Part shown: one piece after another, positions 1-64,000 of the stretch | Layout of the letters: each line of letters opens with the position of its first letter | How positions within the stretch are numbered: the stretch's first letter is position 1 | Assembly (NCBI RefSeq): GCF_000381085.1 | Contig: NZ_KB905899.1 | Coordinates: 1,674,001-1,738,000 of the forward strand | Direction of reading: 5' to 3' | Length of the DNA stretch: 64,000 nucleotides | Source: Thiomicrorhabdus arctica DSM 13458 | GTDB taxonomy: Bacteria > Pseudomonadota > Gammaproteobacteria > Thiomicrospirales > Thiomicrospiraceae | Notes under the pieces: model-generated | The model's input: only the letters and a program-made list of their open reading frames with translations | The model's database searches: none | What the model was told of the DNA's origin: nothing | Made by a program: the position numbers and the translations under genes

Positions 1-278
1 AAAATATACTTCAAAACGAGATTTTAAAAAGACTTACCCTACCAGAAAATCATAAAAAACTAGTAACGGTCCTGTTTAGTCAAACACCCCAACAATTAGA
101 ATTTACCATTACGGACACAGGAAGTGGATTTGATTATTTGCCCTATTTAGAATTTTCAGTAGAGCGTGCTATGGATAACCATGGACGAGGTATTTTAATT
201 GCTAACAAGTTAAGTTTTGATGAATTGGAGTATTCAAATAACGGTTCAAAAGTGACTGGTAGAATCAACCTAAAGTAA
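1..278 (+). CDS. C-terminal fragment of an ATP-binding regulator (RsbW/SpoIIE-type HATPase_c_2 domain)
   Basis: The reading frame is open from the left edge (codons starting at base 3) to the TAA at 276-278, giving the last 91 residues of a protein whose start lies outside the window. Near the middle is DTGSGFD, the N/G1-box-like ATP-binding motif of GHKL ATPases, and further on NHGRGILIANKL, the G2-box-like motif. This arrangement is typical of the small anti-sigma-factor kinase or HATPase_c_2 domains that end many response-regulator or SpoIIE-phosphatase proteins. No histidine-kinase dimerisation motif is visible in the part present. The full domain architecture and the target cannot be seen from here. 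Confidence 0.6.
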   Translation, partial: NILQNEILKRLTLPENHKKLVTVLFSQTPQQLEFTITDTGSGFDYLPYLEFSVERAMDNHGRGILIANKLSFDELEYSNNGSKVTGRINLK

Positions 279-331
279 CACTCTATGAAACTTTGGCAAA
301 GTGACAAACCAGGTTTGTTTACTCAAATTAT

Positions 332-1480
332 TTACGAAATCCTTCGCCAACGCCCTGCGGACATCGCCTCAATATCGCCTGATAATTCTAACATTATCAA
401 TTGCCCTTGAATCGCTGAAACAGGGCTTTTACTTAAAACAGCCAACTCATCCAAACCAATCGGTTCATAACCAATATGCTCTAAAATAGGTTGTTTCGAT
501 GAATCCAGTTTATTACCCTTGCTCTGCAATTCAAACGGTAACTGCTTACTGTTAGAAACGGTCTGCTGGGGCTCCAAGGAGAACTGAATCAAAGCTGACA
601 GTTCCTCAAAAACATCTTGTCCAGACTCTACCAACTTTGCCCCCTGCTTAATCAGCTGATGACAGCCTTTCGCTAAAGGGTTATTGATCGATCCCGGCAC
701 GGCAAAGACCTCCCGACCTTGTTCAATGGCCGTTTTCGCCGTAATCAAAGATCCACTTTTTAAAGCCGCTTCAACCACCAGCGTGCCCACACTCAAACCA
801 CTGATAATGCGATTACGGCGTGGGAAATTGAATGCTAAAGGAGGTGTTCCCAAGGGAAACTCTGAAATCATCACCCCCTCTTCAGCAATTTGTCGTGCTA
901 GAGCTTGATTGGCAGCAGGATAGATACGATCCAAGCCAGTACCAATCACCGCAACGGTTTTACCTAAGCCTTGTAGACCACCTTGATGTGCCGCAGCATC
1001 AATACCTAAAGCCAATCCACTGGTAATCGTCAGCCCTTGATTGGAAAGATGCTGAGCAAAGTCCTTAGCAATATTCACCCCTTGCTTAGAAGCATGACGA
1101 CTGCCGACAATCGCCAGCTGTGGGTCTTTTAGTAAGGCTACATTTCCTCTGACTGATAATAAAATCGGGGCATCATCAATTGAGGCAAGCAACTCTGGAT
1201 AACCAGCAGAACCAATAGGCAGGTAACTTTGCAAAGGCCGCTCGGCCCATTCCAGAGCCAAATCGACCAGACCTGCTCGTTCTGTTAACATGAAACTTTC
1301 CAACTGCTTTTTAGAGAGAATCTCACTGTTTCTCCACTCAGCTTCACCGGCACTCACCGCAGTCGAAATCGAGCCAAAATAGACCAGAATATCTTGCAGC
1401 TGTTTTAAAGAAACATGGCTCAAGTGCAAGGCTAGTAAACTAGGAAGGTCAAAGCTGGGTAAATCAGAAAAATTTGACAT
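332..1480 (-). CDS. dprA: DNA-processing protein DprA (Smf)
   Basis: DprA binds incoming single-stranded DNA during natural transformation and loads RecA on it. The 382-residue protein has the usual order: an N-terminal helical SAM-like region (about 1-100), the Rossmann-like fold with VGSRHAS (125-131), SGLALGIDAAAH (154-165), the GTGLDRIYP loop (180-188), SEFPLG (206-211), FPRRNRIISGLS (219-230) and EGREVFAVPG-like EQGREVFAVPG, then a C-terminal winged helix (about 320-382). It is divergent from def, a common arrangement in gammaproteobacteria. Its presence suggests that the organism may take up DNA, which matters for interpreting the interspersed palindrome elsewhere in the window. Identity is secure. 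Confidence 0.96.
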   Translation of the reverse strand: MSNFSDLPSFDLPSLLALHLSHVSLKQLQDILVYFGSISTAVSAGEAEWRNSEILSKKQLESFMLTERAGLVDLALEWAERPLQSYLPIGSAGYPELLASIDDAPILLSVRGNVALLKDPQLAIVGSRHASKQGVNIAKDFAQHLSNQGLTITSGLALGIDAAAHQGGLQGLGKTVAVIGTGLDRIYPAANQALARQIAEEGVMISEFPLGTPPLAFNFPRRNRIISGLSVGTLVVEAALKSGSLITAKTAIEQGREVFAVPGSINNPLAKGCHQLIKQGAKLVESGQDVFEELSALIQFSLEPQQTVSNSKQLPFELQSKGNKLDSSKQPILEHIGYEPIGLDELAVLSKSPVSAIQGQLIMLELSGDIEAMSAGRWRRIS

Positions 1481-1539
1481 AGTTCGCTATAATATGAGAA
1501 TTAATTAAACCAAGTATAACTGAAGCATAAAACAACACT

Positions 1540-2046
1540 ATGGAAAAACTTGATATCGTTCTCTACCCTGAAGCAGGCTTAAGAGAAATCTGCGCACCCA
1601 TCCCAGAAATGACGGATGACTTAGACAAACTCATCGATGATATGTTCTATACGATGTATGATGCACCCGGCATCGGTTTAGCGGCACCCCAAATTGCCGT
1701 ACAACAACGTTTAATTGTCGTAGACATCTCGGAAAGTAATGATCAACCAATTGCGTTACTCAATCCAGAAATCATTAAAAGCGCTGGCACGATAGAGTGG
1801 GAAGAAGGCTGCCTCTCAATGCCGGGTATTTACGCCAGTGTCACACGGCCTAGTGATATTTTGGTTCGAGGCATGAATCGTGAAGGCAAAATGATTGAAT
1901 TCGAAGCCAGTGAGCTATTGGCCGTTTGTATTCAACATGAAATTGATCACCTGAATGGCAAAATGTTTATTGACCATCTTTCGGGTCTGAAACGTGCCCG
2001 TGCTATTCAAAAATTCCGTAAATCACTTCTCCAACAAGAGTCCTAA
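1540..2046 (+). CDS. def: Peptide deformylase
   Basis: Removes the formyl group from the N-terminal methionine of new proteins, in the cytoplasm. All three signature motifs are present in the 168-residue protein: GIGLAAPQI (44-52), EGCLSMPG (89-96) and QHEIDHLNG (132-140). The metal ligands are therefore Cys91, His133 and His137, with catalytic Glu134. Length is normal for the type 1 enzyme. It is the first gene of a run with fmt and rsmB, the classical def-fmt-rsmB order. A TATAAT hexamer at 1488-1493 lies upstream, but no convincing -35 element sits at the right distance. Confidence 0.97.
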   Translation: MEKLDIVLYPEAGLREICAPIPEMTDDLDKLIDDMFYTMYDAPGIGLAAPQIAVQQRLIVVDISESNDQPIALLNPEIIKSAGTIEWEEGCLSMPGIYASVTRPSDILVRGMNREGKMIEFEASELLAVCIQHEIDHLNGKMFIDHLSGLKRARAIQKFRKSLLQQES

Positions 2047-2053
2047 ATTAATA

Positions 2054-3064
2054 ATGCCAATGACCGAAAACGCCGCATCTCCAGCATCACGACCGCTCAG
2101 AATACTCTTTGCAGGCACCCCTGAATTTTCGGTTGCGCCTTTACAGGCACTGCTCGATTCAAAACATGAAATTGTCGGCGTTTACACCCAACCCGATCGC
2201 CCTGCTGGACGTGGGCGTAAGTTGACGGCCAGCCCCGTTAAAGTCGTGGCGTTAGAGCATGGTCTACCGGTGTTCCAACCTGAAAATTTCAAAACCGCAG
2301 AGACCTGCGAACAACTTGCCAGCTTAAAGGCGGATGTCATGGTGGTGGTCGCTTATGGTTTGATTCTGCCAAAAGCGGTTTTGGAAATGCCAACCTTTGG
2401 TTGCTTAAATATACATGCCTCTTTACTGCCTAGGTGGCGTGGGGCAGCACCGATTCAACGTGCGATTGAAGCAGGTGATGCTTTAAGTGGTGTCACCATT
2501 ATGCAAATGAACATGGGATTGGATACCGGGGATATGCTTCATAAAGTCATCACTGAAATCACCTCTAAAGACAGTGCTCAAGCGTTACACGACCGCTTAA
2601 GTGTTTTAGGTTCACAAGCTTTAATGGAGACCTTATGTGCTTTGCAAAGCCAGGCATTGCAACCGGAAAAACAGGATGAAAATCTGGTCACCTATGCGCA
2701 GAAACTCAGCAAAGCAGAAGCGGAAATCGACTGGTTTCAGTCGGCTGAATCAATTGTGCGCAAAATACAAGCCTTTAACCCTTGGCCTGTTGCCTTTACC
2801 CACTTTCAAGAACACCCTTTGAGAATCGGCCAAGCAAAGCAACTCTTACATGATGAACTAGCAGAACTCACGCAGTATGCAGATGCGAGTGTGCTTGCTC
2901 AAAACACACCTGGCCTGGTGCTTTCAATTAATAAGGTTGGCGTAGTGGTGATGACCGGTACCTTACCCATCTTATTGCAGCAGATTCAGCCTACAGGTAA
3001 AAAAATGATGTCTGCCTATGACTTTGCGCAGTCGCGCCCAGTACTGGGGGCATGTTTTAAATGA
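2054..3064 (+). CDS. fmt: Methionyl-tRNA formyltransferase
   Basis: Formylates initiator Met-tRNA using 10-formyl-tetrahydrofolate, the step complementary to deformylase encoded just upstream. The N-terminal domain shows FAGTPEFSV, QPDRPAGRGRK, the catalytic region HASLLPRWRGAAPIQRAI with its Asn-His-Ser surroundings, and GLDTGDM. The C-terminal OB-like domain is less conserved. The frame is open further upstream to 1994 inside def, but ATG at 2054 (or at 2060) gives a normal length of about 335 residues and a 7-base gap after def, so it is preferred. The stop overlaps the rsmB start as ATGA, indicating translational coupling. Confidence 0.95.
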   Translation: MPMTENAASPASRPLRILFAGTPEFSVAPLQALLDSKHEIVGVYTQPDRPAGRGRKLTASPVKVVALEHGLPVFQPENFKTAETCEQLASLKADVMVVVAYGLILPKAVLEMPTFGCLNIHASLLPRWRGAAPIQRAIEAGDALSGVTIMQMNMGLDTGDMLHKVITEITSKDSAQALHDRLSVLGSQALMETLCALQSQALQPEKQDENLVTYAQKLSKAEAEIDWFQSAESIVRKIQAFNPWPVAFTHFQEHPLRIGQAKQLLHDELAELTQYADASVLAQNTPGLVLSINKVGVVVMTGTLPILLQQIQPTGKKMMSAYDFAQSRPVLGACFK

Positions 3065-4401
3065 GTCACCCTCAAAACAATAGTCCCGCGCTTAACAGCC
3101 GCTTTATTGCACTCAAAATCTGTTTAGCCGTCATTGATGGGGGACGTTCTTTAAGCCAGGCCTTGCCTGAAGGATTAGCGCAGTTCTCTGATCGACGAGA
3201 ACGCAACTTCACTCAAAATTTAGTATTAGGCACTTTACGTTGGCAGTATCGATTAGAAGCCATCCGCAGCCATCTACTGAAGAAAAAACTCAAAGCCAAA
3301 GACGAAGATGTGAACCAACTTATTTTATTAGGTTTGTATCAGATTTTGTATATGGAAACCCCGGAACATGCCGCGGTTTCAGAAACGGTTGCACTGGTGC
3401 CTAAGCTTAAAAAGCCATGGGCCAAAGCACTCATGAATGGGGTTTTACGGACATTTTTACGTGATAAAGAAGCGATTTGTGCTGAAGTCGACTTAAAACC
3501 AGCCTTTCGTTATGCTCACCCCCAATGGATGGTGAGAGAACTCCGTAAAGCCTACCCCAAAGAGTGGGAAAACGTTCTCATGGCTAACAATGAGATTGCA
3601 GCACTGACTTTACGCGTGAATACAATTCAACAAACTCGAGAAGCACTCCTTCTCAAATTGACTGAAGCAGACATTGCAGCCGAACTTCATCCAACGGCCC
3701 CACAGGGCATAGTGTTGCTGCAAGGCGTCGATATCACCAGCCTACCAACCTATGAGGAAGGTGGTTTTAGCGTGCAGGATCCTGCGGCACAACAAGCAGC
3801 AAATATATTATCGCCTCAGCCGGGTGAACGCATTCTGGATGCATGTGCGGCTCCGGGTGGTAAAACGACTCATTTGTTAGAGTTATCCAACAATGAAGCC
3901 AAGGTTTTTGCTTTAGAGAAAGAGCCTGAACGCTTAGAGCGTTTATCTGAAAACCTCTATCGTTTGGATTTGGAGGCAGAATACCAAGCAGGCGATGCCT
4001 CCTTGCCAGAGACTTGGTGGGATGGCAACTTGTATGACAAAATACTATTAGATGCGCCTTGTTCGGCCACCGGCATTATTCGCCGCCACCCTGATATCAA
4101 ATGGCACCGCACCGAAGAGGATATTGAAGAAGTGGTCTCACTCCAAGCCGAGATTTTAAAAGCATTATGGCCTTTGTTAAAACCGGGTGGAAAGCTGCTA
4201 TATGCCACCTGCTCTATTTTACCGCAAGAGAATACGTTACAAATGCAGCACTTCCTTGCAGAAGAATCCACAGCAAAGGAGATTCCAATTAAAGCGGCCT
4301 GGGGTGAAGACTCCGATCGTCCAGGACGCCAAATACTGCCAGGCACGTCTGGCATGGATGGATTTTTCTACTGTTTGCTTGAAAAAATCTCACCCCCATG
4401 A
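3061..4401 (+). CDS. rsmB: 16S rRNA (cytosine-967-C5)-methyltransferase RsmB
   Basis: Methylates C967 of 16S rRNA. The 446-residue protein has an N-terminal NusB-like RNA-binding domain (about 10-140) and a C-terminal Rossmann methyltransferase domain. The AdoMet-binding motif CAAPGGKTTH is at about 262-271. The two cysteines of m5C methyltransferases are in DAPCSATG (Cys334) and YATCSILPQEN (Cys384). Its start overlaps the fmt stop and its stop overlaps the start of the DUF4390 gene, both as ATGA, so def to DUF4390 is probably one transcription unit. Length and motifs are normal. Confidence 0.96.
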   Translation: MSHPQNNSPALNSRFIALKICLAVIDGGRSLSQALPEGLAQFSDRRERNFTQNLVLGTLRWQYRLEAIRSHLLKKKLKAKDEDVNQLILLGLYQILYMETPEHAAVSETVALVPKLKKPWAKALMNGVLRTFLRDKEAICAEVDLKPAFRYAHPQWMVRELRKAYPKEWENVLMANNEIAALTLRVNTIQQTREALLLKLTEADIAAELHPTAPQGIVLLQGVDITSLPTYEEGGFSVQDPAAQQAANILSPQPGERILDACAAPGGKTTHLLELSNNEAKVFALEKEPERLERLSENLYRLDLEAEYQAGDASLPETWWDGNLYDKILLDAPCSATGIIRRHPDIKWHRTEEDIEEVVSLQAEILKALWPLLKPGGKLLYATCSILPQENTLQMQHFLAEESTAKEIPIKAAWGEDSDRPGRQILPGTSGMDGFFYCLLEKISPP

Positions 4402-5102
4402 ACTCTCTTGCATCAGCATCAACCCACACCAGAAAACCTTTGGCACTTAGCTTAAGGACTCGATGCCAAGATGCGACCAGGCCTGCTCATTTAAAAAGCA
4501 CCTTAAAACAGACTGTTATTCGTGCTGTTTTTCAGAGCTTTATGGGAATGGTTAGCATAACAAGCTTCGTAACCGCTGCGCAGGCCAGTGATGAAATCAT
4601 GATTCTCCGTGTCAGTGATTATCAGCAAAATCAAAAGCTATTGTTGGATTCGGAAAGCCGCTTCAATCTGCCTGACGCCATTATCACCGCCATAAACCAT
4701 GAAATTCCGCTGACCTTTAAAACGGAAATCAGACTCAGTGAAAAAAACCAACGATTGGGTTTCGATTACGAACGTACTCGAGTGGCGATTGAATACCAGA
4801 CCCGCCTTTATGTCGAAGGTGTGAATCCGCGTTATTACCTTTATAACTCGCGCAACCTTAAGACACAAAGCTTTGCTAGTTTAAAATCGGCCTTGCTGAC
4901 CTTAGGTACTTTACAAAGTTTTCCAGTGATCAATCTTTCGGAATTACACCCTAAACAGCACTACACCCTAAAAATGAGAATTTCTTTAGATCACTGGCAA
5001 CTACCCGCTCCCTTACTCATGGAATCACTGTTTAAAAGCCACTGGCGATTAAGCAGTGGTTGGTATGACGTCAGCATACAAACACCTGGGAGCTGGTTAT
5101 AG
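4398..5102 (+). CDS. DUF4390 domain protein
   Basis: A 234-residue protein of unknown biochemical role. Residues about 50-66 form a hydrophobic stretch (FMGMVSITSFVTAAQAS) that looks like a membrane anchor or late signal peptide after a basic, poorly conserved N-terminus. The remainder is a beta-rich domain with the DUF4390 pattern, including IPLTFKTEI, RLYVEGVN, SLKSALLTLGTL and a tail with SSGWYDVSIQ. In many proteobacteria a DUF4390 gene sits directly between rsmB and an NtrY-like kinase, exactly as here, which suggests an envelope role linked to that kinase. A one-mismatch copy of the interspersed palindrome lies within the first third (4477-4488). Confidence 0.8.
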   Translation: MNSLASASTHTRKPLALSLRTRCQDATRPAHLKSTLKQTVIRAVFQSFMGMVSITSFVTAAQASDEIMILRVSDYQQNQKLLLDSESRFNLPDAIITAINHEIPLTFKTEIRLSEKNQRLGFDYERTRVAIEYQTRLYVEGVNPRYYLYNSRNLKTQSFASLKSALLTLGTLQSFPVINLSELHPKQHYTLKMRISLDHWQLPAPLLMESLFKSHWRLSSGWYDVSIQTPGSWL

Positions 5103-5178
5103 TGTCGTTCTCCAATCAATGTAATGATAAAACAATAGAGTTCGATCCTTTAATGTACTTTGAATCGCGAGGCGACAA

Positions 5179-7371
5179 ATGAACTCTCATTTTTGGCGTT
5201 TTTTAAAACAGTATGGTTGGATTACTCTCATTTCGGGTGCATTACTTATTTTGCTCGTGATTATGAGTCAAATTTTGCAAAATGCATCGAGTTTTGCCGA
5301 GACCTATTCAACCCTATTATTTGCAACTTTCGGGGGCGTTGGCGTGCTTCTATTCGTACTCTTTAAAACCCTATGGGGTCTAAGATTACAACGTAAAAGA
5401 AATGTGCCTGGTAGCAAAATCACCATCCGTTTAACGACCATTGCCACCTTAATGTTGGGCATACCGAGCGCGATTATTTTTTACTTCTCTCTAACCTTTA
5501 TTCAACAAGGTATTAATCAATGGTTTGATGTCAAAACCGAAACCGCATTGGAAAATGCGTCGGCTTTGGTGCGTACAGCACTTGATAATAAAACTCGCGA
5601 CATGCTCAATTTAACCCTGGCCGCCGCAAAGGATAAAAGCCCATCACTCGCCACGTCACCGATCATCGAAGTCAGTAAACTGCGAACATTATTAAACGCT
5701 CAAGAAGTCGCTTTATATCATTCTAATCAACAACTTATTGCCTTCAGTAGCGCCGAAATAAGTGATACTTTACCCCTCCCTCCAGGAGACAACCTGTTCC
5801 AACAAATCCGTCAGAAAAAAACCTATGCCGCAATCGAAAGTCATCAAGAGCCTGGATCCGTAGAACAATTTATCCGAGTCATTATTCCATTCTCCGATCT
5901 CGATTTGGCTGGAAACTATGCCCTACAAGTTCTATTTCCCATTCCCAGCAATATGACTCAGCTTGCAGAATCCGTAGCCATAGCCGCTGGTCAATACAAA
6001 GAACTCTCTTATTTAAAAGGGCCTTTAACGGCCAGTTTTATACTCATTTTATCGATGGTATTATTATTGACTCTGGTTACGGCCGTGTTGTTCACCATTC
6101 AGGCCGTGCAAAACTTCACCCGACCTATTCGTACCCTAGCACGTGGCACAAAAGCCGTTTCTAAAGGTGATTATAGTGTCAAAATGACCATCAAAGAGAA
6201 TGATGAATTTGGTGATTTAACCCAATCTTTTAATGATATGATTCAGCGCATATCTAAAGCCAGAACCGACATTAAACTCGGTCATCAACAGACAGAAGTT
6301 CAAAAACTCTATCTGCAAGCCGTCATAAAAAACCTCACCAGCGGGGTACTGACTCTCGACATGAATTTGCGAATCCGCACCACAAACGATGCCGCGCAAA
6401 AAATCCTCAATACCGATTTAGACAGCCATATAGGACAACGCATTGATGAGTGGGTTAAGCATGAACAAAATACCCATTTGTTTGAGCTGTTTGCACACAT
6501 TACTCCCATGTTTAAACAAGGCGCGACCCCTTGGAATTTACAACAAGAATTTACTTGTAAACAAGGCCAAAAAATCCTGATGATCCATGGGTCAACTTTG
6601 CCGAGTGTCGACAAGAAAATTGGTGGTTATGTCATCGTTATTGATGATGTGACCGAAATGGTTCAGGCACAGTTAAATGCCGCTTGGAGTGATGTAGCGC
6701 GTCGTTTAGCACATGAAATCAAAAACCCGTTGACACCCATTCAACTTTCGGCAGAGCGTCTTAATTACAAACTCCACGCTAAACTTAACAATGAAGATCA
6801 AGCCTTACTTGCGCGAATGACCAACACTATCATTGAACAAGTGTCGACCATGCAAACTCTGGTTCAAGCCTTCTCAGATTATGCCAATACGCCTGATGTG
6901 CTACTCCAACAAACCGACATTAACCGTCTCATCACTGATATTGCAGAGATGTATCGCGCGCCTTCAGCCAGCTGGAGAGTACAAATAGACCTTACAAAAG
7001 AGTGTCCCTTGGTATTGGCTGATAGCGCCCGTTTGCGCCAACTTCTGCATAACCTTATAAAGAATGCCCTTGAGGCGACTGTCGACACAATACTGCCTCG
7101 CATTAAAATTACCACGCTCTATCAAGATACTGAAAACATCACCCTCAGCATCTGTGATAATGGACCGGGGATACCAGAAGAATCGCAGAACTGGATTTTT
7201 GAGCCTTATGCCTCTGATAAACCAAAAGGCACTGGTTTAGGCCTGGCCATTGTGCGTAAAATTGTGGAAGAGCACCGGGGTAAAATTACGCTGAATTCCT
7301 CACCGGATGAAGGCACCTGTTTTATAATTACTTTACCCGTATTATCGAGTGAAAATGAAGGACCTAAATGA
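5179..7371 (+). CDS. NtrY-like transmembrane sensor histidine kinase
   Basis: A 730-residue sensor kinase. Three to four hydrophobic segments lie in the N-terminal part (about 10-32, 40-62, 84-108 and 280-310) and flank a periplasmic sensing region. A HAMP domain follows (RPIRTLARGTKAVSKGDYSV), then a PAS-like segment (about 375-490), the dimerisation H-box HEIKNPLTP with phospho-accepting His at about 512, and an HATPase with DNGPGIPEES and GTGLGLAIVRKIVEEHRG. The order matches the NtrY family. Its stop overlaps the start of the response regulator as ATGA, so the two form a two-component pair. The signal is unknown; NtrY homologues respond to nitrogen or redox state, which is only a family-level hint. 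Confidence 0.9.
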   Translation: MNSHFWRFLKQYGWITLISGALLILLVIMSQILQNASSFAETYSTLLFATFGGVGVLLFVLFKTLWGLRLQRKRNVPGSKITIRLTTIATLMLGIPSAIIFYFSLTFIQQGINQWFDVKTETALENASALVRTALDNKTRDMLNLTLAAAKDKSPSLATSPIIEVSKLRTLLNAQEVALYHSNQQLIAFSSAEISDTLPLPPGDNLFQQIRQKKTYAAIESHQEPGSVEQFIRVIIPFSDLDLAGNYALQVLFPIPSNMTQLAESVAIAAGQYKELSYLKGPLTASFILILSMVLLLTLVTAVLFTIQAVQNFTRPIRTLARGTKAVSKGDYSVKMTIKENDEFGDLTQSFNDMIQRISKARTDIKLGHQQTEVQKLYLQAVIKNLTSGVLTLDMNLRIRTTNDAAQKILNTDLDSHIGQRIDEWVKHEQNTHLFELFAHITPMFKQGATPWNLQQEFTCKQGQKILMIHGSTLPSVDKKIGGYVIVIDDVTEMVQAQLNAAWSDVARRLAHEIKNPLTPIQLSAERLNYKLHAKLNNEDQALLARMTNTIIEQVSTMQTLVQAFSDYANTPDVLLQQTDINRLITDIAEMYRAPSASWRVQIDLTKECPLVLADSARLRQLLHNLIKNALEATVDTILPRIKITTLYQDTENITLSICDNGPGIPEESQNWIFEPYASDKPKGTGLGLAIVRKIVEEHRGKITLNSSPDEGTCFIITLPVLSSENEGPK

Positions 7372-8708
7372 AAGCAGGTAAGCTATTAATTGTCGATGAC
7401 GAAAAAGACATCCGAAACTTAATGGAAGAAATCTTTATTGAGGAAGGTTATCAAGTTGAAACAGCCGCAAATGGTATACAAGCCCAAAACGCCTGGCGCA
7501 AAACCCTGCCTGACGTCATCTTCCTAGATGTATGGATGCCGGATATCGATGGCATTTCATTGTTGGCCGATATGCAAAAAGAACATGTTTTAGATCATGC
7601 GAAAGTGATTATGATGTCTGGACATGGCACGATTGAAACCGCGATAGAAGCCACAAAACTAGGTGCCTACGATTTTCTGGAAAAGCCACTTTCACTCGCT
7701 AAGCTGATTGTCACCGCAGAACGCGCGCTTGAACACAATCGATTAAATCAAGAAAATCGACAGCTTAAACAGAAACAGCCAGAACAACTTTTACCCATTG
7801 GCAAAAGTAAAAGCATCATTCAGCTCAGAGAGACCATTGACCGTCTGTCGAAATTCACCATGCCCATTTTAATCAGTGGAGAGCCCGGTTCAGGTAAACA
7901 TCATATTGCGCGCGCTTTACATAAAACGAGTAGCCGTAAAGACTATGCCTTAGTGGAGATATCTGCGATTGACTTCAATCGGTTGACAGATGAAGTTGTA
8001 TTAGATCCTTTAAAAAAGCTCCTGAGAGAGGCCCATAACGGCTCTTTAGTGATTGCTAACCTTGAGCAACTCTCCGCCAACTCACAACATATTCTAGCCA
8101 CCTTAATTCAGAAACAGGTCTACCAAGCCACACCTGGCAGTGATGCCATTGCAATGGATATCCGCTTGATTGCCTTATCTAAAACGGATTTGGAACAAGC
8201 TGTCCAGCAAAGCAATTTCAGAGATGACCTTTACCAACGCTTAAAAGTGATGCCCATTCTGTTACCGGCTTTGCGCCAACACACGGAAGATATTCCAGAA
8301 TTAGTAGACTACTTTGTAAATCACTTTGTCACACAAGAAACGCTTGAATACCGTCACTTTACCGTCCCGGCACAGAACGTTTTGCGCCAATACGGCTGGC
8401 CTGGCAACCTGAAAGAGTTGAAAAATTTAATTCAACGCATTCTTATACTGGGCCGTGGCGAAGTCACCGATTCTGAAATAAAAAATGCCTTACAGAAAAT
8501 TGATAATTCCGTGGAACAAGACTCTACAGTGGATACGTCACTGCTGTTAAAAGAGGCAAAAGATAGACTAGAAGGGGCCTATTTAAGTCAGTTGCTACGA
8601 GAAACGGGGGGGAATGTCTCTGAAACAGCAAAACGTTCAGGCATTGATAGAACCAACCTCTACCGTAAATTGAAAGCGCTTGGAATCAACCCCAAAAACC
8701 CCACATAA
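7368..8708 (+). CDS. NtrX-like response regulator with a degenerate sigma-54 AAA+ domain
   Basis: Partner of the preceding kinase. The receiver domain (1-120) has the acidic pair VDDE, phospho-acceptor Asp54 in FLDVWMPD and the conserved Lys107 in LEKPLS. The central AAA+ domain (about 142-365) keeps a Walker A (GEPGSGKH, 171-178) and an arginine-finger region (FRDDLYQRLKVMPILLPALR). The GAFTGA sigma-54 contact loop is missing, and the Walker B position reads LVIANLEQL rather than a hydrophobic stretch ending in Asp-Glu. The C-terminus is a Fis-type helix-turn-helix (GGNVSETAKRSGIDRTNLYRKL). It probably binds DNA but is unlikely to open sigma-54 promoters in the standard way. Confidence 0.9.
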   Translation: MKAGKLLIVDDEKDIRNLMEEIFIEEGYQVETAANGIQAQNAWRKTLPDVIFLDVWMPDIDGISLLADMQKEHVLDHAKVIMMSGHGTIETAIEATKLGAYDFLEKPLSLAKLIVTAERALEHNRLNQENRQLKQKQPEQLLPIGKSKSIIQLRETIDRLSKFTMPILISGEPGSGKHHIARALHKTSSRKDYALVEISAIDFNRLTDEVVLDPLKKLLREAHNGSLVIANLEQLSANSQHILATLIQKQVYQATPGSDAIAMDIRLIALSKTDLEQAVQQSNFRDDLYQRLKVMPILLPALRQHTEDIPELVDYFVNHFVTQETLEYRHFTVPAQNVLRQYGWPGNLKELKNLIQRILILGRGEVTDSEIKNALQKIDNSVEQDSTVDTSLLLKEAKDRLEGAYLSQLLRETGGNVSETAKRSGIDRTNLYRKLKALGINPKNPT

Positions 8709-8792
8709 AGCGACTAAAATGTCTGTAGAATGGTTTTTCTACAGAATTTAAACCCACTTTAAGAGACCTTTGCATGCATTGAGGTCGCTTTA
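8706..8792 (+). promoter_or_regulatory. Possible structured leader upstream of trkA
   Basis: A perfect 9-base inverted repeat, TAAAGCGAC (8706-8714) and GTCGCTTTA (8784-8792), encloses an inner perfect hairpin CTGTAGAA/TTCTACAG (8723-8730 and 8737-8744). CCT (8767-8769) and AGG further in could form a third short arm. The element begins at the ntrX stop codon and ends about 20 bases before the trkA start, which has no clear Shine-Dalgarno. It resembles a three-way junction RNA or a terminator/antiterminator, but no known riboswitch class is recognised. Confidence 0.35.
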
Positions 8793-8811
8793 AACACAAA
8801 GACACACAACT

Positions 8812-10206
8812 ATGAATATCGTAATCTTAGGCGCAGGTCAGGTAGGCTCCTCTCTTGCTGAATTACTGGCTAATGAAAATCATGATGTCACCGTGGTTGA
8901 CCTCGACAGACTGCATTTGCAACGCCTGCAAGACCGCCTCGATATTCGGACTATTTGTGGTCATGCATCGCACCCGGATATACTCGCGCAAGCCGGATTG
9001 GAAGATGCCGACATGCTCATTGCTGCGACTCAAAACGATGAAACCAATATCGTCGCGTGTCAACTTGCCCACATCATGCATAAGACCGGTACTAAAATTG
9101 CCCGGGTACGAAGCCGTTCTTATTTAGACCATCCCGAATTGTTTGATAAACATAACGACAATGCCATTCCCATAGATGTCTTAATTAGTCCAGAAAGCCT
9201 GGTCACAGACTATATATTACAGCTTATCGATTACCCTGGATCACTACAGGTAATCGACTTTTCTGAAGGCAAGGTGCGTATGGTTGCGATGCGTGCCTAC
9301 GCCGATGGTTTGCTGGTAAACAATAAAATTCGTACCCTTAATGAACACCTTCCAGCGAATATTAAAACGCGTATTGTTGCCATCTATCGACGTGATGAAG
9401 TGGTCATGCCAACCGGTGATACTGTCATACAAGCAGGCGATGAGGTTTTCTTTTTGGCGGAACCTAAACATATCTCGGCGATTGTTTCTGAGCTACGCCA
9501 TAAAAAAGAGCGACCTTCACGTAATATCATGATTGGTGGAGGCGGAAATATAGGCTTTAGTTTAGCGCAAGCGCTGGAAGCCGATCACCAAGTAAAACTC
9601 ATTGATCGCAATATGGAACAGGCGCGTCAAGTTGCCGAAACACTTGACCGCACCATCATTATCCACGGGGATGTCTCGGATAAAGACCTTCTTTTAGAAG
9701 AGAATATTGATGAAATAGACCTGTTTGTCGCAGTGACGAATAATGATGAAGCCAATATCATCTCCGGCATGCTCGCTAAAAAACTCGGTGTTAGACGAGT
9801 GATTGCACTGGTAAACAACCAATCCTATGTTGAACTGATTCAGCTCAACAGCATTGACGTTGCCATTTCCGCAGACAGCATCACCACCAGTAACTTATTG
9901 CATTATATGCGCCAAGGTGACACTGTTAAAGCAGCGACTTTAAGACGTGGTGCTGCAGAAGCCATGGAAGTCATTGCCCATGGCAGTGAAAATAGCTCCG
10001 CGATTATCGGTCAAAAAATTGGCGACATCCCTTGGCCAAGCGATATTACCATCGGCTGTATTATCCGAGGTCAAGAGGTGATCATCGCCCATCGTAGTTT
10101 AGAAATCCAAGCTGAAGATCATGTCATTCTATTTTTGACCGATCCTAAAAGTTCTGCCGAAATATCCAAGCTCTTCTCGCCCGAAGTAAAACAAAATTGG
10201 TTTTAA
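8812..10206 (+). CDS. trkA: Trk potassium uptake system NAD-binding regulatory protein TrkA
   Basis: Peripheral cytoplasmic subunit that gates the TrkH potassium channel in response to nucleotide binding. The 464-residue protein is a tandem of two RCK units. Each has an RCK_N Rossmann domain with a glycine-rich loop (GAGQVGSSLAELL at about 7-19 and GGGGNIGFSLAQAL at about 242-255) and an RCK_C domain at about 145-225 and 375-455. The length matches E. coli TrkA (458). It is followed directly by trkH, forming the usual pair. No Shine-Dalgarno is obvious before the ATG at 8812, and a possible RNA structure precedes it. Confidence 0.96.
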   Translation: MNIVILGAGQVGSSLAELLANENHDVTVVDLDRLHLQRLQDRLDIRTICGHASHPDILAQAGLEDADMLIAATQNDETNIVACQLAHIMHKTGTKIARVRSRSYLDHPELFDKHNDNAIPIDVLISPESLVTDYILQLIDYPGSLQVIDFSEGKVRMVAMRAYADGLLVNNKIRTLNEHLPANIKTRIVAIYRRDEVVMPTGDTVIQAGDEVFFLAEPKHISAIVSELRHKKERPSRNIMIGGGGNIGFSLAQALEADHQVKLIDRNMEQARQVAETLDRTIIIHGDVSDKDLLLEENIDEIDLFVAVTNNDEANIISGMLAKKLGVRRVIALVNNQSYVELIQLNSIDVAISADSITTSNLLHYMRQGDTVKAATLRRGAAEAMEVIAHGSENSSAIIGQKIGDIPWPSDITIGCIIRGQEVIIAHRSLEIQAEDHVILFLTDPKSSAEISKLFSPEVKQNWF

Positions 10207-10288
10207 GATTTAAAGTGATCCGCTTAAGCATGGAAAAGGCGCAACAGATGCTCGGTTTCAAACGATGATGAAAGGTTAATCTCCCACA

Positions 10289-11740
10289 ATGCATTCTAAA
10301 ATTATCTTAAAAATACTTGGCTTATTCCTGATGGTCTTTAGTGCGAGCCTCGTGCCACCTGTCCTGATTGCACTCTTTTATCAAGACGGCGCATTTGTCT
10401 CTTTTTCGAACGTTTTAATTGGGGTATTGGTACTGGGATTACTGCTTTGGTATCCTGTGCGTAACCATAAGCGAGAACTCAAGATCCGCGATGGATTTTT
10501 AATCGTTGTCATGTTCTGGACCGTACTGGGATTTGTGGGCGCACTGCCTTTTTACATCGAAAAAGAAGTTCCATTGAGCTTAACCGATGCTATTTTTGAG
10601 TCCTTCTCTGGCCTGACAACTACTGGCGCCACGATTCTAACCGGCCTTGATGATATGCCACACGCCATTCTCTGGTACCGCCAACAACTGCAATGGATGG
10701 GCGGCATGGGGATTATCGTTTTGGCGGTTGCCATCTTACCGATGCTGGGCATTGGGGGCATGCAGCTCTACCGTGCGGAAACACCTGGCCCGGTGAAAGA
10801 TACCAAAATTGCCCCACGCATTTCACAAACGGCTAAGGCTCTCTGGTACATTTATGTCGGACTCACCATATCATGTGCCCTTGGTTACTGGTTTGCAGGT
10901 ATGAATTGGTTTGACGCATTTACCCACAGCTTTTCAACCGTGGCGATTGGTGGATTTTCCACCCATGATGCCAGCATTGCTTATTTTAATAGCCCTGCCA
11001 TTGAAGGTGTTGCCATATTTTTTATGATTGCTTCTGGGATTAATTTCGCGCTGCACTTCACCGCTTTTAGACACCTAAAAGGCTTATCCTACTTTCGTGA
11101 TCCCGAGTTTAAGGCCTATATCAGCTTACTCATCATTGGGGTGTTAGTGGCCACCAGTTACCTTTATCTCCATCAAATCTATCCAACCCTAGGAGATGCA
11201 TTTCGTTACGGACTTTTCCAAACCGTCTCCATCGCCACCACGACCGGTTTTACCAATTCTGACTTTGCATTATGGCCCGCCTTCTTACCCATCATGCTCA
11301 TTTTTATGAGTTTTATCGGTGGCAGCGCAGGCTCCACAGCCGGTGGTATGAAAATGATTCGTTTTGTTCTATTGTTTAAACAAGGCATGCGAGAAATCAA
11401 AAGCTTATTACACCCTAATGCCATTCTGCCCGTTAAGCTCAATGGTAAAAGTATTCCTGAGAAAGTCATGACGGCTGTCTGGGGGTTTTTCTCGGTGTAT
11501 GTCTTTACCTTTGCCATTTTAATGCTGATGATCATGGCACTAGGCGTTGATCAAACCACTGCATTTTCAGCAATCGCCGCCATGATGAACAACTTAGGTC
11601 CAGGTTTGGGCGAGGTTGCCTTCAATTACCAAACCATGAGCGATCCGGTCAAGTGGATTTTGACCTTTGCGATGTTATTGGGTCGACTTGAGATATTCAC
11701 TTTATTAGTTCTATTTACGACGGCTTTCTGGCGTAAATAG
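10289..11740 (+). CDS. trkH: Trk potassium uptake transmembrane protein TrkH
   Basis: The membrane channel-like subunit of the Trk potassium uptake system, 483 residues, built of four repeated membrane-pore-membrane units. The pore-loop glycines of the selectivity filter are visible in all four units: TTTGAT, VAIGGFST, TTTGFT and NNLGPGL. Hydrophobic segments continue throughout, as expected for a polytopic inner-membrane protein. It lies 82 bases downstream of trkA, with AAAGG ahead of the start. Length is normal for the family. Confidence 0.96.
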   Translation: MHSKIILKILGLFLMVFSASLVPPVLIALFYQDGAFVSFSNVLIGVLVLGLLLWYPVRNHKRELKIRDGFLIVVMFWTVLGFVGALPFYIEKEVPLSLTDAIFESFSGLTTTGATILTGLDDMPHAILWYRQQLQWMGGMGIIVLAVAILPMLGIGGMQLYRAETPGPVKDTKIAPRISQTAKALWYIYVGLTISCALGYWFAGMNWFDAFTHSFSTVAIGGFSTHDASIAYFNSPAIEGVAIFFMIASGINFALHFTAFRHLKGLSYFRDPEFKAYISLLIIGVLVATSYLYLHQIYPTLGDAFRYGLFQTVSIATTTGFTNSDFALWPAFLPIMLIFMSFIGGSAGSTAGGMKMIRFVLLFKQGMREIKSLLHPNAILPVKLNGKSIPEKVMTAVWGFFSVYVFTFAILMLMIMALGVDQTTAFSAIAAMMNNLGPGLGEVAFNYQTMSDPVKWILTFAMLLGRLEIFTLLVLFTTAFWRK

Positions 11741-11772
11741 AGCGAATAACAGATCGCCAAAATGAGCCGCAT

Positions 11773-12399
11773 ATGAGTCACACGAAAACGCTAAATTCCG
11801 CCGAAAAATGGGATGCAAAATACCAGCAAGCCTCCCTAAAAACACCTGCTAACCCAAGTTATGTGCTTAAACAGCACAGTCGTTTACTGCCGTTTCGTGG
11901 GCAAGCCCTTGAACTGGCGTGCGGTTTGGGGGGCAATGCCCGTTTTCTGGCACTCTGTGGATTAAAAACACATGCTTGGGATATCTCGGACACGGCCTTA
12001 ACCATCCTCAATAATTGGGCGAGTCTTAACCACCAGCCCATCACCCCCTTGATTACGGATTTAGAGCAGATGATTCTGCCCTTTCAGCAATTTGATGTCA
12101 TCGTGGTCAGTCATTATTTGGACAGAAGCTTGTTCTCAGCCATTGAAGACGCGCTTAAACCCGGCGGTTTACTCTTCTATCAGACCTTTTTAGGACCTGT
12201 GCAAGACAATGCACCACAGAATCCAGATTTTTACATCCACTCTGGAGAGTTCAACCAGGCCTGGTCAAAACTCACCACCGAAGTCTATGGAGAAGGTTGG
12301 TTAACAAATGAAAATCACCGTGAAAATGACCCAGAACAGACATCTGAAAATACCTCAAAACATCGGTATGCCTGGTATATTGGCCGTAAAATCGCGTGA
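11773..12399 (+). CDS. Class I SAM-dependent methyltransferase
   Basis: A 208-residue Rossmann-fold methyltransferase. The AdoMet-binding motif I is ALELACGLGGNARFLA (about 41-56), motif II is around HAWDIS (67-72), and later strands include QFDVIVVSHYLDRSLF and LKPGGLLFYQTF. It most resembles the small TehB/UbiE-like methyltransferases of unknown substrate. A perfect copy of the interspersed palindrome lies in the C-terminal part and encodes NQAWS. The gene starts 32 bases after trkH, and its stop overlaps the GTG start of the next gene, so it is probably co-transcribed with the EamA transporter. Confidence 0.82.
   Translation: MSHTKTLNSAEKWDAKYQQASLKTPANPSYVLKQHSRLLPFRGQALELACGLGGNARFLALCGLKTHAWDISDTALTILNNWASLNHQPITPLITDLEQMILPFQQFDVIVVSHYLDRSLFSAIEDALKPGGLLFYQTFLGPVQDNAPQNPDFYIHSGEFNQAWSKLTTEVYGEGWLTNENHRENDPEQTSENTSKHRYAWYIGRKIA
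12254..12265. repeat. Interspersed palindrome copy (12 bp, inside the methyltransferase gene)
   Basis: Perfect ACCAGGCCTGGT, read in frame as NQAWS. Confidence 0.85.
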
Positions 12400-13310
12400 T
12401 TAAATTTCCCAATTTATCCCCCATCACCATCGGCTTTATCTTAGCCATCTTCGGCACAGCACTGTTCTCGCTCAAATCCATCTTTATCAAACTCGCTTAT
12501 GCAGAAGGTTTAAATTCTGACAGTGTATTAATGATACGTATGGCGATTGCTCTGCCGATTTACCTAGTGATTCTATTTTGGTTAAGTCGTGTACAAACCA
12601 AACCCGAAGGACTCAACTCAAAACTTCTCAAGATCACTTTTTTAGGGTTTATCGGTTACTACCTCGCGTCTTATTTAGACCTGAAAGGCCTAGAGATGAT
12701 CTCTGCTCAGCTTGAACGACTGACGCTGTTTACCTATCCGATTATGGTGTCCATTTTAGGCGCACTGTTTTTCAAGACACCTATCACTCGGAAAGTGTTA
12801 CTCGCGCTGGTCATCACCTATGGAGGGCTCTTAATTGTGTTTGCTAAGGAAGTTTCACTCAGTGGAGAACAAGTCCCCCTTGGCACCTTACTGGTCTTTT
12901 TAGCCGCCTTAAGCTTCTCTTTCTATGTGCTGCTTGGTAAACAGATGATTAACCAGATTGGTAGCTTATGGTTCACCAGTCTCGCCATGAGCATCTCGAG
13001 TATTTTTGTACTGTTGCACTTTGGACTCTTCAGTGATTTTTCAAATCTGAGTGTGACCCCAATGGCATGGCTGTGGTTAGGCTTACTCGCCATTTTCAGC
13101 ACGGTCATTCCCAGTTTTATGATCAGCGAAGCCATCGCCAAAATAGGCCCCGCGCAAACCGGTATAGTCGGCATCTTAGGCCCGGTTGTCACCATGGGCT
13201 TGGCGATTACCATTCTCGAAGAAGTCTTTACGGTTTGGCATGCTTTAGGGATGGTTTTGGTGATTGGTGGGGTAGCGATATTGACGATTAGAAGTAAACC
13301 TGCGGTTTAA
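12396..13310 (+). CDS. EamA/DMT-family membrane transporter
   Basis: A 304-residue protein with about ten hydrophobic segments arranged as two EamA repeats. The first repeat is about residues 7-140 and the second about 152-298. The drug/metabolite transporter pattern is visible in GTALFSLKSIFIKLAYAEG and, in the second repeat, GTLLVFLAALSFSFYVLLGK and GPAQTGIVGILGPVVTM. Substrates of this family are mostly unknown metabolites, so no specific function is offered. Translation starts at GTG 12396, overlapping the preceding stop by four bases, which implies translational coupling with the methyltransferase. Confidence 0.88.
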   Translation: MIKFPNLSPITIGFILAIFGTALFSLKSIFIKLAYAEGLNSDSVLMIRMAIALPIYLVILFWLSRVQTKPEGLNSKLLKITFLGFIGYYLASYLDLKGLEMISAQLERLTLFTYPIMVSILGALFFKTPITRKVLLALVITYGGLLIVFAKEVSLSGEQVPLGTLLVFLAALSFSFYVLLGKQMINQIGSLWFTSLAMSISSIFVLLHFGLFSDFSNLSVTPMAWLWLGLLAIFSTVIPSFMISEAIAKIGPAQTGIVGILGPVVTMGLAITILEEVFTVWHALGMVLVIGGVAILTIRSKPAV

Positions 13311-13326
13311 ATCGCATTACAAAACT

Positions 13327-13338
13327 ACCAGGGCTGGT
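13327..13338. repeat. Near copy of the interspersed palindrome
   Basis: ACCAGGGCTGGT, one mismatch from the consensus, in the gap after the EamA gene and flanked by T/A to give a slightly longer imperfect palindrome. Confidence 0.5.
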
Positions 13339-13420
13339 AAGTTAAACCTCTCCTAAAAGACGTATTATTTACTTATACAGATACAATGAACGGTATTAAT
13401 TTAAACAAGAAGGGATAAGA

Positions 13421-13789
13421 ATGGAACAGATCCTTTATGCAGTGGTCGCTATGATTATATTTGGGACTATATCGGGGGTAACACGTCTAGCTTATAGACA
13501 CCCTGAAGGATATAAAGCGATATCCTGCACTCTAATGGCTCTTCTTATGACTATAACTTGCGCATTAGTAGCCTGGAACCTTGCCGTAACTATGACTGGA
13601 GGTGAACTTCATAGTTTGATAGAAGCATCAAAAACTGTTGAATCTGGCAATGTTATGCGAACACTACAGATTCCGTCTTTTATACTGATAGCGGTACCAA
13701 GTCTTTCGGTTTACTTGATTTTTCTGCTTTTTTTACCAAAATTACTAGGTACGCATGTAAACATAAAAGGAAATATAGATAAAGAGTAA
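13421..13789 (+). CDS. Small membrane protein of unknown function
   Basis: A 122-residue protein that I do not recognise. It has three predicted membrane segments: about 4-22 (LYAVVAMIIFGTISGV), 37-58 (LMALLMTITCALVAWNLAV) and 90-110 (ILIAVPSLSVYLIFLLFL), and short charged ends. A good Shine-Dalgarno (AGAAGGGA) stands before the ATG at 13421, which supports it as a real gene. Its codon use is more AT-rich than the neighbouring core genes. It marks the left end of the accessory region that holds the hairpin repeats. Confidence 0.6.
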   Translation: MEQILYAVVAMIIFGTISGVTRLAYRHPEGYKAISCTLMALLMTITCALVAWNLAVTMTGGELHSLIEASKTVESGNVMRTLQIPSFILIAVPSLSVYLIFLLFLPKLLGTHVNIKGNIDKE

Positions 13790-13823
13790 AGCGGGACGTT
13801 GCCCTTTTAGCTCTAATAACCTG

Positions 13824-14071
13824 TTGAGAAGCCTTTCTGAAATTGGTCATTCACCCTTATTTTCCATAAAGGCTTCCCGTGACTATTTTGCTTGCCCCTA
13901 CTACTGTCAAAACCAGTAACCACAAAAGGGCACCCCGCTCAATCAATTGGCATTCCCTAAACTCATTCACTGAAATCCCAGAACTCGCTGGCGCTCAAAC
14001 ACCTGGGATTTTTCAACGTTCATTTCGTTAAGGGCATTGCTCGATTGCTTTCAAAGGGGAATTTGGCGTGA
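13824..14071 (-). repeat. Hairpin repeat copy A (inverted, diverged)
   Basis: Read on the minus strand, this stretch aligns from end to end with copies B and C: the same start (TCACG), a matching central hairpin (AAATCCCAG/CTGGGATTT around a GAGCG...AGCGAGTT loop), a GGTTACT segment, CACGGGAAGCC and a final GGCTTCTCAA. It is more diverged than B and C, but the arms of the central stem change together, so pairing is preserved. Confidence 0.7.
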
Positions 14072-14107
14072 GATTTTATTGTTCAGATAAGCTTGATATT
14101 GAAAGTA

Positions 14108-14119
14108 ACCAGGCCTGGT
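14108..14119. repeat. Interspersed palindrome copy (12 bp, intergenic)
   Basis: Perfect ACCAGGCCTGGT, 55 bases before hairpin repeat copy B. Confidence 0.85.
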
Positions 14120-14162
14120 CAAATCCAAAAGCACTACATAAACCCAATAAAGAACAGACGAG

Positions 14163-14399
14163 CTCACGTGGAGACCTCCCCTTTTGTAAGCAATCGTCAT
14201 TTCACTTAGCGAAGGACGCGTTTAAACATTCCCTGTGTCTGAGCGAAGCGAGTTTAGGGAATGTCAGCGAACAAGCTTAGTGAAATAGAGGGCGTCAGCA
14301 GGGTGTCTTTTGTTTGGTTACTTTATTTGGACAAGCAAATAAAGTGACGGGAAGCCGTAGATAAAAATAAAGGCCTATAAATATCAAAAGGCTTCTCAA
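14163..14399 (+). repeat. Hairpin repeat copy B
   Basis: A 237-bp element, clearly homologous to copy C. It holds an outer stem ATTTCACTTAGC/GCTTAGTGAAAT (14199-14210 and 14275-14286), an inner stem CATTCCCT/AGGGAATG (14227-14234 and 14256-14263), and a 3' hairpin TTACTTTATTTG/CAAATAAAGTGA (14318-14329 and 14336-14347). GAAGCC and GGCTTC near the 3' end can form a closing stem. The only open frame here (14068-14280) runs through the stems and does not look like a gene. Confidence 0.8.
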
Positions 14400-14416
14400 G
14401 CATTGATGAAAAGAAA

Positions 14417-14442
14417 ATATATAACCAGGCCTGGTTATATAT
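14417..14442. repeat. Interspersed palindrome copy with arms extended to 26 bp
   Basis: The ACCAGGCCTGGT core (14424-14435) is flanked by matching AT-rich arms, so the whole 26 bp is a perfect palindrome. It lies 56 bases before hairpin repeat copy C. Confidence 0.85.
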
Positions 14443-14479
14443 CAAAGCCCAGACAACGCCAAAATCAAACATATTGAAT

Positions 14480-14717
14480 TCACGTGGAGACCTCCCCTTT
14501 TGTAAGCAATCGTGCAATTCACTTAGTGAAGGACGCGTTTAAACATTCCCAATGTCTGAACGGAGCGAGTTCTGGGAATGTCAGCGGACAAGCTTAGTGA
14601 AATAGAGGGCGTCAGCAGGGTGTCTTTTGTTTGGTTACTTTATTTGGACAAGCAAATAAAGTGACGGGAAGCCGAAAGAGAAAATAAAGAGTTATAAATA
14701 TCAAAAAGTCTTCTCAA
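14480..14717 (+). repeat. Hairpin repeat copy C
   Basis: A 238-bp direct copy of element B with scattered substitutions. The inner stem is CATTCCCA/TGGGAATG, where copy B has CATTCCCT/AGGGAATG: a compensatory change. The 3' hairpin and the GACGGGAAGCC segment are identical to B. Confidence 0.8.
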
Positions 14718-14756
14718 CTTATAACAAAATCAAATTGAAACCATCAATAAAAACCT

Positions 14757-14768
14757 ACCAGGCCTGGT
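14757..14768. repeat. Interspersed palindrome copy (12 bp, intergenic)
   Basis: Perfect ACCAGGCCTGGT, 40 bases after hairpin repeat copy C, so palindromes and repeats alternate in this array. Confidence 0.85.
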
Positions 14769-14891
14769 CAATCTACTTTTATACTAAGAATATGCGCATT
14801 ATTGCTTTTATTCATTTAAAATAAATGACATTCATATCATAAAACGACTGCCATCCGCTCAACATTAACTACCATAAATAGAATCATAACA

Positions 14892-15401
14892 ATGCAAAAA
14901 AAAACGAGGTATATACAAACTTTACAGGATTTCTTACTGTTCTTTTTGGGTACTTATATTGGTATCAAACTGTCTCAATTCGGTAACTTTGAGGTCTCCA
15001 AACTATTTAATATCATCGGTTTAACATTTGATATATTTGGGGTCGTTATACTTTCTTACGTGGTCATCTCGAACGAAAAAATAAAAGAAATTGTATCGGG
15101 CTGGGGCGCTGCAACAACGATAAGCATTGTGGGTTTTATGCCCATAGGATTGTTTTTAGGCGCCTTAATCGGCATTAAATTTTTGGGCCACGAAGAGGTC
15201 AATAATTTATTTTCATATTATTTACCCATTACTGTCTATGCTTTGTTATCCGCCTTTTTTATAGAAGATACGATTCTCATGCCAAAATTTAGTGTGTTTA
15301 AATCGCAAGATACGCGCATTAAAGTGCTTGGCGGTTTTTTTCTTTTGTCAGGCTTATGCATACAACTCTATGCTGCCGTTCTAGACTTGCTTGGAAAATA
15401 A
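14892..15401 (+). CDS. Membrane protein of unknown function
   Basis: A 169-residue protein that I do not recognise. Four hydrophobic segments are clear: about 10-30 (LQDFLLFFLGTYIGIKL), 36-58 (LFNIIGLTFDIFGVVILSYVV), 72-95 (AATTISIVGFMPIGLFLGALIGI) and 108-125, with a fifth at the C-terminus (VLGGFFLLSGLCIQLYAAVLDLL). There are no catalytic-looking motifs. It stands alone between the hairpin-repeat array and a convergent DUF2141 gene. Codon use is AT-rich like the rest of this accessory stretch. Confidence 0.55.
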   Translation: MQKKTRYIQTLQDFLLFFLGTYIGIKLSQFGNFEVSKLFNIIGLTFDIFGVVILSYVVISNEKIKEIVSGWGAATTISIVGFMPIGLFLGALIGIKFLGHEEVNNLFSYYLPITVYALLSAFFIEDTILMPKFSVFKSQDTRIKVLGGFFLLSGLCIQLYAAVLDLLGK

Positions 15402-15457
15402 ATGCCAATATTTGATTGAGCCATTAGGCTTGTATATTATGCTTCAGTCGTAATTTC

Positions 15458-15469
15458 ACCAGGCCTGAT
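15458..15469. repeat. Near copy of the interspersed palindrome
   Basis: ACCAGGCCTGAT, one mismatch, in the gap between two convergent genes. Confidence 0.5.
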
Positions 15470-15583
15470 AGGTTTTAAAAGCCCAACTAAAGATAGACTA
15501 TAAACAGACCCCTTAAACGACTGAATCGTTGTGCTTAATTAAAGTAAGAAAGTAGAAATACCCAATATTCATGCATGGGGTGT

Positions 15584-16102
15584 TCAGTAACTTAGACTCA
15601 TCTTCATATCTATATTCTGCCCATCGTATTGGAAACTAGCGGCAGAGAATGACGGAGCGCTCAGTAATGCTTCGGCGTTGTTTGAGAAACCAAAGCCTTC
15701 CTTTGGGTCACCCAACCAGTTGGTGTCCAGACTGCCATTCATATTCTCATCATGAATGACGGCCATCGCATAGTTACCCGGCGGAATGTCTGAAAAGTGA
15801 CAAGTCGCCTGGGACTCCTGAATTTTGATGATTGTAATATTCGTTGCAAAGCGCAAAAAATCTTTAGGGAAGCCCTTCGGCGATTGGAACAACGCGCACG
15901 CTATGGCTCCAGTGCTGTTGCTTATTTTCAGAATCTTCACGTGAATTCCAGAGCATGGTGGTTGGGCAAAAGCGAGGTTGGGAAGACTCGCAAACATCAA
16001 CATCAAACACCATGCTGCGCATCGGGCTCCCATTGATATCCATACCTGTAGCCCTCTGATGGCGAAGGCCGCTGTTGACTTCCGATTGATTGACTTATTC
16101 AT
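15584..16102 (-). CDS. DUF2141 family exported protein
   Basis: A 172-residue secreted protein. The N-terminus is long and basic, followed by a hydrophobic stretch and an ALA-type cleavage site (MLMFASLPNLAFA, about 35-47), which reads as a signal peptide. The mature part has the DUF2141 pattern: GAIACALFQSPKGFP, a segment ending in CHFSDIPPGNYAMAVIHDEN, MNGSLDTNWLGDPKEGFGFS, and a beta-strand tail with IDMKMSLSY. The function of the family is unknown. An AGGA Shine-Dalgarno stands five bases before the ATG. The leader (16103-16260) may contain a hairpin. Confidence 0.85.
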   Translation of the reverse strand: MNKSINRKSTAAFAIRGLQVWISMGARCAAWCLMLMFASLPNLAFAQPPCSGIHVKILKISNSTGAIACALFQSPKGFPKDFLRFATNITIIKIQESQATCHFSDIPPGNYAMAVIHDENMNGSLDTNWLGDPKEGFGFSNNAEALLSAPSFSAASFQYDGQNIDMKMSLSY

Positions 16103-16326
16103 GAATTTCCTCCCATTTTTAACCTCACATCGTGAGTGGACAGCAGTGGAGCCCGGGTCACTTCTTCCCCTACGTAGATACCTAACCCGAGGACCACCAT
16201 GCTTAAACTGTTAGGCCGCAAGCGTTCTTCGTGTCTGAGTTAATGCGCTGGTTCGGTTCGGTTATTTTATTTTTTATATATTTATTGGGAGTGAGTCATA
16301 CGAAAACTTGCCCCTGTTTTCTTGCA

Positions 16327-16734
16327 TCAACGCCCTATTTTTATATTTCTTGTTTTCACACAGGTATTACTGAAGCCGTCAAACTTATCGCATGTGGTTC
16401 GCACAAATGACTTCTGGGCTGGGTAGAAAGAACACTTTGTTTGATAATGACAGGTACTGTTGAACTTTTCCCAGTGCTGACATTCTTCAACGCATTCGAG
16501 TTTTTTGTACGTATAAGTCGTTTTTTCAAACAGGCAATTTTTATCAAAACTATCCCAGTATTGGCACTCATTGAGAGCCAAAGGCATATCAACAGTTAAC
16601 GGTTGACCGCAAGTGACGGAGAGGTCTCCCTGGTGGTATGTTTCTCCCGTGTTGAGACTTACTTCTTTTGCTCCGACAGGACCTGTCAAAAACGTCATCC
16701 CTACAATTAAACTTATCAACACCTGTTTTTTCAT
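16327..16734 (-). CDS. Small secreted cysteine-rich protein with three repeated Cys motifs
   Basis: The frame extends upstream to 16842 only through a TTG codon; ATG at 16734 starts a typical signal peptide (MKKQVLISLIVGMTFLTGPVGA), so this start is chosen, giving 135 residues. The mature protein has about ten cysteines. Three stretches share a pattern of Cys, aromatic residues and Cys: ECQYWDSFDKNC, ECQHWEKFNSTC and TCDKFDGFSNTC. This suggests a disulfide-stabilised repeat. I recognise no family. No strong Shine-Dalgarno precedes the ATG. Confidence 0.5.
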   Translation of the reverse strand: MKKQVLISLIVGMTFLTGPVGAKEVSLNTGETYHQGDLSVTCGQPLTVDMPLALNECQYWDSFDKNCLFEKTTYTYKKLECVEECQHWEKFNSTCHYQTKCSFYPAQKSFVRTTCDKFDGFSNTCVKTRNIKIGR

Positions 16735-17020
16735 ATTTGAATTCGCTGTTATCTTAGTTTGTTTATAATCGAAATTTTGCAGAGTTGAGTTTCCGGCAAG
16801 ATCAATCCCGTAACTCTTGTTAGCCGGACTATAATTAGACAATATTAACTAGTAATACCACTTATGTCAATCGCTTCTAATAATGCCGTTTTGTGCTTTT
16901 ATTTTATACTTTATCAACACATTTATTAAACTGCGCCAGTCGGTATTTCGTATGCAATTTAATCGACTTTGTCACCCAACCTCTTATGCATCCGCAATCT
17001 AACCCCGCAAAGGTATCTAA

Positions 17021-17302
17021 TTATTTTGAAGACTTGTCATTCACCAAGTCGTCTTCATGGCCGGTAGACGCCAACCTTATTTCACGCACAACTCGTATTG
17101 TCGGCTTAAAGGCAAACAGCAATGATCCGATAATAAAATACCATTTTGCAGCATGTGCATACGACTCATAGAGAAACATAATTGATCCTATGGTAAAGGC
17201 CATCGCCGCCAAAAAATCAACTATCGTGTAGAGAATTTCAAACATTGCATATACTTTTCGTTTGTTCGCTTTAACCCCATGTAACGATCCATCAAAAAAC
17301 AT
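17021..17302 (-). CDS. YrhK-domain membrane protein
   Basis: A 93-residue protein with two membrane segments, at about 26-46 (YTIVDFLAAMAFTIGSIMFL) and 53-68 (WYFIIGSLLFAFKPTI). The arrangement, with VDFLAA, GSIMFLYES, WYFIIGSLLFA and RVVREI, matches the YrhK domain found in small bacterial membrane proteins of unknown role. A GGAG Shine-Dalgarno is placed about ten bases before the ATG, which supports this start. The gene is alone, separated from the neighbouring genes by more than 140 bases on each side. Confidence 0.75.
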   Translation of the reverse strand: MFFDGSLHGVKANKRKVYAMFEILYTIVDFLAAMAFTIGSIMFLYESYAHAAKWYFIIGSLLFAFKPTIRVVREIRLASTGHEDDLVNDKSSK

Positions 17303-17450
17303 TCTACAACTCTCCTTCTAAGATTTGGATTGGCGTTTAAAAAGGCAAAAAACCTTTAAACAATAATATCAATATGCGTCCGAGAGACTCACATTGAGCT
17401 TCACTTATCTGAAAACAGACCAAAAGTCCGTTGTTTAAATGCGGTTATAT

Positions 17451-18503
17451 CTACTTGAACGGTTCGGCTTCCATCTCAAGAAAAATGCGGTAAGCATTGC
17501 CACGATTACTTCCATTAAATGCTGGCATGTTTCTGTAAGCAGACCAGTCGGTCGCATTGTAGGCTTCATCAAAAGGCACAAGATTTTCTGCTGCTTCACC
17601 CATCGCATCACGTACGAAGTTGATGTAGTCACGGGTTGTTGTGACCGCATCCTTTACGCTTTCCGAAGGGGTGCCATGACCAGGAATAACAAAACGCGGC
17701 TGTGGATCTAACTCGGCCAGATAGTCAAGCCCTCGAAGCCAGCGTTTGGTATCTGTCTCTGGGCTGTCCATGAAAGGCACGCGGCCCTTGTAGATGACGT
17801 CACCACTGAACAGCACACCATAATTTTTTACTAACATAATACTGTCAGCTGGTGCGTGTGCTGGCCCAAGATGTTTCACCATAAAAGTGACTCCGCCAAG
17901 CTCAAAGGTCATGTCATCTTTGAAGGTGTTAGTCGGTGAAACAATGTGGGTATTTTCGTCTACCCATGGTGATAGCGCTTTACGTCGCTGTGCAAGACGG
18001 CGTGCGGCATCTTCGCCTTGACTGGCCGTTGACCCACCGACATACCCCAGCGCGAGCACTTGCGCCCACACCGGTGGATTACCGGCATGTTCTTCAAAGG
18101 CCTGTAGTCCATAAATATGGTCTGCGTGATAATGACTGAGAATCACTCGCTCAATAGGCTGGTCGGTCACCTCGCGAATACGTTGTAATAAACGATAACC
18201 CAGTGCCGGCGTACCCAGAGCATCAAACACGACAACGCCCGCATCGGTTACCACGAAGCCTGCATTTGAAGTATGTCCTTCATTCTCTGTGTCTGGCACA
18301 CCCGAAAAACCAATCACATAATAAATAGGTGCATCTTTTACTTTAAACAGCTTCATCGCAAGTTTAGAGTCGCCATAAGGTGTAGCAACCTTGTTAATCG
18401 GTGTTGCACTCACATCGCTGCCAGAGGCCGCCACCTCAGATGACTTGGTGCAAGCCGATACGGTTAATAACAGGACAAAAATGAAAAAATGTTTCAGGCG
18501 CAT
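17451..18503 (-). CDS. Metallo-beta-lactamase-fold lipoprotein hydrolase
   Basis: A 350-residue exported protein. The N-terminus is a lipoprotein signal with lipobox LTVSAC (Cys18), so the protein is probably anchored in the envelope. The metallo-beta-lactamase fold is shown by the zinc-binding HYHADH motif (in ILSHYHADHIYGL), a later His in KHLGPAHAPADS, the Asp in LFSGDVIY and the final His in FVIPGHGTPS. It resembles the SoxH/quinoprotein-associated zinc hydrolases often found in sulfur oxidisers and methylotrophs, but no sox or quinoprotein gene lies beside it here. The substrate is unknown. Confidence 0.8.
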   Translation of the reverse strand: MRLKHFFIFVLLLTVSACTKSSEVAASGSDVSATPINKVATPYGDSKLAMKLFKVKDAPIYYVIGFSGVPDTENEGHTSNAGFVVTDAGVVVFDALGTPALGYRLLQRIREVTDQPIERVILSHYHADHIYGLQAFEEHAGNPPVWAQVLALGYVGGSTASQGEDAARRLAQRRKALSPWVDENTHIVSPTNTFKDDMTFELGGVTFMVKHLGPAHAPADSIMLVKNYGVLFSGDVIYKGRVPFMDSPETDTKRWLRGLDYLAELDPQPRFVIPGHGTPSESVKDAVTTTRDYINFVRDAMGEAAENLVPFDEAYNATDWSAYRNMPAFNGSNRGNAYRIFLEMEAEPFK

Positions 18504-18889
18504 GTTTTTTCCTCAATAGAAATTGCAATCGGAAACGAGCGCACATTTGTCTACACAAGTGAGGACAAGGTCCCATTGAATAGTCATTACACGGCCCGTA
18601 CAGTTTTAAAGTCACAAATACTGACTATATACGTAATAAATATTATAACGTCTAATGAATGCCAGAGGAAGCATACTCATGACAAGACCAAGTCCTTCAC
18701 AAATAACAAGTGATTAGGATTCGTGTCTCATTGAAAAAGCATGGCGTAAAATGGATAAATCAGGAGTCACAACGCCTCCGTACTATAACAAAATGAAAAT
18801 TAAGGGGGCAGATCCATTAAAATGATATCAGTGCGGCATGTAACACTGACATTCACCCGTTAAAAGTTATGAGCCGCACACGGCCACAT
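18504..18889. other. Intergenic stretch with no recognised gene
   Basis: About 390 bases between the lipoprotein promoter region and the acyltransferase terminator. It holds a possible weak hairpin TCAGTG/CACTGA (around 18826-18852) after a GGGGGCAGATCC segment. I see no convincing open frame with a ribosome binding site and no RNA gene. Confidence 0.5.
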
Positions 18890-18916
18890 AAAAAACGGGC
18901 TCGGATGTAATCCGAG
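18890..18916 (-). terminator. Rho-independent terminator after the acyltransferase gene
   Basis: On the minus strand, CTCGGAT-TAC-ATCCGAG is followed by CCCG and a run of six T, 30-55 bases after the stop codon of the lpxL-type gene. Confidence 0.75.
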
Positions 18917-18944
18917 GATGAGCGTTGAAGGTTGGCCAGGTCGA

Positions 18945-19898
18945 TTAAGATTTATAAATATCCACCACACCTGCTGGTGGATGGCGAAAACGTTTATAAG
19001 ACCAAAGATACTGTTCTGGTGCCAAGGCAATACAAGCTTCAATCCCTGCATTTAAAGCCGTCGTCGCAACCAACTCATCTGTACTTCCAATATCGGCATC
19101 GGTCGGCAAAAAGTGCAGCCGATAACCTTCGGCATTGGGCAGACGCTCCATCATCATAAACAACACAGCACAATCGGTTTTCTGAACCAATTTACTCACA
19201 AAAGTCATACTGCGGGCCGGTCGTCCAAAAAACGGTGCATAAACACCACCCGATTCGCCAGGATCTTGATCGGGCAAAATCCCGGTTACTTCATTGTTCT
19301 TTAGGGCTTTAATTAGGGTACGTACACCCCGTAAGTCCGTCGGCACTAGCTTACCTCCAAATCGCGAACGCGCTTTCTTCATAAAGGATTCAACCGAAGA
19401 GACATTAGGGGGGCGATAGAGAAAGGTAGAAGGATAGCGGCTCGCTAAATAGATGGCATTCAGCTCCCAATTACCAATGTGAGGGCCGAGAAAAATCACC
19501 CCTTTCTGATTCGTAATCGCCTCATCCAATAAGGCCTGGCCTTTTATCTCTTTAATCAAAGGTAAAATCTGTTGATTAGGCCAACACCACATTGGCCCGA
19601 GTTCGGTAATGGTTTTACCTAACTCGAATAAGGTATTGTGCAGCAAAACTTTCTGTTCATCCGGCCTTAAGTCGGGATAAACCACCTGGAGGTTTTTCCG
19701 AGCGATACTTTTCTGACTGTTCGGCAACCAAATTAATAACCAACCGATGCCACGACCGAGTCTTTGATTCCAGGCTAAAGAGAACCAGGAAAAGGCAATG
19801 ACCAAGCCTTTTAGTAAGGCCCCTAACCAGGCCTGGTCATTTACTGTGCGTTTTTTAGCAGGCTTTTTCTCAGGCAGTTGATGCTTTAAATGACTCAT
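18945..19898 (-). CDS. LpxL/HtrB-family lipid A acyltransferase
   Basis: A 317-residue inner-membrane acyltransferase that adds a secondary acyl chain to lipid A precursors. One hydrophobic segment near the N-terminus (about 27-45) is followed by the catalytic HxxxxD/E-type motif HIGNWE (about 139-144) and the conserved FLYRPP and LPDQDPG segments. The length is normal. The start overlaps the ttcA stop as ATGA, indicating an operon. A perfect interspersed palindrome lies within residues 21-27 and encodes DQAWL, just ahead of the membrane anchor. Whether it acts as LpxL or LpxM cannot be decided from sequence alone. Confidence 0.88.
   Translation of the reverse strand: MSHLKHQLPEKKPAKKRTVNDQAWLGALLKGLVIAFSWFSLAWNQRLGRGIGWLLIWLPNSQKSIARKNLQVVYPDLRPDEQKVLLHNTLFELGKTITELGPMWCWPNQQILPLIKEIKGQALLDEAITNQKGVIFLGPHIGNWELNAIYLASRYPSTFLYRPPNVSSVESFMKKARSRFGGKLVPTDLRGVRTLIKALKNNEVTGILPDQDPGESGGVYAPFFGRPARSMTFVSKLVQKTDCAVLFMMMERLPNAEGYRLHFLPTDADIGSTDELVATTALNAGIEACIALAPEQYLWSYKRFRHPPAGVVDIYKS
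19826..19837. repeat. Interspersed palindrome copy (12 bp, inside the acyltransferase gene)
   Basis: Perfect ACCAGGCCTGGT; on the coding (minus) strand it reads as DQAWL. Confidence 0.85.
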
Positions 19899-20812
19899 AA
19901 ATCGACCTCATTCGGCTCTGACAATTCAGACTGTAACAGGCTCGCATGCCCTGCATGATTGTCATCTGCAATTAAGGGTTGCATCGCACGCCATAGATTA
20001 GCATAGAGATGTGAATTGGTTTTTTCTTGCGCTAACAACATCTGTTTGGTCTCTTCACGGGCTTGCGGTTTGGCATAACAAGCCGGGCAATTATCTTCAA
20101 TCACCGGCAAACCAGCTTCTGTGGCAAATTCACGGGTTTGACATTCACGAACCCGCACCAACGGACGGATAATGCGAATGTCTTTATCGTCATTCAGATA
20201 GTGGGCTTTCATAGTACGTAATTGACCGGCGTTAAAAGCACTCATAATAAAGCTTTCGGCCAAATCATCTAAATGTTGCGCTAAGGCCAACACGTTATAC
20301 CCTTCACGACGACAAGTCGAATATAAAATACCGCGTTTTTGACGGGCACAGAAACTGCAAAAAGAGTTGCCTTTCATACGCTCTTCCGCCAGTTTGACAA
20401 TGTCTTCCGATTCATAAAAGTAGGGGACATCCAATGATGCACACCAGGATTTTAAGGGTGAAGGATCAAATCCTGGAATCTCAGGATCAATCGTACAGGC
20501 GGCAATCTCAAAATGAATCGGCGCATGGCGCTGGATGTGTTTCAAAATAATGAGCAAAGACATCGAATCTTTACCACCAGACAAACCCAATAAAACCCGG
20601 TCGCCCTCGCGCAACATTTGATACTGAGCCATGGCTTTACCGACCAATTTCATAATGGATTTTGGGGGTTTGATCCAATCCTTGGTACGTTCTTTTTTCG
20701 AACGCTTAATGGAAGCGGATACAGGCTTAATATCAGACTCAACATCGGAGATTGCTTTGGTTATCGCTTCCGCGGTAGGTTCTGTTATTGATTCACTCAT
20801 GGTCACAGTCAT
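19895..20812 (-). CDS. ttcA: tRNA 2-thiocytidine(32) synthetase TtcA
   Basis: Thiolates cytidine 32 in tRNA, using ATP and a 4Fe-4S cluster. The PP-loop is SGGKDS (in LGLSGGKDSMSLL). The two Cys pairs of the family are seen in SFCSFCARQKRG and in DNCPACYAKPQAREE. The frame extends to 20851 only through a TTG codon; ATG at 20812 (or 20800) gives the normal length of about 305 residues, with a variable acidic N-terminal extension. It is the first gene of a pair with the acyltransferase and is divergent from the DUF3616 gene. Confidence 0.93.
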   Translation of the reverse strand: MTVTMSESITEPTAEAITKAISDVESDIKPVSASIKRSKKERTKDWIKPPKSIMKLVGKAMAQYQMLREGDRVLLGLSGGKDSMSLLIILKHIQRHAPIHFEIAACTIDPEIPGFDPSPLKSWCASLDVPYFYESEDIVKLAEERMKGNSFCSFCARQKRGILYSTCRREGYNVLALAQHLDDLAESFIMSAFNAGQLRTMKAHYLNDDKDIRIIRPLVRVRECQTREFATEAGLPVIEDNCPACYAKPQAREETKQMLLAQEKTNSHLYANLWRAMQPLIADDNHAGHASLLQSELSEPNEVDL

Positions 20813-20902
20813 TTGGCCGTTGTTTAGTTTGTTAGCGACTATTTTACACAATCCGCTACAATAACGGTTTGATTAAACACGTTATCACCCGAGTCTGACA
20901 TC

Positions 20903-21964
20903 ATGCACCTAATATCACACCTTACAAAACGCATTTGCATTAAAACCTTATTTGGCTATGGCCTTTTGTTGGCACTGACATTCGCAGTAAACACTGCAAA
21001 TGCAAACACGCTAGCGACGCCGGAAAATGACCAGGCCTGGTCATTTTCTACCGACTTAGGAATGGATTCTTTGAATATCAGTGGCCTCATTGTTAGCAGC
21101 GACTTTATGGCGCTGGCAACGGATGAAGGTCATCAAATACAACTGTTTACGCGCCTCAAAACAAATTCGGGCCAACTTATCTGGCAACCCGGTCAACTCA
21201 TCTCCCTAGACAGCTCGATGGCCGCCTTGAATACCGAATTGGATATTGAAGGCTTGGCTTGGCAAGCGCCCTATCTCTACGCCATCGGCTCTCACAGTGT
21301 GAAACGCGCTAAACTCAAAAAAAACAAATCTGCTAAACAGAATTTGAAACGACTACAAACCGTCAGTAGAGAACCTGCCAGACAACAGCTGTTTCGCATT
21401 GAACTGGATAGGCACTATAAAGCCGTTAAGGTTGAAAGCCTTTCATTAGCAGAAGAGTTACAAAATCATGCAACGTTAGGTTTATTTGTGGGGATTCCCA
21501 GTAAAGAAAACGGGGTCGATATTGAAGGATTGGCAATCGATGTTAAAGGTCGCCTGTTAGTCGGTTTTAGAGGACCGGTGTTGCGTGGCAATATCGCTAC
21601 CGTTTTACGTTTAAAGTTGCATAAAAAGAAGTTTAAAATCAAATCGGTTAAAACCCTCTATCTGCCCCTAGCTGGCAGAGGGATTAGAGGCATAAGTGAA
21701 ATGGAACCTGGTTTTCTAGTGTTGACAGGTGCGGTGGGCGACCAAGACTTAAGCTATCAAGTCATTCTCTGGAATGGTGAAGATGCCTTACCGAGTGAAT
21801 CTGCTTCTAAAACGGCCTTACGTTATCTATGCGACCTCCCATCAAGCATGGGTAAACCCGAAGGCATTCAATTTTTACAAAAAACCGCGACAAGGATAGA
21901 GTTCATCATTGTTCAAGACGGTCTCAAAAACGGACAACCCACTGTTTTTAGCTGTGCACTTTAA
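20903..21964 (+). CDS. DUF3616 family exported protein
   Basis: A 353-residue protein of unknown function with a signal peptide (GLLLALTFAVNTANA, about 20-34). The mature part has repeated beta-strand segments typical of DUF3616: ISGLIVSSDFMALATDEGHQIQLF, DIEGLAWQAPYLYAIGSHS (each longer than needed for recognition), DIEGLAIDVKGRLLVGFRGP and PEGIQFLQ. This looks like a beta-propeller-like fold. A 26-bp palindrome built on the interspersed core falls right after the signal peptide and encodes ENDQAWSFS. The gene stands alone, divergent from ttcA. Confidence 0.82.
   Translation: MHLISHLTKRICIKTLFGYGLLLALTFAVNTANANTLATPENDQAWSFSTDLGMDSLNISGLIVSSDFMALATDEGHQIQLFTRLKTNSGQLIWQPGQLISLDSSMAALNTELDIEGLAWQAPYLYAIGSHSVKRAKLKKNKSAKQNLKRLQTVSREPARQQLFRIELDRHYKAVKVESLSLAEELQNHATLGLFVGIPSKENGVDIEGLAIDVKGRLLVGFRGPVLRGNIATVLRLKLHKKKFKIKSVKTLYLPLAGRGIRGISEMEPGFLVLTGAVGDQDLSYQVILWNGEDALPSESASKTALRYLCDLPSSMGKPEGIQFLQKTATRIEFIIVQDGLKNGQPTVFSCAL
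21023..21048. repeat. Interspersed palindrome copy with arms extended to 26 bp (in a gene)
   Basis: The core ACCAGGCCTGGT (21030-21041) is flanked by GAAAATG and CATTTTC arms, making a perfect 26-bp palindrome inside the DUF3616 coding sequence. Confidence 0.85.
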
Positions 21965-22158
21965 GTTTTTTCTGTTGCATTCACCTTCACGATTAAGACT
22001 CTTGATTGGTGCAAAACTTGGGTCCTTGTTTAACCCACCATGCTCCTTTATAAAACGGATACATCTGACGTATTAGAAATATCACAATTCAATTGATATC
22101 CCTAGCAAAATGGTATGATATTATCTAACAACTATTTATGAGAAGGAGTGGTGACGGA

Positions 22159-23718
22159 ATGGATGATTTATATGTCTTTGCTGCGGATACTGCCAAAGAA
22201 ATACTCAGTGACAAACTGCATAAAATGCAACCCTGGAAAGTGCTCATTGTTGACGATGAACCGGACGTCCATAAAATCACCAAGCTGGTCTTAGAGTCCG
22301 TTACTTTTGAAAATAAAAACGTTGAATTACTCCATGCCTACAGCGCTGCAGAAGCGAAAGAAGTATTGCAAAGACAACCTAAAAACGCCCCCATTGCCGT
22401 CGCCTTTATAGATGTGGTCATGGAGACGGATACGGCTGGACTTGACTTAGTCAAATACATTCGTGAAGAGATGGACAATCACATCACCCGTATCATTCTT
22501 CGCACAGGCCAACCGGGACAAGCGCCTGAAGAGTCGGTTATCAAAGATTATGATATCAACGATTACAAATCAAAAACTGAATTAACCTCTAGCAAGCTCA
22601 AAACTACTCTTTATGCCTCATTGCGTTCTTATCGAGACATTATGACCATCGACAATCATCGGGTGGGATTGCAAAAAGTGCTCAAAGCGATTGGGAACAT
22701 CAGCTCTGAAACCAACCTACGCTCCTTAACCTCGCTGATCCTCTCGCAAATCGCCACGGTATTAGACCTGGAAGAAGATGCGATGTACTGTACTGTGTTG
22801 ACCACCCCCACTCAACAAGATCACAATGGACAGCAGTTCAAAGTATTGGCTAAAGCAGGGGATCTTTTCTCCGAGCTCAAAGAGGATGAAATTTGCACTC
22901 TTCCACCTGAAGTTCACACCCTATTTCAACAGTCCTATCAACAAAAAAGTTCGATACAAAAAGGCATCGAATTTGTGGCTTATATTAGCAATGACCTTGG
23001 CGAAGAAAACCTGCTTTATGTCCGTAAATCACAACCGTTAAGCGAATTAAACCTGCATTTGTTGGATATTTTCATTGATAATTTTGTCAAAGCCCATACC
23101 GCCTTGACACTTAAAGATGAGGTTGAGCAAAGCCAAAGCGAACTTGTACACATATTGGGTGAAGCCGTTGAAGTTCGCTCCAAAGAAACCGGTAGTCATG
23201 TTAAACGGGTGGGACAAATCAGTTATATTTTAGCGAAAGCCTATGGCCTTAATAAATTTGACTGTGCATTAATTAAATTAGCCTCGCCCTTGCATGATGT
23301 GGGTAAAGTCAGCATTCCAGATCATGTCTTAAACAAACCAGGGCGACATGACGAAGATGAACGGCAAATAATGCAAAGTCATGCCGAAGTCGGCTACAAC
23401 ATACTCTCAAAATCAAAATCTGCATCATTAAAGACAGCCGCCCTCATTTCTTTGGAGCATCATGAACACTGGGATGGAGGGGGCTATCCTGCGGGAAAAA
23501 TTGGCGATGAGACACATGTAATGTCTCGTATTACGGGACTTGCAGATGTTTTTGATGCTCTTGGCAGTAAACGTTGTTACAAAGAGCCTTGGCCAATTGA
23601 AAGAATTGTTGATCTGATTTCAGAACAGAAAGGTAAGCAATTTGAACCTAGATTGGTTGATTTGCTCTTAGAGTATCTCGATGAAATAAAGATGGTTCGT
23701 ACTCTTTATCCAGACTAA
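22159..23718 (+). CDS. Response regulator with DUF3369 and HD-GYP domains (c-di-GMP phosphodiesterase)
   Basis: Cytoplasmic signal protein predicted to hydrolyse cyclic di-GMP. Order: a receiver domain (about 25-155) with VDDEPD and FIDVVMETD (phospho-Asp), a DUF3369 sensory domain (about 165-320), and an HD-GYP domain (about 325-515). The HD-GYP part has HVKRVG, HDVGKVSIPDHVL and HHEHWDGGGYP, all the expected metal and signature residues. The frame also allows ATG at 22138, but AGAAGGAG at 22141-22148 is the right distance from ATG 22159, so this start is chosen. The adjacent histidine kinase 80 bases downstream may be its partner. Confidence 0.92.
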   Translation: MDDLYVFAADTAKEILSDKLHKMQPWKVLIVDDEPDVHKITKLVLESVTFENKNVELLHAYSAAEAKEVLQRQPKNAPIAVAFIDVVMETDTAGLDLVKYIREEMDNHITRIILRTGQPGQAPEESVIKDYDINDYKSKTELTSSKLKTTLYASLRSYRDIMTIDNHRVGLQKVLKAIGNISSETNLRSLTSLILSQIATVLDLEEDAMYCTVLTTPTQQDHNGQQFKVLAKAGDLFSELKEDEICTLPPEVHTLFQQSYQQKSSIQKGIEFVAYISNDLGEENLLYVRKSQPLSELNLHLLDIFIDNFVKAHTALTLKDEVEQSQSELVHILGEAVEVRSKETGSHVKRVGQISYILAKAYGLNKFDCALIKLASPLHDVGKVSIPDHVLNKPGRHDEDERQIMQSHAEVGYNILSKSKSASLKTAALISLEHHEHWDGGGYPAGKIGDETHVMSRITGLADVFDALGSKRCYKEPWPIERIVDLISEQKGKQFEPRLVDLLLEYLDEIKMVRTLYPD

Positions 23719-23798
23719 GAATTCCCGGCATAAACTCCGCCACAAACCAAATAAGTGGCCGATAAACTAAGTGATAAAGATATTATTTTAGACTCTAT

Positions 23799-25325
23799 AT
23801 GAAAAATTCTACCGCTTCAATACTCATTTTAAGTTTTGTGATGACCATTGGCGTATTCACTGGTTTGATGACATACACTCTATCGCAGTTTGATTCGGTC
23901 AAAATTAAAATCGAAGAAATTGTTAAATACAACAATACCAAAGTCGACATTATGCATACCATGCATAGCGCAGCACGAGAACGTTTATTAGGCATGCTCA
24001 TCATGGCGAATATCGATGACGATTTTTTGCTCGATGAACTCTATATGGACTTCAATAAGCATGGCGCAGTTTTTGCCACCGCACGCAACCGATTTGAAAA
24101 ACTCAATTTAACTCCACAAGAAAAGACAATTCTTGACCAACAAGGCGCGATTGCAAAAGTATCCATTCCAATACAGTTTCAAGTCATCTCGCTTATTCAC
24201 AACTCTGAACGTAAAAAAGCGATCGATTTACTCAATGAAAAAGGTATCGAAGCACAAAACCGCTCTTTACAAAAATTATCCGAACTTGTCACGTTACAAA
24301 GAAAAAGTTCGCAAAACATTCTGAATGAGATTGAACAACAATATGCAGAAAGTGTGCATCTCATATTAACCTGGTCGATTTTAACGGTTTTACTTGGTTC
24401 CTTTTTGGCGTACAAGGTTATTTTCAAAATCATTCGTACCGAAAAACAGCTCTCTGTCAGCCATGCAGAGCTAGAACAAACGAACCAGAATTTAGAATTT
24501 TTGGTTAAGGAACGCACCAACGAGATTGAACAAACGCTGGAAAACTTAAAAAGTACGCAAGATATGCTCGTTGAAAATGAAAAAATGGCCTCTTTAGGTG
24601 GTCTTGTAGCCGGAATAGCGCATGAGGTAAATACCCCGTTAGGGGTTGGCTTGACCAGTAGTTCTTTATTAAGAGAAAAGGTCGAGCACTTGCAAAATTT
24701 GTTTGACAACCAAGCTCTCACACAAAGTGCGTTAACTGGATTTTTACATCAAGCGCATGAAGCCACCGTCATCGTTGAAGAAAACCTTTACAGAGCCAAC
24801 GATTTAATCGCGAGTTTTAAGCAACTTGCCGTTGATCAAACGTGTGATCAAACATTCACTTTTAATATCTATGACACTCTACATTCAAGCCTGATTAGCT
24901 TAAATCATGTTTTAAAAAAACAGAACATCCAAAGCATTCTCTCCTGTAATGAACAATTAACGCTTAACAGCAATGCTGGTTCCGTGAGTCAAGTCGTTAC
25001 CAATTTAATCATGAATGCTTCCATTCACGCTTTTGATGACAATACGCCCAATCCAACCATTGAGATCAAAGTCACTGAACGTTCTGATAATCGTTTAGAA
25101 ATTCAGTTTATTGACAATGGTAAAGGTATGGCTAAGGAAGTGCTCGACAAGGCATTTGAACCCTTCTTTACGACGAAACGAGGTCAAGGAGGTAGTGGAC
25201 TAGGCTTACACCTGGTTTATAATCTAGTCACCCGAAAGTTAAAAGGCACCATTATCGTTCAAAGTGAACTCGGTAAAGGTACCGTTTTTCTGGTCACCAT
25301 CCCAACTCAACTGGGAACTGTTTAA
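23799..25325 (+). CDS. Transmembrane sensor histidine kinase
   Basis: A 508-residue kinase. Membrane segments at about 5-27 and 185-207 bracket a periplasmic helical sensor region. A coiled stretch (about 215-260) leads to the H-box GIAHEVNTPLG (His about 275) and an HATPase with LIMNASIHAF, DNGKGM and GGSGLGLHLVYNLV. It follows the HD-GYP regulator after 80 bases on the same strand, and the two are probably a sensor-regulator pair. Its stop overlaps by four bases the stop of the convergent MOSC gene. The signal is unknown. Confidence 0.88.
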   Translation: MKNSTASILILSFVMTIGVFTGLMTYTLSQFDSVKIKIEEIVKYNNTKVDIMHTMHSAARERLLGMLIMANIDDDFLLDELYMDFNKHGAVFATARNRFEKLNLTPQEKTILDQQGAIAKVSIPIQFQVISLIHNSERKKAIDLLNEKGIEAQNRSLQKLSELVTLQRKSSQNILNEIEQQYAESVHLILTWSILTVLLGSFLAYKVIFKIIRTEKQLSVSHAELEQTNQNLEFLVKERTNEIEQTLENLKSTQDMLVENEKMASLGGLVAGIAHEVNTPLGVGLTSSSLLREKVEHLQNLFDNQALTQSALTGFLHQAHEATVIVEENLYRANDLIASFKQLAVDQTCDQTFTFNIYDTLHSSLISLNHVLKKQNIQSILSCNEQLTLNSNAGSVSQVVTNLIMNASIHAFDDNTPNPTIEIKVTERSDNRLEIQFIDNGKGMAKEVLDKAFEPFFTTKRGQGGSGLGLHLVYNLVTRKLKGTIIVQSELGKGTVFLVTIPTQLGTV

Positions 25326-26023
25326 ACCTTTGAATCAGCTTGTTCAGAATGCTGTTCAAGCAATTTTGTAATGGCTTTCTGCCAAGAGATTGAAAGTGCT
25401 GGGTGCTTCACCACCGCGTGCAAAATGGACCAATCGTGATCGGTTTGATGAAATTGTTTGGCTAAGAACAACTTTTGAATAGATATTTTATAAGGCATTT
25501 TTTCGGCATGTTCTTCATGGCTATCTCGCGTCAACCATGTGACCGCTTGACCCTGTTGTAAAACCCCAGTCACTAAGACTCGACAATAAAAACCCACTCG
25601 GCCGCTTTCAGAATAGGTTTTTAAAAATTCACCTGATCTCCAATCGGAACCTTCACTGGCCTGTTGGCCCAGCTTCCAACAAGGAGAGCGAGGCTGAGTC
25701 ACTTCTAACAGAACCGTGCCAATTTGCAAACGATCTCCTAAACAAACCTCCGTTTCATCCAGACCGGACAAGGTTAAATTTTCGCCCAGAAAACCAAAGG
25801 GTTGATCAATTTCAAAGAATGCATAATTACTTTCTGGCATGATGAAAACGGCTTTATCTTCACCCCCATGATTTTTAAGATCGCCCTGTTCATCTCCAGC
25901 AAGCCCTATTTTATGGACGACAATCTGCCCTTGTACTGCTGACTTATGCATAGCACTTGGCGTACCGTCACGCCAAGATTGTATTTGAACTTGACCCACA
26001 TTGACCGAAATGACTTTCATCAA
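25322..26023 (-). CDS. MOSC domain protein (YiiM-like)
   Basis: A 233-residue protein with a MOSC domain, the fold used by molybdenum-cofactor sulfurases and YiiM-type reductases of N-hydroxylated compounds. Signature segments are GLAGDEQGDLKNHGGEDKAV, FGENLTLSGL, GDRLQIGTVLLEVTQPRSPC (with the conserved Cys) and WKLGQQ. There is a further C-terminal helical part of about 60 residues. No molybdenum-cofactor gene is adjacent, and it is transcribed against the histidine kinase. The precise substrate is unknown. Confidence 0.88.
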   Translation of the reverse strand: MMKVISVNVGQVQIQSWRDGTPSAMHKSAVQGQIVVHKIGLAGDEQGDLKNHGGEDKAVFIMPESNYAFFEIDQPFGFLGENLTLSGLDETEVCLGDRLQIGTVLLEVTQPRSPCWKLGQQASEGSDWRSGEFLKTYSESGRVGFYCRVLVTGVLQQGQAVTWLTRDSHEEHAEKMPYKISIQKLFLAKQFHQTDHDWSILHAVVKHPALSISWQKAITKLLEQHSEQADSKV

Positions 26024-26268
26024 TTTATATTCCTTTTACCTATAAATCTTGTTGAGTATGATGCTTTGTTTTTTTAGACCAACCGATGTTAGTTTGGCCT
26101 ACTAGCCTACTATAAAGGTGCACACTACGATCCGGATTCTATTTATTTCATAATACAAGTCGTTCTAAATAAGAATGATTCCATTAACGGCATCGTGTGT
26201 AAACTATATCATCACTCATTTGAGACCTATCATGACTATTTGATACTGAACTAGACTTTATCCAACCG

Positions 26269-27456
26269 TTACAGATACTTTAGATACAAAAGATAAAGTT
26301 TTTCAAAAGCACTTTTTAAAGTAACCAGTTTTTTCGATCTTTTAGGGAATAAGTTCCATAAAGGTGGCTTATTATCTTCAGCTGCATGCAACCACAACCC
26401 ATCATTTCCCATATTCAAAATACATGAAAGTTCTTTACGATAAGTATGGGTTGCTTCATCCTTGTTAAGGACTTCCCGCATATTTTTAGCCGCCGCTTGA
26501 GATCTCAATTGAGCCATATGAGCCTGGTGTGGTAACCATGGAGTTGGATGTTCATGATTGGCACAATCGCCCGCAGAGAACACATTCTCTAACCCTTTAA
26601 CTTGGCCATATTGATCAACATCTATATGACCACCTACCGAAACAGGCAAACAGGATTTGACCGCTAATTCAGGTGCTACAATTCCAGGAGAAAATAGAAC
26701 AATATCCGCCTGCCTAAAAGTACCATTTGCGTCTAGCATTCCACCCTCAATAAACTCTTTAGGTTCATAACCATAGTCCAGAATGATATTACGTTCTAAT
26801 AAAAGATCGGTGATTGCGCCTTTTTCATTTACCTCGATGTTTGGTGAAAACAGATGGATATTAAAATGTTCTCTAACGCCTCTTTTCTTTAATTCATAAT
26901 CCAGTAAACAAGCCGTTTCATAAATTTGTCCTCCCCGACCTGCAACAAACCCATCCTCTTTATTGAGCTTAAAACCCAAATAGATCGTTCCCTGCTTTAA
27001 GGTATTTAACTTCTCTAGAAAACGTTCCATGTCGTCAATTCCACTGCATGGTGAGTAGGTATATTCTACTGTCCCAGGAATGTCATTTTTTAAGAACGCT
27101 GGGCCAATACCCAGAAAAAGAGCATCATTTGAATATCGTCCTTTGGTGGTAATGACAGTTCGACCTCCATCCTGGATGTCTGTCACCATATCATCAACAA
27201 ATTTAATGTTTCTTCTCTTTAAATAAGGTTCTATATCAACCGTTATTTTTTCCCGGTTTCTATGTCCTGTAATAAAATCCGGTATTGAAGGGAAATAGAT
27301 AAATTGTCCATTACCAATCAAAGTAATCTCGTGCTTAGAAAATAATTTGTAAAGCCAGCTAACAAAAACAGGCAGCACTGGCAGCAACAAAAAATATTGG
27401 ATAAAAAACAAGGATGCAAAGCCATTGCCAACGATGATTATTTTTTTCTTTTTCAT
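26269..27456 (-). CDS. SQR/NDH-2-like FAD-dependent pyridine nucleotide-disulfide oxidoreductase
   Basis: A 395-residue flavoprotein. The N-terminal dinucleotide-binding motif is VGNGFAS, a second Rossmann region lies around 145-170, and FAD contact is seen in NVFSAGDCANHEHP. Isolated cysteines occur in YSPCSG, YETACLL, VKSCLPVS and AGDCA, and could be the redox pair of a sulfide:quinone oxidoreductase. An unusual hydrophobic stretch between the first glycine motif and the next strand (about 16-38, YFLLLPVLPVFVSWLY) could be a membrane anchor. The protein could be an SQR of an unusual class or a type II NADH dehydrogenase. It stands alone. Confidence 0.75.
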   Translation of the reverse strand: MKKKKIIIVGNGFASLFFIQYFLLLPVLPVFVSWLYKLFSKHEITLIGNGQFIYFPSIPDFITGHRNREKITVDIEPYLKRRNIKFVDDMVTDIQDGGRTVITTKGRYSNDALFLGIGPAFLKNDIPGTVEYTYSPCSGIDDMERFLEKLNTLKQGTIYLGFKLNKEDGFVAGRGGQIYETACLLDYELKKRGVREHFNIHLFSPNIEVNEKGAITDLLLERNIILDYGYEPKEFIEGGMLDANGTFRQADIVLFSPGIVAPELAVKSCLPVSVGGHIDVDQYGQVKGLENVFSAGDCANHEHPTPWLPHQAHMAQLRSQAAAKNMREVLNKDEATHTYRKELSCILNMGNDGLWLHAAEDNKPPLWNLFPKRSKKLVTLKSAFEKLYLLYLKYL

Positions 27457-27772
27457 GCCTACGTCCTATTTAATTGGGTTTAGATTGAAACGACTACCTT
27501 ATTCCGAACGGTAAATTAATTCGCTGAAAACCACCTTAATTTGACCTAATTACGCCGTTAGAAAATGATTTTGAACCCCTTTTTAAGTTAATACTGAATG
27601 TGTTTCGTCTCAGATAAAAAAGAGTGTCCATAACTTCAAAGAGGCAGCCGACTTGATCGACTGTCTACAAGGTTGAGATCGTTATCTTTAAACCCTTTCT
27701 CAGAGAGAAAGATATTATGAACATGTTACTTATCTCGACCGAACATTTCATTGACAAGATAATGGATTTTAT
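27457..27772. other. Intergenic stretch between two minus-strand genes
   Basis: About 316 bases with one short hairpin (CTTTCTC-AGA-GAGAAAG, near 27696-27712) and no credible gene. It probably holds the promoter of the flavoprotein gene and the end of the TauE/SafE transcript. Confidence 0.4.
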
Positions 27773-28540
27773 TTAAAGCAGATGAGATACGTTTTCATAA
27801 AGAATAAAGACACCCATTAAAACCAAGAAAACGGCAAAACCCTGTTTCAACTGATGTTGATTGACCCTGCTACTCAGTTTATGCCCTAACCAGCTACCAA
27901 ATACGCCAATCGTAGAAAAAATGCCAATCACTTGCCAATCGATGCTTAAATTTAATGCCTCTAGTACTTTTATATACCCAATAAAACCAGAAAATGAATT
28001 CATGGCGATAATAACCAAGCTCGTACCGACCGCCAATCGCATTGATAAACTGCCTAGCAAAGCCAGTGCTGGAATAATTAAAAACCCACCTCCTACTCCG
28101 ACTAAACCTGTTACCGACCCAACAAGAAAGCCATCAATGGCAATTTTAATCATCGCACGTTCAGGACCGTCTCTCTCTGAAGGGTTTAATTTAACGGGCT
28201 TAAACATCAGATAAGAAGCCACTAACAACAGCATTGCAAAAATTAACATTTGAATGGCACCACTGACAAAGTGTGCAGCCCAAGCACCCGCGACCGCCCC
28301 CATCATCCCTGGAAGGCCAAAAACCACAACGGTACGCCATTTAACAAGCTTTTGAAAGGCATAAGGCAGTGCTGCAAAGACACTGATAATACCGACAATC
28401 ATCAAGGAGCTAGCAATCGCAAGCTTTGTCTCTTGACCCACCACATAGGTTAATACAGGTACCGTCAGAATGGAGCCACCAGAGCCCAGTAAACCTAACG
28501 TTATGCCTATAAAAAGCGCACCCACCCAAGCTAAAATCAT
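27773..28540 (-). CDS. TauE/SafE (TSUP) family membrane transporter
   Basis: A 255-residue inner-membrane protein with seven to eight hydrophobic segments. The two TSUP glycine-rich motifs are present: [16 protein letters not shown] (about 18-33) and [15 protein letters not shown] (about 140-154). Members export or import sulfite, sulfoacetate or other organosulfur anions, which fits the sulfur theme of the window, but the substrate here is not known. Its start overlaps the trmA stop as ATGA, so the two genes are co-transcribed. Confidence 0.9.
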
Positions 28541-29631
28541 ACCGCTTTCCTTTTTAAAAAGACACCGCTTTCAATGTGGTGCGTATACGGAAACTGATCA
28601 AATAAAGCAGACTCGACAATATCGTGGGTTTTCTCAATTTCGATTAAGTCTATCGCCAAGGTTTCTGGATTACAGGAGATGTAAATAATACGCTCAAACT
28701 CTGCCACCATTTTACGGGTTAAGTTATCTAGCCCCGAACGTGGCGGATCCACAAAAATCGTCTCAAAATGATAGGAGGCTAAATCGACCTCTTTTAGCCG
28801 AGTAAATTCTTGTCCCTGCAACGCTTGTGAAATTTCTTCGGCAGCCATCTTGACCACAGTTACGTTTTCTACCTGATTAGCGGCGATATTAAACAATGCG
28901 GATTTTACTGAGGTTTTTGAAATCTCAGTTGCCAATACGCGATTATAAAACTCCGATAACGCAATCGAAAAGTTGCCATTACCGCAATACAGTTCAATTA
29001 AATCACCCGCTGCACCTTTAGAGACCTTTCGAGCCCAGTGCAACATTTTTTGTGCAACCCCAGCATTCGGCTGAGTAAAAGAGTTTTCGATTTGCTGATA
29101 AGTAAAGATCTTACCATCGACGTGCAATTTCTCGATGATAAAATCCTGTTCTAAGAGAATTTTTTGCTTTCTAGCACGGCCAATGATATGCGTAATGGGT
29201 AAGGTTGTTTTCAATCGGTTCGCAGAATCCAGCCAGGCCTGGTTACCTTCAATTCCGCATCGGTAGATCAATGTCACCAACATGTCACCACTGAGTGTCG
29301 CTAAGAAATCCACTTGGAACAGTCGTAGACGTAACACCTCATTGGCCGTAATCTCTGCCATCAATTTTGGCATTAAGTCTGCAATTGACTCAATCGCCAT
29401 GGGGCACTGCTTTATATTCACCTTCTGCTTGGTTTCCTGGTCAAACATAATGTAATCAGTCTCATCTCCTTCATGCCATATGCGGAATTCTGCACGAGCC
29501 CTGTAATGCCGAGGTTCAGAGGCAAACACCGTGAGGTGATGTAACGATGGGATCAAATCCTGCAAACGCTGGGTCTTTTCAGCCAGCTGAGATTGATATT
29601 GTTCAGGAAAAACTTGGCAGAGCATGTTCAC
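28537..29631 (-). CDS. trmA: tRNA (uracil-54-C5)-methyltransferase TrmA
   Basis: Methylates U54 of tRNA to make the T in the T-loop. The 364-residue protein has the catalytic-core motifs of the TrmA/RumA family: [12 protein letters not shown] (AdoMet), [11 protein letters not shown] and [13 protein letters not shown] (catalytic Cys region). The N-terminal iron-sulfur-cluster motif of RumA is absent, which favours TrmA over RlmD. A perfect 10-bp palindrome core is present and encodes NQAWL. It precedes the TauE/SafE transporter with a four-base overlap. Confidence 0.93.
29232..29243. repeat. Interspersed palindrome core (10 bp, inside trmA)
   Basis: GCCAGGCCTGGT: the perfect core CCAGGCCTGG at 29233-29242 with a mismatch in one outer base. 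It reads as NQAWL on the coding strand. Confidence 0.75.
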
Positions 29632-29911
29632 ATCCAGACTAAGCGGTTAAGTGATAACATTGAGAGAGCAGCTCTCAACACCGATAAAATCGGTATTATA
29701 GCAATTATCAAGGTGAAAAGCATGACTCGCACGTCACCTAAAATTAGGTGCTATAAGCGTTAAACATGTGAATCAAACCCTTTAAAATATAGAGTCCTAC
29801 TTAAGCTTTATCACCCTACTCTTTGATATATTAGCTATTACGCTCGTGCATCATTTTATGTATACTATTTATGCAGTTAACAATCAACAATCAATACGGC
29901 TTATAAACCCT

Positions 29912-31156
29912 ATGGCTAAAGATGCCTTTCTCATTATCGAAGACCAAAAATCAATGGCGCTCCTTCTACAGAGAGAGTTAGCACTTCTCACCGATTTGAC
30001 TATTTATATTTGCCACTCATTGGCCGAAGCAACAGCTCTGCTTAATACAAATATCAATATTGCCGTTTGTTTGAGTGATTTGAACCTCCCGGATGCCCCA
30101 CAGGGTGAAGCAATTGATCTGTTATTACGTAAACACATCACCACCATCGTGGTCACGGCAAGCTATAATGATGAGATACGCCAAGCAATGTTCAAACGAA
30201 AAGTGGCCGACTACGTTCTCAAAGATGGCCTCTCCTCAATTCGTTATGCCGTACAAACTGCTCACACCATTTACCGCAACAGTCAAAAACAGGTTTGGTT
30301 ATTGAGTACAAGTTCTAAATCCAGCTCTAAACTACTCGGTATGTTACGCATTCATCATTTTCAAGTTTCACTCTATGAAAGCTGTGATGAACTGCAAGAA
30401 GATCTTAAAACGTACTCTCCTGACCTGCTCCTGTTGGATGTTTCTGATGACTTTTCAAACCTTGAACTCTATACACTCGTCAACCATATCCGTTCGCAGT
30501 ATTCCCAAAACCAACTGCCCATGATGTCTTGTGCGCCAAGCGAAAACATTGCAGCCACCATCAAACTCATGAAATATGGCGTGAATGATTTTTATAATAC
30601 GAGTTTTACAGCTGAAGAATTTTACATACGGGTTCAACAAAACATTCAACAAGCAGAATCCTTTCTCGAAATCGAACGAATCTCTCAAACCGATGCTCTC
30701 ACTGGAATTTTTAACCGAGGTCATTTTTTCAAAGCCGGTGGAGAACGTTTTGAGCAACTTCAATCTTCTCAACAATACTTTTTCACCGTAATGGCGGATA
30801 TTGATCACTTTAAGCGAGTCAATGATAACCACGGTCACCAAAAAGGCGATGAGGCCATTACCTATACGGCCCACAAAATCGAACAAACTTTTTCGAATCA
30901 TCTCGTCGCTCGATTCGGCGGCGAGGAGTTTTGCATTTTAGGCCAAGTAGAAGATGCTGCCGAAATAGAAGCCCTTTGTGAGAACCTTAGAGCTACCATT
31001 GAGAACGATTCTTTAAATACGACTGGCGTTTCGTTTACCATTAGTTTAGGTTTGACCTATTCTGGGAAAAACTTAGAAGAAGCCGTTTCAAAAGCTGACA
31101 AAGCGCTATACCGTGCAAAAGAGTCTGGACGTAACCGTGTTTCTACGGAATTTTAA
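29912..31156 (+). CDS. REC-REC-GGDEF response regulator (diguanylate cyclase)
   Basis: A cytoplasmic c-di-GMP synthase regulated by phosphorylation. The first receiver domain has FLIIEDQ, the phospho-Asp in LSDLNLPD and Lys in LKDG. A second, degenerate receiver (about 125-235) keeps LLLDV but has Asn where the lysine should be. The C-terminal GGDEF domain (about 245-410) has RFGGEEFCIL, a normal active site; no RxxD inhibitory site is visible ahead of it. The frame can be extended to GTG 29846 and ATG 29858, but ATG 29912 starts right before the receiver domain and is preferred. Confidence 0.87.
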   Translation: MAKDAFLIIEDQKSMALLLQRELALLTDLTIYICHSLAEATALLNTNINIAVCLSDLNLPDAPQGEAIDLLLRKHITTIVVTASYNDEIRQAMFKRKVADYVLKDGLSSIRYAVQTAHTIYRNSQKQVWLLSTSSKSSSKLLGMLRIHHFQVSLYESCDELQEDLKTYSPDLLLLDVSDDFSNLELYTLVNHIRSQYSQNQLPMMSCAPSENIAATIKLMKYGVNDFYNTSFTAEEFYIRVQQNIQQAESFLEIERISQTDALTGIFNRGHFFKAGGERFEQLQSSQQYFFTVMADIDHFKRVNDNHGHQKGDEAITYTAHKIEQTFSNHLVARFGGEEFCILGQVEDAAEIEALCENLRATIENDSLNTTGVSFTISLGLTYSGKNLEEAVSKADKALYRAKESGRNRVSTEF

Positions 31157-31380
31157 ACCGACAATCACTCATCAAGATCCTTGGTCACCAAGCAAAAAAA
31201 TTAACAGTGTATTTAAACCTCACTTTCCTTTCAACATTCAAAACAAAACAACGACCTTCTTTCATATTTTTCAACCGCTTTACGCTACTTTTTACCCCAG
31301 GTAACAATCGTTTTCTTTAACATTTTTTAGGCACATTCGGTTAAAATAGCAAGCTCATAAATCAAAACGATGAAATACCA

Positions 31381-34300
31381 ATGACATTACGTGCACAACG
31401 CCTGACCACCTTAAAATCCTTACTAAAAGAGCGTGTTTTGGTGCTTGATGGCGCCATGGGAACGATGGTGCAAGATAAACAGCTTTCGGAAGAAGAGTTC
31501 CGTGGCGAGCGTTTTGCCGACTATCACATGGACATCAAAGGCAACAACGATATCCTGGTTATCACACAACCAGAAATTATCCGTGACATTCATTTGGCGT
31601 TTCTACGCAACGGCGTGGACATTCTTGAGACCAATTCATTCAATGCCACCACCATTGCGCAAGCCGATTATGACATGCAAGATTACGTCGCTGACATTAA
31701 TTTGCAAGCCGCCTTGGTGGCTCGTCAAGCCTGCGATATTGCAGAAGCTGAAGATGGTAAACCGCGTTTTGTGACCGGGGTTTTAGGGCCGACTAACCGG
31801 ACTGCGTCTATCTCACCTGACGTCAATGACCCAGGTTATCGCAACACCTCATTTGATGAACTTGTCATAGCCTTTAAACAAGCGACTCATGCACTCCTTG
31901 AAGGCGGTGTAGACACCATTCTGATTGAAACCGTTTTCGATACTTTGAATGCCAAAGCGGCCATATTTGCTGTAAAGGAAGTCGAAGATGAAGTCGGTTA
32001 TGAAGTGCCCATTATGCTGTCTGGCACGATAACAGATGCCTCAGGTCGTACTCTTTCTGGCCAAACGACGGAAGGTTTCTATAATGCCGTCGCCCATGCT
32101 GAACCGCTTTCGGTCGGTTTGAACTGTGCCTTAGGGCCGCAAGAATTGCGTCCTTATGTAGAGGAGCTGAGTCGCGTTTGCGAAACCTATGTCTCGATTC
32201 ACCCCAATGCAGGTCTGCCGAACGAATTTGGTGAATATGATGAAACGCCTGAAGAGATGGCGGAAGAGATCTCTATCTGGGCAAGGCGCGGTTGGATCAA
32301 TATCATCGGTGGCTGCTGCGGCACGACGCCTGCACATGTCCAGGCAATGGCCGAAGCCGCTTTAAAGCATCCGCGCCGTCCACTGCCGGAGATTAAACCT
32401 GCCTGTCGTTTATCAGGTTTAGAACCTTTAAACATAGATGAAACCTCTCTGTTCGTCAATGTCGGTGAACGCAACAACGTCACTGGCTCAGCTAAATTCA
32501 AGCGTTTAATCATAGAAGATAACTATGAAGAAGCTATTGATATTGCCATTAAACAAGTTCAAGAAGGCGCACAAATCATCGACGTCAATATGGATGAAGG
32601 CATGTTGGATGCCAAGGCGTGTATGAGTCGTTTCTTGAATTTACTGGCCTCTGAACCGGAAGCCTCTCGCGTGCCTATTATGATTGACTCCTCTAAATGG
32701 GAAGTCATTGAAGCCGGTTTGAAATGTATTCAAGGTAAAGGTATCGTTAATTCGATCTCGTTAAAAGAGGGCGAAGAAGCCTTTATTTACCATGCGAAAC
32801 TGGTCAAAAAATATGGTGCAGCAGCGATCATAATGGCCTTTGATGAAGATGGCCAGGCAGATACCTTAGCGCGAAAGATTGAAATCTGTCAGCGCTCTTA
32901 TGATGTATTAACCCAAAAAGTAGGCTTTTTACCGCAAGACATTATTTTCGATCCCAATATCTTTGCCGTGGCGACGGGGATTGAAGAGCATAATAATTAC
33001 GGCTTAGATTTCATTCATGCCGTGACCTGGATTAAAGCCAACTTACCGCATGCCAAAATTTCGGGCGGCGTCTCAAACGTTTCCTTCTCTTTCCGTGGCA
33101 ATAACCCTGTGCGTGAAGCAATCCACTCAGTTTTCCTCTATCACGCCATCAAAGAAGGTATGGATATGGGGATTGTAAATGCCGGACAGATGGCCATTTA
33201 TGATGACCTACCAGAAAAACTACGCCAAGCTGTTGAAGACGTTATTCACAATACCGATCCAGAAGCGGGCGAACGTTTACTGGATATCGCCGCCACCTTT
33301 TTGGGTGATGGCACCACGGCCAGTAAAGAGGCTGACCTATCTTGGCGTGAAGCACCTGTCGCAAAACGTATTGAACATGCTTTAGTGCGTGGCGTAACGG
33401 ACTTTATCGTAGAAGATACTGAAGAAGCGCGCTTAGAACTCGGCGCACCGATTAATGTGATTGAAGGTCCACTTATGGATGGCATGAATGTAGTCGGCGA
33501 TCTGTTCGGTGCCGGAAAAATGTTCTTACCACAAGTGGTTAAATCCGCGCGCGTCATGAAACGTGCGGTGGCCTACCTTGACCCTTTCCTGGCGGCTGCA
33601 AAAAGCACTGGCCAGGCGCGCGGAAAAATCGTCATGGCAACTGTTAAAGGCGATGTCCATGACATCGGTAAAAACATCGTTGGTGTCGTTCTGCAGTGTA
33701 ATAACTTTGATGTCATCGATTTAGGCGTTATGGTACCGGCCGAAAAAATATTGGATACCGCCATCGCCGAAAATGCCAATGTCATTGGTCTATCAGGCTT
33801 AATCACGCCTTCACTTGAAGAGATGGTCAATGTTGCCAAACTGATGAAAGAACGAGGTATGAATTTACCTCTACTCATTGGCGGGGCAACCACTTCCAAA
33901 GCTCACACAGCCGTCAAAATTGAACCGCAATACGACTGCCCCGTTGTTTATGTCAAAGACGCCTCGCGCGCGGTGGGTGTAACGCAAAGCTTGATTTCAA
34001 ATGAATTGAAAGCCGACTATGCCGCTAAAATTCGCGCTGAATATGAAACGGTTCGTGAAGAACGTAAAGCCCGTGCCAAGCAGGTTAAACGTATCTCGAT
34101 CACCAAAGCCCGTGAAAATCCTTCTATTGAAAACCAGGCGTGGTCAAATTATGTTCCGGTTAAGCCGAGTTTTATAGGCCGTAGAGTTCTGGAGGACTTT
34201 CCACTAGAAACCCTACTTGAAAAGTTTGATTGGTCCCCCTTCTTCCAGTCATGGGAACTACATGGTCTTTACCCACGCATTTTGGATGACAAAGTGGTTG

Positions 34301-35106
34301 GTGAAGAGGCCAAGAAAGTATTTGCTGATGCGCAGGCGATGGTGAAACAAATCATCGCTGAAAAATGGCTAACGGCGAAAGCGGTCTACGGTTTCTACCC
34401 AGCCAACCGCGTGGGTGACGATATTGAAGTTTATGCTGACGAATCACGCACTGAAGTCATTCACCGCTTTCATCATCTTCGTCAACAGGCTGAGAAAAAA
34501 CGCGGGGGTGCTAATAACTGTCTATCAGATTTTATTGCCCCTAAAGAACTCGAAGGAGTGGCGACTGGCATAAAGGATTACATCGGTTTCTTTGCCGTCA
34601 CCGCAGGCATTGGGATTGATGAACATATTGAACGCTTTGAAGCGGACCTTAATGATTATGACTCCATTATGCTTAAAGCCTTAGCGGATCGTTTTGCAGA
34701 AGCGTTTGCAGAAACCTTACATGAAATTGTCCGCACAGGAGAGTGGGGGTATGCCGCAGATGAAGCACTGGGCAATGAAGATTTAATCAAAGAACGCTAC
34801 CAAGGCATTCGCCCGGCGGCGGGTTATCCCGCCTGCCCAGACCACACCGAGAAAGGTACTTTATGGGAACTGCTCAAACCAGATGAAGCCATTGGCTTAC
34901 AGATTACGGAAAGCTTTGCCATGTTTCCGACGGCGGCGGTTTCAGGGACCTATTTTGCACATCCAGAATCGCGTTATTTTGGCGTAGGCTCTATTGGTCG
35001 AGATCAAGTTGAGGACTATGCCGAGCGTCGTGGTTGGAGTATTGAAAAAACCGAGATGTGGTTAGCGCCCAACCTGGGTTACGATCCAGAAGATTTCTCA
35101 CAATAA
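31381..35106 (+). CDS. metH: Cobalamin-dependent methionine synthase MetH
   Basis: Makes methionine from homocysteine and methyl-tetrahydrofolate. The 1241-residue protein is of normal full length. Its four domains are in order: homocysteine-binding (zinc ligands Cys249, Cys312, Cys313 in GLNC and GGCCGTTP), folate-binding (about 345-625), cobalamin-binding (His760 in [11 protein letters not shown]) and the AdoMet reactivation domain (about 905-1241, with [12 protein letters not shown]). A one-mismatch copy of the interspersed palindrome (34133-34144) falls at the linker before the reactivation domain and encodes NQAWS. No cobalamin riboswitch is recognised upstream. A strong terminator follows. 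Confidence 0.97.
34133..34144. repeat. Near copy of the interspersed palindrome (inside metH)
   Basis: ACCAGGCGTGGT, one mismatch, read in the same frame (NQAWS) at a domain linker. Confidence 0.55.
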
Positions 35107-35124
35107 ACCACCATGAGTTTACTA

Positions 35125-35160
35125 AGCAAAAAAGCCTAAGGTCACTTAGGATTTTTTGCT
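35125..35160 (+). terminator. Rho-independent terminator after metH
   Basis: AGCAAAAAAGCCTAAG-GTCA-CTTAGGATTTTTTGCT forms a 15-pair stem with one mismatch; the AT-rich base can serve as a bidirectional T-tract. Confidence 0.85.
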
Positions 35161-35515
35161 TTTATCGATCCTATAGCACCTTCTCCTTCTTACCCCCTTA
35201 ATCACATTCTCTTGCACCGCCCTTGAAACCCTTTGAATCTTTTCTCGATTATTTTTCTCTCAGGTCTTTAATGGTCAGCTTTGAGCACTCTGACGTGACC
35301 AAAAGACAGATCCTAAATGAAGACTAAGTCTTTGTTAAACATGAATTATTAAAAGCAAAAATCCCCAGCGGCCATTTAACTATAATGCCTCAACACCTCT
35401 AGCACAACCTACGTAATAAAATATACTTATTCGCCCCATAAATCTTCTTCGTTGACTCTAATCAATTAAAAGCACACGATGAATGTATAAAACATTGATT
35501 TATAAGGAAATACTT
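35161..35515. other. Intergenic stretch ahead of the YeeE/YedE pair
   Basis: About 355 bases after the metH terminator. A TATAAT hexamer at 35381-35386 could be a -10 element, but there is no good -35. No gene is seen. Confidence 0.35.
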
Positions 35516-36004
35516 ATGGAAATATTCGTCTGGTCAGGGTGGTTAGCAGGTCTCGCAATTGGCCTTTTTGTAGTATTACACTTTTGGCTAATTGGTAAAC
35601 CCGCTGGTTGCTCCACAGGTTACGGTAATGTCTGTGGAATAATGAGCCGCAAACTCAGCTACTATCATGAAGGTGAGTACAAAAATAAATACAGTGTAAA
35701 GCTTTGGTTTCTTATCGGCATACCTCTGGGCGGTTTTTTAAGCTCTCTAAGCTCCACCGAGCTTTGGCATTTAAGTTTTGATATGGGGATGTATGACGCA
35801 ATTTTGCCACAAAGCATAGTCGCTAAAGCGATTTGGCTCATATTTGGGGGCATACTACTTGGTTTTGGAGCGCGACTTGCTGGTGCTTGCACAACCGGTC
35901 ACGCACTCGTTGGAGGCGCGATGCTAAACCCAACCAGTTTATTCGCAGCGGCCATATTCTTTATGAGTGCCTTCATTACAACCCATCTGTTATTTGACAT
36001 ATAG
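35516..36004 (+). CDS. YeeE/YedE-family sulfur transporter, first half
   Basis: A 162-residue membrane protein with four to five hydrophobic segments. It carries the cysteine-containing motifs of YeeE/YedE (thiosulfate-transporter type) proteins: KPAGCSTGYGNVC near residue 33 and GACTTGHALVGGAML near 129. The known thiosulfate permease fuses two such halves; here they are separate genes. The frame runs further upstream to 35483, but AAGGA at 35503-35507 is well placed for ATG 35516, which is chosen. Substrate transport is inferred from the family. Confidence 0.83.
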   Translation: MEIFVWSGWLAGLAIGLFVVLHFWLIGKPAGCSTGYGNVCGIMSRKLSYYHEGEYKNKYSVKLWFLIGIPLGGFLSSLSSTELWHLSFDMGMYDAILPQSIVAKAIWLIFGGILLGFGARLAGACTTGHALVGGAMLNPTSLFAAAIFFMSAFITTHLLFDI

Positions 36005-36071
36005 GACTGGCATACAAAGAATTCAGCATTCTGATGTTCAATCACCATAAACCATTAAAAGGACGCTTAAA

Positions 36072-36629
36072 ATGCCAACGCCCGAGATCGATCTTAATCA
36101 CAAAACTGAAGAAAACAGTCCCAATCTATCGCGCCTGCAAAAGATGAAGTTCACGATTCAACATTATTATTACAGCTATCGAACGAATATCTCAGGCATA
36201 TTATTAGGTGCGTTATTTGGTTTTTTGATGAGTCATGCCGGTGCGACCACTTATGATTACCACGCTAAAATGTTTTTATTGATCGACTTGCAACTGGTAA
36301 AAGTGATTGGCACTTCAATTGTTGTCGCCATTATCGGAATCTCACTTTTAAAGAAATACAAAGTACGTGCGATCTCCACAGGGGTTGAAGTGGATTTTGT
36401 GAAGAAAAAATATCAAGAGGGTTTGATAACGGGGGCATTCTTGTTTGGAGTTGGTTGGGCAATGACGGCTTCCTGTCCAGGAACCGTTCCTGCGATGTTG
36501 GGCGAAGGAAAAGTCGGGGCTATCTTCACCTTGATAGGATTGCTCCTCGGCACGATGGCCTATGGCGTACTACAGACCTATAATGCTCACAATAAAACCC
36601 TGGAACGAACCCACCACAACCAAGATTAA
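36072..36629 (+). CDS. YeeE/YedE-family sulfur transporter, second half
   Basis: A 185-residue membrane protein, 67 bases after the first half, with four hydrophobic segments. The N-terminal 30 residues are cytoplasmic and charged. The YeeE/YedE motifs are SHAGATTYDYHAKMF, GVGWAMTASCPGTVPA (with the conserved Cys) and GKVGAIFTLIGLLLGTM. Together with the preceding gene it forms a two-component version of the permease, likely for thiosulfate or a related sulfur compound. Confidence 0.84.
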   Translation: MPTPEIDLNHKTEENSPNLSRLQKMKFTIQHYYYSYRTNISGILLGALFGFLMSHAGATTYDYHAKMFLLIDLQLVKVIGTSIVVAIIGISLLKKYKVRAISTGVEVDFVKKKYQEGLITGAFLFGVGWAMTASCPGTVPAMLGEGKVGAIFTLIGLLLGTMAYGVLQTYNAHNKTLERTHHNQD

Positions 36630-36892
36630 CCCATAAACGCTCTATTTATTGGCTGAAAACCGACAACATAATGGTAATTAACTCAGTCAATACACCTACT
36701 TAGACTGTTTCATTTTACTTTAGTGCATGCGTATTTGGGTTATCCACAATAAAAGCACTGATTACACTATCAATTCTTGAGTATTTCATTATAATACCTT
36801 CTTTTTCAATTCCTTAGCGCACGACTAATTCCAGAAGATTTTATAGGGATTCGCTAAGTGTAAGAAACCATTCGTAAAATAGAGAGCCATTA

Positions 36893-38713
36893 ATGACAAC
36901 TCAACATATTCGCAATATCGCTATTATTGCCCACGTTGACCACGGAAAAACAACCCTGGTAGACCAACTATTAAAGCAATCAGGAACGTTGGATATACGT
37001 AAGGATACTGGTGAGCGATTAATGGATTCTAACGATCTTGAGAAAGAGCGCGGAATAACGATCCTTTCTAAAAACACTGCGGTTAAGTGGAATGACTACC
37101 GTATCAACATCGTAGATACTCCGGGTCACGCTGACTTTGGTGGTGAAGTAGAACGTATTCTTTCTATGGTTGACTCTGTATTGCTATTGGTTGACGCGGT
37201 TGAAGGGCCTATGCCACAAACGCGTTTCGTCACTGAAAAAGCACTTGCACAAGGTTTAAAGCCGATTGTTGTTATCAATAAAATCGACCGTCCTGGCGCA
37301 CGACCTGACTGGGTACTTGACCAGACTTTCGATCTTTTCGATCGCTTAGGTGCGACGGATGAGCAGATGGACTTCAACGTTATCTATGCATCGGGTCTAA
37401 ACGGTTTCTCTGGTTTTGAAGAAACGGTTCGTGAAGGCGATATGGAGCCTATCTTCCAGACGATCGTTGATAAGGTATCTCCACCTGACGTTGACCTTGG
37501 TGGTCCTTTCCAGGTACAGGTTATCTCTCTTGATTATGATACCTATAAAGGTGTTATCGGAACGGGACGTATTAAACGTGGTTCTGTTCAAACGGGTATG
37601 TCAGTACGTATCGTTGATAATAAAGGAAATATTCGTAACGGTAAGTTTGCTGAAATCTTCGGTTATCACGGCCTTGAGCGCATCAGCATTGATGAAGCAC
37701 ACGCCGGTGACATCATTGCCTTTTGTGGTTTTGACCCTCTTATGATTTCTGAAACAATTTGTGATCCTGCTCACCCAGAGCCATTACCAGCTTTAACGAT
37801 TGATGAACCTACTGTGAGCATGACGTTCCAGGTAAACAACTCACCTTTCGTTGGTCAAGAAGGTAAGCTGTTAACATCTCGTCAGATTCGTGAGCGTTTG
37901 GACAAAGAATTAATTACCAACGTTGCATTACGTGTTGAAGAGACTGAAGATGCGAACAAGTTCCGTGTGTCAGGTCGTGGTGAACTTCATCTTTCTGTCT
38001 TGATTGAAACCATGCGTCGTGAAGGTTTTGAGATGGGTATCTCTCGTCCGGAAGTTATTTTCCGTGAAATTGATGGCGAAACCCAGGAACCTTATGAAAG
38101 CCTAACCGTTGATGTTCCAGAAGAGTCTCAAGGGACTGTTATGGAAAAACTAGGAATGCGTAAAGCCGAAATGAAAGACATGATTCCTGATGGTCATGGT
38201 CGTGTCCGTATTGACTTTATCATCCCTTCACGTGGATTGATTGGTTTCCGTACAGAATTCATGACCGCGACGCAAGGTAATGGTTTATTGTTCTCTAGCT
38301 TCTCTCATTACGGCCCTAAGTTTAAAGGTACTTTAGGTGACCGTACTAACGGAGTATTAATCTCGATTGCACAAGGTAAAGCAGCTGCATTTGGTCTATT
38401 CAACCTGCAAGATCGTGGTCGCCTATATATCGGTCATGCGGAAGACGTTTATGAAGGTATGGTTATCGGTCTTCACAGCCGTGCAAACGACTTAACGGTT
38501 AACCCGATTAAAGGTAAGCAGCTAACAAACATGCGTGCTTCAGGTACAGATGAAGCGTTAACATTGGTTCCACCAATTCGTTTCTCACTTGAGCAAGCAC
38601 TTGAATTCATCGATGATGATGAATTAGTTGAAGTAACCCCTGAAAGCGTTCGTATCCGTAAAAAGGTGTTAACAGAAGCTGGACGTAAGCAAGCTTCTCG
38701 TTCAAAAAAATAA
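36893..38713 (+). CDS. typA: Ribosome-associated translational GTPase TypA/BipA
   Basis: A 606-residue GTPase that binds ribosomes and helps assembly and stress adaptation. The GTP-binding domain has [10 protein letters not shown] (G1), [11 protein letters not shown] (G3) and [12 protein letters not shown] (G4), followed by EF-G-like domains II, III and V and the BipA-specific C-terminal domain ([16 protein letters not shown], and [14 protein letters not shown]). The codon use is visibly biased towards preferred codons, as in highly expressed genes. An AGAGAG ribosome site precedes the ATG. A terminator follows. Confidence 0.97.
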
Positions 38714-38762
38714 AATAAGAGCTCTCTAGCGCCCTGATCAGGCGCTGGTTTCTTATCATAAG

Positions 38763-38795
38763 CCGGTACTATTTTAATAGTGCCGGTTTTTTTTT
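38763..38795 (+). terminator. Rho-independent terminator after typA
   Basis: CCGGTACTATT...AATAGTGCCGG stem followed by nine T. A second inverted repeat, AGCGCC...GGCGCT (38728-38746), lies just before it. Confidence 0.85.
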
Positions 38796-38863
38796 GCGTA
38801 GCCGTTTGTTTCTAAAATCCATTTTCAGGTACACTAATTGACAAACAACCTTGGAAGTAGACC

Positions 38864-39829
38864 ATGCCTTTACAATCCATCCTCTATCCTCAGATTGAAC
38901 CATTCGTTCAACACAGCTTGCAAGTAGATAATACGCACTGCCTCCATATCGAAGAGTGTGGCAACCCCAATGGCATCCCTGTGGTCTTTATACATGGCGG
39001 ACCCGGTGCAAGTTATAGTCCTATTCACCGACAATTTTTTGATCCTCAAACCTACCGTATTATCTTGTTTGATCAACGCGGCTGTGGACAATCGAGACCC
39101 CATGCGTGCCTGACGAACAACACCACAGCCCACCTCATTGAAGACTTGGACAAGATACGTCGCTATTTACAAATCGATAAGTGGTTACTGTTTGGAGGCT
39201 CGTGGGGCTCGACCCTTGCTTTGCTTTATGCGCAGGCTTATCCCGAAAGAGTATTTGGATTGATTCTTCGCGGAATTTTTCTCTGCCGTGAGCAGGATAT
39301 AAACTGGTTCTATCAATCAGGGGCAAATCGCTTTTATCCAGAGTATTGGAGGGACTTTACTGCACCTGTAGTGACTGAAAATCGTTCAAATATGATAGAG
39401 GCTTACCATCAGCTGCTGACAAGTGAGAATGAAATTGAAAGAATGCGTGCTGCTGAAGCCTGGTCCGCCTGGGAAGGCAGAACTTCAAATTTAGTGACTG
39501 ACCCAAAAACCGTGCATCATTTCAGTCAACCATTCCATGCTTTAGCAATGGCAAGAATAGAGTGTCATTATTTTTATCACCAGGCTTTTATTGAGGAGAA
39601 TCAAATTCTCAATAACAGCCAAGCCATTAGCCATATTCCAGCCATTATTATTCACGGCCGTTATGATATGGTTTGCCCCATCAATCAAGCATTTGACTTA
39701 CATGATGAACTCCCACAATCAAAGCTCATTATCTGCAGTCATGCAGGGCATTCTGCTATGGAATCCGAAAATGCAACCGCTCTAGTCAAAGCGACAGATC
39801 AATTTGCCACAGAGTTAAATACATTATGA
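38864..39829 (+). CDS. pip: Proline iminopeptidase (alpha/beta hydrolase)
   Basis: Releases N-terminal proline from peptides in the cytoplasm. The 321-residue protein has the proline-iminopeptidase signature HGGPGASYSP, DQRGCGQSRPH, the nucleophile elbow GGSWGSTLALLYAQ (Ser near 113), GRYDMVCP (Asp) and SHAGHSA (His). The length and order match the S33 family. Its stop overlaps the dtd start as ATGA. Confidence 0.93.
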   Translation: MPLQSILYPQIEPFVQHSLQVDNTHCLHIEECGNPNGIPVVFIHGGPGASYSPIHRQFFDPQTYRIILFDQRGCGQSRPHACLTNNTTAHLIEDLDKIRRYLQIDKWLLFGGSWGSTLALLYAQAYPERVFGLILRGIFLCREQDINWFYQSGANRFYPEYWRDFTAPVVTENRSNMIEAYHQLLTSENEIERMRAAEAWSAWEGRTSNLVTDPKTVHHFSQPFHALAMARIECHYFYHQAFIEENQILNNSQAISHIPAIIIHGRYDMVCPINQAFDLHDELPQSKLIICSHAGHSAMESENATALVKATDQFATELNTL

Positions 39830-40263
39830 TCTGTCTGATTCAGCGCGTTACGCAAGCCAAGGTCGTAATCGATCAAAATACGGTTGGTCAAATTGGATTA
39901 GGTATGCTCGTTTTAACGGCCTTTCAACCTAATGATCATTCCCAAAATATTCATAAAATGGTGAATAAACTATTACATTATCGATTATTCGCGGATAAAG
40001 ATGACAAAATGAATCTGAATATCCAACAAGTTGAAGGTCGTTTCTTGCTCATCCCACAATTTACGTTAGCTGCAGACACTCAAAAAGGATTACGTCCTAG
40101 TTTCTCGGGCAGTGCCGAACCCAAAATAGCAACGATGTTATTCGATGAGTTTGTGGATGAAATGACTAGCGCATCGCCCCTAATTGAAACAGGAAAATTT
40201 GGAGCCGATATGCAAGTAACATTGACGAATGATGGCCCGGTGACCTTCTGGTTAGAAACCTAA
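39826..40263 (+). CDS. dtd: D-aminoacyl-tRNA deacylase
   Basis: Removes D-amino acids wrongly attached to tRNA. The 145-residue protein has QRVTQAKVVID at the start, the catalytic SGSAEP-related region (FSGSAEPKIA), PQFTLAADTQKG and a C-terminal NDGPVTFWLET (Gly-Pro pair). The length is the usual one. It follows pip with a four-base overlap. Confidence 0.96.
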   Translation: MICLIQRVTQAKVVIDQNTVGQIGLGMLVLTAFQPNDHSQNIHKMVNKLLHYRLFADKDDKMNLNIQQVEGRFLLIPQFTLAADTQKGLRPSFSGSAEPKIATMLFDEFVDEMTSASPLIETGKFGADMQVTLTNDGPVTFWLET

Positions 40264-40372
40264 CATCGATATTTTCCAACAATAACTAAAATCCTATTTT
40301 ATTTTAAGTGGTTAGCCTATAAACTAGAACCAAACTCACCGATAACCTAATTAAGTAGCCCTAGATTAAACT

Positions 40373-42442
40373 ATGTCCAATCGTCCAACAAATAGCTACC
40401 TCATTCTCATTATTGTGGACCATGAATCTACGCGTCAAAGTGCCTCTAATACATTGCATGATCTAGGCTATCAAGTTATAGAGGCTACTAATGGCAACGA
40501 TGGTTTTACGCGTTTCATTGAGAGTAGACCCAACTTGGTTTTAATCGACAGTCAAATGCCTGTCATGAACGGTTTCTTAGCGACAAAAACAATTCGCAAC
40601 TTTGAAAGCGGACGAACGACCCCTATTTTAACGCTGACACCAAAGCAGGATGTGCTCGCCATTGATCAAGCGTTTGAGGCGGGTGCGACTGATTTTATTA
40701 CCAAACCCGTTAACTGGGAGCTACTCACCCAGCGGATTAAATTTGCATTGCGCACTGCAGATGATCAAGAACGTTTGCGAGTTAATCAATCTCAACTTAT
40801 GTTTGCACAAAAAATTGCAAAACTAGGCTATTGGGAGTGGGATGCTAGCCGCAATGAAGTTTCTGGCTCGCAGTCGGTATTTTCACAGTTTGGCATTCCA
40901 AAACAGGGGGGGATTTCTTTAGAACAACTTTTCAGTAACGTACTGCCTAAAGATAAGCCTATTATCCAACAGGCCATTTCTGAAGCCCATCAGGGGCAAT
41001 CTCATCTGGCCGTTAGCGTCCGTGTCCTAAAACCAGATGGCAATTTGAATCATATTGAATTTTTAGGAGAGGTAACGTACCAAGAAAGTGGACAGGTTTA
41101 CAAAATAGCGGGTTCAGCGCAGGATATTAGTCGGTTACACAAGGCCGAAACTTTAGTACATTACCAGGGAAAGCATGATGGCTTGACTGGACTCCCTAAC
41201 CGCAATGCTTTCAGCAAATCGCTCAATGATTTTGTCGCACACAAAAAAACAAAAACCTTAAGTGCTGTACTCATTTTTGATATAGATCGTTTTAAAGAGG
41301 TTAATGCCAACTTAGGCCAAGAACAAGGTGACCTTTTATTACTCTCATTAGCTCAAAGACTCAATCGCATTACCCGTGAGAATGATTGCGTCGCCCGTTT
41401 AGGCAGTGATGAATTCGCCATCTTGATAAGACAACTCCAAGACTTAAACGAACTGAAATTATTAGTCAACCGGATCAGGAATGACTTGAATGCCCCTTTT
41501 ATGCTCATTAATGGTGAACAATTTATCAGCTATAGTGTGGGTGTATCCGTTTTCCCTGATGATGCCAACTCAGCTGAGGCCTTATTGACACGTGCCAACA
41601 TTGCTCGAGCGACCGCCAAATCTCGAGGGGGAAATCAGTTTGTGTTCTATCACGAAGATATGAATGCACAAGCACAAGACCTACTTTCATTAGAGAATGA
41701 TTTACGCCGAGCCGTGAAACGCAATCAAATCGAAGTCTATTACCAGCCGCAAGTCGATGCTAAAACCTTACAACCTACCGGTGCTGAGGCGCTTGTTCGT
41801 TGGCGGCACCCTAAATTAGGTATTATTTCACCTGTCGTATTCATACCAATGGCTGAGAGTACGGGACTCATTCTCGAGATTGGACGCCATGTTTTACAAG
41901 TCGCGATTCAACAAGCTGAAATTTGGCATCAGATGGGTTTTTCACAAATGCGTATCGGTATCAACCTTTCAGGTCGTCAGTTCACCCAGTCAAACCTAAT
42001 GGAAGATGTTCAATCGGTTATTAGTCAATCGAATCTACCGGCTCGATTTATTGATTTGGAAATCACTGAAAGCTTAGCCATGAGTGATGCTGAAACTAAT
42101 ATAAACATCCTCAACGGTCTTAAATCACTGGGAATTTCTCTTTCCATTGATGATTTTGGAACGGGTTACTCATCTTTAGCTTATTTACATCGGTTCCCGA
42201 TTGATACCATTAAAATTGACCGTTCATTTGTCCTTAATTTAGATAACCAAGAGGGCCAAGCCATTGCTCGTACTATATTGGCTATGGCCAAAAGTTTACA
42301 CTTGGAGGTCGTTGCAGAGGGGATTGAACTGGATGATCAAGTTGATTTTTTCCAAGATAAACATTGCGATATTTTCCAAGGCTTTAAATTCGGAAAACCA
42401 ATGCCCGCCGATGGGTTCATCGACTGGCTTAACTGTCACTAA
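40373..42442 (+). CDS. REC-PAS-GGDEF-EAL c-di-GMP signalling protein
   Basis: A 689-residue cytoplasmic regulator. Order: receiver domain (1-125, with IVDHE in place of the usual acidic pair and phospho-Asp in LIDSQMP), PAS domain (about 150-255), GGDEF domain (about 260-425) and EAL domain (about 440-685). The GGDEF active site is RLGSDEFAIL (GSDEF), probably inactive, although the inhibitory RxxD site (REND) is kept. The EAL domain has the full set: EALVRW, NLSGRQF, ITES, DDFGTGYSS, KIDRSFV, EGIE. It therefore looks like a c-di-GMP phosphodiesterase regulated by the degenerate GGDEF. Confidence 0.9.
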   Translation: MSNRPTNSYLILIIVDHESTRQSASNTLHDLGYQVIEATNGNDGFTRFIESRPNLVLIDSQMPVMNGFLATKTIRNFESGRTTPILTLTPKQDVLAIDQAFEAGATDFITKPVNWELLTQRIKFALRTADDQERLRVNQSQLMFAQKIAKLGYWEWDASRNEVSGSQSVFSQFGIPKQGGISLEQLFSNVLPKDKPIIQQAISEAHQGQSHLAVSVRVLKPDGNLNHIEFLGEVTYQESGQVYKIAGSAQDISRLHKAETLVHYQGKHDGLTGLPNRNAFSKSLNDFVAHKKTKTLSAVLIFDIDRFKEVNANLGQEQGDLLLLSLAQRLNRITRENDCVARLGSDEFAILIRQLQDLNELKLLVNRIRNDLNAPFMLINGEQFISYSVGVSVFPDDANSAEALLTRANIARATAKSRGGNQFVFYHEDMNAQAQDLLSLENDLRRAVKRNQIEVYYQPQVDAKTLQPTGAEALVRWRHPKLGIISPVVFIPMAESTGLILEIGRHVLQVAIQQAEIWHQMGFSQMRIGINLSGRQFTQSNLMEDVQSVISQSNLPARFIDLEITESLAMSDAETNINILNGLKSLGISLSIDDFGTGYSSLAYLHRFPIDTIKIDRSFVLNLDNQEGQAIARTILAMAKSLHLEVVAEGIELDDQVDFFQDKHCDIFQGFKFGKPMPADGFIDWLNCH

Positions 42443-42607
42443 TAAAATTAATTTTTTCCAATTCTCAGCACCTTAAAGCGAAGTTCTGCTAATATTGTTG
42501 CATATCATTAACCTATAATATGCTTCGACATTACGTAACATAATATCCGTGTTTTTAAGGCCATCATTAATCGCCTTCTTACACTTAAAACTAAATTGAG
42601 AGAGACT

Positions 42608-43198
42608 ATGCAGTATAAAGTCACCGATCAGGAGATTCGTGCGGCGAAAACTCCACACCATATCTTTAATATTAACATCATTTTCACTCATCTTTTTATC
42701 TCAATGATTGTGCTCGAAATTGGAGATACTCTTGCTTTATTACTGATCCCTTTCATTTCTAGCCTCGTTATATTTTACCTTTATCATCGTAAAAACAGTG
42801 CGAGTGTCCAATCTTCTTGGTTTGTGTCTGCACATTGGACGCTTGCCTGGAGACGTGGCCGCATCTTACTTTTCAGTTATGCAATCGCTCTAGCCATGGT
42901 GGCCCTCTATTGGGTTATTAACCAAATTTTTCCGGGTGGTTTTTCCATGAATGATTTTTCGACGGATAACAGTCAAACCAACCTGGGTAAAATCATTACT
43001 TTATATTTCGCAGCGGTTGTCATATTCATAGCCGTCTTAATCACCTTTACCCAAACGGGCATTTCGATCTATGATGCCGGCAGAGGGATTATGGATCCAG
43101 CTATTGAAAAATGGGTTCCGCGCGATGTCAATTCCAATGAAGCACTGGGGATCGGCAGTGACGAAGTTCAGCATTCTAATACCAAAAAAATGGATTGA
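42608..43198 (+). CDS. Membrane protein of unknown function
   Basis: A 196-residue protein that I do not recognise. It starts at ATG 42608 with AGAGAG ahead; the frame also opens four codons earlier at TTG. Three to four hydrophobic segments lie at about 24-60, 92-115 and 138-160, with a short acidic C-terminal tail. There are no evident catalytic motifs. It is followed after nine bases by another unknown gene, and the two probably form an operon. Confidence 0.55.
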   Translation: MQYKVTDQEIRAAKTPHHIFNINIIFTHLFISMIVLEIGDTLALLLIPFISSLVIFYLYHRKNSASVQSSWFVSAHWTLAWRRGRILLFSYAIALAMVALYWVINQIFPGGFSMNDFSTDNSQTNLGKIITLYFAAVVIFIAVLITFTQTGISIYDAGRGIMDPAIEKWVPRDVNSNEALGIGSDEVQHSNTKKMD

Positions 43199-43207
43199 TT
43201 CAAAGCT

Positions 43208-43870
43208 ATGACTTCCAAACAAATCGATAAAAAAAAATCATTACCTATGTTCTGGCTGGTGCTGGGCGGTTCTATCCTTGGACTCCTTGTAATTTTGCTC
43301 TTTCAACCAGATCGTCAAGCGATTGATCGTTCGCACCTACCTTGGAATGCTCAGTTCGATGAATCTGGAAAGTTGCATGCCTTAGGGTTAACAATTCATG
43401 AGTCAAGTCTTGCGGATGCTATGGCGCTGTACGGGAAAGATGTCGAGATTAAAATATTTTCTGATAAAGATGAAAGTAACAAATCTTTAGAGGCCTACTT
43501 CCCAGTTATGTACATCGGATCCATTAAAGCGGCATTAGCGGTCAAATTAGAGATTACGCAACAAGAATTGAATGCGGCCTATGCAATGGGTAAGACAATT
43601 ACCACCAACACGTCAGGAACGCGTGAAGTTGAACTTTATAACTCAGAAATTGAGAAGTTACTCTCTAAAAGTATCACCAGTTTGACCTTGGTCCCAAGAA
43701 ACCACTTAACTGATCGAGCCATTAGCAAACGATTTGGCGAGCCTGACCATAAAGAGATACAAAGTGATCACTTACCACATTGGTTCTTTGATAAATTAGG
43801 TTTAGAAATGATTATAGACCAGGAAGGACCGGAAGCGCTGCAATACACTACAAAGTCTCGTTTACCCTAA
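43208..43870 (+). CDS. Membrane-anchored protein of unknown function
   Basis: A 220-residue protein with one N-terminal membrane anchor (about 13-34, MFWLVLGGSILGLLVILLF) and a soluble domain, probably periplasmic. Within it are LHALGLTIHESSLADAMALYG, which looks like the start of a conserved globular domain, and a late DRAISKRFGEPD stretch. No family is recognised. It directly follows an unknown membrane protein, and its transcript ends at a palindromic terminator built from the interspersed repeat. Confidence 0.55.
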   Translation: MTSKQIDKKKSLPMFWLVLGGSILGLLVILLFQPDRQAIDRSHLPWNAQFDESGKLHALGLTIHESSLADAMALYGKDVEIKIFSDKDESNKSLEAYFPVMYIGSIKAALAVKLEITQQELNAAYAMGKTITTNTSGTREVELYNSEIEKLLSKSITSLTLVPRNHLTDRAISKRFGEPDHKEIQSDHLPHWFFDKLGLEMIIDQEGPEALQYTTKSRLP

Positions 43871-43888
43871 TCTACTATTTATGTTTTG

Positions 43889-43914
43889 AAAAACCACCAG
43901 GCCTGGTGGTTTTT
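43889..43914 (+). terminator. Terminator formed by an extended interspersed palindrome
   Basis: The core ACCAGGCCTGGT (43896-43907) has arms extended to a perfect 26-bp palindrome with five A at one base and a run of nearly seven T at the other. As RNA it is a 12-13 pair GC-rich stem followed by U, a standard Rho-independent terminator; because the arms are symmetrical it can also end the ccoS transcript coming from the other side. Confidence 0.8.
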
Positions 43915-43996
43915 TTATTTGTCCGAAACCAAGTCATCTTCTCAGTAATTAACCAACGCCATTAACTTCTAATAATGAATAGGGCAATCACGTTTG

Positions 43997-44233
43997 TTAC
44001 GTCTTTTTTACTGGGTCGCTTCCTAAGGTCTCAGTTTTTTTGTCAGAGGGGGTGGCAGGTGTACTTTCGGTAGGTTTAAGTTCCTCTGGGTATTCATCAT
44101 CATCCATAAAAATGCGGTTGGCAGCGCCATCCAGATCATCAAAATGTCCAGTTTTAGCCATCCAAATAAAGACGACAACCACTAAGAACCCAAAAAAGAG
44201 CATCATTGGAATCAATCCATAAATAACATCCAT
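43997..44233 (-). CDS. ccoS: cbb3 oxidase maturation protein CcoS
   Basis: A 78-residue protein with one N-terminal membrane helix (about 5-26), then KTGHFDDLDGAANRIFMDDDE, the conserved motif of CcoS. CcoS is needed for cofactor insertion into the cbb3 oxidase. The C-terminus is longer and more polar than in the shortest members. The gene is directly after ccoI (its start overlaps the ccoI stop by one base) and is the last of the cco cluster. Confidence 0.92.
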   Translation of the reverse strand: MDVIYGLIPMMLFFGFLVVVVFIWMAKTGHFDDLDGAANRIFMDDDEYPEELKPTESTPATPSDKKTETLGSDPVKKT

Positions 44234-46719
44234 TATTTTATTCCTTGTCTGCGTTTGCTAATGGCTTTGGGGCTAAAAAAGCGTCGGATTCTTGCCGCAT
44301 TGCCTATCACCACTAAGCTACTCAATGGCATGGTAATCGCGGCAATTAAGGGGGTTAAAACCCCACTCATCGCTAAAGGCACCATAACTATATTATAAAT
44401 AATCGAACTGGTAATGTTTTGTTTGATGGTTTTAAGTGTCCGTGCAGAAAGCTCTACCGCAGTATCGACTGCCAGTAGTTCATTATTCATCAGAACAATA
44501 TCAGCACTGTCCATGGAAACATCTGTACCTGAACCCAAAGCAATACCAACATTCGCTCTGACTAACGCAGGAGCATCATTGACACCATCACCAATCATAG
44601 CTACCTGCTGACCACTTTCTTGTAAATCTCGAATAACACGGTTTTTATCTTCAGGCAAGACTTCAGCGATGACATTCATACCGCCGAGTTGTTCGGCTAC
44701 ACGCTGAGCAACGACATTCAGATCACCGCTGAGCAACGTAACCTTTTTGCCCTTGGCTTTCAGGCGTTGGATGAGCTCAACCGCCTCAGGGCGTATCTCA
44801 TCCTCAAGAAACAATACACCAACAACGTTATTATCTCGAGCAATCCAAACGGCTGTTTGCGCTAACGAGGCACGTTCATCTGCTAAATTTACCAATGTTT
44901 GCGGTAACACCAACGCTAAGGAGTTTAGCCATCGAGCGGTGCCAATATTAAAAGTGCTACTTTGGTGCTCACCTTGCACACCCTTCCCAGGGAGTGCCTT
45001 AAATTGATGAATATCTAACCAATCTTTATTATTAAGAGACAAGCGGTCTTTAATGGATTCGGACACAGCACGCCCCAAGGAGTGTTCAGAGAGATGCTCA
45101 ATCGAACCGATTTCGAGCAGAAACTGTTTTTCATCAATGCCAGATAACAGCTTATAATCGACTAATTGCATTTGCCCTTTCGTCAAAGTACCCGTCTTGT
45201 CGAACACAAAGTGTTCAATCGACTGCAAAGTCTCTAATACAGTGCCATTTTTAACCAAAATGCCATGTCTAGCAGAGATACCCGATGCAACCGCAATCGC
45301 CATTGGTGTTGCTAAACCAAATGCACAAGGACAAGTAATAATAAGGACTGCAGTTGCCGTCATAACCGCAAATTCAAGATCGGCGTTGAAGAACCAATAT
45401 AAAAAACTTACCGCTGCCAACATTAACGTTGTACTCACAAACCAGGGCATTATTTTATCTGCTGTGCACTGTATAGGGGCTTTGGAACCTTGAGCCTCTT
45501 CCACCATGTGCACGATTCGACCCAACTGTGTGTTTTGTAAAATATTCTCTACCGAAACCGTTAAGATACCATCAACATTTAATGTCCCTGCAGCGACCCG
45601 GTCACCGACCTGCTTGCTTATTTCTCGGGATTCGCCACTTAACATGGATTCATTGACCATGCTCAAGCCTGAAATAACGATACCATCGACAGGAAACTGC
45701 TCTCCAGGTTTAACACGTATTTCGTTACCTGGTAAGAGTGCACGTACTGGCATAATTTTAGTGTCACCATCGATGACTTGTCGTGCAACCTTAGGCTGTA
45801 AATCCATCAAACGGCGTGAAGCATCCACGGCTTTGTTTTTTGAGATAGCCTGTAAATAGCGACCAATCAATAATAGAAACATAAAGTCTATCAAGGTATC
45901 AAAGTACACGCCGCCCGTGGAGTTCGGATTGACAGTAATCCATAATGAATAAAAATAAGTTGTTAAAATACCTAGAGAGATGGATACATCCATCCCCACC
46001 GTACGCGCTCTCAGCGAGGTGACAGCACCTTTTAAAAAGGGCTGGCCTGAATAAGCAAGCGTGATGGTAGCGATAATAAGTTCTATCCAATGGAAATAAT
46101 TACGATACCCCTGATCTTCGCTCGCGCCGGTGTAGAGTGCAACTGAAAACCACATGACGTTCATCATTGCAAAACCAGCAAAACCTAATCGATAGAGTAA
46201 ATCTCGATTGGCTTTACGATAAGCCGCTTCACTTGAAGTCGCATCATAAGGTGTCGCATCATAACCAAGGCTATTGAGTTTTTTGATAATATCGGACAGC
46301 TTAATTTTGCTATTGTCCCATCGAATTTTAATCTGTTTATTGGTGAAGTTGACTGAAGCAAGTAAAAGACCATCCACTTTAGCAAGTGAATGCTCAATTA
46401 ACCAAACGCAAGCTGCGCAGTGAATTGCGTCTGACATCAAGGTTATTTGACGGCGATCCGTTAGCTCAGTGACATATTGCGACTGAACTTCATCATAATC
46501 AAAAAACTCAATGTCTTTATTCGGAGGCGGAGGTGGCGAAAGCAACTCTCCTTCAGGGGTACGCTGATAAAAACTTTCCATACCCGCTTCATAAATTACC
46601 TCACAAACCGAGGCACATCCGTGGCAACAAAATTCTCGTTCTGTACCATTGATTGGTTTTAAAATGAGATCACCTTCAGGAATCGCCTGACCGCAATGAA
46701 AACAACCATGAGAAAGCAT
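44233..46719 (-). CDS. ccoI: Copper-translocating P-type ATPase CcoI/FixI
   Basis: Moves copper to the periplasm for the cbb3 oxidase. The 828-residue protein has an N-terminal cysteine-rich motif (CFHCGQAIPEG and FCCHGCASVCE), a heavy-metal-associated domain with CAAC (HCAACVWLIEHS), eight membrane segments, the CPC ion-binding motif (ITCPCAFGLATP), DKTGTLT phosphorylation site and MIGDGVNDAPAL. This architecture is that of the CcoI/FixI subgroup rather than general CopA pumps. It overlaps the ccoH start by one base (46719) and is co-transcribed with ccoS. Confidence 0.95.
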   Translation of the reverse strand: MLSHGCFHCGQAIPEGDLILKPINGTEREFCCHGCASVCEVIYEAGMESFYQRTPEGELLSPPPPPNKDIEFFDYDEVQSQYVTELTDRRQITLMSDAIHCAACVWLIEHSLAKVDGLLLASVNFTNKQIKIRWDNSKIKLSDIIKKLNSLGYDATPYDATSSEAAYRKANRDLLYRLGFAGFAMMNVMWFSVALYTGASEDQGYRNYFHWIELIIATITLAYSGQPFLKGAVTSLRARTVGMDVSISLGILTTYFYSLWITVNPNSTGGVYFDTLIDFMFLLLIGRYLQAISKNKAVDASRRLMDLQPKVARQVIDGDTKIMPVRALLPGNEIRVKPGEQFPVDGIVISGLSMVNESMLSGESREISKQVGDRVAAGTLNVDGILTVSVENILQNTQLGRIVHMVEEAQGSKAPIQCTADKIMPWFVSTTLMLAAVSFLYWFFNADLEFAVMTATAVLIITCPCAFGLATPMAIAVASGISARHGILVKNGTVLETLQSIEHFVFDKTGTLTKGQMQLVDYKLLSGIDEKQFLLEIGSIEHLSEHSLGRAVSESIKDRLSLNNKDWLDIHQFKALPGKGVQGEHQSSTFNIGTARWLNSLALVLPQTLVNLADERASLAQTAVWIARDNNVVGVLFLEDEIRPEAVELIQRLKAKGKKVTLLSGDLNVVAQRVAEQLGGMNVIAEVLPEDKNRVIRDLQESGQQVAMIGDGVNDAPALVRANVGIALGSGTDVSMDSADIVLMNNELLAVDTAVELSARTLKTIKQNITSSIIYNIVMVPLAMSGVLTPLIAAITMPLSSLVVIGNAARIRRFFSPKAISKRRQGIK

Positions 46720-47240
46720 TATTGAGAATCTTGAACCATAATGGAACGACCCATATTGAAGCTCAAATCACCTTGAGTCACTTCCATAATAATATCCCAC
46801 TTACCTTTGGTATTTAACACTATATTTGCCTGATATTCGCCAGTGTTTCCTGTCGATATCAAGGTTTTCTTACCGTCTAATTTGCGATCCGACGGGCGGT
46901 AATAATAAAGTATTGCAGTATCCACATTTAATGGACGGTCCTCTTTATCAACCACTGTCAATTTAACGGTATCGACCTTGCCTTCGGACAAAATCGGCAA
47001 ATCGATCTTTAATTGCCAACCCAGCTGCTCCATGCGTTTGCGTTCGGCCAAGACTTTATCCATATTTTTACCTTTTTCGTAAAAATCATCAATCACCAAA
47101 CCAGGATTGGTCACAATGGCCATACTCACCATAAAGAAGTTTACACTGACCACAATAATCAAAATAGCAAACCAACCGATGACAAAAGGATTCTTCCAAG
47201 CAACACTCCAATTGCGTTCATCCTTTTTAATTTTTGACAT
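46719..47240 (-). CDS. ccoH: cbb3 oxidase assembly protein CcoH/FixH
   Basis: A 173-residue protein with one membrane helix near the N-terminus (about 18-42, [20 protein letters not shown]) and a periplasmic beta-rich domain with [25 protein letters not shown] and [13 protein letters not shown]. This matches FixH. It assists copper-dependent assembly of the oxidase. A terminator-like hairpin separates it from ccoG upstream, and AGGAG precedes the ATG, so it may have some transcription of its own. Confidence 0.88.
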
Positions 47241-47264
47241 TTTTTTCTCCTATTCAATTCGATA

Positions 47265-47289
47265 AAAAAGCCCTTAAAAGGGCTTTTTA
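47265..47289 (-). terminator. Terminator or attenuator between ccoG and ccoH
   Basis: AAAAAGCCCTT...AAGGGCTTTTT, a stem with T-tract on either strand, in the 111-base gap between the ccoG stop and the ccoH start. It may partly uncouple the ccoHIS genes from ccoG. Confidence 0.75.
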
Positions 47290-47351
47290 GTCGTCACGAT
47301 AATATAGTGTTTAGACAAATATTTCTATTAAAATCTTTTTAAAACAATCGA

Positions 47352-48824
47352 TTACTTGCGTATCTTTGGACTTAAAAATACACTTTTATAGTTTTCAGCA
47401 TTGAGTGGATTATTTAAATCAACCACTTTGATCAATAAAGGTGTTTTAGTTGATGTAAGTTGCTTTTTAGGAATCTTAACCAGTAGAGTTGTCGCACCTA
47501 CATTCCCTGGCTGAACGGTAATCACCTTTTCAGCAACATAACTCAACCCCGCAGGGCCTTCCACGCTAATCTCTGCATGCATTACTTCTGCACTTTTGTT
47601 AACGACTTTAATCGTCCATTTATTTTGGATATCCCCATTACTCATCAAAACATAAAGTGGCGAACGATCATGTAGTGCTTTAACGTCGATTGAAGACATG
47701 GTGGTAAGTCCCCAGAGCATTGTCGTCGCTGCGAAAAGCATAATAGCGACATACACAATGACCCGTGGGCGCTTCCAAATGGCAGGTAATTTTTGGCCTG
47801 CAAACTCAGAAAGAGAAGCGTAACGAATCAAGCCTTTCGGTTTTTTAATTTTTTCCATGACCGAATCACAGGCATCAATACAGAGTCCACAAGTAATGCA
47901 GCCAAACTGTTGACCCAACCGTATATCAACCCCTGTAGGACAAACTGCTACACAAAGGTTACAGTCGATACAATCCCCTAAATCAGGTATTTCTTCATCG
48001 GGTTTAATCCGTTTAATACGTCCACGAGGTTCTCCACGATCTATGTCATAAGTCGGCACCACTGTTTGGGTATCAATCATAGCACCCTGAATACGCGCAT
48101 AAGGGCAAAAACCGATGCAGGTTTGCTCACGTAATATTCCAGCAAAAAAATAACTGGCAAAGCCGAGCCCAATGATAATGCCTGTTTCGGTCGCACCCCA
48201 TTCAAAACGAAACATTCTCACCCAAAGATCCAGCGCATCAGTAAAGTACGCCACAAAACTGAAAGAAGTCATAAAACCGATGAACCCCCAAATCAGGTGT
48301 TTCTTAAACTTCATTTTGAATTTTTCAAAATTCATCGGAGTGGCTTCAAGTTGAATACGTTTATTAGGTTGACCCTCAATTTTTTCCTCTATCCAGGTAA
48401 AAACATCCATCCAAACAGTTTGAAAGCACGCATAACCACACCATAAACGCCCAGCAATGGCCGTCGAAGCCGCCAATAATAAGGCAAAGAACAGTAAAAT
48501 CATGGCAAGAATCCAAATATCTTGCGGCAATATTGTCAGACCAAAAATATGAAATTGGCGATTTCCTAAATCAAACAACAGTGCTTGGTGACCATCCCAG
48601 CGTAAATAAGGCCCCAAAAAAAGGGCTAACCAAAAAGAGGCTAAAACCCACTTAATTGTTCGGAAAGTCCCCCCAATACGCTTAGCATGCACCGTACCGC
48701 CAGCATGAACAGGTAAGATCTCGATCCCAATATTTTCTAAATTCTTATTACTGGTATCCATTTGGTCCAATAAAGAACCTGTTTGACCGTTATCGCGATA
48801 CAAATCTTTTTTATTGTCTGACAT
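47352..48824 (-). CDS. ccoG: cbb3 oxidase accessory protein CcoG
   Basis: A polyferredoxin-like copper reductase for oxidase assembly. The 490-residue protein has five to six membrane segments in the N-terminal two-thirds, cysteine motifs CIGFCPYARIQ and the double ferredoxin set CIDCNLCVAVCP and CITCGLCIDACD, and a C-terminal periplasmic FixG-like domain (about 385-490). This order is that of CcoG/FixG. It follows the small 54-residue protein in the cluster with a bidirectional terminator in between. Confidence 0.95.
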   Translation of the reverse strand: MSDNKKDLYRDNGQTGSLLDQMDTSNKNLENIGIEILPVHAGGTVHAKRIGGTFRTIKWVLASFWLALFLGPYLRWDGHQALLFDLGNRQFHIFGLTILPQDIWILAMILLFFALLLAASTAIAGRLWCGYACFQTVWMDVFTWIEEKIEGQPNKRIQLEATPMNFEKFKMKFKKHLIWGFIGFMTSFSFVAYFTDALDLWVRMFRFEWGATETGIIIGLGFASYFFAGILREQTCIGFCPYARIQGAMIDTQTVVPTYDIDRGEPRGRIKRIKPDEEIPDLGDCIDCNLCVAVCPTGVDIRLGQQFGCITCGLCIDACDSVMEKIKKPKGLIRYASLSEFAGQKLPAIWKRPRVIVYVAIMLFAATTMLWGLTTMSSIDVKALHDRSPLYVLMSNGDIQNKWTIKVVNKSAEVMHAEISVEGPAGLSYVAEKVITVQPGNVGATTLLVKIPKKQLTSTKTPLLIKVVDLNNPLNAENYKSVFLSPKIRK

Positions 48825-48902
48825 AAGCTAATTCTGTTATCCCTACTTTGGTGAAAAGCGTTATTTTATAAAATTACTTTACCAGTATATCAATGACTAT
48901 AA

Positions 48903-48938
48903 ACAAAAATAGGCCCAACGAAGTAGACCTATTTTTGT
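48903..48938 (-). terminator. Bidirectional terminator between the small membrane gene and ccoG
   Basis: ACAAAAATAGG...CCTATTTTTGT, an 11-pair stem with A/T-rich ends on both sides, placed between the stop codon of the 54-residue gene and the ccoG start. Confidence 0.75.
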
Positions 48939-48956
48939 TTATACATGGAGGAAAAG

Positions 48957-49121
48957 CTAATCGACTTTGTTTTCGTCTTTGTTTTCATCTTTGTTTTCGT
49001 CTTTTTCTAAGCCTTCCATCGCTCTTGCCGTCTTCCAAGCAAAGCCGATGAATGCCACAATACTAAGCACTAATGCAGCAAGTGAAATCCAAAGAACAAA
49101 GTTACTGTTTAATTCATTCAT
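48957..49121 (-). CDS. Small single-helix membrane protein (54 residues) with KDEN repeats
   Basis: The frame codes for 54 residues and is too short for a normal gene-length cut-off. ATG 49121 is preceded by GGAG at a good distance. One membrane helix (about 8-28, FVLWISLAALVLSIVAFIGF) is followed by a charged tail that repeats KDEN three times through a 12-base tandem repeat. It lies between ccoP and ccoG. Short membrane proteins attached to cbb3 clusters are common (for example CcoQ, CcoM), so an accessory role is plausible, but no known family is recognised. Confidence 0.65.
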   Translation of the reverse strand: MNELNSNFVLWISLAALVLSIVAFIGFAWKTARAMEGLEKDENKDENKDENKVD

Positions 49122-49138
49122 ATCAAACTCCTAGCAAC

Positions 49139-49152
49139 TTGATTTAGATCAA
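49139..49152 (-). promoter_or_regulatory. Perfect FNR/ANR-type box upstream of the small membrane gene
   Basis: TTGATTTAGATCAA matches the FNR/ANR consensus TTGAT-N4-ATCAA at all ten fixed positions. It ends 18 bases before the start codon of the 54-residue protein, too close for an activator site at -41.5, so repression or an internal promoter would have to be considered. Confidence 0.5.
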
Positions 49153-49173
49153 GCTGTCTTTTCCCAAAAATGA

Positions 49174-49199
49174 GAAAGGAGAACAAGTGTTCTCCTTTC
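49174..49199 (-). terminator. Hairpin after ccoP
   Basis: GAAAGGAGAAC-AAGT-GTTCTCCTTTC, a perfect 11-pair stem right after the ccoP stop. The T run on the minus strand is short, so it may stabilise the ccoNOQP message instead of ending it fully. Confidence 0.6.
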
Positions 49200-49228
49200 A
49201 GTTCAATCGCTCAATGCCGAAGCACGAA

Positions 49229-50137
49229 CTACTGACCACCACCTAATGCATGAACATAAACCGCTAAGCGTTTCACATTCACATCTGCATTTGGTAAACG
49301 CTCTTTGAATGAAGGCATAACAGCTTGATGCGTGCCAGCAACATACTCGCCATTTTTCTTAACATTTACACCGTTAGCAATAACACCACGAATTTCTTCA
49401 CGATTACCACTGAAACGCCATATTTGATCTGTCAAGTTTGCAGCGCCTACAGGTGCTAAAGGCTTACCAGCAGGACCGTGACATGCAAGACACATTCCTT
49501 TAGTGTAAGCCGCTTTACCTGCTGAATAAGCAACATCGTTGCCTTCTCCTTGGGATAAAGCAATAACATAATCAGCGACATTATCGATTTCAGTATCGCT
49601 TAAATTACCCATCATGCCTTTAGCAGGCATGTTGCCGATACGACCATTCTTAATAGAGGCTTCGATTTGGGCCACACTACCGCCCCATAACCAATCATCA
49701 TCGGCCAATACTGGGAAGCTGGGATTACCCGCTCCACCAGCTCCATGACACGCCGCACAGTAATCACCAAATAACATTTTAGAAGTGGCTACCGCATATG
49801 ATTTAAGTTCTTCGTCTTGAAGAATTTCAGTCACAGACATCGCGGCTAACTTTTCTTCTTTGTCAGCAAACTTGGAATCTCGCCAATCTTTAAGAACCTT
49901 AAAATCGTCGTGATATTCATTTACCTGTGTCCAACCAGTCATACCTTTTGTAAACTCTCCAGTCGCATTCGTTAATGGAATCGTCGGATAGTACAAGGTA
50001 TAAAAGATAATCATAATGAAACCCGCGTAGAAAGATAACATCCACCATAATGGCGGTGGGTTATCTAATTCACGCAAATCTTCATCCCAGATATGACCAG
50101 TATTACCTTCATCTGGCCATGGATTTTGATGTGCCAT
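49229..50137 (-). CDS. ccoP: cbb3 cytochrome c oxidase subunit CcoP (diheme)
   Basis: The diheme cytochrome c subunit that passes electrons to CcoO/CcoN. The 302-residue protein has one membrane helix (about 31-52), two heme-binding CxxCH motifs, CAACH (127-131) and CLACH (216-220), and distal methionines such as GNMPAKGM (Met170) and AVMPSF near 275. The length and motif placement are normal. It follows ccoQ after 24 bases. Confidence 0.97.
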   Translation of the reverse strand: MAHQNPWPDEGNTGHIWDEDLRELDNPPPLWWMLSFYAGFIMIIFYTLYYPTIPLTNATGEFTKGMTGWTQVNEYHDDFKVLKDWRDSKFADKEEKLAAMSVTEILQDEELKSYAVATSKMLFGDYCAACHGAGGAGNPSFPVLADDDWLWGGSVAQIEASIKNGRIGNMPAKGMMGNLSDTEIDNVADYVIALSQGEGNDVAYSAGKAAYTKGMCLACHGPAGKPLAPVGAANLTDQIWRFSGNREEIRGVIANGVNVKKNGEYVAGTHQAVMPSFKERLPNADVNVKRLAVYVHALGGGQ

Positions 50138-50161
50138 ATTTATTTCTCCTCGAAATGACGA

Positions 50162-50344
50162 CTAATCGTCATCCAAAATTTTGTATTTTTGCTCTTCCAT
50201 TTCCTTACGTTTGCTTGGTCTTAAAGCCAAAGCAAAGGTAATTAACATGCCAAAGAACACCAATACAGTTATGATCAGTCCAGCCCAGTCCTGAGACGTC
50301 ATTGACGCCCAGTCAGTGCTTAAATACTCTTCAAGTACGCTCAC
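50162..50344 (-). CDS. ccoQ: cbb3 oxidase subunit CcoQ
   Basis: A 60-residue protein with one membrane helix (about 22-42, AGLIITVLVFFGMLITFALA) and a basic region RPSKRKEMEEQK. Size, helix and position between ccoO and ccoP identify it as CcoQ, a small non-essential subunit that helps stabilise the oxidase. It begins two bases after the ccoO stop. Confidence 0.9.
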   Translation of the reverse strand: MSVLEEYLSTDWASMTSQDWAGLIITVLVFFGMLITFALALRPSKRKEMEEQKYKILDDD

Positions 50345-50346
50345 AA

Positions 50347-51177
50347 TTAATGGCGATAGGTTTTACTGTCATCCAGCTTAACCATCGTCCCTAATACTTG
50401 TAAGTAGGCAATCATGGCATCCATTTGGCTATAGCCAGCGATTGCTTTATTCGCATTCTCGATTTCGGCATCGGTATATGGAACACCCAATGTACGCATT
50501 GCCGATAAACGAGTCTGCATATTACGTTCGGTACCGAAGAAGTCTTCTGAAATAGGTTTTTCCGCTAACCAAGGGTAAGCAGGCATAACCGATTCTGGTA
50601 CTACGTTTTGTGGACGTAACATATGCATAACATGCCATTCATCGGAGTATTTTCCGCCTAGACGTGCAAGATCAGGTCCAGTTCTTTTTGAACCCCACTG
50701 CATTGGATGGTCATACATTGATTCAGTTGCCAATGAAAAGTGACCATACCGTTCGCGCTCATCACGGAAAGGACGAATCATTTGTGAGTGACAAATATAA
50801 CACCCTTCACGAAGGTATAAATCGCGACCAGCAAGCTCTAATGGTGTGTAAGGACGAACCCCATCACCCGCTTTCCAGTCCGCAACGACCCACTTGCCGT
50901 TACGATCTTCTTTATACAATGCTTTATCAGAAACTAACTTACCGTTAGCATCCTTAGTGAAGGTACGTTCCCAAACTAACTCTGGAAACGTTTCATTTTT
51001 AACATTACCGTACTGATCTGTTTTCTCAGTATAGTCAACTGCAGACTTAAGATGAAACAGAGGTATGATTTCTACTATTCCAGCAATTGAAACTGCCAAA
51101 GCAGTTGCCATGAATAAAGCGAATATATTACGCTCAAACATGTCCTGGATATTTTTTGGTTTTTGATCATCTGACAT
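50347..51177 (-). CDS. ccoO: cbb3 cytochrome c oxidase subunit CcoO with an inserted segment
   Basis: The monoheme cytochrome c subunit. The membrane anchor is at about 16-37, [12 protein letters not shown] follows, and the heme motif is CYICH (126-130) within [18 protein letters not shown]. Between the anchor and [16 protein letters not shown] there is a stretch of about 55 residues (roughly 49-106) rich in charged residues and Trp, which I would not expect in standard CcoO proteins of about 200-240 residues. The remainder is normal. It lies between ccoN and ccoQ. Confidence 0.95.
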
Positions 51178-51249
51178 GAGTTTGTGCTCCTCAACTCATA
51201 ATTTTCTTTTTAGGTGGTAAACGTCACCACCTAACCTTAGGCATTCAGC

Positions 51250-52680
51250 TTAAGCGTGCGCTGGAACTGTATGGGCAGATCTTGCATTCGCCATACGAAT
51301 AGTCATCACTACGTTATATAACATGATAACCGCACCACTGAAGAAGAGTAATCCACCGAAAGCGCGCATCGCATAATAGGGATGCATTGCAGAGACTGAC
51401 TCAGCAAAGGTATAAGCTAACGTTCCATACTCATCATATGCTCTCCACATAAGTCCCTGCATAATCCCGGATACCCACATCGCTACGATATAGAAAACCG
51501 TACCAATTGTCGCTAACCAGAAGTGGAAGTTAATCAACTGCATTGAATACATTTCAGTTTTCCACATCTTCATGACCATATGATAGATTGCACCGATAGA
51601 AATCATCGCTACCCAACCTAATGCGCCAGAGTGAACGTGACCAATCGTCCAGTCTGTATAGTGAGACAATGCATTAACTGTTTTCGCTGCCATAACAGGC
51701 CCTTCGAAAGTAGCCATTGCATAGAATGCTAAAGAGATAATTAAGAAACGTAAGATGTAATCCGTACGTAATCTATCCCAAGCTCCAGAAAGTGTCAGCA
51801 TACCGTTTAGAGCACCACCCCATGAAGGAATGATCATCGCTAAAGAGATTACCGCACCTAAAGATCCCGTCCAATCTGGCAGTGCTGTGTACTGAAGGTG
51901 GTGAGCACCTAGCCAGACATAACCAAACATCAAGGCCCAGAAGTGGATAACCGATAAACGATAAGAGTAAATAGGACGCTGTGCTTGCTTAGGTACAAAG
52001 TAGTACATAATGGCAAGGAAACCAGCCGTTAAGAAGAATCCTACCGCATTATGTCCCCACCACCACTGAATCATGGCATCTTGAACACCTGCAAACATAG
52101 AGTATGAACGGAACATTGAGACCGGAATTGACAATCCGTTAACAACATACAGGTATGTGATTGCAATCATCATCCCCATAAAGAACCAGTTAGAAACGTA
52201 AACGTTTGGATGAGTCTCTTTGTTACGAGATGCAATTGTCATAATAAAGTTGAACGTGTAAATTGTCCAAACGATTGAAATAGCAATTGCCAAAGGCCAT
52301 TCTTGTTCATGGTATTCTTTACCTGTTGTCATCCCTAAAGCGAGAGAGATAACCGTGGCTAGAAGACCGATTGTGAACAGAATAGCCGTTGTCCAAGCCA
52401 AACCATTACTCCAGAGTTTCACACCATTCGTTCTTTGAACCGTGTAGAAAGCTGTTGCCATTAGCGTCATTCCACCAAATGCAAAAATAACGGTATTCGT
52501 ATGAATAACACGCAATCTCGCAAAAGTAATTTCCGCAATATCAAAATTTAACGCAGGCCATGCTAGTTCCGCTGCTGCATAAGTACCCATTAAAGTACCT
52601 AACACCAAAAAAACTGTCGCACCTACTGTTAAATACTTAACCACACCATTGTCGTACTGTGGCTTTGCTGTAGTATCCAT
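51250..52680 (-). CDS. ccoN: cbb3 cytochrome c oxidase catalytic subunit CcoN
   Basis: The heme-copper catalytic subunit, 476 residues and twelve membrane segments. The histidine ligand regions are visible: RVIHTNTVIF for low-spin heme b, WWGHNAVGFFLT and GAHHLQYT for CuB, and HYTDWTIGHVHSGALG for the active-site heme. These motifs and the length identify the C-family (cbb3) oxidase. It is the first gene of the minus-strand cluster, with AAGGGGA as ribosome site. A possible -10 element and a partial FNR box lie upstream. Confidence 0.97.
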   Translation of the reverse strand: MDTTAKPQYDNGVVKYLTVGATVFLVLGTLMGTYAAAELAWPALNFDIAEITFARLRVIHTNTVIFAFGGMTLMATAFYTVQRTNGVKLWSNGLAWTTAILFTIGLLATVISLALGMTTGKEYHEQEWPLAIAISIVWTIYTFNFIMTIASRNKETHPNVYVSNWFFMGMMIAITYLYVVNGLSIPVSMFRSYSMFAGVQDAMIQWWWGHNAVGFFLTAGFLAIMYYFVPKQAQRPIYSYRLSVIHFWALMFGYVWLGAHHLQYTALPDWTGSLGAVISLAMIIPSWGGALNGMLTLSGAWDRLRTDYILRFLIISLAFYAMATFEGPVMAAKTVNALSHYTDWTIGHVHSGALGWVAMISIGAIYHMVMKMWKTEMYSMQLINFHFWLATIGTVFYIVAMWVSGIMQGLMWRAYDEYGTLAYTFAESVSAMHPYYAMRAFGGLLFFSGAVIMLYNVVMTIRMANARSAHTVPAHA

Positions 52681-52762
52681 CAGTTGGATTCCCCTTTTAG
52701 TCTTAACATTCTGTCTTCACCCATTTAACTCAACCAATTAGATGCAGACCCCTCAATGCGTG

Positions 52763-52768
52763 ATTATA
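52763..52768 (-). promoter_or_regulatory. Candidate -10 element of ccoN
   Basis: TATAAT on the minus strand, about 85 bases before the ccoN start. A -35 element is not obvious, which would fit an activator-dependent promoter. Confidence 0.35.
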
Positions 52769-52810
52769 CATTGACGACCCCACGAAGGAATAGTTAACGC
52801 CACAAAAAAC

Positions 52811-52824
52811 TTATTTTCGATCAA
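52811..52824 (-). promoter_or_regulatory. Half-perfect FNR-like box upstream of ccoN
   Basis: One arm matches the FNR half site fully (ATCAA) and the other three of five (TTATT). Its centre is close to 61 bases upstream of the start point implied by the candidate -10, a position used by class I FNR activators. Confidence 0.3.
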
Positions 52825-53120
52825 TTTTTTCTTTAATTCAAATAAGCTTGAAAGTGCCTAAAATAGACTCAACACCTATAAATAACTTTTTAATTATCCC
52901 AGAGAGCTCTCTTATTGCCTACTTAAATAAATCTATAAGGACATATAATAGTTTGCTTATGGGTATTCTTATTAAGACCTGATTTAAAGTTTTCTACAGC
53001 ATATTAGTGACTTAGCCGATCACACTGCTTGTTCAACTCATGCATTTTTAATTAATCTCATATAAAAAAAACACCTTTTCAGTTATTATATTGCCAACAA
53101 TTGAATACAGGATGGACACT

Positions 53121-53708
53121 ATGCGCAAAGCAACCATCGAGCGTGATACGCTTGAAACTCAAATTACAGTCTCAGTAAACCTCGATGGTCAAGGCGATGC
53201 CAAATTAGATACTGGTGTTCCTTTCTTCGAGCACATGTTAGACCAAATTGCCCGTCACGGTATGATTGACATTGACATTAAGGCAAATGGCGATACACAT
53301 ATAGACGATCACCATACCGTAGAAGATGTGGGTATCACGCTCGGTCAAGCCATTAATCAAGCGGTGGGTGATAAAAAAGGCATTACCCGTTACGGTCATG
53401 CCTACGTACCACTGGATGAAGCACTCTCTCGAGTTGTCATTGATTTATCAGGTCGACCAGGCCTGGTCTTTAATGCCGACTTCACACGTGAAAAAATTGG
53501 CAACTTTGAAACTGAGTTGGTGTTTGAATTTTTCCAAGGCTTTGTTAACCACGCTAACGTTACATTACATATCGACTGTTTGCGCGGTCACAACTCACAC
53601 CACCAGGCGGAGACCATTTTCAAAGCCTTTGGTCGAGCATTGCGCATGGCACTTTCTGCGGATGAACGCATGGCAGGCAAAATGCCTTCTACCAAAGGAA
53701 GTCTCTAG
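53121..53708 (+). CDS. hisB: Imidazoleglycerol-phosphate dehydratase HisB
   Basis: Catalyses the seventh step of histidine synthesis. The frame extends to 53091, but ATG 53121 with CAGGA ahead gives 195 residues, the length of the monofunctional enzyme. The metal-binding histidine-rich motifs are [11 protein letters not shown] and [16 protein letters not shown], with [13 protein letters not shown] and the [10 protein letters not shown] strand. The interspersed palindrome falls in the last of these, in a different reading frame from its usual one. It heads hisBHAFE. Confidence 0.95.
53455..53468. repeat. Interspersed palindrome copy (14 bp, inside hisB)
   Basis: GACCAGGCCTGGTC, read in hisB as RPGLV, the only gene copy that does not encode QAW. 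Confidence 0.8.
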
Positions 53709-54347
53709 ATGGATCAAAAGCTAGTGGCCGTTATTGACTACGGCATGGGCAACTTACGCTCAGTGGCTAAAGCCGCGGAACATGTCGCCCCTGACAATGT
53801 CCATATTCTCGTCACTAACAACCCAGAAGAGGTTGCTTGTGCTGATGCCATTATATTTCCGGGCCAAGGGGCTGCCAAAGCGTGTATGCAAGCGCTGCAC
53901 GACACTGGCATGATTCACCCTATTCAAAAAGCCGCTCAAGAAAAACCTTTTTTAGGCATCTGCATGGGATTGCAGGTCCTCATGTCTCACAGCGATGAAA
54001 ATCAAGGCATAAACTGTCTGAATGTCATCCCTGGTCATGTAAAACACTTTGAGCTTGAAGAGAACTCTCCGCTTAAAATCCCGCACATGGGCTGGAATCA
54101 AATCCACCAAGAGCAAGACCATGCTCTGTGGCAAAATATCCCGCAAGATAGTCGCTTCTATTTTGTACACAGTTATTATGTCCAACCAGAAAATCAAGCT
54201 ATGATTACTGGCACGACTACACACGGCATAACCTTTCCAGCGGTGCTCAGCCATAAAAACGTGTTTGCAATTCAAGCTCATCCTGAAAAAAGTGCTGAAC
54301 ATGGCCTACAGCTATTCAACAACTTTTTAGCGTGGGATGGCCAATAA
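53709..54347 (+). CDS. hisH: Imidazole glycerol phosphate synthase, glutamine amidotransferase subunit HisH
   Basis: Supplies ammonia from glutamine to HisF. The 212-residue class I amidotransferase starts immediately after the hisB stop. Nucleophile Cys is in FLGICMGLQVLM (about 85), and the His/Glu pair in IQAHPEKS near the end. GMGNLRSV and the oxyanion segment FPGQGAAKACM are also present. Length is normal. Confidence 0.95.
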   Translation: MDQKLVAVIDYGMGNLRSVAKAAEHVAPDNVHILVTNNPEEVACADAIIFPGQGAAKACMQALHDTGMIHPIQKAAQEKPFLGICMGLQVLMSHSDENQGINCLNVIPGHVKHFELEENSPLKIPHMGWNQIHQEQDHALWQNIPQDSRFYFVHSYYVQPENQAMITGTTTHGITFPAVLSHKNVFAIQAHPEKSAEHGLQLFNNFLAWDGQ

Positions 54348-54355
54348 ATAGACAG

Positions 54356-54413
54356 TGACTTACTAGTAAGTCAGATAAAAATTCGATTTAACGACTTTAC
54401 ACTAGAGTCGTTA
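54356..54413 (+). other. Two consecutive palindromes between hisH and hisA
   Basis: TGACTTACTAGTAAGTCA (54356-54373) is a perfect 18-bp palindrome; TAACGACT...AGTCGTTA (54389-54396 and 54406-54413) is an 8-pair stem with a 9-base loop. Neither is followed by a T-tract. Confidence 0.5.
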
Positions 54414-54439
54414 TCCACAAACTTTAAAAGGCTACAAAC

Positions 54440-55186
54440 ATGTTATTGATTCCTGCAATCGATTTAAAGGATGGTGAATGCGTTCGCCTAAGACAAGGTG
54501 TTATGGAAGGTGCGACCGTCTTCTCTGGTGACATTGTTGCCATGGCCGAAAGATGGGTGACTCAAGGTGCTCGCCGTTTACACATGGTCGATCTTAATGG
54601 TGCTTTTGAAGGCAAGCCAGTGAATGGCGAAGCCGTGTATCAAGTACGTGCAGCTTATCCTGATCTACCGATCCAAATCGGTGGCGGAATTCGTGATTTA
54701 GCCACTATCGAAGCTTATTTAAATGCGGGTGTGAGTTATTGCATTATTGGGACACAGGCAGTCCACAACCCTGCATTTGTCGCCGAAGCTTGTAAAGCCT
54801 TCCCTGGTCACATTATGGTTGGTCTAGATGCTGTCGATGGCATGGTTGCCATTAACGGTTGGGCTGATGTGACTGACCATGAAGTCACAGAACTTGGTCG
54901 ACAGTTTGAAAATGACGGCGTTGAAGCCATTATCTATACTGACATTGGGCGTGACGGTATGATGCAAGGGGTTAATATCGAAGCCACTCAAGCTTTGGCC
55001 AAAGCACTGAGCATTCCAATTATTGCTTCTGGTGGCATCACCAATTTGGATGATATTACCCGCTTAGCAAGTATTGAAGCAGATGGTGTCACTGGCGCGA
55101 TTACCGGTCGTGCCATATATGAAGGCTCTTTGGACTTTAAAGCGGGGCAAACACTTTCAGACAAGTTGTCACCGTTAAGAAAGTAA
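54440..55186 (+). CDS. hisA: Phosphoribosylformimino-AICAR ribotide isomerase HisA
   Basis: Fourth enzyme of histidine synthesis, 248 residues, a TIM barrel. Conserved parts are [18 protein letters not shown] (catalytic Asp8), [31 protein letters not shown] (Asp about 173) and IIASGGITN. The TAA stop is part of an interspersed palindrome. It is separated from hisH by a 92-base region with two palindromes. Confidence 0.96.
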
Positions 55187-55197
55187 CCAGGCCTGGT
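55186..55197. repeat. Interspersed palindrome copy overlapping the hisA stop codon
   Basis: Perfect ACCAGGCCTGGT whose first A is the last base of the hisA TAA. It lies in the short hisA-hisF gap. Confidence 0.85.
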
Positions 55198-55233
55198 CAA
55201 ACCGACCTCATTAGACCCAATTTAGGAAACACT

Positions 55234-56007
55234 ATGAGTTTAGCAAAACGCATTATCCCTTGTTTAGACGTTGATAACGGTCGCGTAGTAAAAGGCGTGC
55301 AATTTGTCGACATTCGCGATGCAGGCAATCCGGTTGAAGTCGCCAAACGTTATGATGAACAAGGGGCTGATGAGATCACCTTCTTAGACATTACAGCCAC
55401 AGCAGATGGCCGTGACACAATGGTTCACCTGGTTGAAGAGGTTGCAAGCCAAGTTTTCATACCACTCACCGTCGGTGGAGGCATTCGTTGTGTCGAAGAT
55501 ATTCGTACCATGCTTAATGCTGGCGCAGATAAAGTCGCGATTAACTCCGCTGCGATTTTTAACCCAGCATTTGTTAAACAAGCCTCCGATGCATTTGGAT
55601 CACAGTGCATTGTCGTCGCGATTGATGCTAAAAAAGTCAGCGCGATAGGCGAAGATAATAAATGGGAAATATTCACCCACGGTGGACGTAAAGAGACCGG
55701 TATTGATGCTATTGCTTGGGCTAAACGCATGGAATGTTTAGGCGCGGGAGAGATCCTCTTAACCAGCATGGATCGCGATGGCACCAAAATAGGTTTTGAT
55801 CTAGAGTTGACACGTGCGATTGCCGACAGCATTCGAATTCCAGTCATTGCCTCAGGAGGTGTCGGCGAACTAGAACACCTCGCCAAAGGCATTACTGAAG
55901 GCCATGCAGAAGCCGTGTTAGCTGCAAGCATATTCCACTTTGGACAGCACACTGTGGAAGAAGCTAAACTTGCCATGCAAGCTGAAGGAATTGAGGTACG
56001 ATTATGA
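55234..56007 (+). CDS. hisF: Imidazole glycerol phosphate synthase cyclase subunit HisF
   Basis: Partner of HisH; closes the imidazole ring. The 257-residue TIM barrel has [19 protein letters not shown] (catalytic Asp11), [32 protein letters not shown] (Asp130 equivalent) and IASGGVGE. Its stop overlaps the hisE start as ATGA. Confidence 0.96.
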
Positions 56008-56342
56008 GTAACGTTCTAAAACAACTTGATGCCGTGTTAGAAGCACGCAAGCTGGAATCAGCTGACAGCTCTTATGTCGCCAGTCTGTACTCAAAAGGGA
56101 CAGAAAAAATACTTAAAAAAATTGGCGAAGAAGCTAATGAAACCATTATGGCTGCAAAAGATCTCGAACATGTCAATAATCTAGAAAACAAAGAACATCT
56201 GGTTTACGAGATAGCCGACCTCTGGTTTCATACCATGGTATTATTAGCATCGCAAAATTTGTCTAGTGAAGACATTACCAACGAATTGCAACGGCGCTTC
56301 GGATTATCTGGCCACGATGAAAAAGCCAGTCGTGACCAATAA
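56004..56342 (+). CDS. hisE: Phosphoribosyl-ATP diphosphatase HisE
   Basis: Second step of histidine synthesis. The 112-residue all-helical MazG-like protein has [21 protein letters not shown] and [14 protein letters not shown], the metal-binding Glu/Asp pattern. It is separate from HisI, which is not found within this window and must be elsewhere. Translational overlap with hisF is clear. Confidence 0.93.
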
Positions 56343-56407
56343 CATCCACTGGTAGCCTATGAGCTACCTGATTAATAGGCGTTTATTCAGCCATAAGGAA
56401 TTCACCC

Positions 56408-56728
56408 ATGACAGAAGAAAAAAGTATATTCAGTAAGATCATTGACAAAGAAATCCCTACTGATATTGTGTATGAAGATGAAAAATGCATCGTCATCAAT
56501 GACATCCACCCCAAAGCACGAGTACACTTATTGATTATTCCAAAAAAGCCGATTCCTAGCTTATTTGAATTAATGCCTGAAGATAAAGATTGCATGGGAC
56601 ACATGATGTTGTTGTTACCACAATTAGCTCAAACGCACGGATTAGATGGTTTTAAAACCCAAATTAATACCGGGGAGTCAGGTGGACAAGAAGTGTTTCA
56701 CATCCACATTCACCTACTTGGAAATTAA
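56408..56728 (+). CDS. HIT-family nucleotide-binding protein (HinT-like)
   Basis: A 106-residue purine-nucleotide phosphoramidase-type protein. Key parts are FSKIIDKEIPTDIVYEDE, HLLIIPKKPIPSL and the histidine triad HIHIHLLG. The protein ends two residues after the triad region (LLGN), lacking the usual C-terminal Trp-containing tail of HinT, so it is slightly short. A HIT gene commonly follows hisE and precedes tatA in proteobacteria, as here. Confidence 0.9.
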   Translation: MTEEKSIFSKIIDKEIPTDIVYEDEKCIVINDIHPKARVHLLIIPKKPIPSLFELMPEDKDCMGHMMLLLPQLAQTHGLDGFKTQINTGESGGQEVFHIHIHLLGN

Positions 56729-56978
56729 CATCGGATTAATTGTGTTAATCTTAAGAGTAAATGAATTAAAACACTCTAAAATACCTTTCTAATTCTGATC
56801 AAATCTGTATCAACCGTCAAAAGTCATAATGATTTTGGAGGCATTAAAAAGTATTTTTAGTGCACCCTAATCGGCTAATTTGATATGATTAGCAGTCTTA
56901 AAAATTCTTGATCTGAATGTGACGCCCGAAAGCGCCATTAAGATCTTAAAAACAGTTATAGAAAATGGAGTAAACCCT

Positions 56979-57227
56979 ATGGGCATCAGTATTTGGCAGT
57001 TACTAATCATTCTTGCAATCGTATTAGTTCTTTTCGGCGCGAAGCGTTTGAAAAATGTAGGAGGCGATTTAGGTAGCGCAATTAAAGGCTTTAAAAACGC
57101 CGTGAAAGATGAAGAGAAGAAAGACGACGATTCTGCTGAGAAAACGTTAGAACAAAAAGACGGTGATAATGTTTTTGATGTTGCCGCAGATGAAAAGGTC
57201 GCTGAAGAGAAGAAAGACAAGGCATAA
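56979..57227 (+). CDS. tatA: Sec-independent protein translocase subunit TatA
   Basis: Forms the pore-like part of the twin-arginine export system. From ATG 56979 (GGAG ahead; the frame also opens earlier at 56919) the protein has 82 residues: an N-terminal membrane helix ([19 protein letters not shown]), the hinge FGAKRL, an amphipathic helix with [14 protein letters not shown] and an acidic tail. It is the first of tatABC. Confidence 0.94.
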
Positions 57228-57319
57228 AGAGGTCGGCACTTGCTCTTGAACATCTGCCGTTATTTTTGTTTTAATCTAGCAATGCGTTCGCTCGCTTAAC
57301 GTCTATGTAGGTCTGTTGT

Positions 57320-57835
57320 ATGTTCGATATAGGTTTCCTTGAAATCATGGTGATTTTAATCATCGCGCTTCTCGTCATTGGACCGGAGCGTATGCCTGAA
57401 CTTGCCCGCAAAATCGGTGGTTTCATGGGGCGTATGCGTCGTTTCATCAACTCGGTAAAAGAAGATGGTCAGATGCAAGAAACCATCAAAGACTTTAAAG
57501 ATTCAATGAATATTGAAGAGCAGCAACAACAGATCTCCAACCTTAATAAAGAGCTCAAGACCAGTCTGGACTTCAGTGAAGACCTTAAGGATGAAGCGTT
57601 TCAACGCCCTACTTTTGGTGGAGAACAACCGCCTGTCGAAACGGATACTGGTGGACAATTCAATCGTGCACCTACTCAGCCAAATGTACCAACACCCGTT
57701 GTTGCAAATACAATAGAAGATGTTTCCGCGACTGAGCCTGAGTCTGCATCAGGAGAGACTCCCGTAGAACCCAAGACCGTTTCTACAGAAGATTCAGTAG
57801 CGGACACATCCTCCTCTGAAACCAAAAAAAGCTAA
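57320..57835 (+). CDS. tatB: Sec-independent protein translocase subunit TatB
   Basis: Helps TatC recognise twin-arginine signal peptides. The 171-residue protein has the short N-terminal membrane helix (IGFLEIMVILIIALLVIGPERMP), the conserved GPERMPE hinge, an amphipathic helix with QEQ-rich segments and a long polar tail. It follows tatA after 92 bases and precedes tatC. Confidence 0.92.
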   Translation: MFDIGFLEIMVILIIALLVIGPERMPELARKIGGFMGRMRRFINSVKEDGQMQETIKDFKDSMNIEEQQQQISNLNKELKTSLDFSEDLKDEAFQRPTFGGEQPPVETDTGGQFNRAPTQPNVPTPVVANTIEDVSATEPESASGETPVEPKTVSTEDSVADTSSSETKKS

Positions 57836-57859
57836 GCTTTGACATATGAGTAGCCCAGC

Positions 57860-58930
57860 ATGAGCAATACAGCGCTCCCGCCTAAAGATCAAGAGATGAC
57901 TTTAGTACAGCATCTGCTTGACCTAAAGACCAGCTTGACACGTGCAATTCTTGCTATCATAGTATTGTTCCTGTGTTTATTTCCATTTGCGAATGACATC
58001 TACACCTATATTGCGGAACCGTTGACACGCTACCTGCCGGAAGGCAGCAGCATGATTGCAACGGCTGTTGCCTCTCCTTTCTTAACCCCGTTTAAGTTAG
58101 CCTTTATTTTAGCGATCTATATGGCCATGCCCTACTTGCTTTATCAAGTTTGGCGATTCATTGCACCTGCACTGTACTCACATGAAAAACAATTAGTTGC
58201 ACCCATTCTATTCTTTAGCTCCTTCTTATTTTATGCGGGTGGTGTGTTTGCTTACTATGTTGTATTTCCACTGGTCTTCGGATTTTTATCACAAAGTGCA
58301 CCGGAAGGTGTCACCATTGCCACGGATATTTCACTCTACCTAGATTTTGTCATCAAGATGTTCTTTGCTTTCGGCATGGCGTTTGAAGTCCCTATTGTCA
58401 CGGTTTTGTTAATTCTGACGGGCATGACATCCGCTGAGAAACTTAGCCATTCACGGCCCTACATAGTGGTTGGCGCATTTGTCATTGGAATGTTACTAAC
58501 GCCGCCGGATATCATTTCGCAGACGATGCTGGCCGTGCCAATGTGGCTATTATTTGAGATTGGTTTATTGGTCGGTGGATACGTGTTTAAACGTCGACAG
58601 AAAAACAACGAAACTCATCCAAATGATACTGACCCTGATGGTCAAAGCAGTACAATGAGTGAGACTCAGCCTGAATATGAGTTCGATGATCGCTATGCAG
58701 ATCAAGTGGATGATGATTTAGATTGGGATGCGGAGTTTGATAAGGTCGACTCTGAGATGAGTATTCTGGAAAAAGAGTATCTGAAATCACAAGAGGCGAA
58801 AAAGCGAGATGAAGCATCTACTGACTCTAAAGATCCACTCACTGAAAAAACGGATTCAAAACCAGATACAGCGGACGAACGTTCTAGCGATACAAAAAGT
58901 GATTCACCTCTCCTTAACGAGAACAAATAG
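57860..58930 (+). CDS. tatC: Sec-independent protein translocase subunit TatC with a long acidic tail
   Basis: The signal-peptide receptor of the Tat system. Residues about 1-245 form the normal six-helix TatC, with HLLDLKTSLTRAI, FLTPFKLAF, YQVWRFIAPALY, FAFGMAFEVPI and GMLLTPPDIISQ. After the last helix (about 225-243) there is a basic stop KRRQKNN and then about 110 extra residues rich in Asp, Glu and Ser, with a possible coiled segment. Typical TatC has about 250 residues, so this tail is unusual. It ends before a 32-bp palindrome. Confidence 0.95.
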   Translation: MSNTALPPKDQEMTLVQHLLDLKTSLTRAILAIIVLFLCLFPFANDIYTYIAEPLTRYLPEGSSMIATAVASPFLTPFKLAFILAIYMAMPYLLYQVWRFIAPALYSHEKQLVAPILFFSSFLFYAGGVFAYYVVFPLVFGFLSQSAPEGVTIATDISLYLDFVIKMFFAFGMAFEVPIVTVLLILTGMTSAEKLSHSRPYIVVGAFVIGMLLTPPDIISQTMLAVPMWLLFEIGLLVGGYVFKRRQKNNETHPNDTDPDGQSSTMSETQPEYEFDDRYADQVDDDLDWDAEFDKVDSEMSILEKEYLKSQEAKKRDEASTDSKDPLTEKTDSKPDTADERSSDTKSDSPLLNENK

Positions 58931-58965
58931 CAACAGGCTCAACAATCCTCTTAAAAAATATCTAT

Positions 58966-58997
58966 TTTCAAAGCGACCAGGCCTGGTCGCTTTGAAA
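58966..58997 (+). terminator. 32-bp perfect palindrome after tatC, probable terminator
   Basis: The interspersed core ACCAGGCCTGGT (58976-58987) with arms extended to 32 bp, all paired. It sits 36 bases after the tatC stop. The strong GC-rich stem is bounded by TTTC/GAAA; the U-tract is short, so termination is likely but not certain. Confidence 0.6.
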
Positions 58998-59075
58998 CGG
59001 CGTGTCAACAAACACTGTAGAACACCACAACCCCTACTTTTACACGCTCCGAACCGCTTCAATCCTTTAAATAGA

Positions 59076-60830
59076 ATGGTATTATTGTTCGCCATCGGTT
59101 GTATCTTAGGACACCCGCTTTCTGGTGAAGCATCGACTTTACCCCCAGCTCAGACCAATCAACTCTATCAAAACCCAAGTCCTTATCTAGCCATGCATGG
59201 ACAAGACCCCGTTGAATGGTATCTTTGGAGTGCTGCTGTGTTGAAAAAGGCTCAAAACGAGAACAAACCCATATTCATCTCCAGTGGCTATTTTTCCTGT
59301 CACTGGTGCCATGTGATGCAACGGGAAAATTACCATAATGTGAAAACTGCGGCCTATCTCAATCGGCATTTCATCTCCGTAAAAATTGATAGAGAACTCA
59401 ATCCTGAGCTCGATAAAACCCTGATTGAATTTGCTGAAAAGACCACTGGCCAAGCAGGTTGGCCACAGCACGTCATACTCACTCCAGAAGGCTATCCTTT
59501 TGCGTCATTTATCTACCTTCCCAACGCTGTATTCAACGCCACGTTACAACGCGTTGTTGAAATTTGGAATAAACAACCGGGTAAAATCCGTACCTTGGCC
59601 AAACAATTCGTAGAGCCAGCAAGTCATCCTCATCCATTTAATGTCTCGCGCTCTATGTTTTTACAGCAACTATTACAGCAACTATTACAGCAATTAGAAC
59701 GTGCAAAAGATGATTTAAGCGGTGGCCTGAAAACAAATGCGAGTAAATTTCCACAAGCACCCCTTCTGCAAACTGCATTAAGTATAGAACGCTTACCTCA
59801 CTCCATTGAAGAGTGGTTATTGTTCACTCTAGATCAAATGCAGTCCCAACATCTTTTTGATCATATTAATGGTGGATTTTACCGTTATACCGTAGACCCA
59901 GAGTGGCAGACTCCACATTTTGAGAAAATGGCCTACACCAATGCCTTATTGGCTGATCTTTATCTACAAGCCGGACAACGTTTTAATCGCCCAGATTATC
60001 TCCAGACAGCCTTAACCACACTCAGCTATCTGCAAAAACATCTATACAACCCAGTCACTCAACTTTATCAAAGCAGTCAATCAGCCATTGATGCCCACAG
60101 TGTAGAAGGCGGCGATTATTTATGGCGTAAATCCCGACTTCAACAAGCACTCACCAAACAGGAGTTCTCTGCAATTGACCAGGCCTGGTCGCTTTCTAAA
60201 CCCGCACCTTATGATCGGTTAGGTTGGCACCCCACTCCACTCACAGCCAAAAATAGCCTTTTATGGCCGACCATCCGAGCGAAGCTACAAACCAACCCGT
60301 CACAAATCCCGATAGACAGTAAAAGCATACTGGGATGGAACGGTTTGATTTTATCAGCGTTAAGTAGAGCGTATGCCGTTTTAAAGGATCCCATTTATCT
60401 CAGGCAGTCCAACCAACTGGCTAAAGTGTTGATGCATCAGATAATGCAAGAGCACCCTCCTCGCGCCTTATCAGTCGATGGGTTGGATATGGGAGAAGCG
60501 AACCTACAGGATTATGCGTTTATTTATCAAGGCATCACCCATTGGCAAAAACTGACACAGCAAACGACTTATCAAACGGATATGAGCCAACTTGAAAAGA
60601 CCATCATCCAACGATTCTATACAAAATCAGGCTGGCAATATCAGTATGCGCCTCTTCTACCAGGCCAACAGGGTGAATGGCTGATGGCTGATAATGCGAT
60701 ACCAAGCCCAACTGCCATCATCAGCTGTCTTGAGCCACAATCTGTTCAATTTGCGGGTAAAGCCTTGTTGGGGAACCCGTTGAGTTATGCAACGTATCTC
60801 AAAACATTAGACTGTATTGAACGCCGTTAA
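59076..60830 (+). CDS. DUF255 thioredoxin-like protein (YyaL family), exported
   Basis: A 584-residue protein of the thioredoxin/six-hairpin glycosidase type. ATG 59076 begins a signal peptide (VLLFAIGCILGHPLSGEAS); the frame is open upstream to 58809 but only through the palindrome and tatC, so that start is not accepted. The thioredoxin-like domain (about 20-160) has the family signature SCHWCHVMQRENY and TGQAGWPQHVILTPEG. The C-terminal helical domain includes NGGFYRYTVDPEWQTPHFEKMAY. A 12-base tandem repeat encodes LLQQ units. A palindrome copy near residue 370 encodes DQAWS. Confidence 0.86.
   Translation: MVLLFAIGCILGHPLSGEASTLPPAQTNQLYQNPSPYLAMHGQDPVEWYLWSAAVLKKAQNENKPIFISSGYFSCHWCHVMQRENYHNVKTAAYLNRHFISVKIDRELNPELDKTLIEFAEKTTGQAGWPQHVILTPEGYPFASFIYLPNAVFNATLQRVVEIWNKQPGKIRTLAKQFVEPASHPHPFNVSRSMFLQQLLQQLLQQLERAKDDLSGGLKTNASKFPQAPLLQTALSIERLPHSIEEWLLFTLDQMQSQHLFDHINGGFYRYTVDPEWQTPHFEKMAYTNALLADLYLQAGQRFNRPDYLQTALTTLSYLQKHLYNPVTQLYQSSQSAIDAHSVEGGDYLWRKSRLQQALTKQEFSAIDQAWSLSKPAPYDRLGWHPTPLTAKNSLLWPTIRAKLQTNPSQIPIDSKSILGWNGLILSALSRAYAVLKDPIYLRQSNQLAKVLMHQIMQEHPPRALSVDGLDMGEANLQDYAFIYQGITHWQKLTQQTTYQTDMSQLEKTIIQRFYTKSGWQYQYAPLLPGQQGEWLMADNAIPSPTAIISCLEPQSVQFAGKALLGNPLSYATYLKTLDCIERR
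60177..60190. repeat. Interspersed palindrome copy (14 bp, inside the DUF255 gene)
   Basis: GACCAGGCCTGGTC, read in frame as DQAWS. Confidence 0.85.
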
Positions 60831-60928
60831 TAAAAGTCAAATACCGTAGAATAGGCTTTTCTTTTTTGACTTATTGGTAAGCTTATTTTTTCTCACCGCT
60901 TACCACGCAGTAATATGGACTTTATCGC

Positions 60929-61618
60929 ATGGGCTTTTTAATCGTTGGTTTTATTTTGTTGTTTATTCTCACATCGCTTCCCAGCCTGTGGACTAAACAT
61001 ATCCTTAATAAGTACCGCACACCACACCCTGATATAGCAGGGAGCGGTTTACAGTTTGCCGAACACTTGGTTAATAAACTGGGATTAAAAGGTGTACGTA
61101 TAGAAGAGACGGATCAAGGCGACCATTACGACCCCATTGAAAAGGTGGTACGCATTTCAACCGCCAATGCCCATTCAAACTCCCTAACAGCCATTACCAC
61201 TGTCGCCCATGAAATTGGACATGCTCTACAGGACAAAGAAGATTATCCCGAGCTAAAGCAACGCACCGCGTTGATTGAGCGTGCAGCAATGATGCAAAAG
61301 TTCGCTGGTTTTGCGTTAATGCTCACACCAATTCTGATTCCCTTAACCCATTCGCCAATGGTCGGAATCATGACGTTTGGTGCAGGCTTTATCGCCATGG
61401 GTGTACCCGTCATTATCCACCTAAGCACGTTGCCGGTTGAGTTTGATGCAAGCTTTAAACGAGCTCTGCCTTTACTCGAAGAGGGCGGTTATCTTAGTAA
61501 AAAAGACCATAAAACAGCCAAGACCATCCTATTCGCTTGTGCGATGACGTATGTGGCAGCCTCTTTGTCGAGTCTATTTAATTTATGGAAGTGGCTTAAA
61601 GCCATTAAAGCACGCTGA
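60929..61618 (+). CDS. Membrane zinc metallopeptidase (YugP-like)
   Basis: A 229-residue protein of the neutral zinc metallopeptidase family. One N-terminal membrane helix (about 3-22) is followed by the zinc motif HEIGHALQDKEDYPELKQR (HExxH near 96-100), then two or three more hydrophobic segments (about 125-165 and 200-220) and the conserved LPVEFDASFKRALPLLEEGGYL. Members are membrane-bound and probably degrade membrane or envelope proteins, but substrates are unknown. Confidence 0.9.
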   Translation: MGFLIVGFILLFILTSLPSLWTKHILNKYRTPHPDIAGSGLQFAEHLVNKLGLKGVRIEETDQGDHYDPIEKVVRISTANAHSNSLTAITTVAHEIGHALQDKEDYPELKQRTALIERAAMMQKFAGFALMLTPILIPLTHSPMVGIMTFGAGFIAMGVPVIIHLSTLPVEFDASFKRALPLLEEGGYLSKKDHKTAKTILFACAMTYVAASLSSLFNLWKWLKAIKAR

Positions 61619-61946
61619 TATCACCACCCCCAAGCTATGTGATAAGTCTACAGATCACCTGAAAAATAGAAGGAATTATGGAGCAGAAACAGCTAGCAGA
61701 CTAGGGTTCTATACTACAAAACCATCCCATAACTGGAAATATTGGTGCTTTATTAAATGCCAACAATGAAACGGTCATCATTAAAACTTTAGTTAGACTT
61801 AATAATATGAATAGCGAAAAATAGCTTTCACTCTGCCACTATATTCATTCTTTGGTATTATTCATGCTTAGGTTTCAAACATGCCTGACAGCAGTCGATA
61901 CGCAAAATCAACTCAGAACGGCTCCCATAAATACAGGTGTACATCA
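61619..61946. other. Intergenic stretch before the chemoreceptor gene
   Basis: About 328 bases. No gene or RNA is recognised; a sigma-28-like promoter was looked for and not found. It probably holds the promoter of the chemoreceptor. Confidence 0.4.
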
Positions 61947-64000
61947 ATGTTAAACAAGCTGACCATTAAATCTAAACTATTGTTACTTGCTATAGTGCCT
62001 CTAATCACTTGTCTGTTTTTTGCCGGCAAAGATTATTTAAACCAATCTGAACTATTGTCAGAAGTGCACCAAAGTCAGATCCTCTTTGCGAACAGCATCG
62101 AACTCACTAATGTAATCAATGACTTGCAGTTAGAAAGGACCTATACGGCTGGTTATGTGGGTTCTAAAGGTAAGTCCAATGTAAATGAATTACAGGCTCA
62201 ACGACAAGTCACTGACATAACAATGCAAAAATACTTAGATTCATTGGGTGGACTGTCCAGTGAAATGGAGCCTACGTTAGCATCAAAGATTGAGGCTCAA
62301 ACAGATAAAATCGTTAATGCCTATTCAGCAGTGCAAGATATTCGACCTAAAATTGATAACCTATCGACTAAAAAAGGGGGCAAACTCTTTTCAGAACTCA
62401 ATATCACTATTTTGGATTTGTTAGTCATTTATGGTCAAGGCGCCTCTAGCCCCGCCCTCTCGTCGACCTTTAGCAGCTTATATTATTACATTTCTGCTAA
62501 AACTCTCAACGGTGTCGAAAAAGCGGTTCTAAACAATGTATTTACGCGCGGTTCTTTCAACAAAACACTGGCCTTTAAATTTAACAAAGCCCTGTTTTCT
62601 AAAAATGTCTATCTCAATAACTTCATGATGAATACGACACCAGTAAACGTTAAATACATTAACCAAATGCTCAACGATGATGCTTTTCAAGAGGTCAAAA
62701 AATTCGAACAACTTGCTTTAGACAACCTGAATGGTTCGGCAATAGCCGTAGACTCAGACCAATGGCAAGCTCAAATGGATAATGCGCTGAATTTACTCGA
62801 TCAGGGAGAAAAACACCTATTAACGCAAGGCGTTAATCTCACTGACACACTTTATCAATCTGCTAATAATGCAGTGTTAATAACCATAACGATTATCGCG
62901 ATCAGTTTGATATTGGTATTCATTATGATGATTTCAATCATCAGAAGTATCCAAAATTCTGTTGCGGCATTATCGGATGCCATGAAAGCCGTCGAAACCG
63001 ATGGCGACTTCTCCGTACGAGCCACAATCAATGGTTCTGATGAGCTTGCCGTTCTTGCGAAAACATATAATCAGCTACTCAGCTGTTTAGATGAGTCCAT
63101 CCAAGATATTAACCGCGTATTGGGTGCGGTTAGCCAAGGAGATTTTTCTCAATCAACCGATGAGAATGCCAAGGGAAGTTTACTACTACTGCAGTCTGGC
63201 ACCAATACGGCCACCGGCTCTGTTTCCATGATGATGACCGAATTAAATAAGGTCATGAATGCGATCGCTGACGGTAATTTTGCGATCCGCTTAAGTGAAG
63301 AAGTGCCTGAGTCCTTTAGAAGTAAAGTTGATTTGGCGATGGAGACACTTGAACAGTCCTTTAGTGAAATCACCAAAAGCATTGCTGGATTAGCGAAAGG
63401 TGACTTCACTCAACAAATTCACCTCCCTACTGCAAAAGGCGATATTAAGTTACTAATCGATGATGTCAACTTGTCCATTTCTGAAATTCTTGCGACCTTT
63501 GATGAGATTAACAGCGTTATGGCCACTCAAGCAAAAGGTGATTTAACCTTTAGAATCAATGGCCAGTATGACGGTTCTTATGATGTTCTTAAAAATGCCA
63601 TTAATGTGAATTCAGAGCAAATGTCTTCTGTCATCAGACAAATTCAGGAGGTTTCGCAAACGGTCGATAAAAATGCATCAAACTTAAGTGCATCTAGCGA
63701 ATCGTTATCTGAAAGAGTTCAGCAACAAGCCGCCTCGCTAGAAGAGACTGCTTCTGCTCTAGAAGAAATCACCTCTACTGTGGAACATGCTACTAGCTTA
63801 ACTAATGAAGCCAACATTAAGACGAGTGAAGTAAAAAAACAAGCAGAACGAGGCGAACAAGTTTTAAATGAAACTGAACATGCGATGCAAAAAATTAAAC
63901 AGATGTCCAATAACATTGCCAGCATCGTAGAACTCATCGATTCCATTGCCTTTCAGACAAACCTACTGGCCTTGAATGCCGCCGTTGAAGCCGCAAGAGC
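61947..64000 (+). CDS. Methyl-accepting chemotaxis protein with a NIT sensory domain (truncated by the window)
   Basis: The frame starts at ATG 61947 and is open to the right edge (684 residues shown). A membrane helix at about 10-27 precedes a periplasmic NIT (nitrate/nitrite sensing) domain, recognised by LQLERTYTAGYVGSKGK. A second helix (about 310-335) is followed by HAMP-like repeats (about 336-560; the AKGDFTQQ and AKGDLTFRI repeats recur) and the start of the signalling domain, with SIAFQTNLLALNAAVEAAR at the edge. Presumed to bias flagellar motion in response to nitrate, nitrite or a related ligand. Confidence 0.88.
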   Translation, partial: MLNKLTIKSKLLLLAIVPLITCLFFAGKDYLNQSELLSEVHQSQILFANSIELTNVINDLQLERTYTAGYVGSKGKSNVNELQAQRQVTDITMQKYLDSLGGLSSEMEPTLASKIEAQTDKIVNAYSAVQDIRPKIDNLSTKKGGKLFSELNITILDLLVIYGQGASSPALSSTFSSLYYYISAKTLNGVEKAVLNNVFTRGSFNKTLAFKFNKALFSKNVYLNNFMMNTTPVNVKYINQMLNDDAFQEVKKFEQLALDNLNGSAIAVDSDQWQAQMDNALNLLDQGEKHLLTQGVNLTDTLYQSANNAVLITITIIAISLILVFIMMISIIRSIQNSVAALSDAMKAVETDGDFSVRATINGSDELAVLAKTYNQLLSCLDESIQDINRVLGAVSQGDFSQSTDENAKGSLLLLQSGTNTATGSVSMMMTELNKVMNAIADGNFAIRLSEEVPESFRSKVDLAMETLEQSFSEITKSIAGLAKGDFTQQIHLPTAKGDIKLLIDDVNLSISEILATFDEINSVMATQAKGDLTFRINGQYDGSYDVLKNAINVNSEQMSSVIRQIQEVSQTVDKNASNLSASSESLSERVQQQAASLEETASALEEITSTVEHATSLTNEANIKTSEVKKQAERGEQVLNETEHAMQKIKQMSNNIASIVELIDSIAFQTNLLALNAAVEAAR

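Follow-up and report, generated by a model that had tools for sequence, protein, structure and literature searches.

DNA-uptake sequences are described in Neisseriaceae (DUS) and in Pasteurellaceae (USS). The DUS, whose reader is the minor pilin ComP, occurs in hundreds of dispersed copies, in dialects that keep a conserved inner core and follow the phylogeny, and with inverted pairs lying in terminators (available parts of PMC12616744 and PMC1852404). The latter source, in the part available, describes such terminator pairs for both DUS and USS and puts DUS copies at "generally at least 1,000". The USS joins a core to AT-rich segments at helical-turn spacing (PMC12616744, available part). Its core is AAGTGCGGT, and the AT-rich segments lie downstream of it. 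The known uptake sequences are non-palindromic according to the accessible text of PMC1939737. HIP1 of cyanobacteria is a highly iterated, GC-rich palindrome, with other palindromes, the alternate HIPs, in some relatives (PMC4390886, in part).

The word described here, ACCAGGCCTGGT, is a 12-letter palindrome present in 333 copies in the 2,552,883 bp of a Thiomicrorhabdus-group sulphur oxidiser (2.55 Mb; G000), the reversed control giving 0. In the window, that is, the whole 64-kb stretch of DNA analysed, the original prediction had placed a shorter form, CCAGGCCTGG, at 12 positions; all 12 are present, with none elsewhere in the window, and 100 shuffles gave a mean of 0.02 and a maximum of 1. 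The prediction had also proposed counting the word across the genome and in relatives, and both counts bear it out: 333 copies against a control of 0 is not near expectation, and the enrichment extends beyond the window to the remainder of the genome and to other genomes of the family. Eleven of the window copies are exact. They include sites within CDSs for a methyltransferase-like protein (12254..12265, in CDS 11773-12399; G021 has the same 12-mer at the aligned position), a lipid A acyltransferase-like protein (19826..19837, in 18945-19898, minus strand), a DUF3616 protein (21030..21041, in 20903-21964) and a DUF255 protein (60178..60189, in ORF 58809-60830), as well as intergenic sites adjoining a ~220-bp dispersed repeat (14108..14119), between two copies of this repeat and within a longer palindrome, tatata-core-tatata (14424..14435), and at 14757..14768. 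Another copy (58976..58987) forms the middle of a palindrome that is perfect over 32 bp, tttcaaagcg-core-cgctttgaaa, ~45 bp past the tatC stop. The twelfth, GCCAGGCCTGGT (29232..29243), differs by one outer base and lies within a tRNA U5-methyltransferase-like CDS (28537-29631, minus strand). The near copies reported earlier proved to be one-mismatch forms, namely ACCAGGCCTGCT (4476..4487), ACCAGGGCTGGT (13327..13338), ACCAGGCCTGAT (15458..15469) and ACCAGGCGTGGT (34133..34144, within the methionine synthase CDS); a further one, ACCTGGCCTGGT (2908..2919), had been missed. For a perfect palindrome it is meaningless to say that copies lie on both strands.

In full, the motif is palindromic over 24 bp and includes A/T tracts. 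The partly conserved flank noticed in the window is real and takes the form AAAnYR-core-YRnTTT over 52 sites (flank logos and blast queries exclude sites too near a locus end), with the A/T tracts lying roughly a helical turn away from the dyad centre and sequence conservation ending beyond ~12 bp on either side of the dyad. The even spacing suggested as a check was not borne out: the 100 leading sites (on C1, as far as 827 kb) show exponential-like distances (CV 0.90, KS p 0.37), and thus regular spacing is not seen. Density is similar in the two parts compared, the first 827 kb having 100 sites and the remaining 1.73 Mb having 233.

Among relatives, ACCAGGCCTGGT reaches 80-718 copies in 27 of the 62 family genomes (order and family are here the identical 62-genome set), as against a maximum of 5 in any of 365 other sampled gammaproteobacterial genomes. 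A scan with the HisF protein of the window, from which the best 80 of 590 matches were taken, mostly from other Gammaproteobacteria, served as a negative control: its 78 loci, 1.46 Mb in all, contain 0 copies. Copy number differs widely among relatives, one six-species clade having 0-2. Other relatives carry re-spelled words, or dialects, built around an [AC]CAGG or CCGG core: GAACAGGCCTGTTC and ACCGGCCGGT, and the directional AAAACTCAACAGGCCGGGTA and AAAATCTRCCAGGTTGGG. The directional dialects, in G022, G008 and G013, have a single-sided A-tract and unlike halves, and directional and palindromic dialects coexist in single genera. In the tested part of the genus, dialects follow the tree of 30 hisH loci. 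The directional words also occur in close inverted arrangements: the 33 sites of G022 include three plus/minus pairs separated by 10-14 bp, and the 14 sites of G008 include one pair separated by 23 bp; in G013 there is none among 7 sites and one in another listing. Motif discovery drew on at most 25 kb in G041, G001, G002, G014, G017, G019, G036, G038 and G045; the G002 material read 0% G+C, and G017 was left out of the motif-discovery analysis. G007 may still have a dialect, since an array-like repeat swamped its k-mers.

The word is retained at orthologous positions. In same-dialect comparisons the exact 12-mer is kept in 88 of 133 cases, versus 332 of 5,853 for neighbouring 12-mers, and in 187 comparisons against motif-poor species it is never kept. 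At one slot, G022, G025 and G031 have their local word, and G023 and G046 have a relaxed form.

With respect to genes, about half of the sites lie in CDSs (26/52, 31/52 and 39/67) while 87-90% of the DNA is coding, fractions that are approximate as genes were called by a simple codon-score ORF caller. Convergent gaps hold 24 of 73 intergenic sites versus 13% of gap DNA, and divergent gaps 5 of 73 versus 18%. Sites can serve as terminator stems: the copy at 43896..43907 occupies the middle of the stem in a terminator-like hairpin (43888-43915) that lies between convergent genes, and intergenic sites of the source genome show additional pairing of the flanks. Coding sites of G021 also have excess pairing (third and fourth pair), and G026 shows little flank pairing at coding or intergenic sites.

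We consider it probable, at about two chances in three, that the word belongs to a third, independent system of DNA-uptake sequences, palindromic for the most part and maintained by biased natural transformation. A more detailed proposal seems likely too, at slightly lower confidence: a third, independently evolved system in chemolithoautotrophic sulphur oxidisers of a single gammaproteobacterial family, with a palindrome probably produced by collapse of an inverted half-site pair and, as candidate reader, a standalone minor pilin. The most likely role of the word would be to mark DNA as "self" during uptake from the surroundings. In the mechanism that we propose, a surface type IV minor pilin would bind AAAnYR-ACCAGGCCTGGT-YRnTTT on DNA outside the cell, the word-bearing DNA would be drawn in by pilus retraction and ComEC, and DprA and RecA would recombine it, the word acting as a self-recognition signal like DUS and USS. 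Because word-bearing DNA would be preferentially taken up, the word would be kept and multiplied by recombination wherever tolerated, a molecular drive. In most carriers two half-sites would stand back to back, forming a palindrome that may have originated from an inverted pair; as a collapsed half-site pair, it could be caught in either strand orientation. We infer both that the word affects uptake and that a pilin reads it.

The features of DUS and USS are found here as hundreds of dispersed copies far above chance, as family dialects with a conserved core that follow the phylogeny of the 30 hisH loci, as a non-coding excess with terminator co-option, and as transformation machinery in the genome (ComEC, DprA and type IV minor pilins). 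The system differs from the DUS in sequence and family, in being mostly a perfect palindrome with A/T tracts, in its fewer copies than the figure given in the available part of PMC1852404, and in that its receptor and its role in uptake are putative. As regards the USS, terminator co-option is shared, and the directional core with one A-tract recalls the arrangement of USS core and AT-rich segments in the part of PMC12616744 available; the USS core is, however, unrelated and non-palindromic, with its AT-rich regions downstream, whereas the palindromic dialects have A/T tracts on both sides. The uptake signal was one of several candidates in the original prediction and is now the best supported of them, through the dialects, the maintenance, the terminator co-option, DprA and ComEC; its mostly palindromic form counts against it, the known uptake sequences being non-palindromic.

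The transformation gene reported in the window, dprA, is confirmed (332..1480, minus strand; PF02481, 2.2e-77), and ComEC and type IV minor pilins are found in the same genome. ComEC was rejected as a discriminator, being present in 56 of the 62 family genomes, rich and poor alike, including most motif-poor ones. The candidate receptor is a standalone minor pilin whose C-terminal domain is unnamed; its association with the word is incomplete. It is found in five motif-rich genomes (G022, G023, G047, G025 and G031), among genes that we take from their translations to be dapF, xerC, hslV, glgP, glmS and ybeY. The motif-poor G029 also carries it, with no enriched word in the ~77 kb examined, and of 15 genomes examined at the xerC-hslV slot, 11 have it empty, 8 of these being motif-poor and 3 motif-rich (G046, G021 and G026). 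In the source genome the standalone pilin was not located; six sampled contig-end stretches lack it and gave no hslV or glmS either, and glmS was not found in two further stretches of G021. PF07963 has seven matches in the source genome: three belong to the pilus cluster, and the other four show a spacing like that of a type II secretion operon. Other leads were dropped: PF12019 (GspH/FimT) matched 3 of 62 genomes, all motif-poor, and two of the three loci, read by eye, are type II secretion pseudopilin operons; a weak pilin match in G026 falls in what, judged by eye, is a pilus region of plasmid type; and the orphan-pilin query gave no match to the one pilin of G056.

The nucleoid or segregation site also listed in the original prediction is now the main rival. 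The word would then be an operator-like site of an intracellular homodimer acting in nucleoid organization, segregation or repair, with several hundred sites selected for spread-out binding. Palindromic protein-binding sites spread over the chromosome are known in matS, SlmA sites and Noc sites. Such a protein would fit the perfect dyad, whose A/T tracts stand about a helical turn away from its centre, the conservation of orthologous sites and the comparable densities of the first 827 kb and the remaining genome, but the one-tracted words with unlike halves in G022, G008 and G013 are awkward for a homodimer, copies vary widely among relatives, down to the clade with 0-2, and terminator co-option and dialect drift are habits of uptake sequences. 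Compared with matS, SlmA and Noc sites, the word has hundreds of copies, dialect turnover between congeners and no regional confinement seen between the first 827 kb and the rest. On balance, we regard this explanation as unlikely, although a serious competitor.

A palindrome of the HIP1 kind, which methylation of the DNA together with methyl-directed mismatch repair would create or maintain, appears highly improbable. The word shares with the HIPs, as the accessible part of PMC4390886 presents them, its GC-richness, its high repetition and the other palindromes in relatives, and in G021 AGGCCT occurs, outside the 12-mer, at about twice the expected number (124 vs 62). In the source genome, counts outside the 12-mer come close to expectation for GGCC (1750 vs 1749) and for AGGCCT (136 vs 120). 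The search for a cognate methyltransferase that had been suggested was carried out for the C5 class: by profile match, PF00145 is absent from the source genome, from all ten g6/g7 genomes with 181-688 copies and from 18 of the 27 motif-rich genomes, and the distribution of C5 methylases does not follow that of the motif: they are present in 9 of 27 genomes with at least 80 copies versus 15 of 35 others, which include carriers of other dialects. Further unlike HIP1, the 12-bp core is set in a 24-bp motif, density is lower, and non-palindromic dialects exist, which such a mechanism does not fit.

A mobile palindrome or miniature element multiplying by transposition, another of the original candidates, is harder still to sustain for most copies. 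Two clusters do lie among copies of the ~220-bp repeat, and at the hisA-hisF junction (55186..55197), where 8 of 30 genomes including the source have aligned copies, the spacer is shorter in genomes missing the word. At hisB (53456..53467), however, 7 of 30 genomes, again including the source, have the word where the genes align, and the 23 aligned word-less genes, those of motif-poor relatives among them, differ by substitutions without any gap; at both loci all carriers have at least 197 copies, and conservation stops ~12 bp from the dyad. Equally remote is a standard stem of an intrinsic terminator family, which would explain the enrichment in convergent gaps, the hairpin at 43896 and the extra flank pairing at intergenic sites of the source genome, but not the half of sites within CDSs, nor a flank pairing that gives no clean sign in G021 and G026.

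If the uptake-sequence reading is true, this third family, with relatives that carry palindromic words, directional words or no word found, would allow tests of the origin of uptake words, as well as of dialect switching, palindrome formation and word loss, and the word would offer a practical handle for transforming sulphur-oxidising autotrophs.

All twelve positions at which the original prediction placed the 10-mer core CCAGGCCTGG within the window were recovered, and none besides, against a mean of 0.02 copies in shuffled windows. At eleven of them the core sits in an exact copy of the 12-mer palindrome ACCAGGCCTGGT, one-base variants of which are found at six more places. The window spans C1:1674001–1738000 of a genome of 2,552,883 bp belonging to the Thiomicrorhabdus group of sulphur-oxidising Gammaproteobacteria; the whole genome carries 333 exact copies of the 12-mer and none of its reversed form, taken as a control pattern. 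Over the first 827 kb of contig C1, which contain the first 100 sites, the mean spacing is 8.2 kb (CV 0.90) and indistinguishable from exponential (KS p 0.37), so that even spacing, one of the checks originally proposed, was not seen; since the remaining 233 sites fall in 1.73 Mb, copy density is similar across the genome.

The core is preceded by AAA-n-YR and followed by YR-n-TTT, as seen at 52 sites in 364 kb of this genome, with A at −6 to −4 in 33, 42 and 38 of the 52 and T at the mirror positions in 39, 34 and 32, thus making a 24-bp palindrome whose A/T tracts lie about one helical turn off the dyad. In the relative G021 the flanks are weaker and differently spaced. One-mismatch cores number 27 in the same 364 kb, all positions summed. 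Outside the 12-mer, GGCC (1750 vs 1749 expected) and AGGCCT (136 vs 120) are near expectation here, and G021 has an approximately twofold excess of AGGCCT (124 vs 62). The flanks of the 52 sites are also asymmetric, which may reflect orientation: 17 have a C right after the core with no G at the mirror position, and 5 show the opposite (p 0.017). A dispersed intergenic repeat of ~220 bp is present twice in the window (14150–14370 and 14480–14684, 93.7% identical) and also at loci L007–L010, L034 and L044. Palindromes flank this pair of copies and also lie in the gap separating them, ~316–333 bp apart, and a minority of palindromes may have been duplicated along with the repeat. Short tandem arrays with a 12-bp unit occur at two places in the window (48961–49004 and 59661–59693).

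Among the 62 genomes of the family, ACCAGGCCTGGT is present at least once in 41; 27 have 80 or more copies, four have 16–38 and 31 have six or fewer, and the enrichment is genome-wide and extends to relatives. Outside the family, no genome among 365 (class-wide draw of 369) has more than five copies. The word is absent from 78 gammaproteobacterial hisF loci (1.46 Mb), and the relative Thiomicrorhabdus sp. NP51 has three exact copies in the 13.5 kb surrounding hisF.

At orthologous places the word is maintained among genomes that share it. The hisB site (window 53456) is exact in 7 of 30 aligned genomes including this one, all rich in ACCAGGCCTGGT, and the other 23, the rich G025 and G049 among them, show gap-free substitutions. 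At the hisA-hisF junction the word is found in 8 of 30 genomes, all rich; those without it, carriers of other dialects (re-spelled words) included, mostly have a shorter spacer, and the rich G034 has an altered copy. The exact 12-mer is retained in 88 of 133 same-dialect comparisons vs 332 of 5,853 for other 12-mers of the same alignments, these comparisons being non-independent and covering about nine orthologous slots, six of them shared with one or more other genomes and three with none. Against motif-poor species, that is, those without any described word, retention is 0 of 187 (background 266 of 8,145). When the set was broadened to 370 query sites, the aligned position carried a known word in 13 of 115 comparisons with other-dialect genomes and in 0 of 205 with motif-poor ones. 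The 13 trace back to what is essentially a single slot, within a gene taken to be ybeY from its reading in G031. This slot holds exact AACAGGCCGGGT in G022, exact ACCAGGCCTGGT in G025 and G031, relaxed GCAGGCCTGGT in G023 and G046, a one-mismatch form in this genome and no word in G008 or G026; re-spelling at one position was thus observed a single time, and different dialects mostly do not share slots.

Relatives poor in ACCAGGCCTGGT often have a different word: ACCGGCCGGT in G026 (67 copies in 180 kb); variants of GAACAGGCCTGTTC in G023 (T. chilensis), G046 and G047, the last being loosest; and AAAATCTRCCAGGTTGGG in G008 (H. marinus) and G013, where the 14-mer TCTRCCAGGTTGGG counts 135/167 and 164/187, respectively, vs 0–4 in the other 60 genomes. 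The dialect of G022, AAAACTCAACAGGCCGGGTA, is directional (degenerate AMCAGGCCKGKT, 278 per strand), and in directional dialects the A-tract is one-sided. In a hisH-region tree of 30 rows, G024, G050, G040, G028, G042 and G051 form one well-supported clade, all motif-poor with 0–2 copies of ACCAGGCCTGGT, whose sister is the G022/G036 pair. No enriched 12-mer word of such kind was found in 40–80 kb of G024, G042, G028, G029, G030, G050, G051 or G004; for G040 and the G037–G045 group the label comes mainly from pattern counts, and another dialect there is possible. The first 80 kb of contig C1 in G007 (1–80000, L050–L053) hold 28 array-like copies of a repeat with TCCGCGGCTAGG.

Recognition of the palindrome by an intracellular dyad-binding protein, for which the matS, SlmA and Noc sites are systems for comparison, would match its symmetry and conservation; the directional dialects fit it poorly, and we consider it unlikely. 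A methylation-based origin is not supported, as a search for C5 methylases found none in this genome, and this class occurs in 9 of 27 rich genomes vs 15 of 35 others. Spread by transposition is at odds with the absence of gaps in the hisB comparison. Nor does a purely terminator role fit, since about half of the sites are coding: as judged by a simple gene caller, genes contain 26 of the 52 sites of this genome, 31 of the 52 of G021 and 39 of the 67 of G026, the coding share of the DNA being 87–90%.

Pooled intergenic sites favor convergent gaps (24 of 73 vs 13% of gap DNA) over divergent ones (5 of 73 vs 18%). In this genome, pairing of the flank bases exceeds expectation at intergenic sites (e.g., second pair, 0.81 vs 0.53) and not at coding ones. 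The pattern does not hold throughout: G021 coding sites are in excess at the third and fourth pairs and G026 shows little at either class. A terminator-like hairpin is centred on site 43896; the full scan gave 17 such sites vs 16.2 in shuffles. In the directional dialect of G022 there are three close plus/minus inverted pairs 10–14 bp apart and one minus/plus pair 59 bp apart, resembling the inverted pairs within terminators described for USS and DUS (PMC1852404, PMC13020248).

The exact 12-mer was not found in literature text; one of four short strings occurs in 136 papers, of which the 15 listed deal with different topics. The motif appears undescribed in publications on the word, dialects and taxa, as judged from titles and abstract openings with partial subscription coverage; the available portions of PMC5217627 and PMC6501319 make no mention of it. 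According to PMC12616744, Neisseriaceae and Pasteurellaceae are the only families known with such motifs, and known uptake sequences are non-palindromic (PMC1939737), unlike the word here.

As for the machinery, dprA lies inside the window and this genome encodes ComEC and type IV minor pilins; ComEC, present in 56 of 62 genomes, does not discriminate motif-rich from motif-poor. A standalone pilin of ~173 residues, with nothing at the Pfam cut-off past the N-terminal methylation motif and, in NCBIfam and PDB sequences, weak similarity to pilins in general, is located in the xerC/hslV interval of G022, G023 and G047 and in the glgP/glmS interval of G025 and G031, the flanking genes being named as read from their translations. 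All five genomes carry a word. The pilin is missing from the xerC-hslV slot of eight motif-poor genomes, as well as from that of G046, G021 and G026, which are motif-rich; in this genome it was not located by a pilin profile search or in sampled contig-end stretches. G029 (L072, L073, L216, L246, L279) has an intact copy, yet no enriched word in ~77 kb; this may be a receptor that has outlived its word, or the dialect may be unrecognised. By eye, the G031 copy (L258, glgP-glmS interval) lies among small toxin-antitoxin-like genes. Large pilin-like proteins (~250–570 aa) with a common PCPD motif form a conserved cluster (L240–L254) that occurs in both motif-rich and motif-poor species. The standalone pilin is a lead, a candidate receptor.

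All together, the word is scattered over places that tolerate it and not over set ones; it differs in spelling between species, has been co-opted in terminators and is missing in one clade. We therefore propose, with a probability of roughly two in three and from sequence comparison, that the palindrome is maintained by biased DNA uptake with recombination, a process that would generate such a dispersed, re-spelled word.
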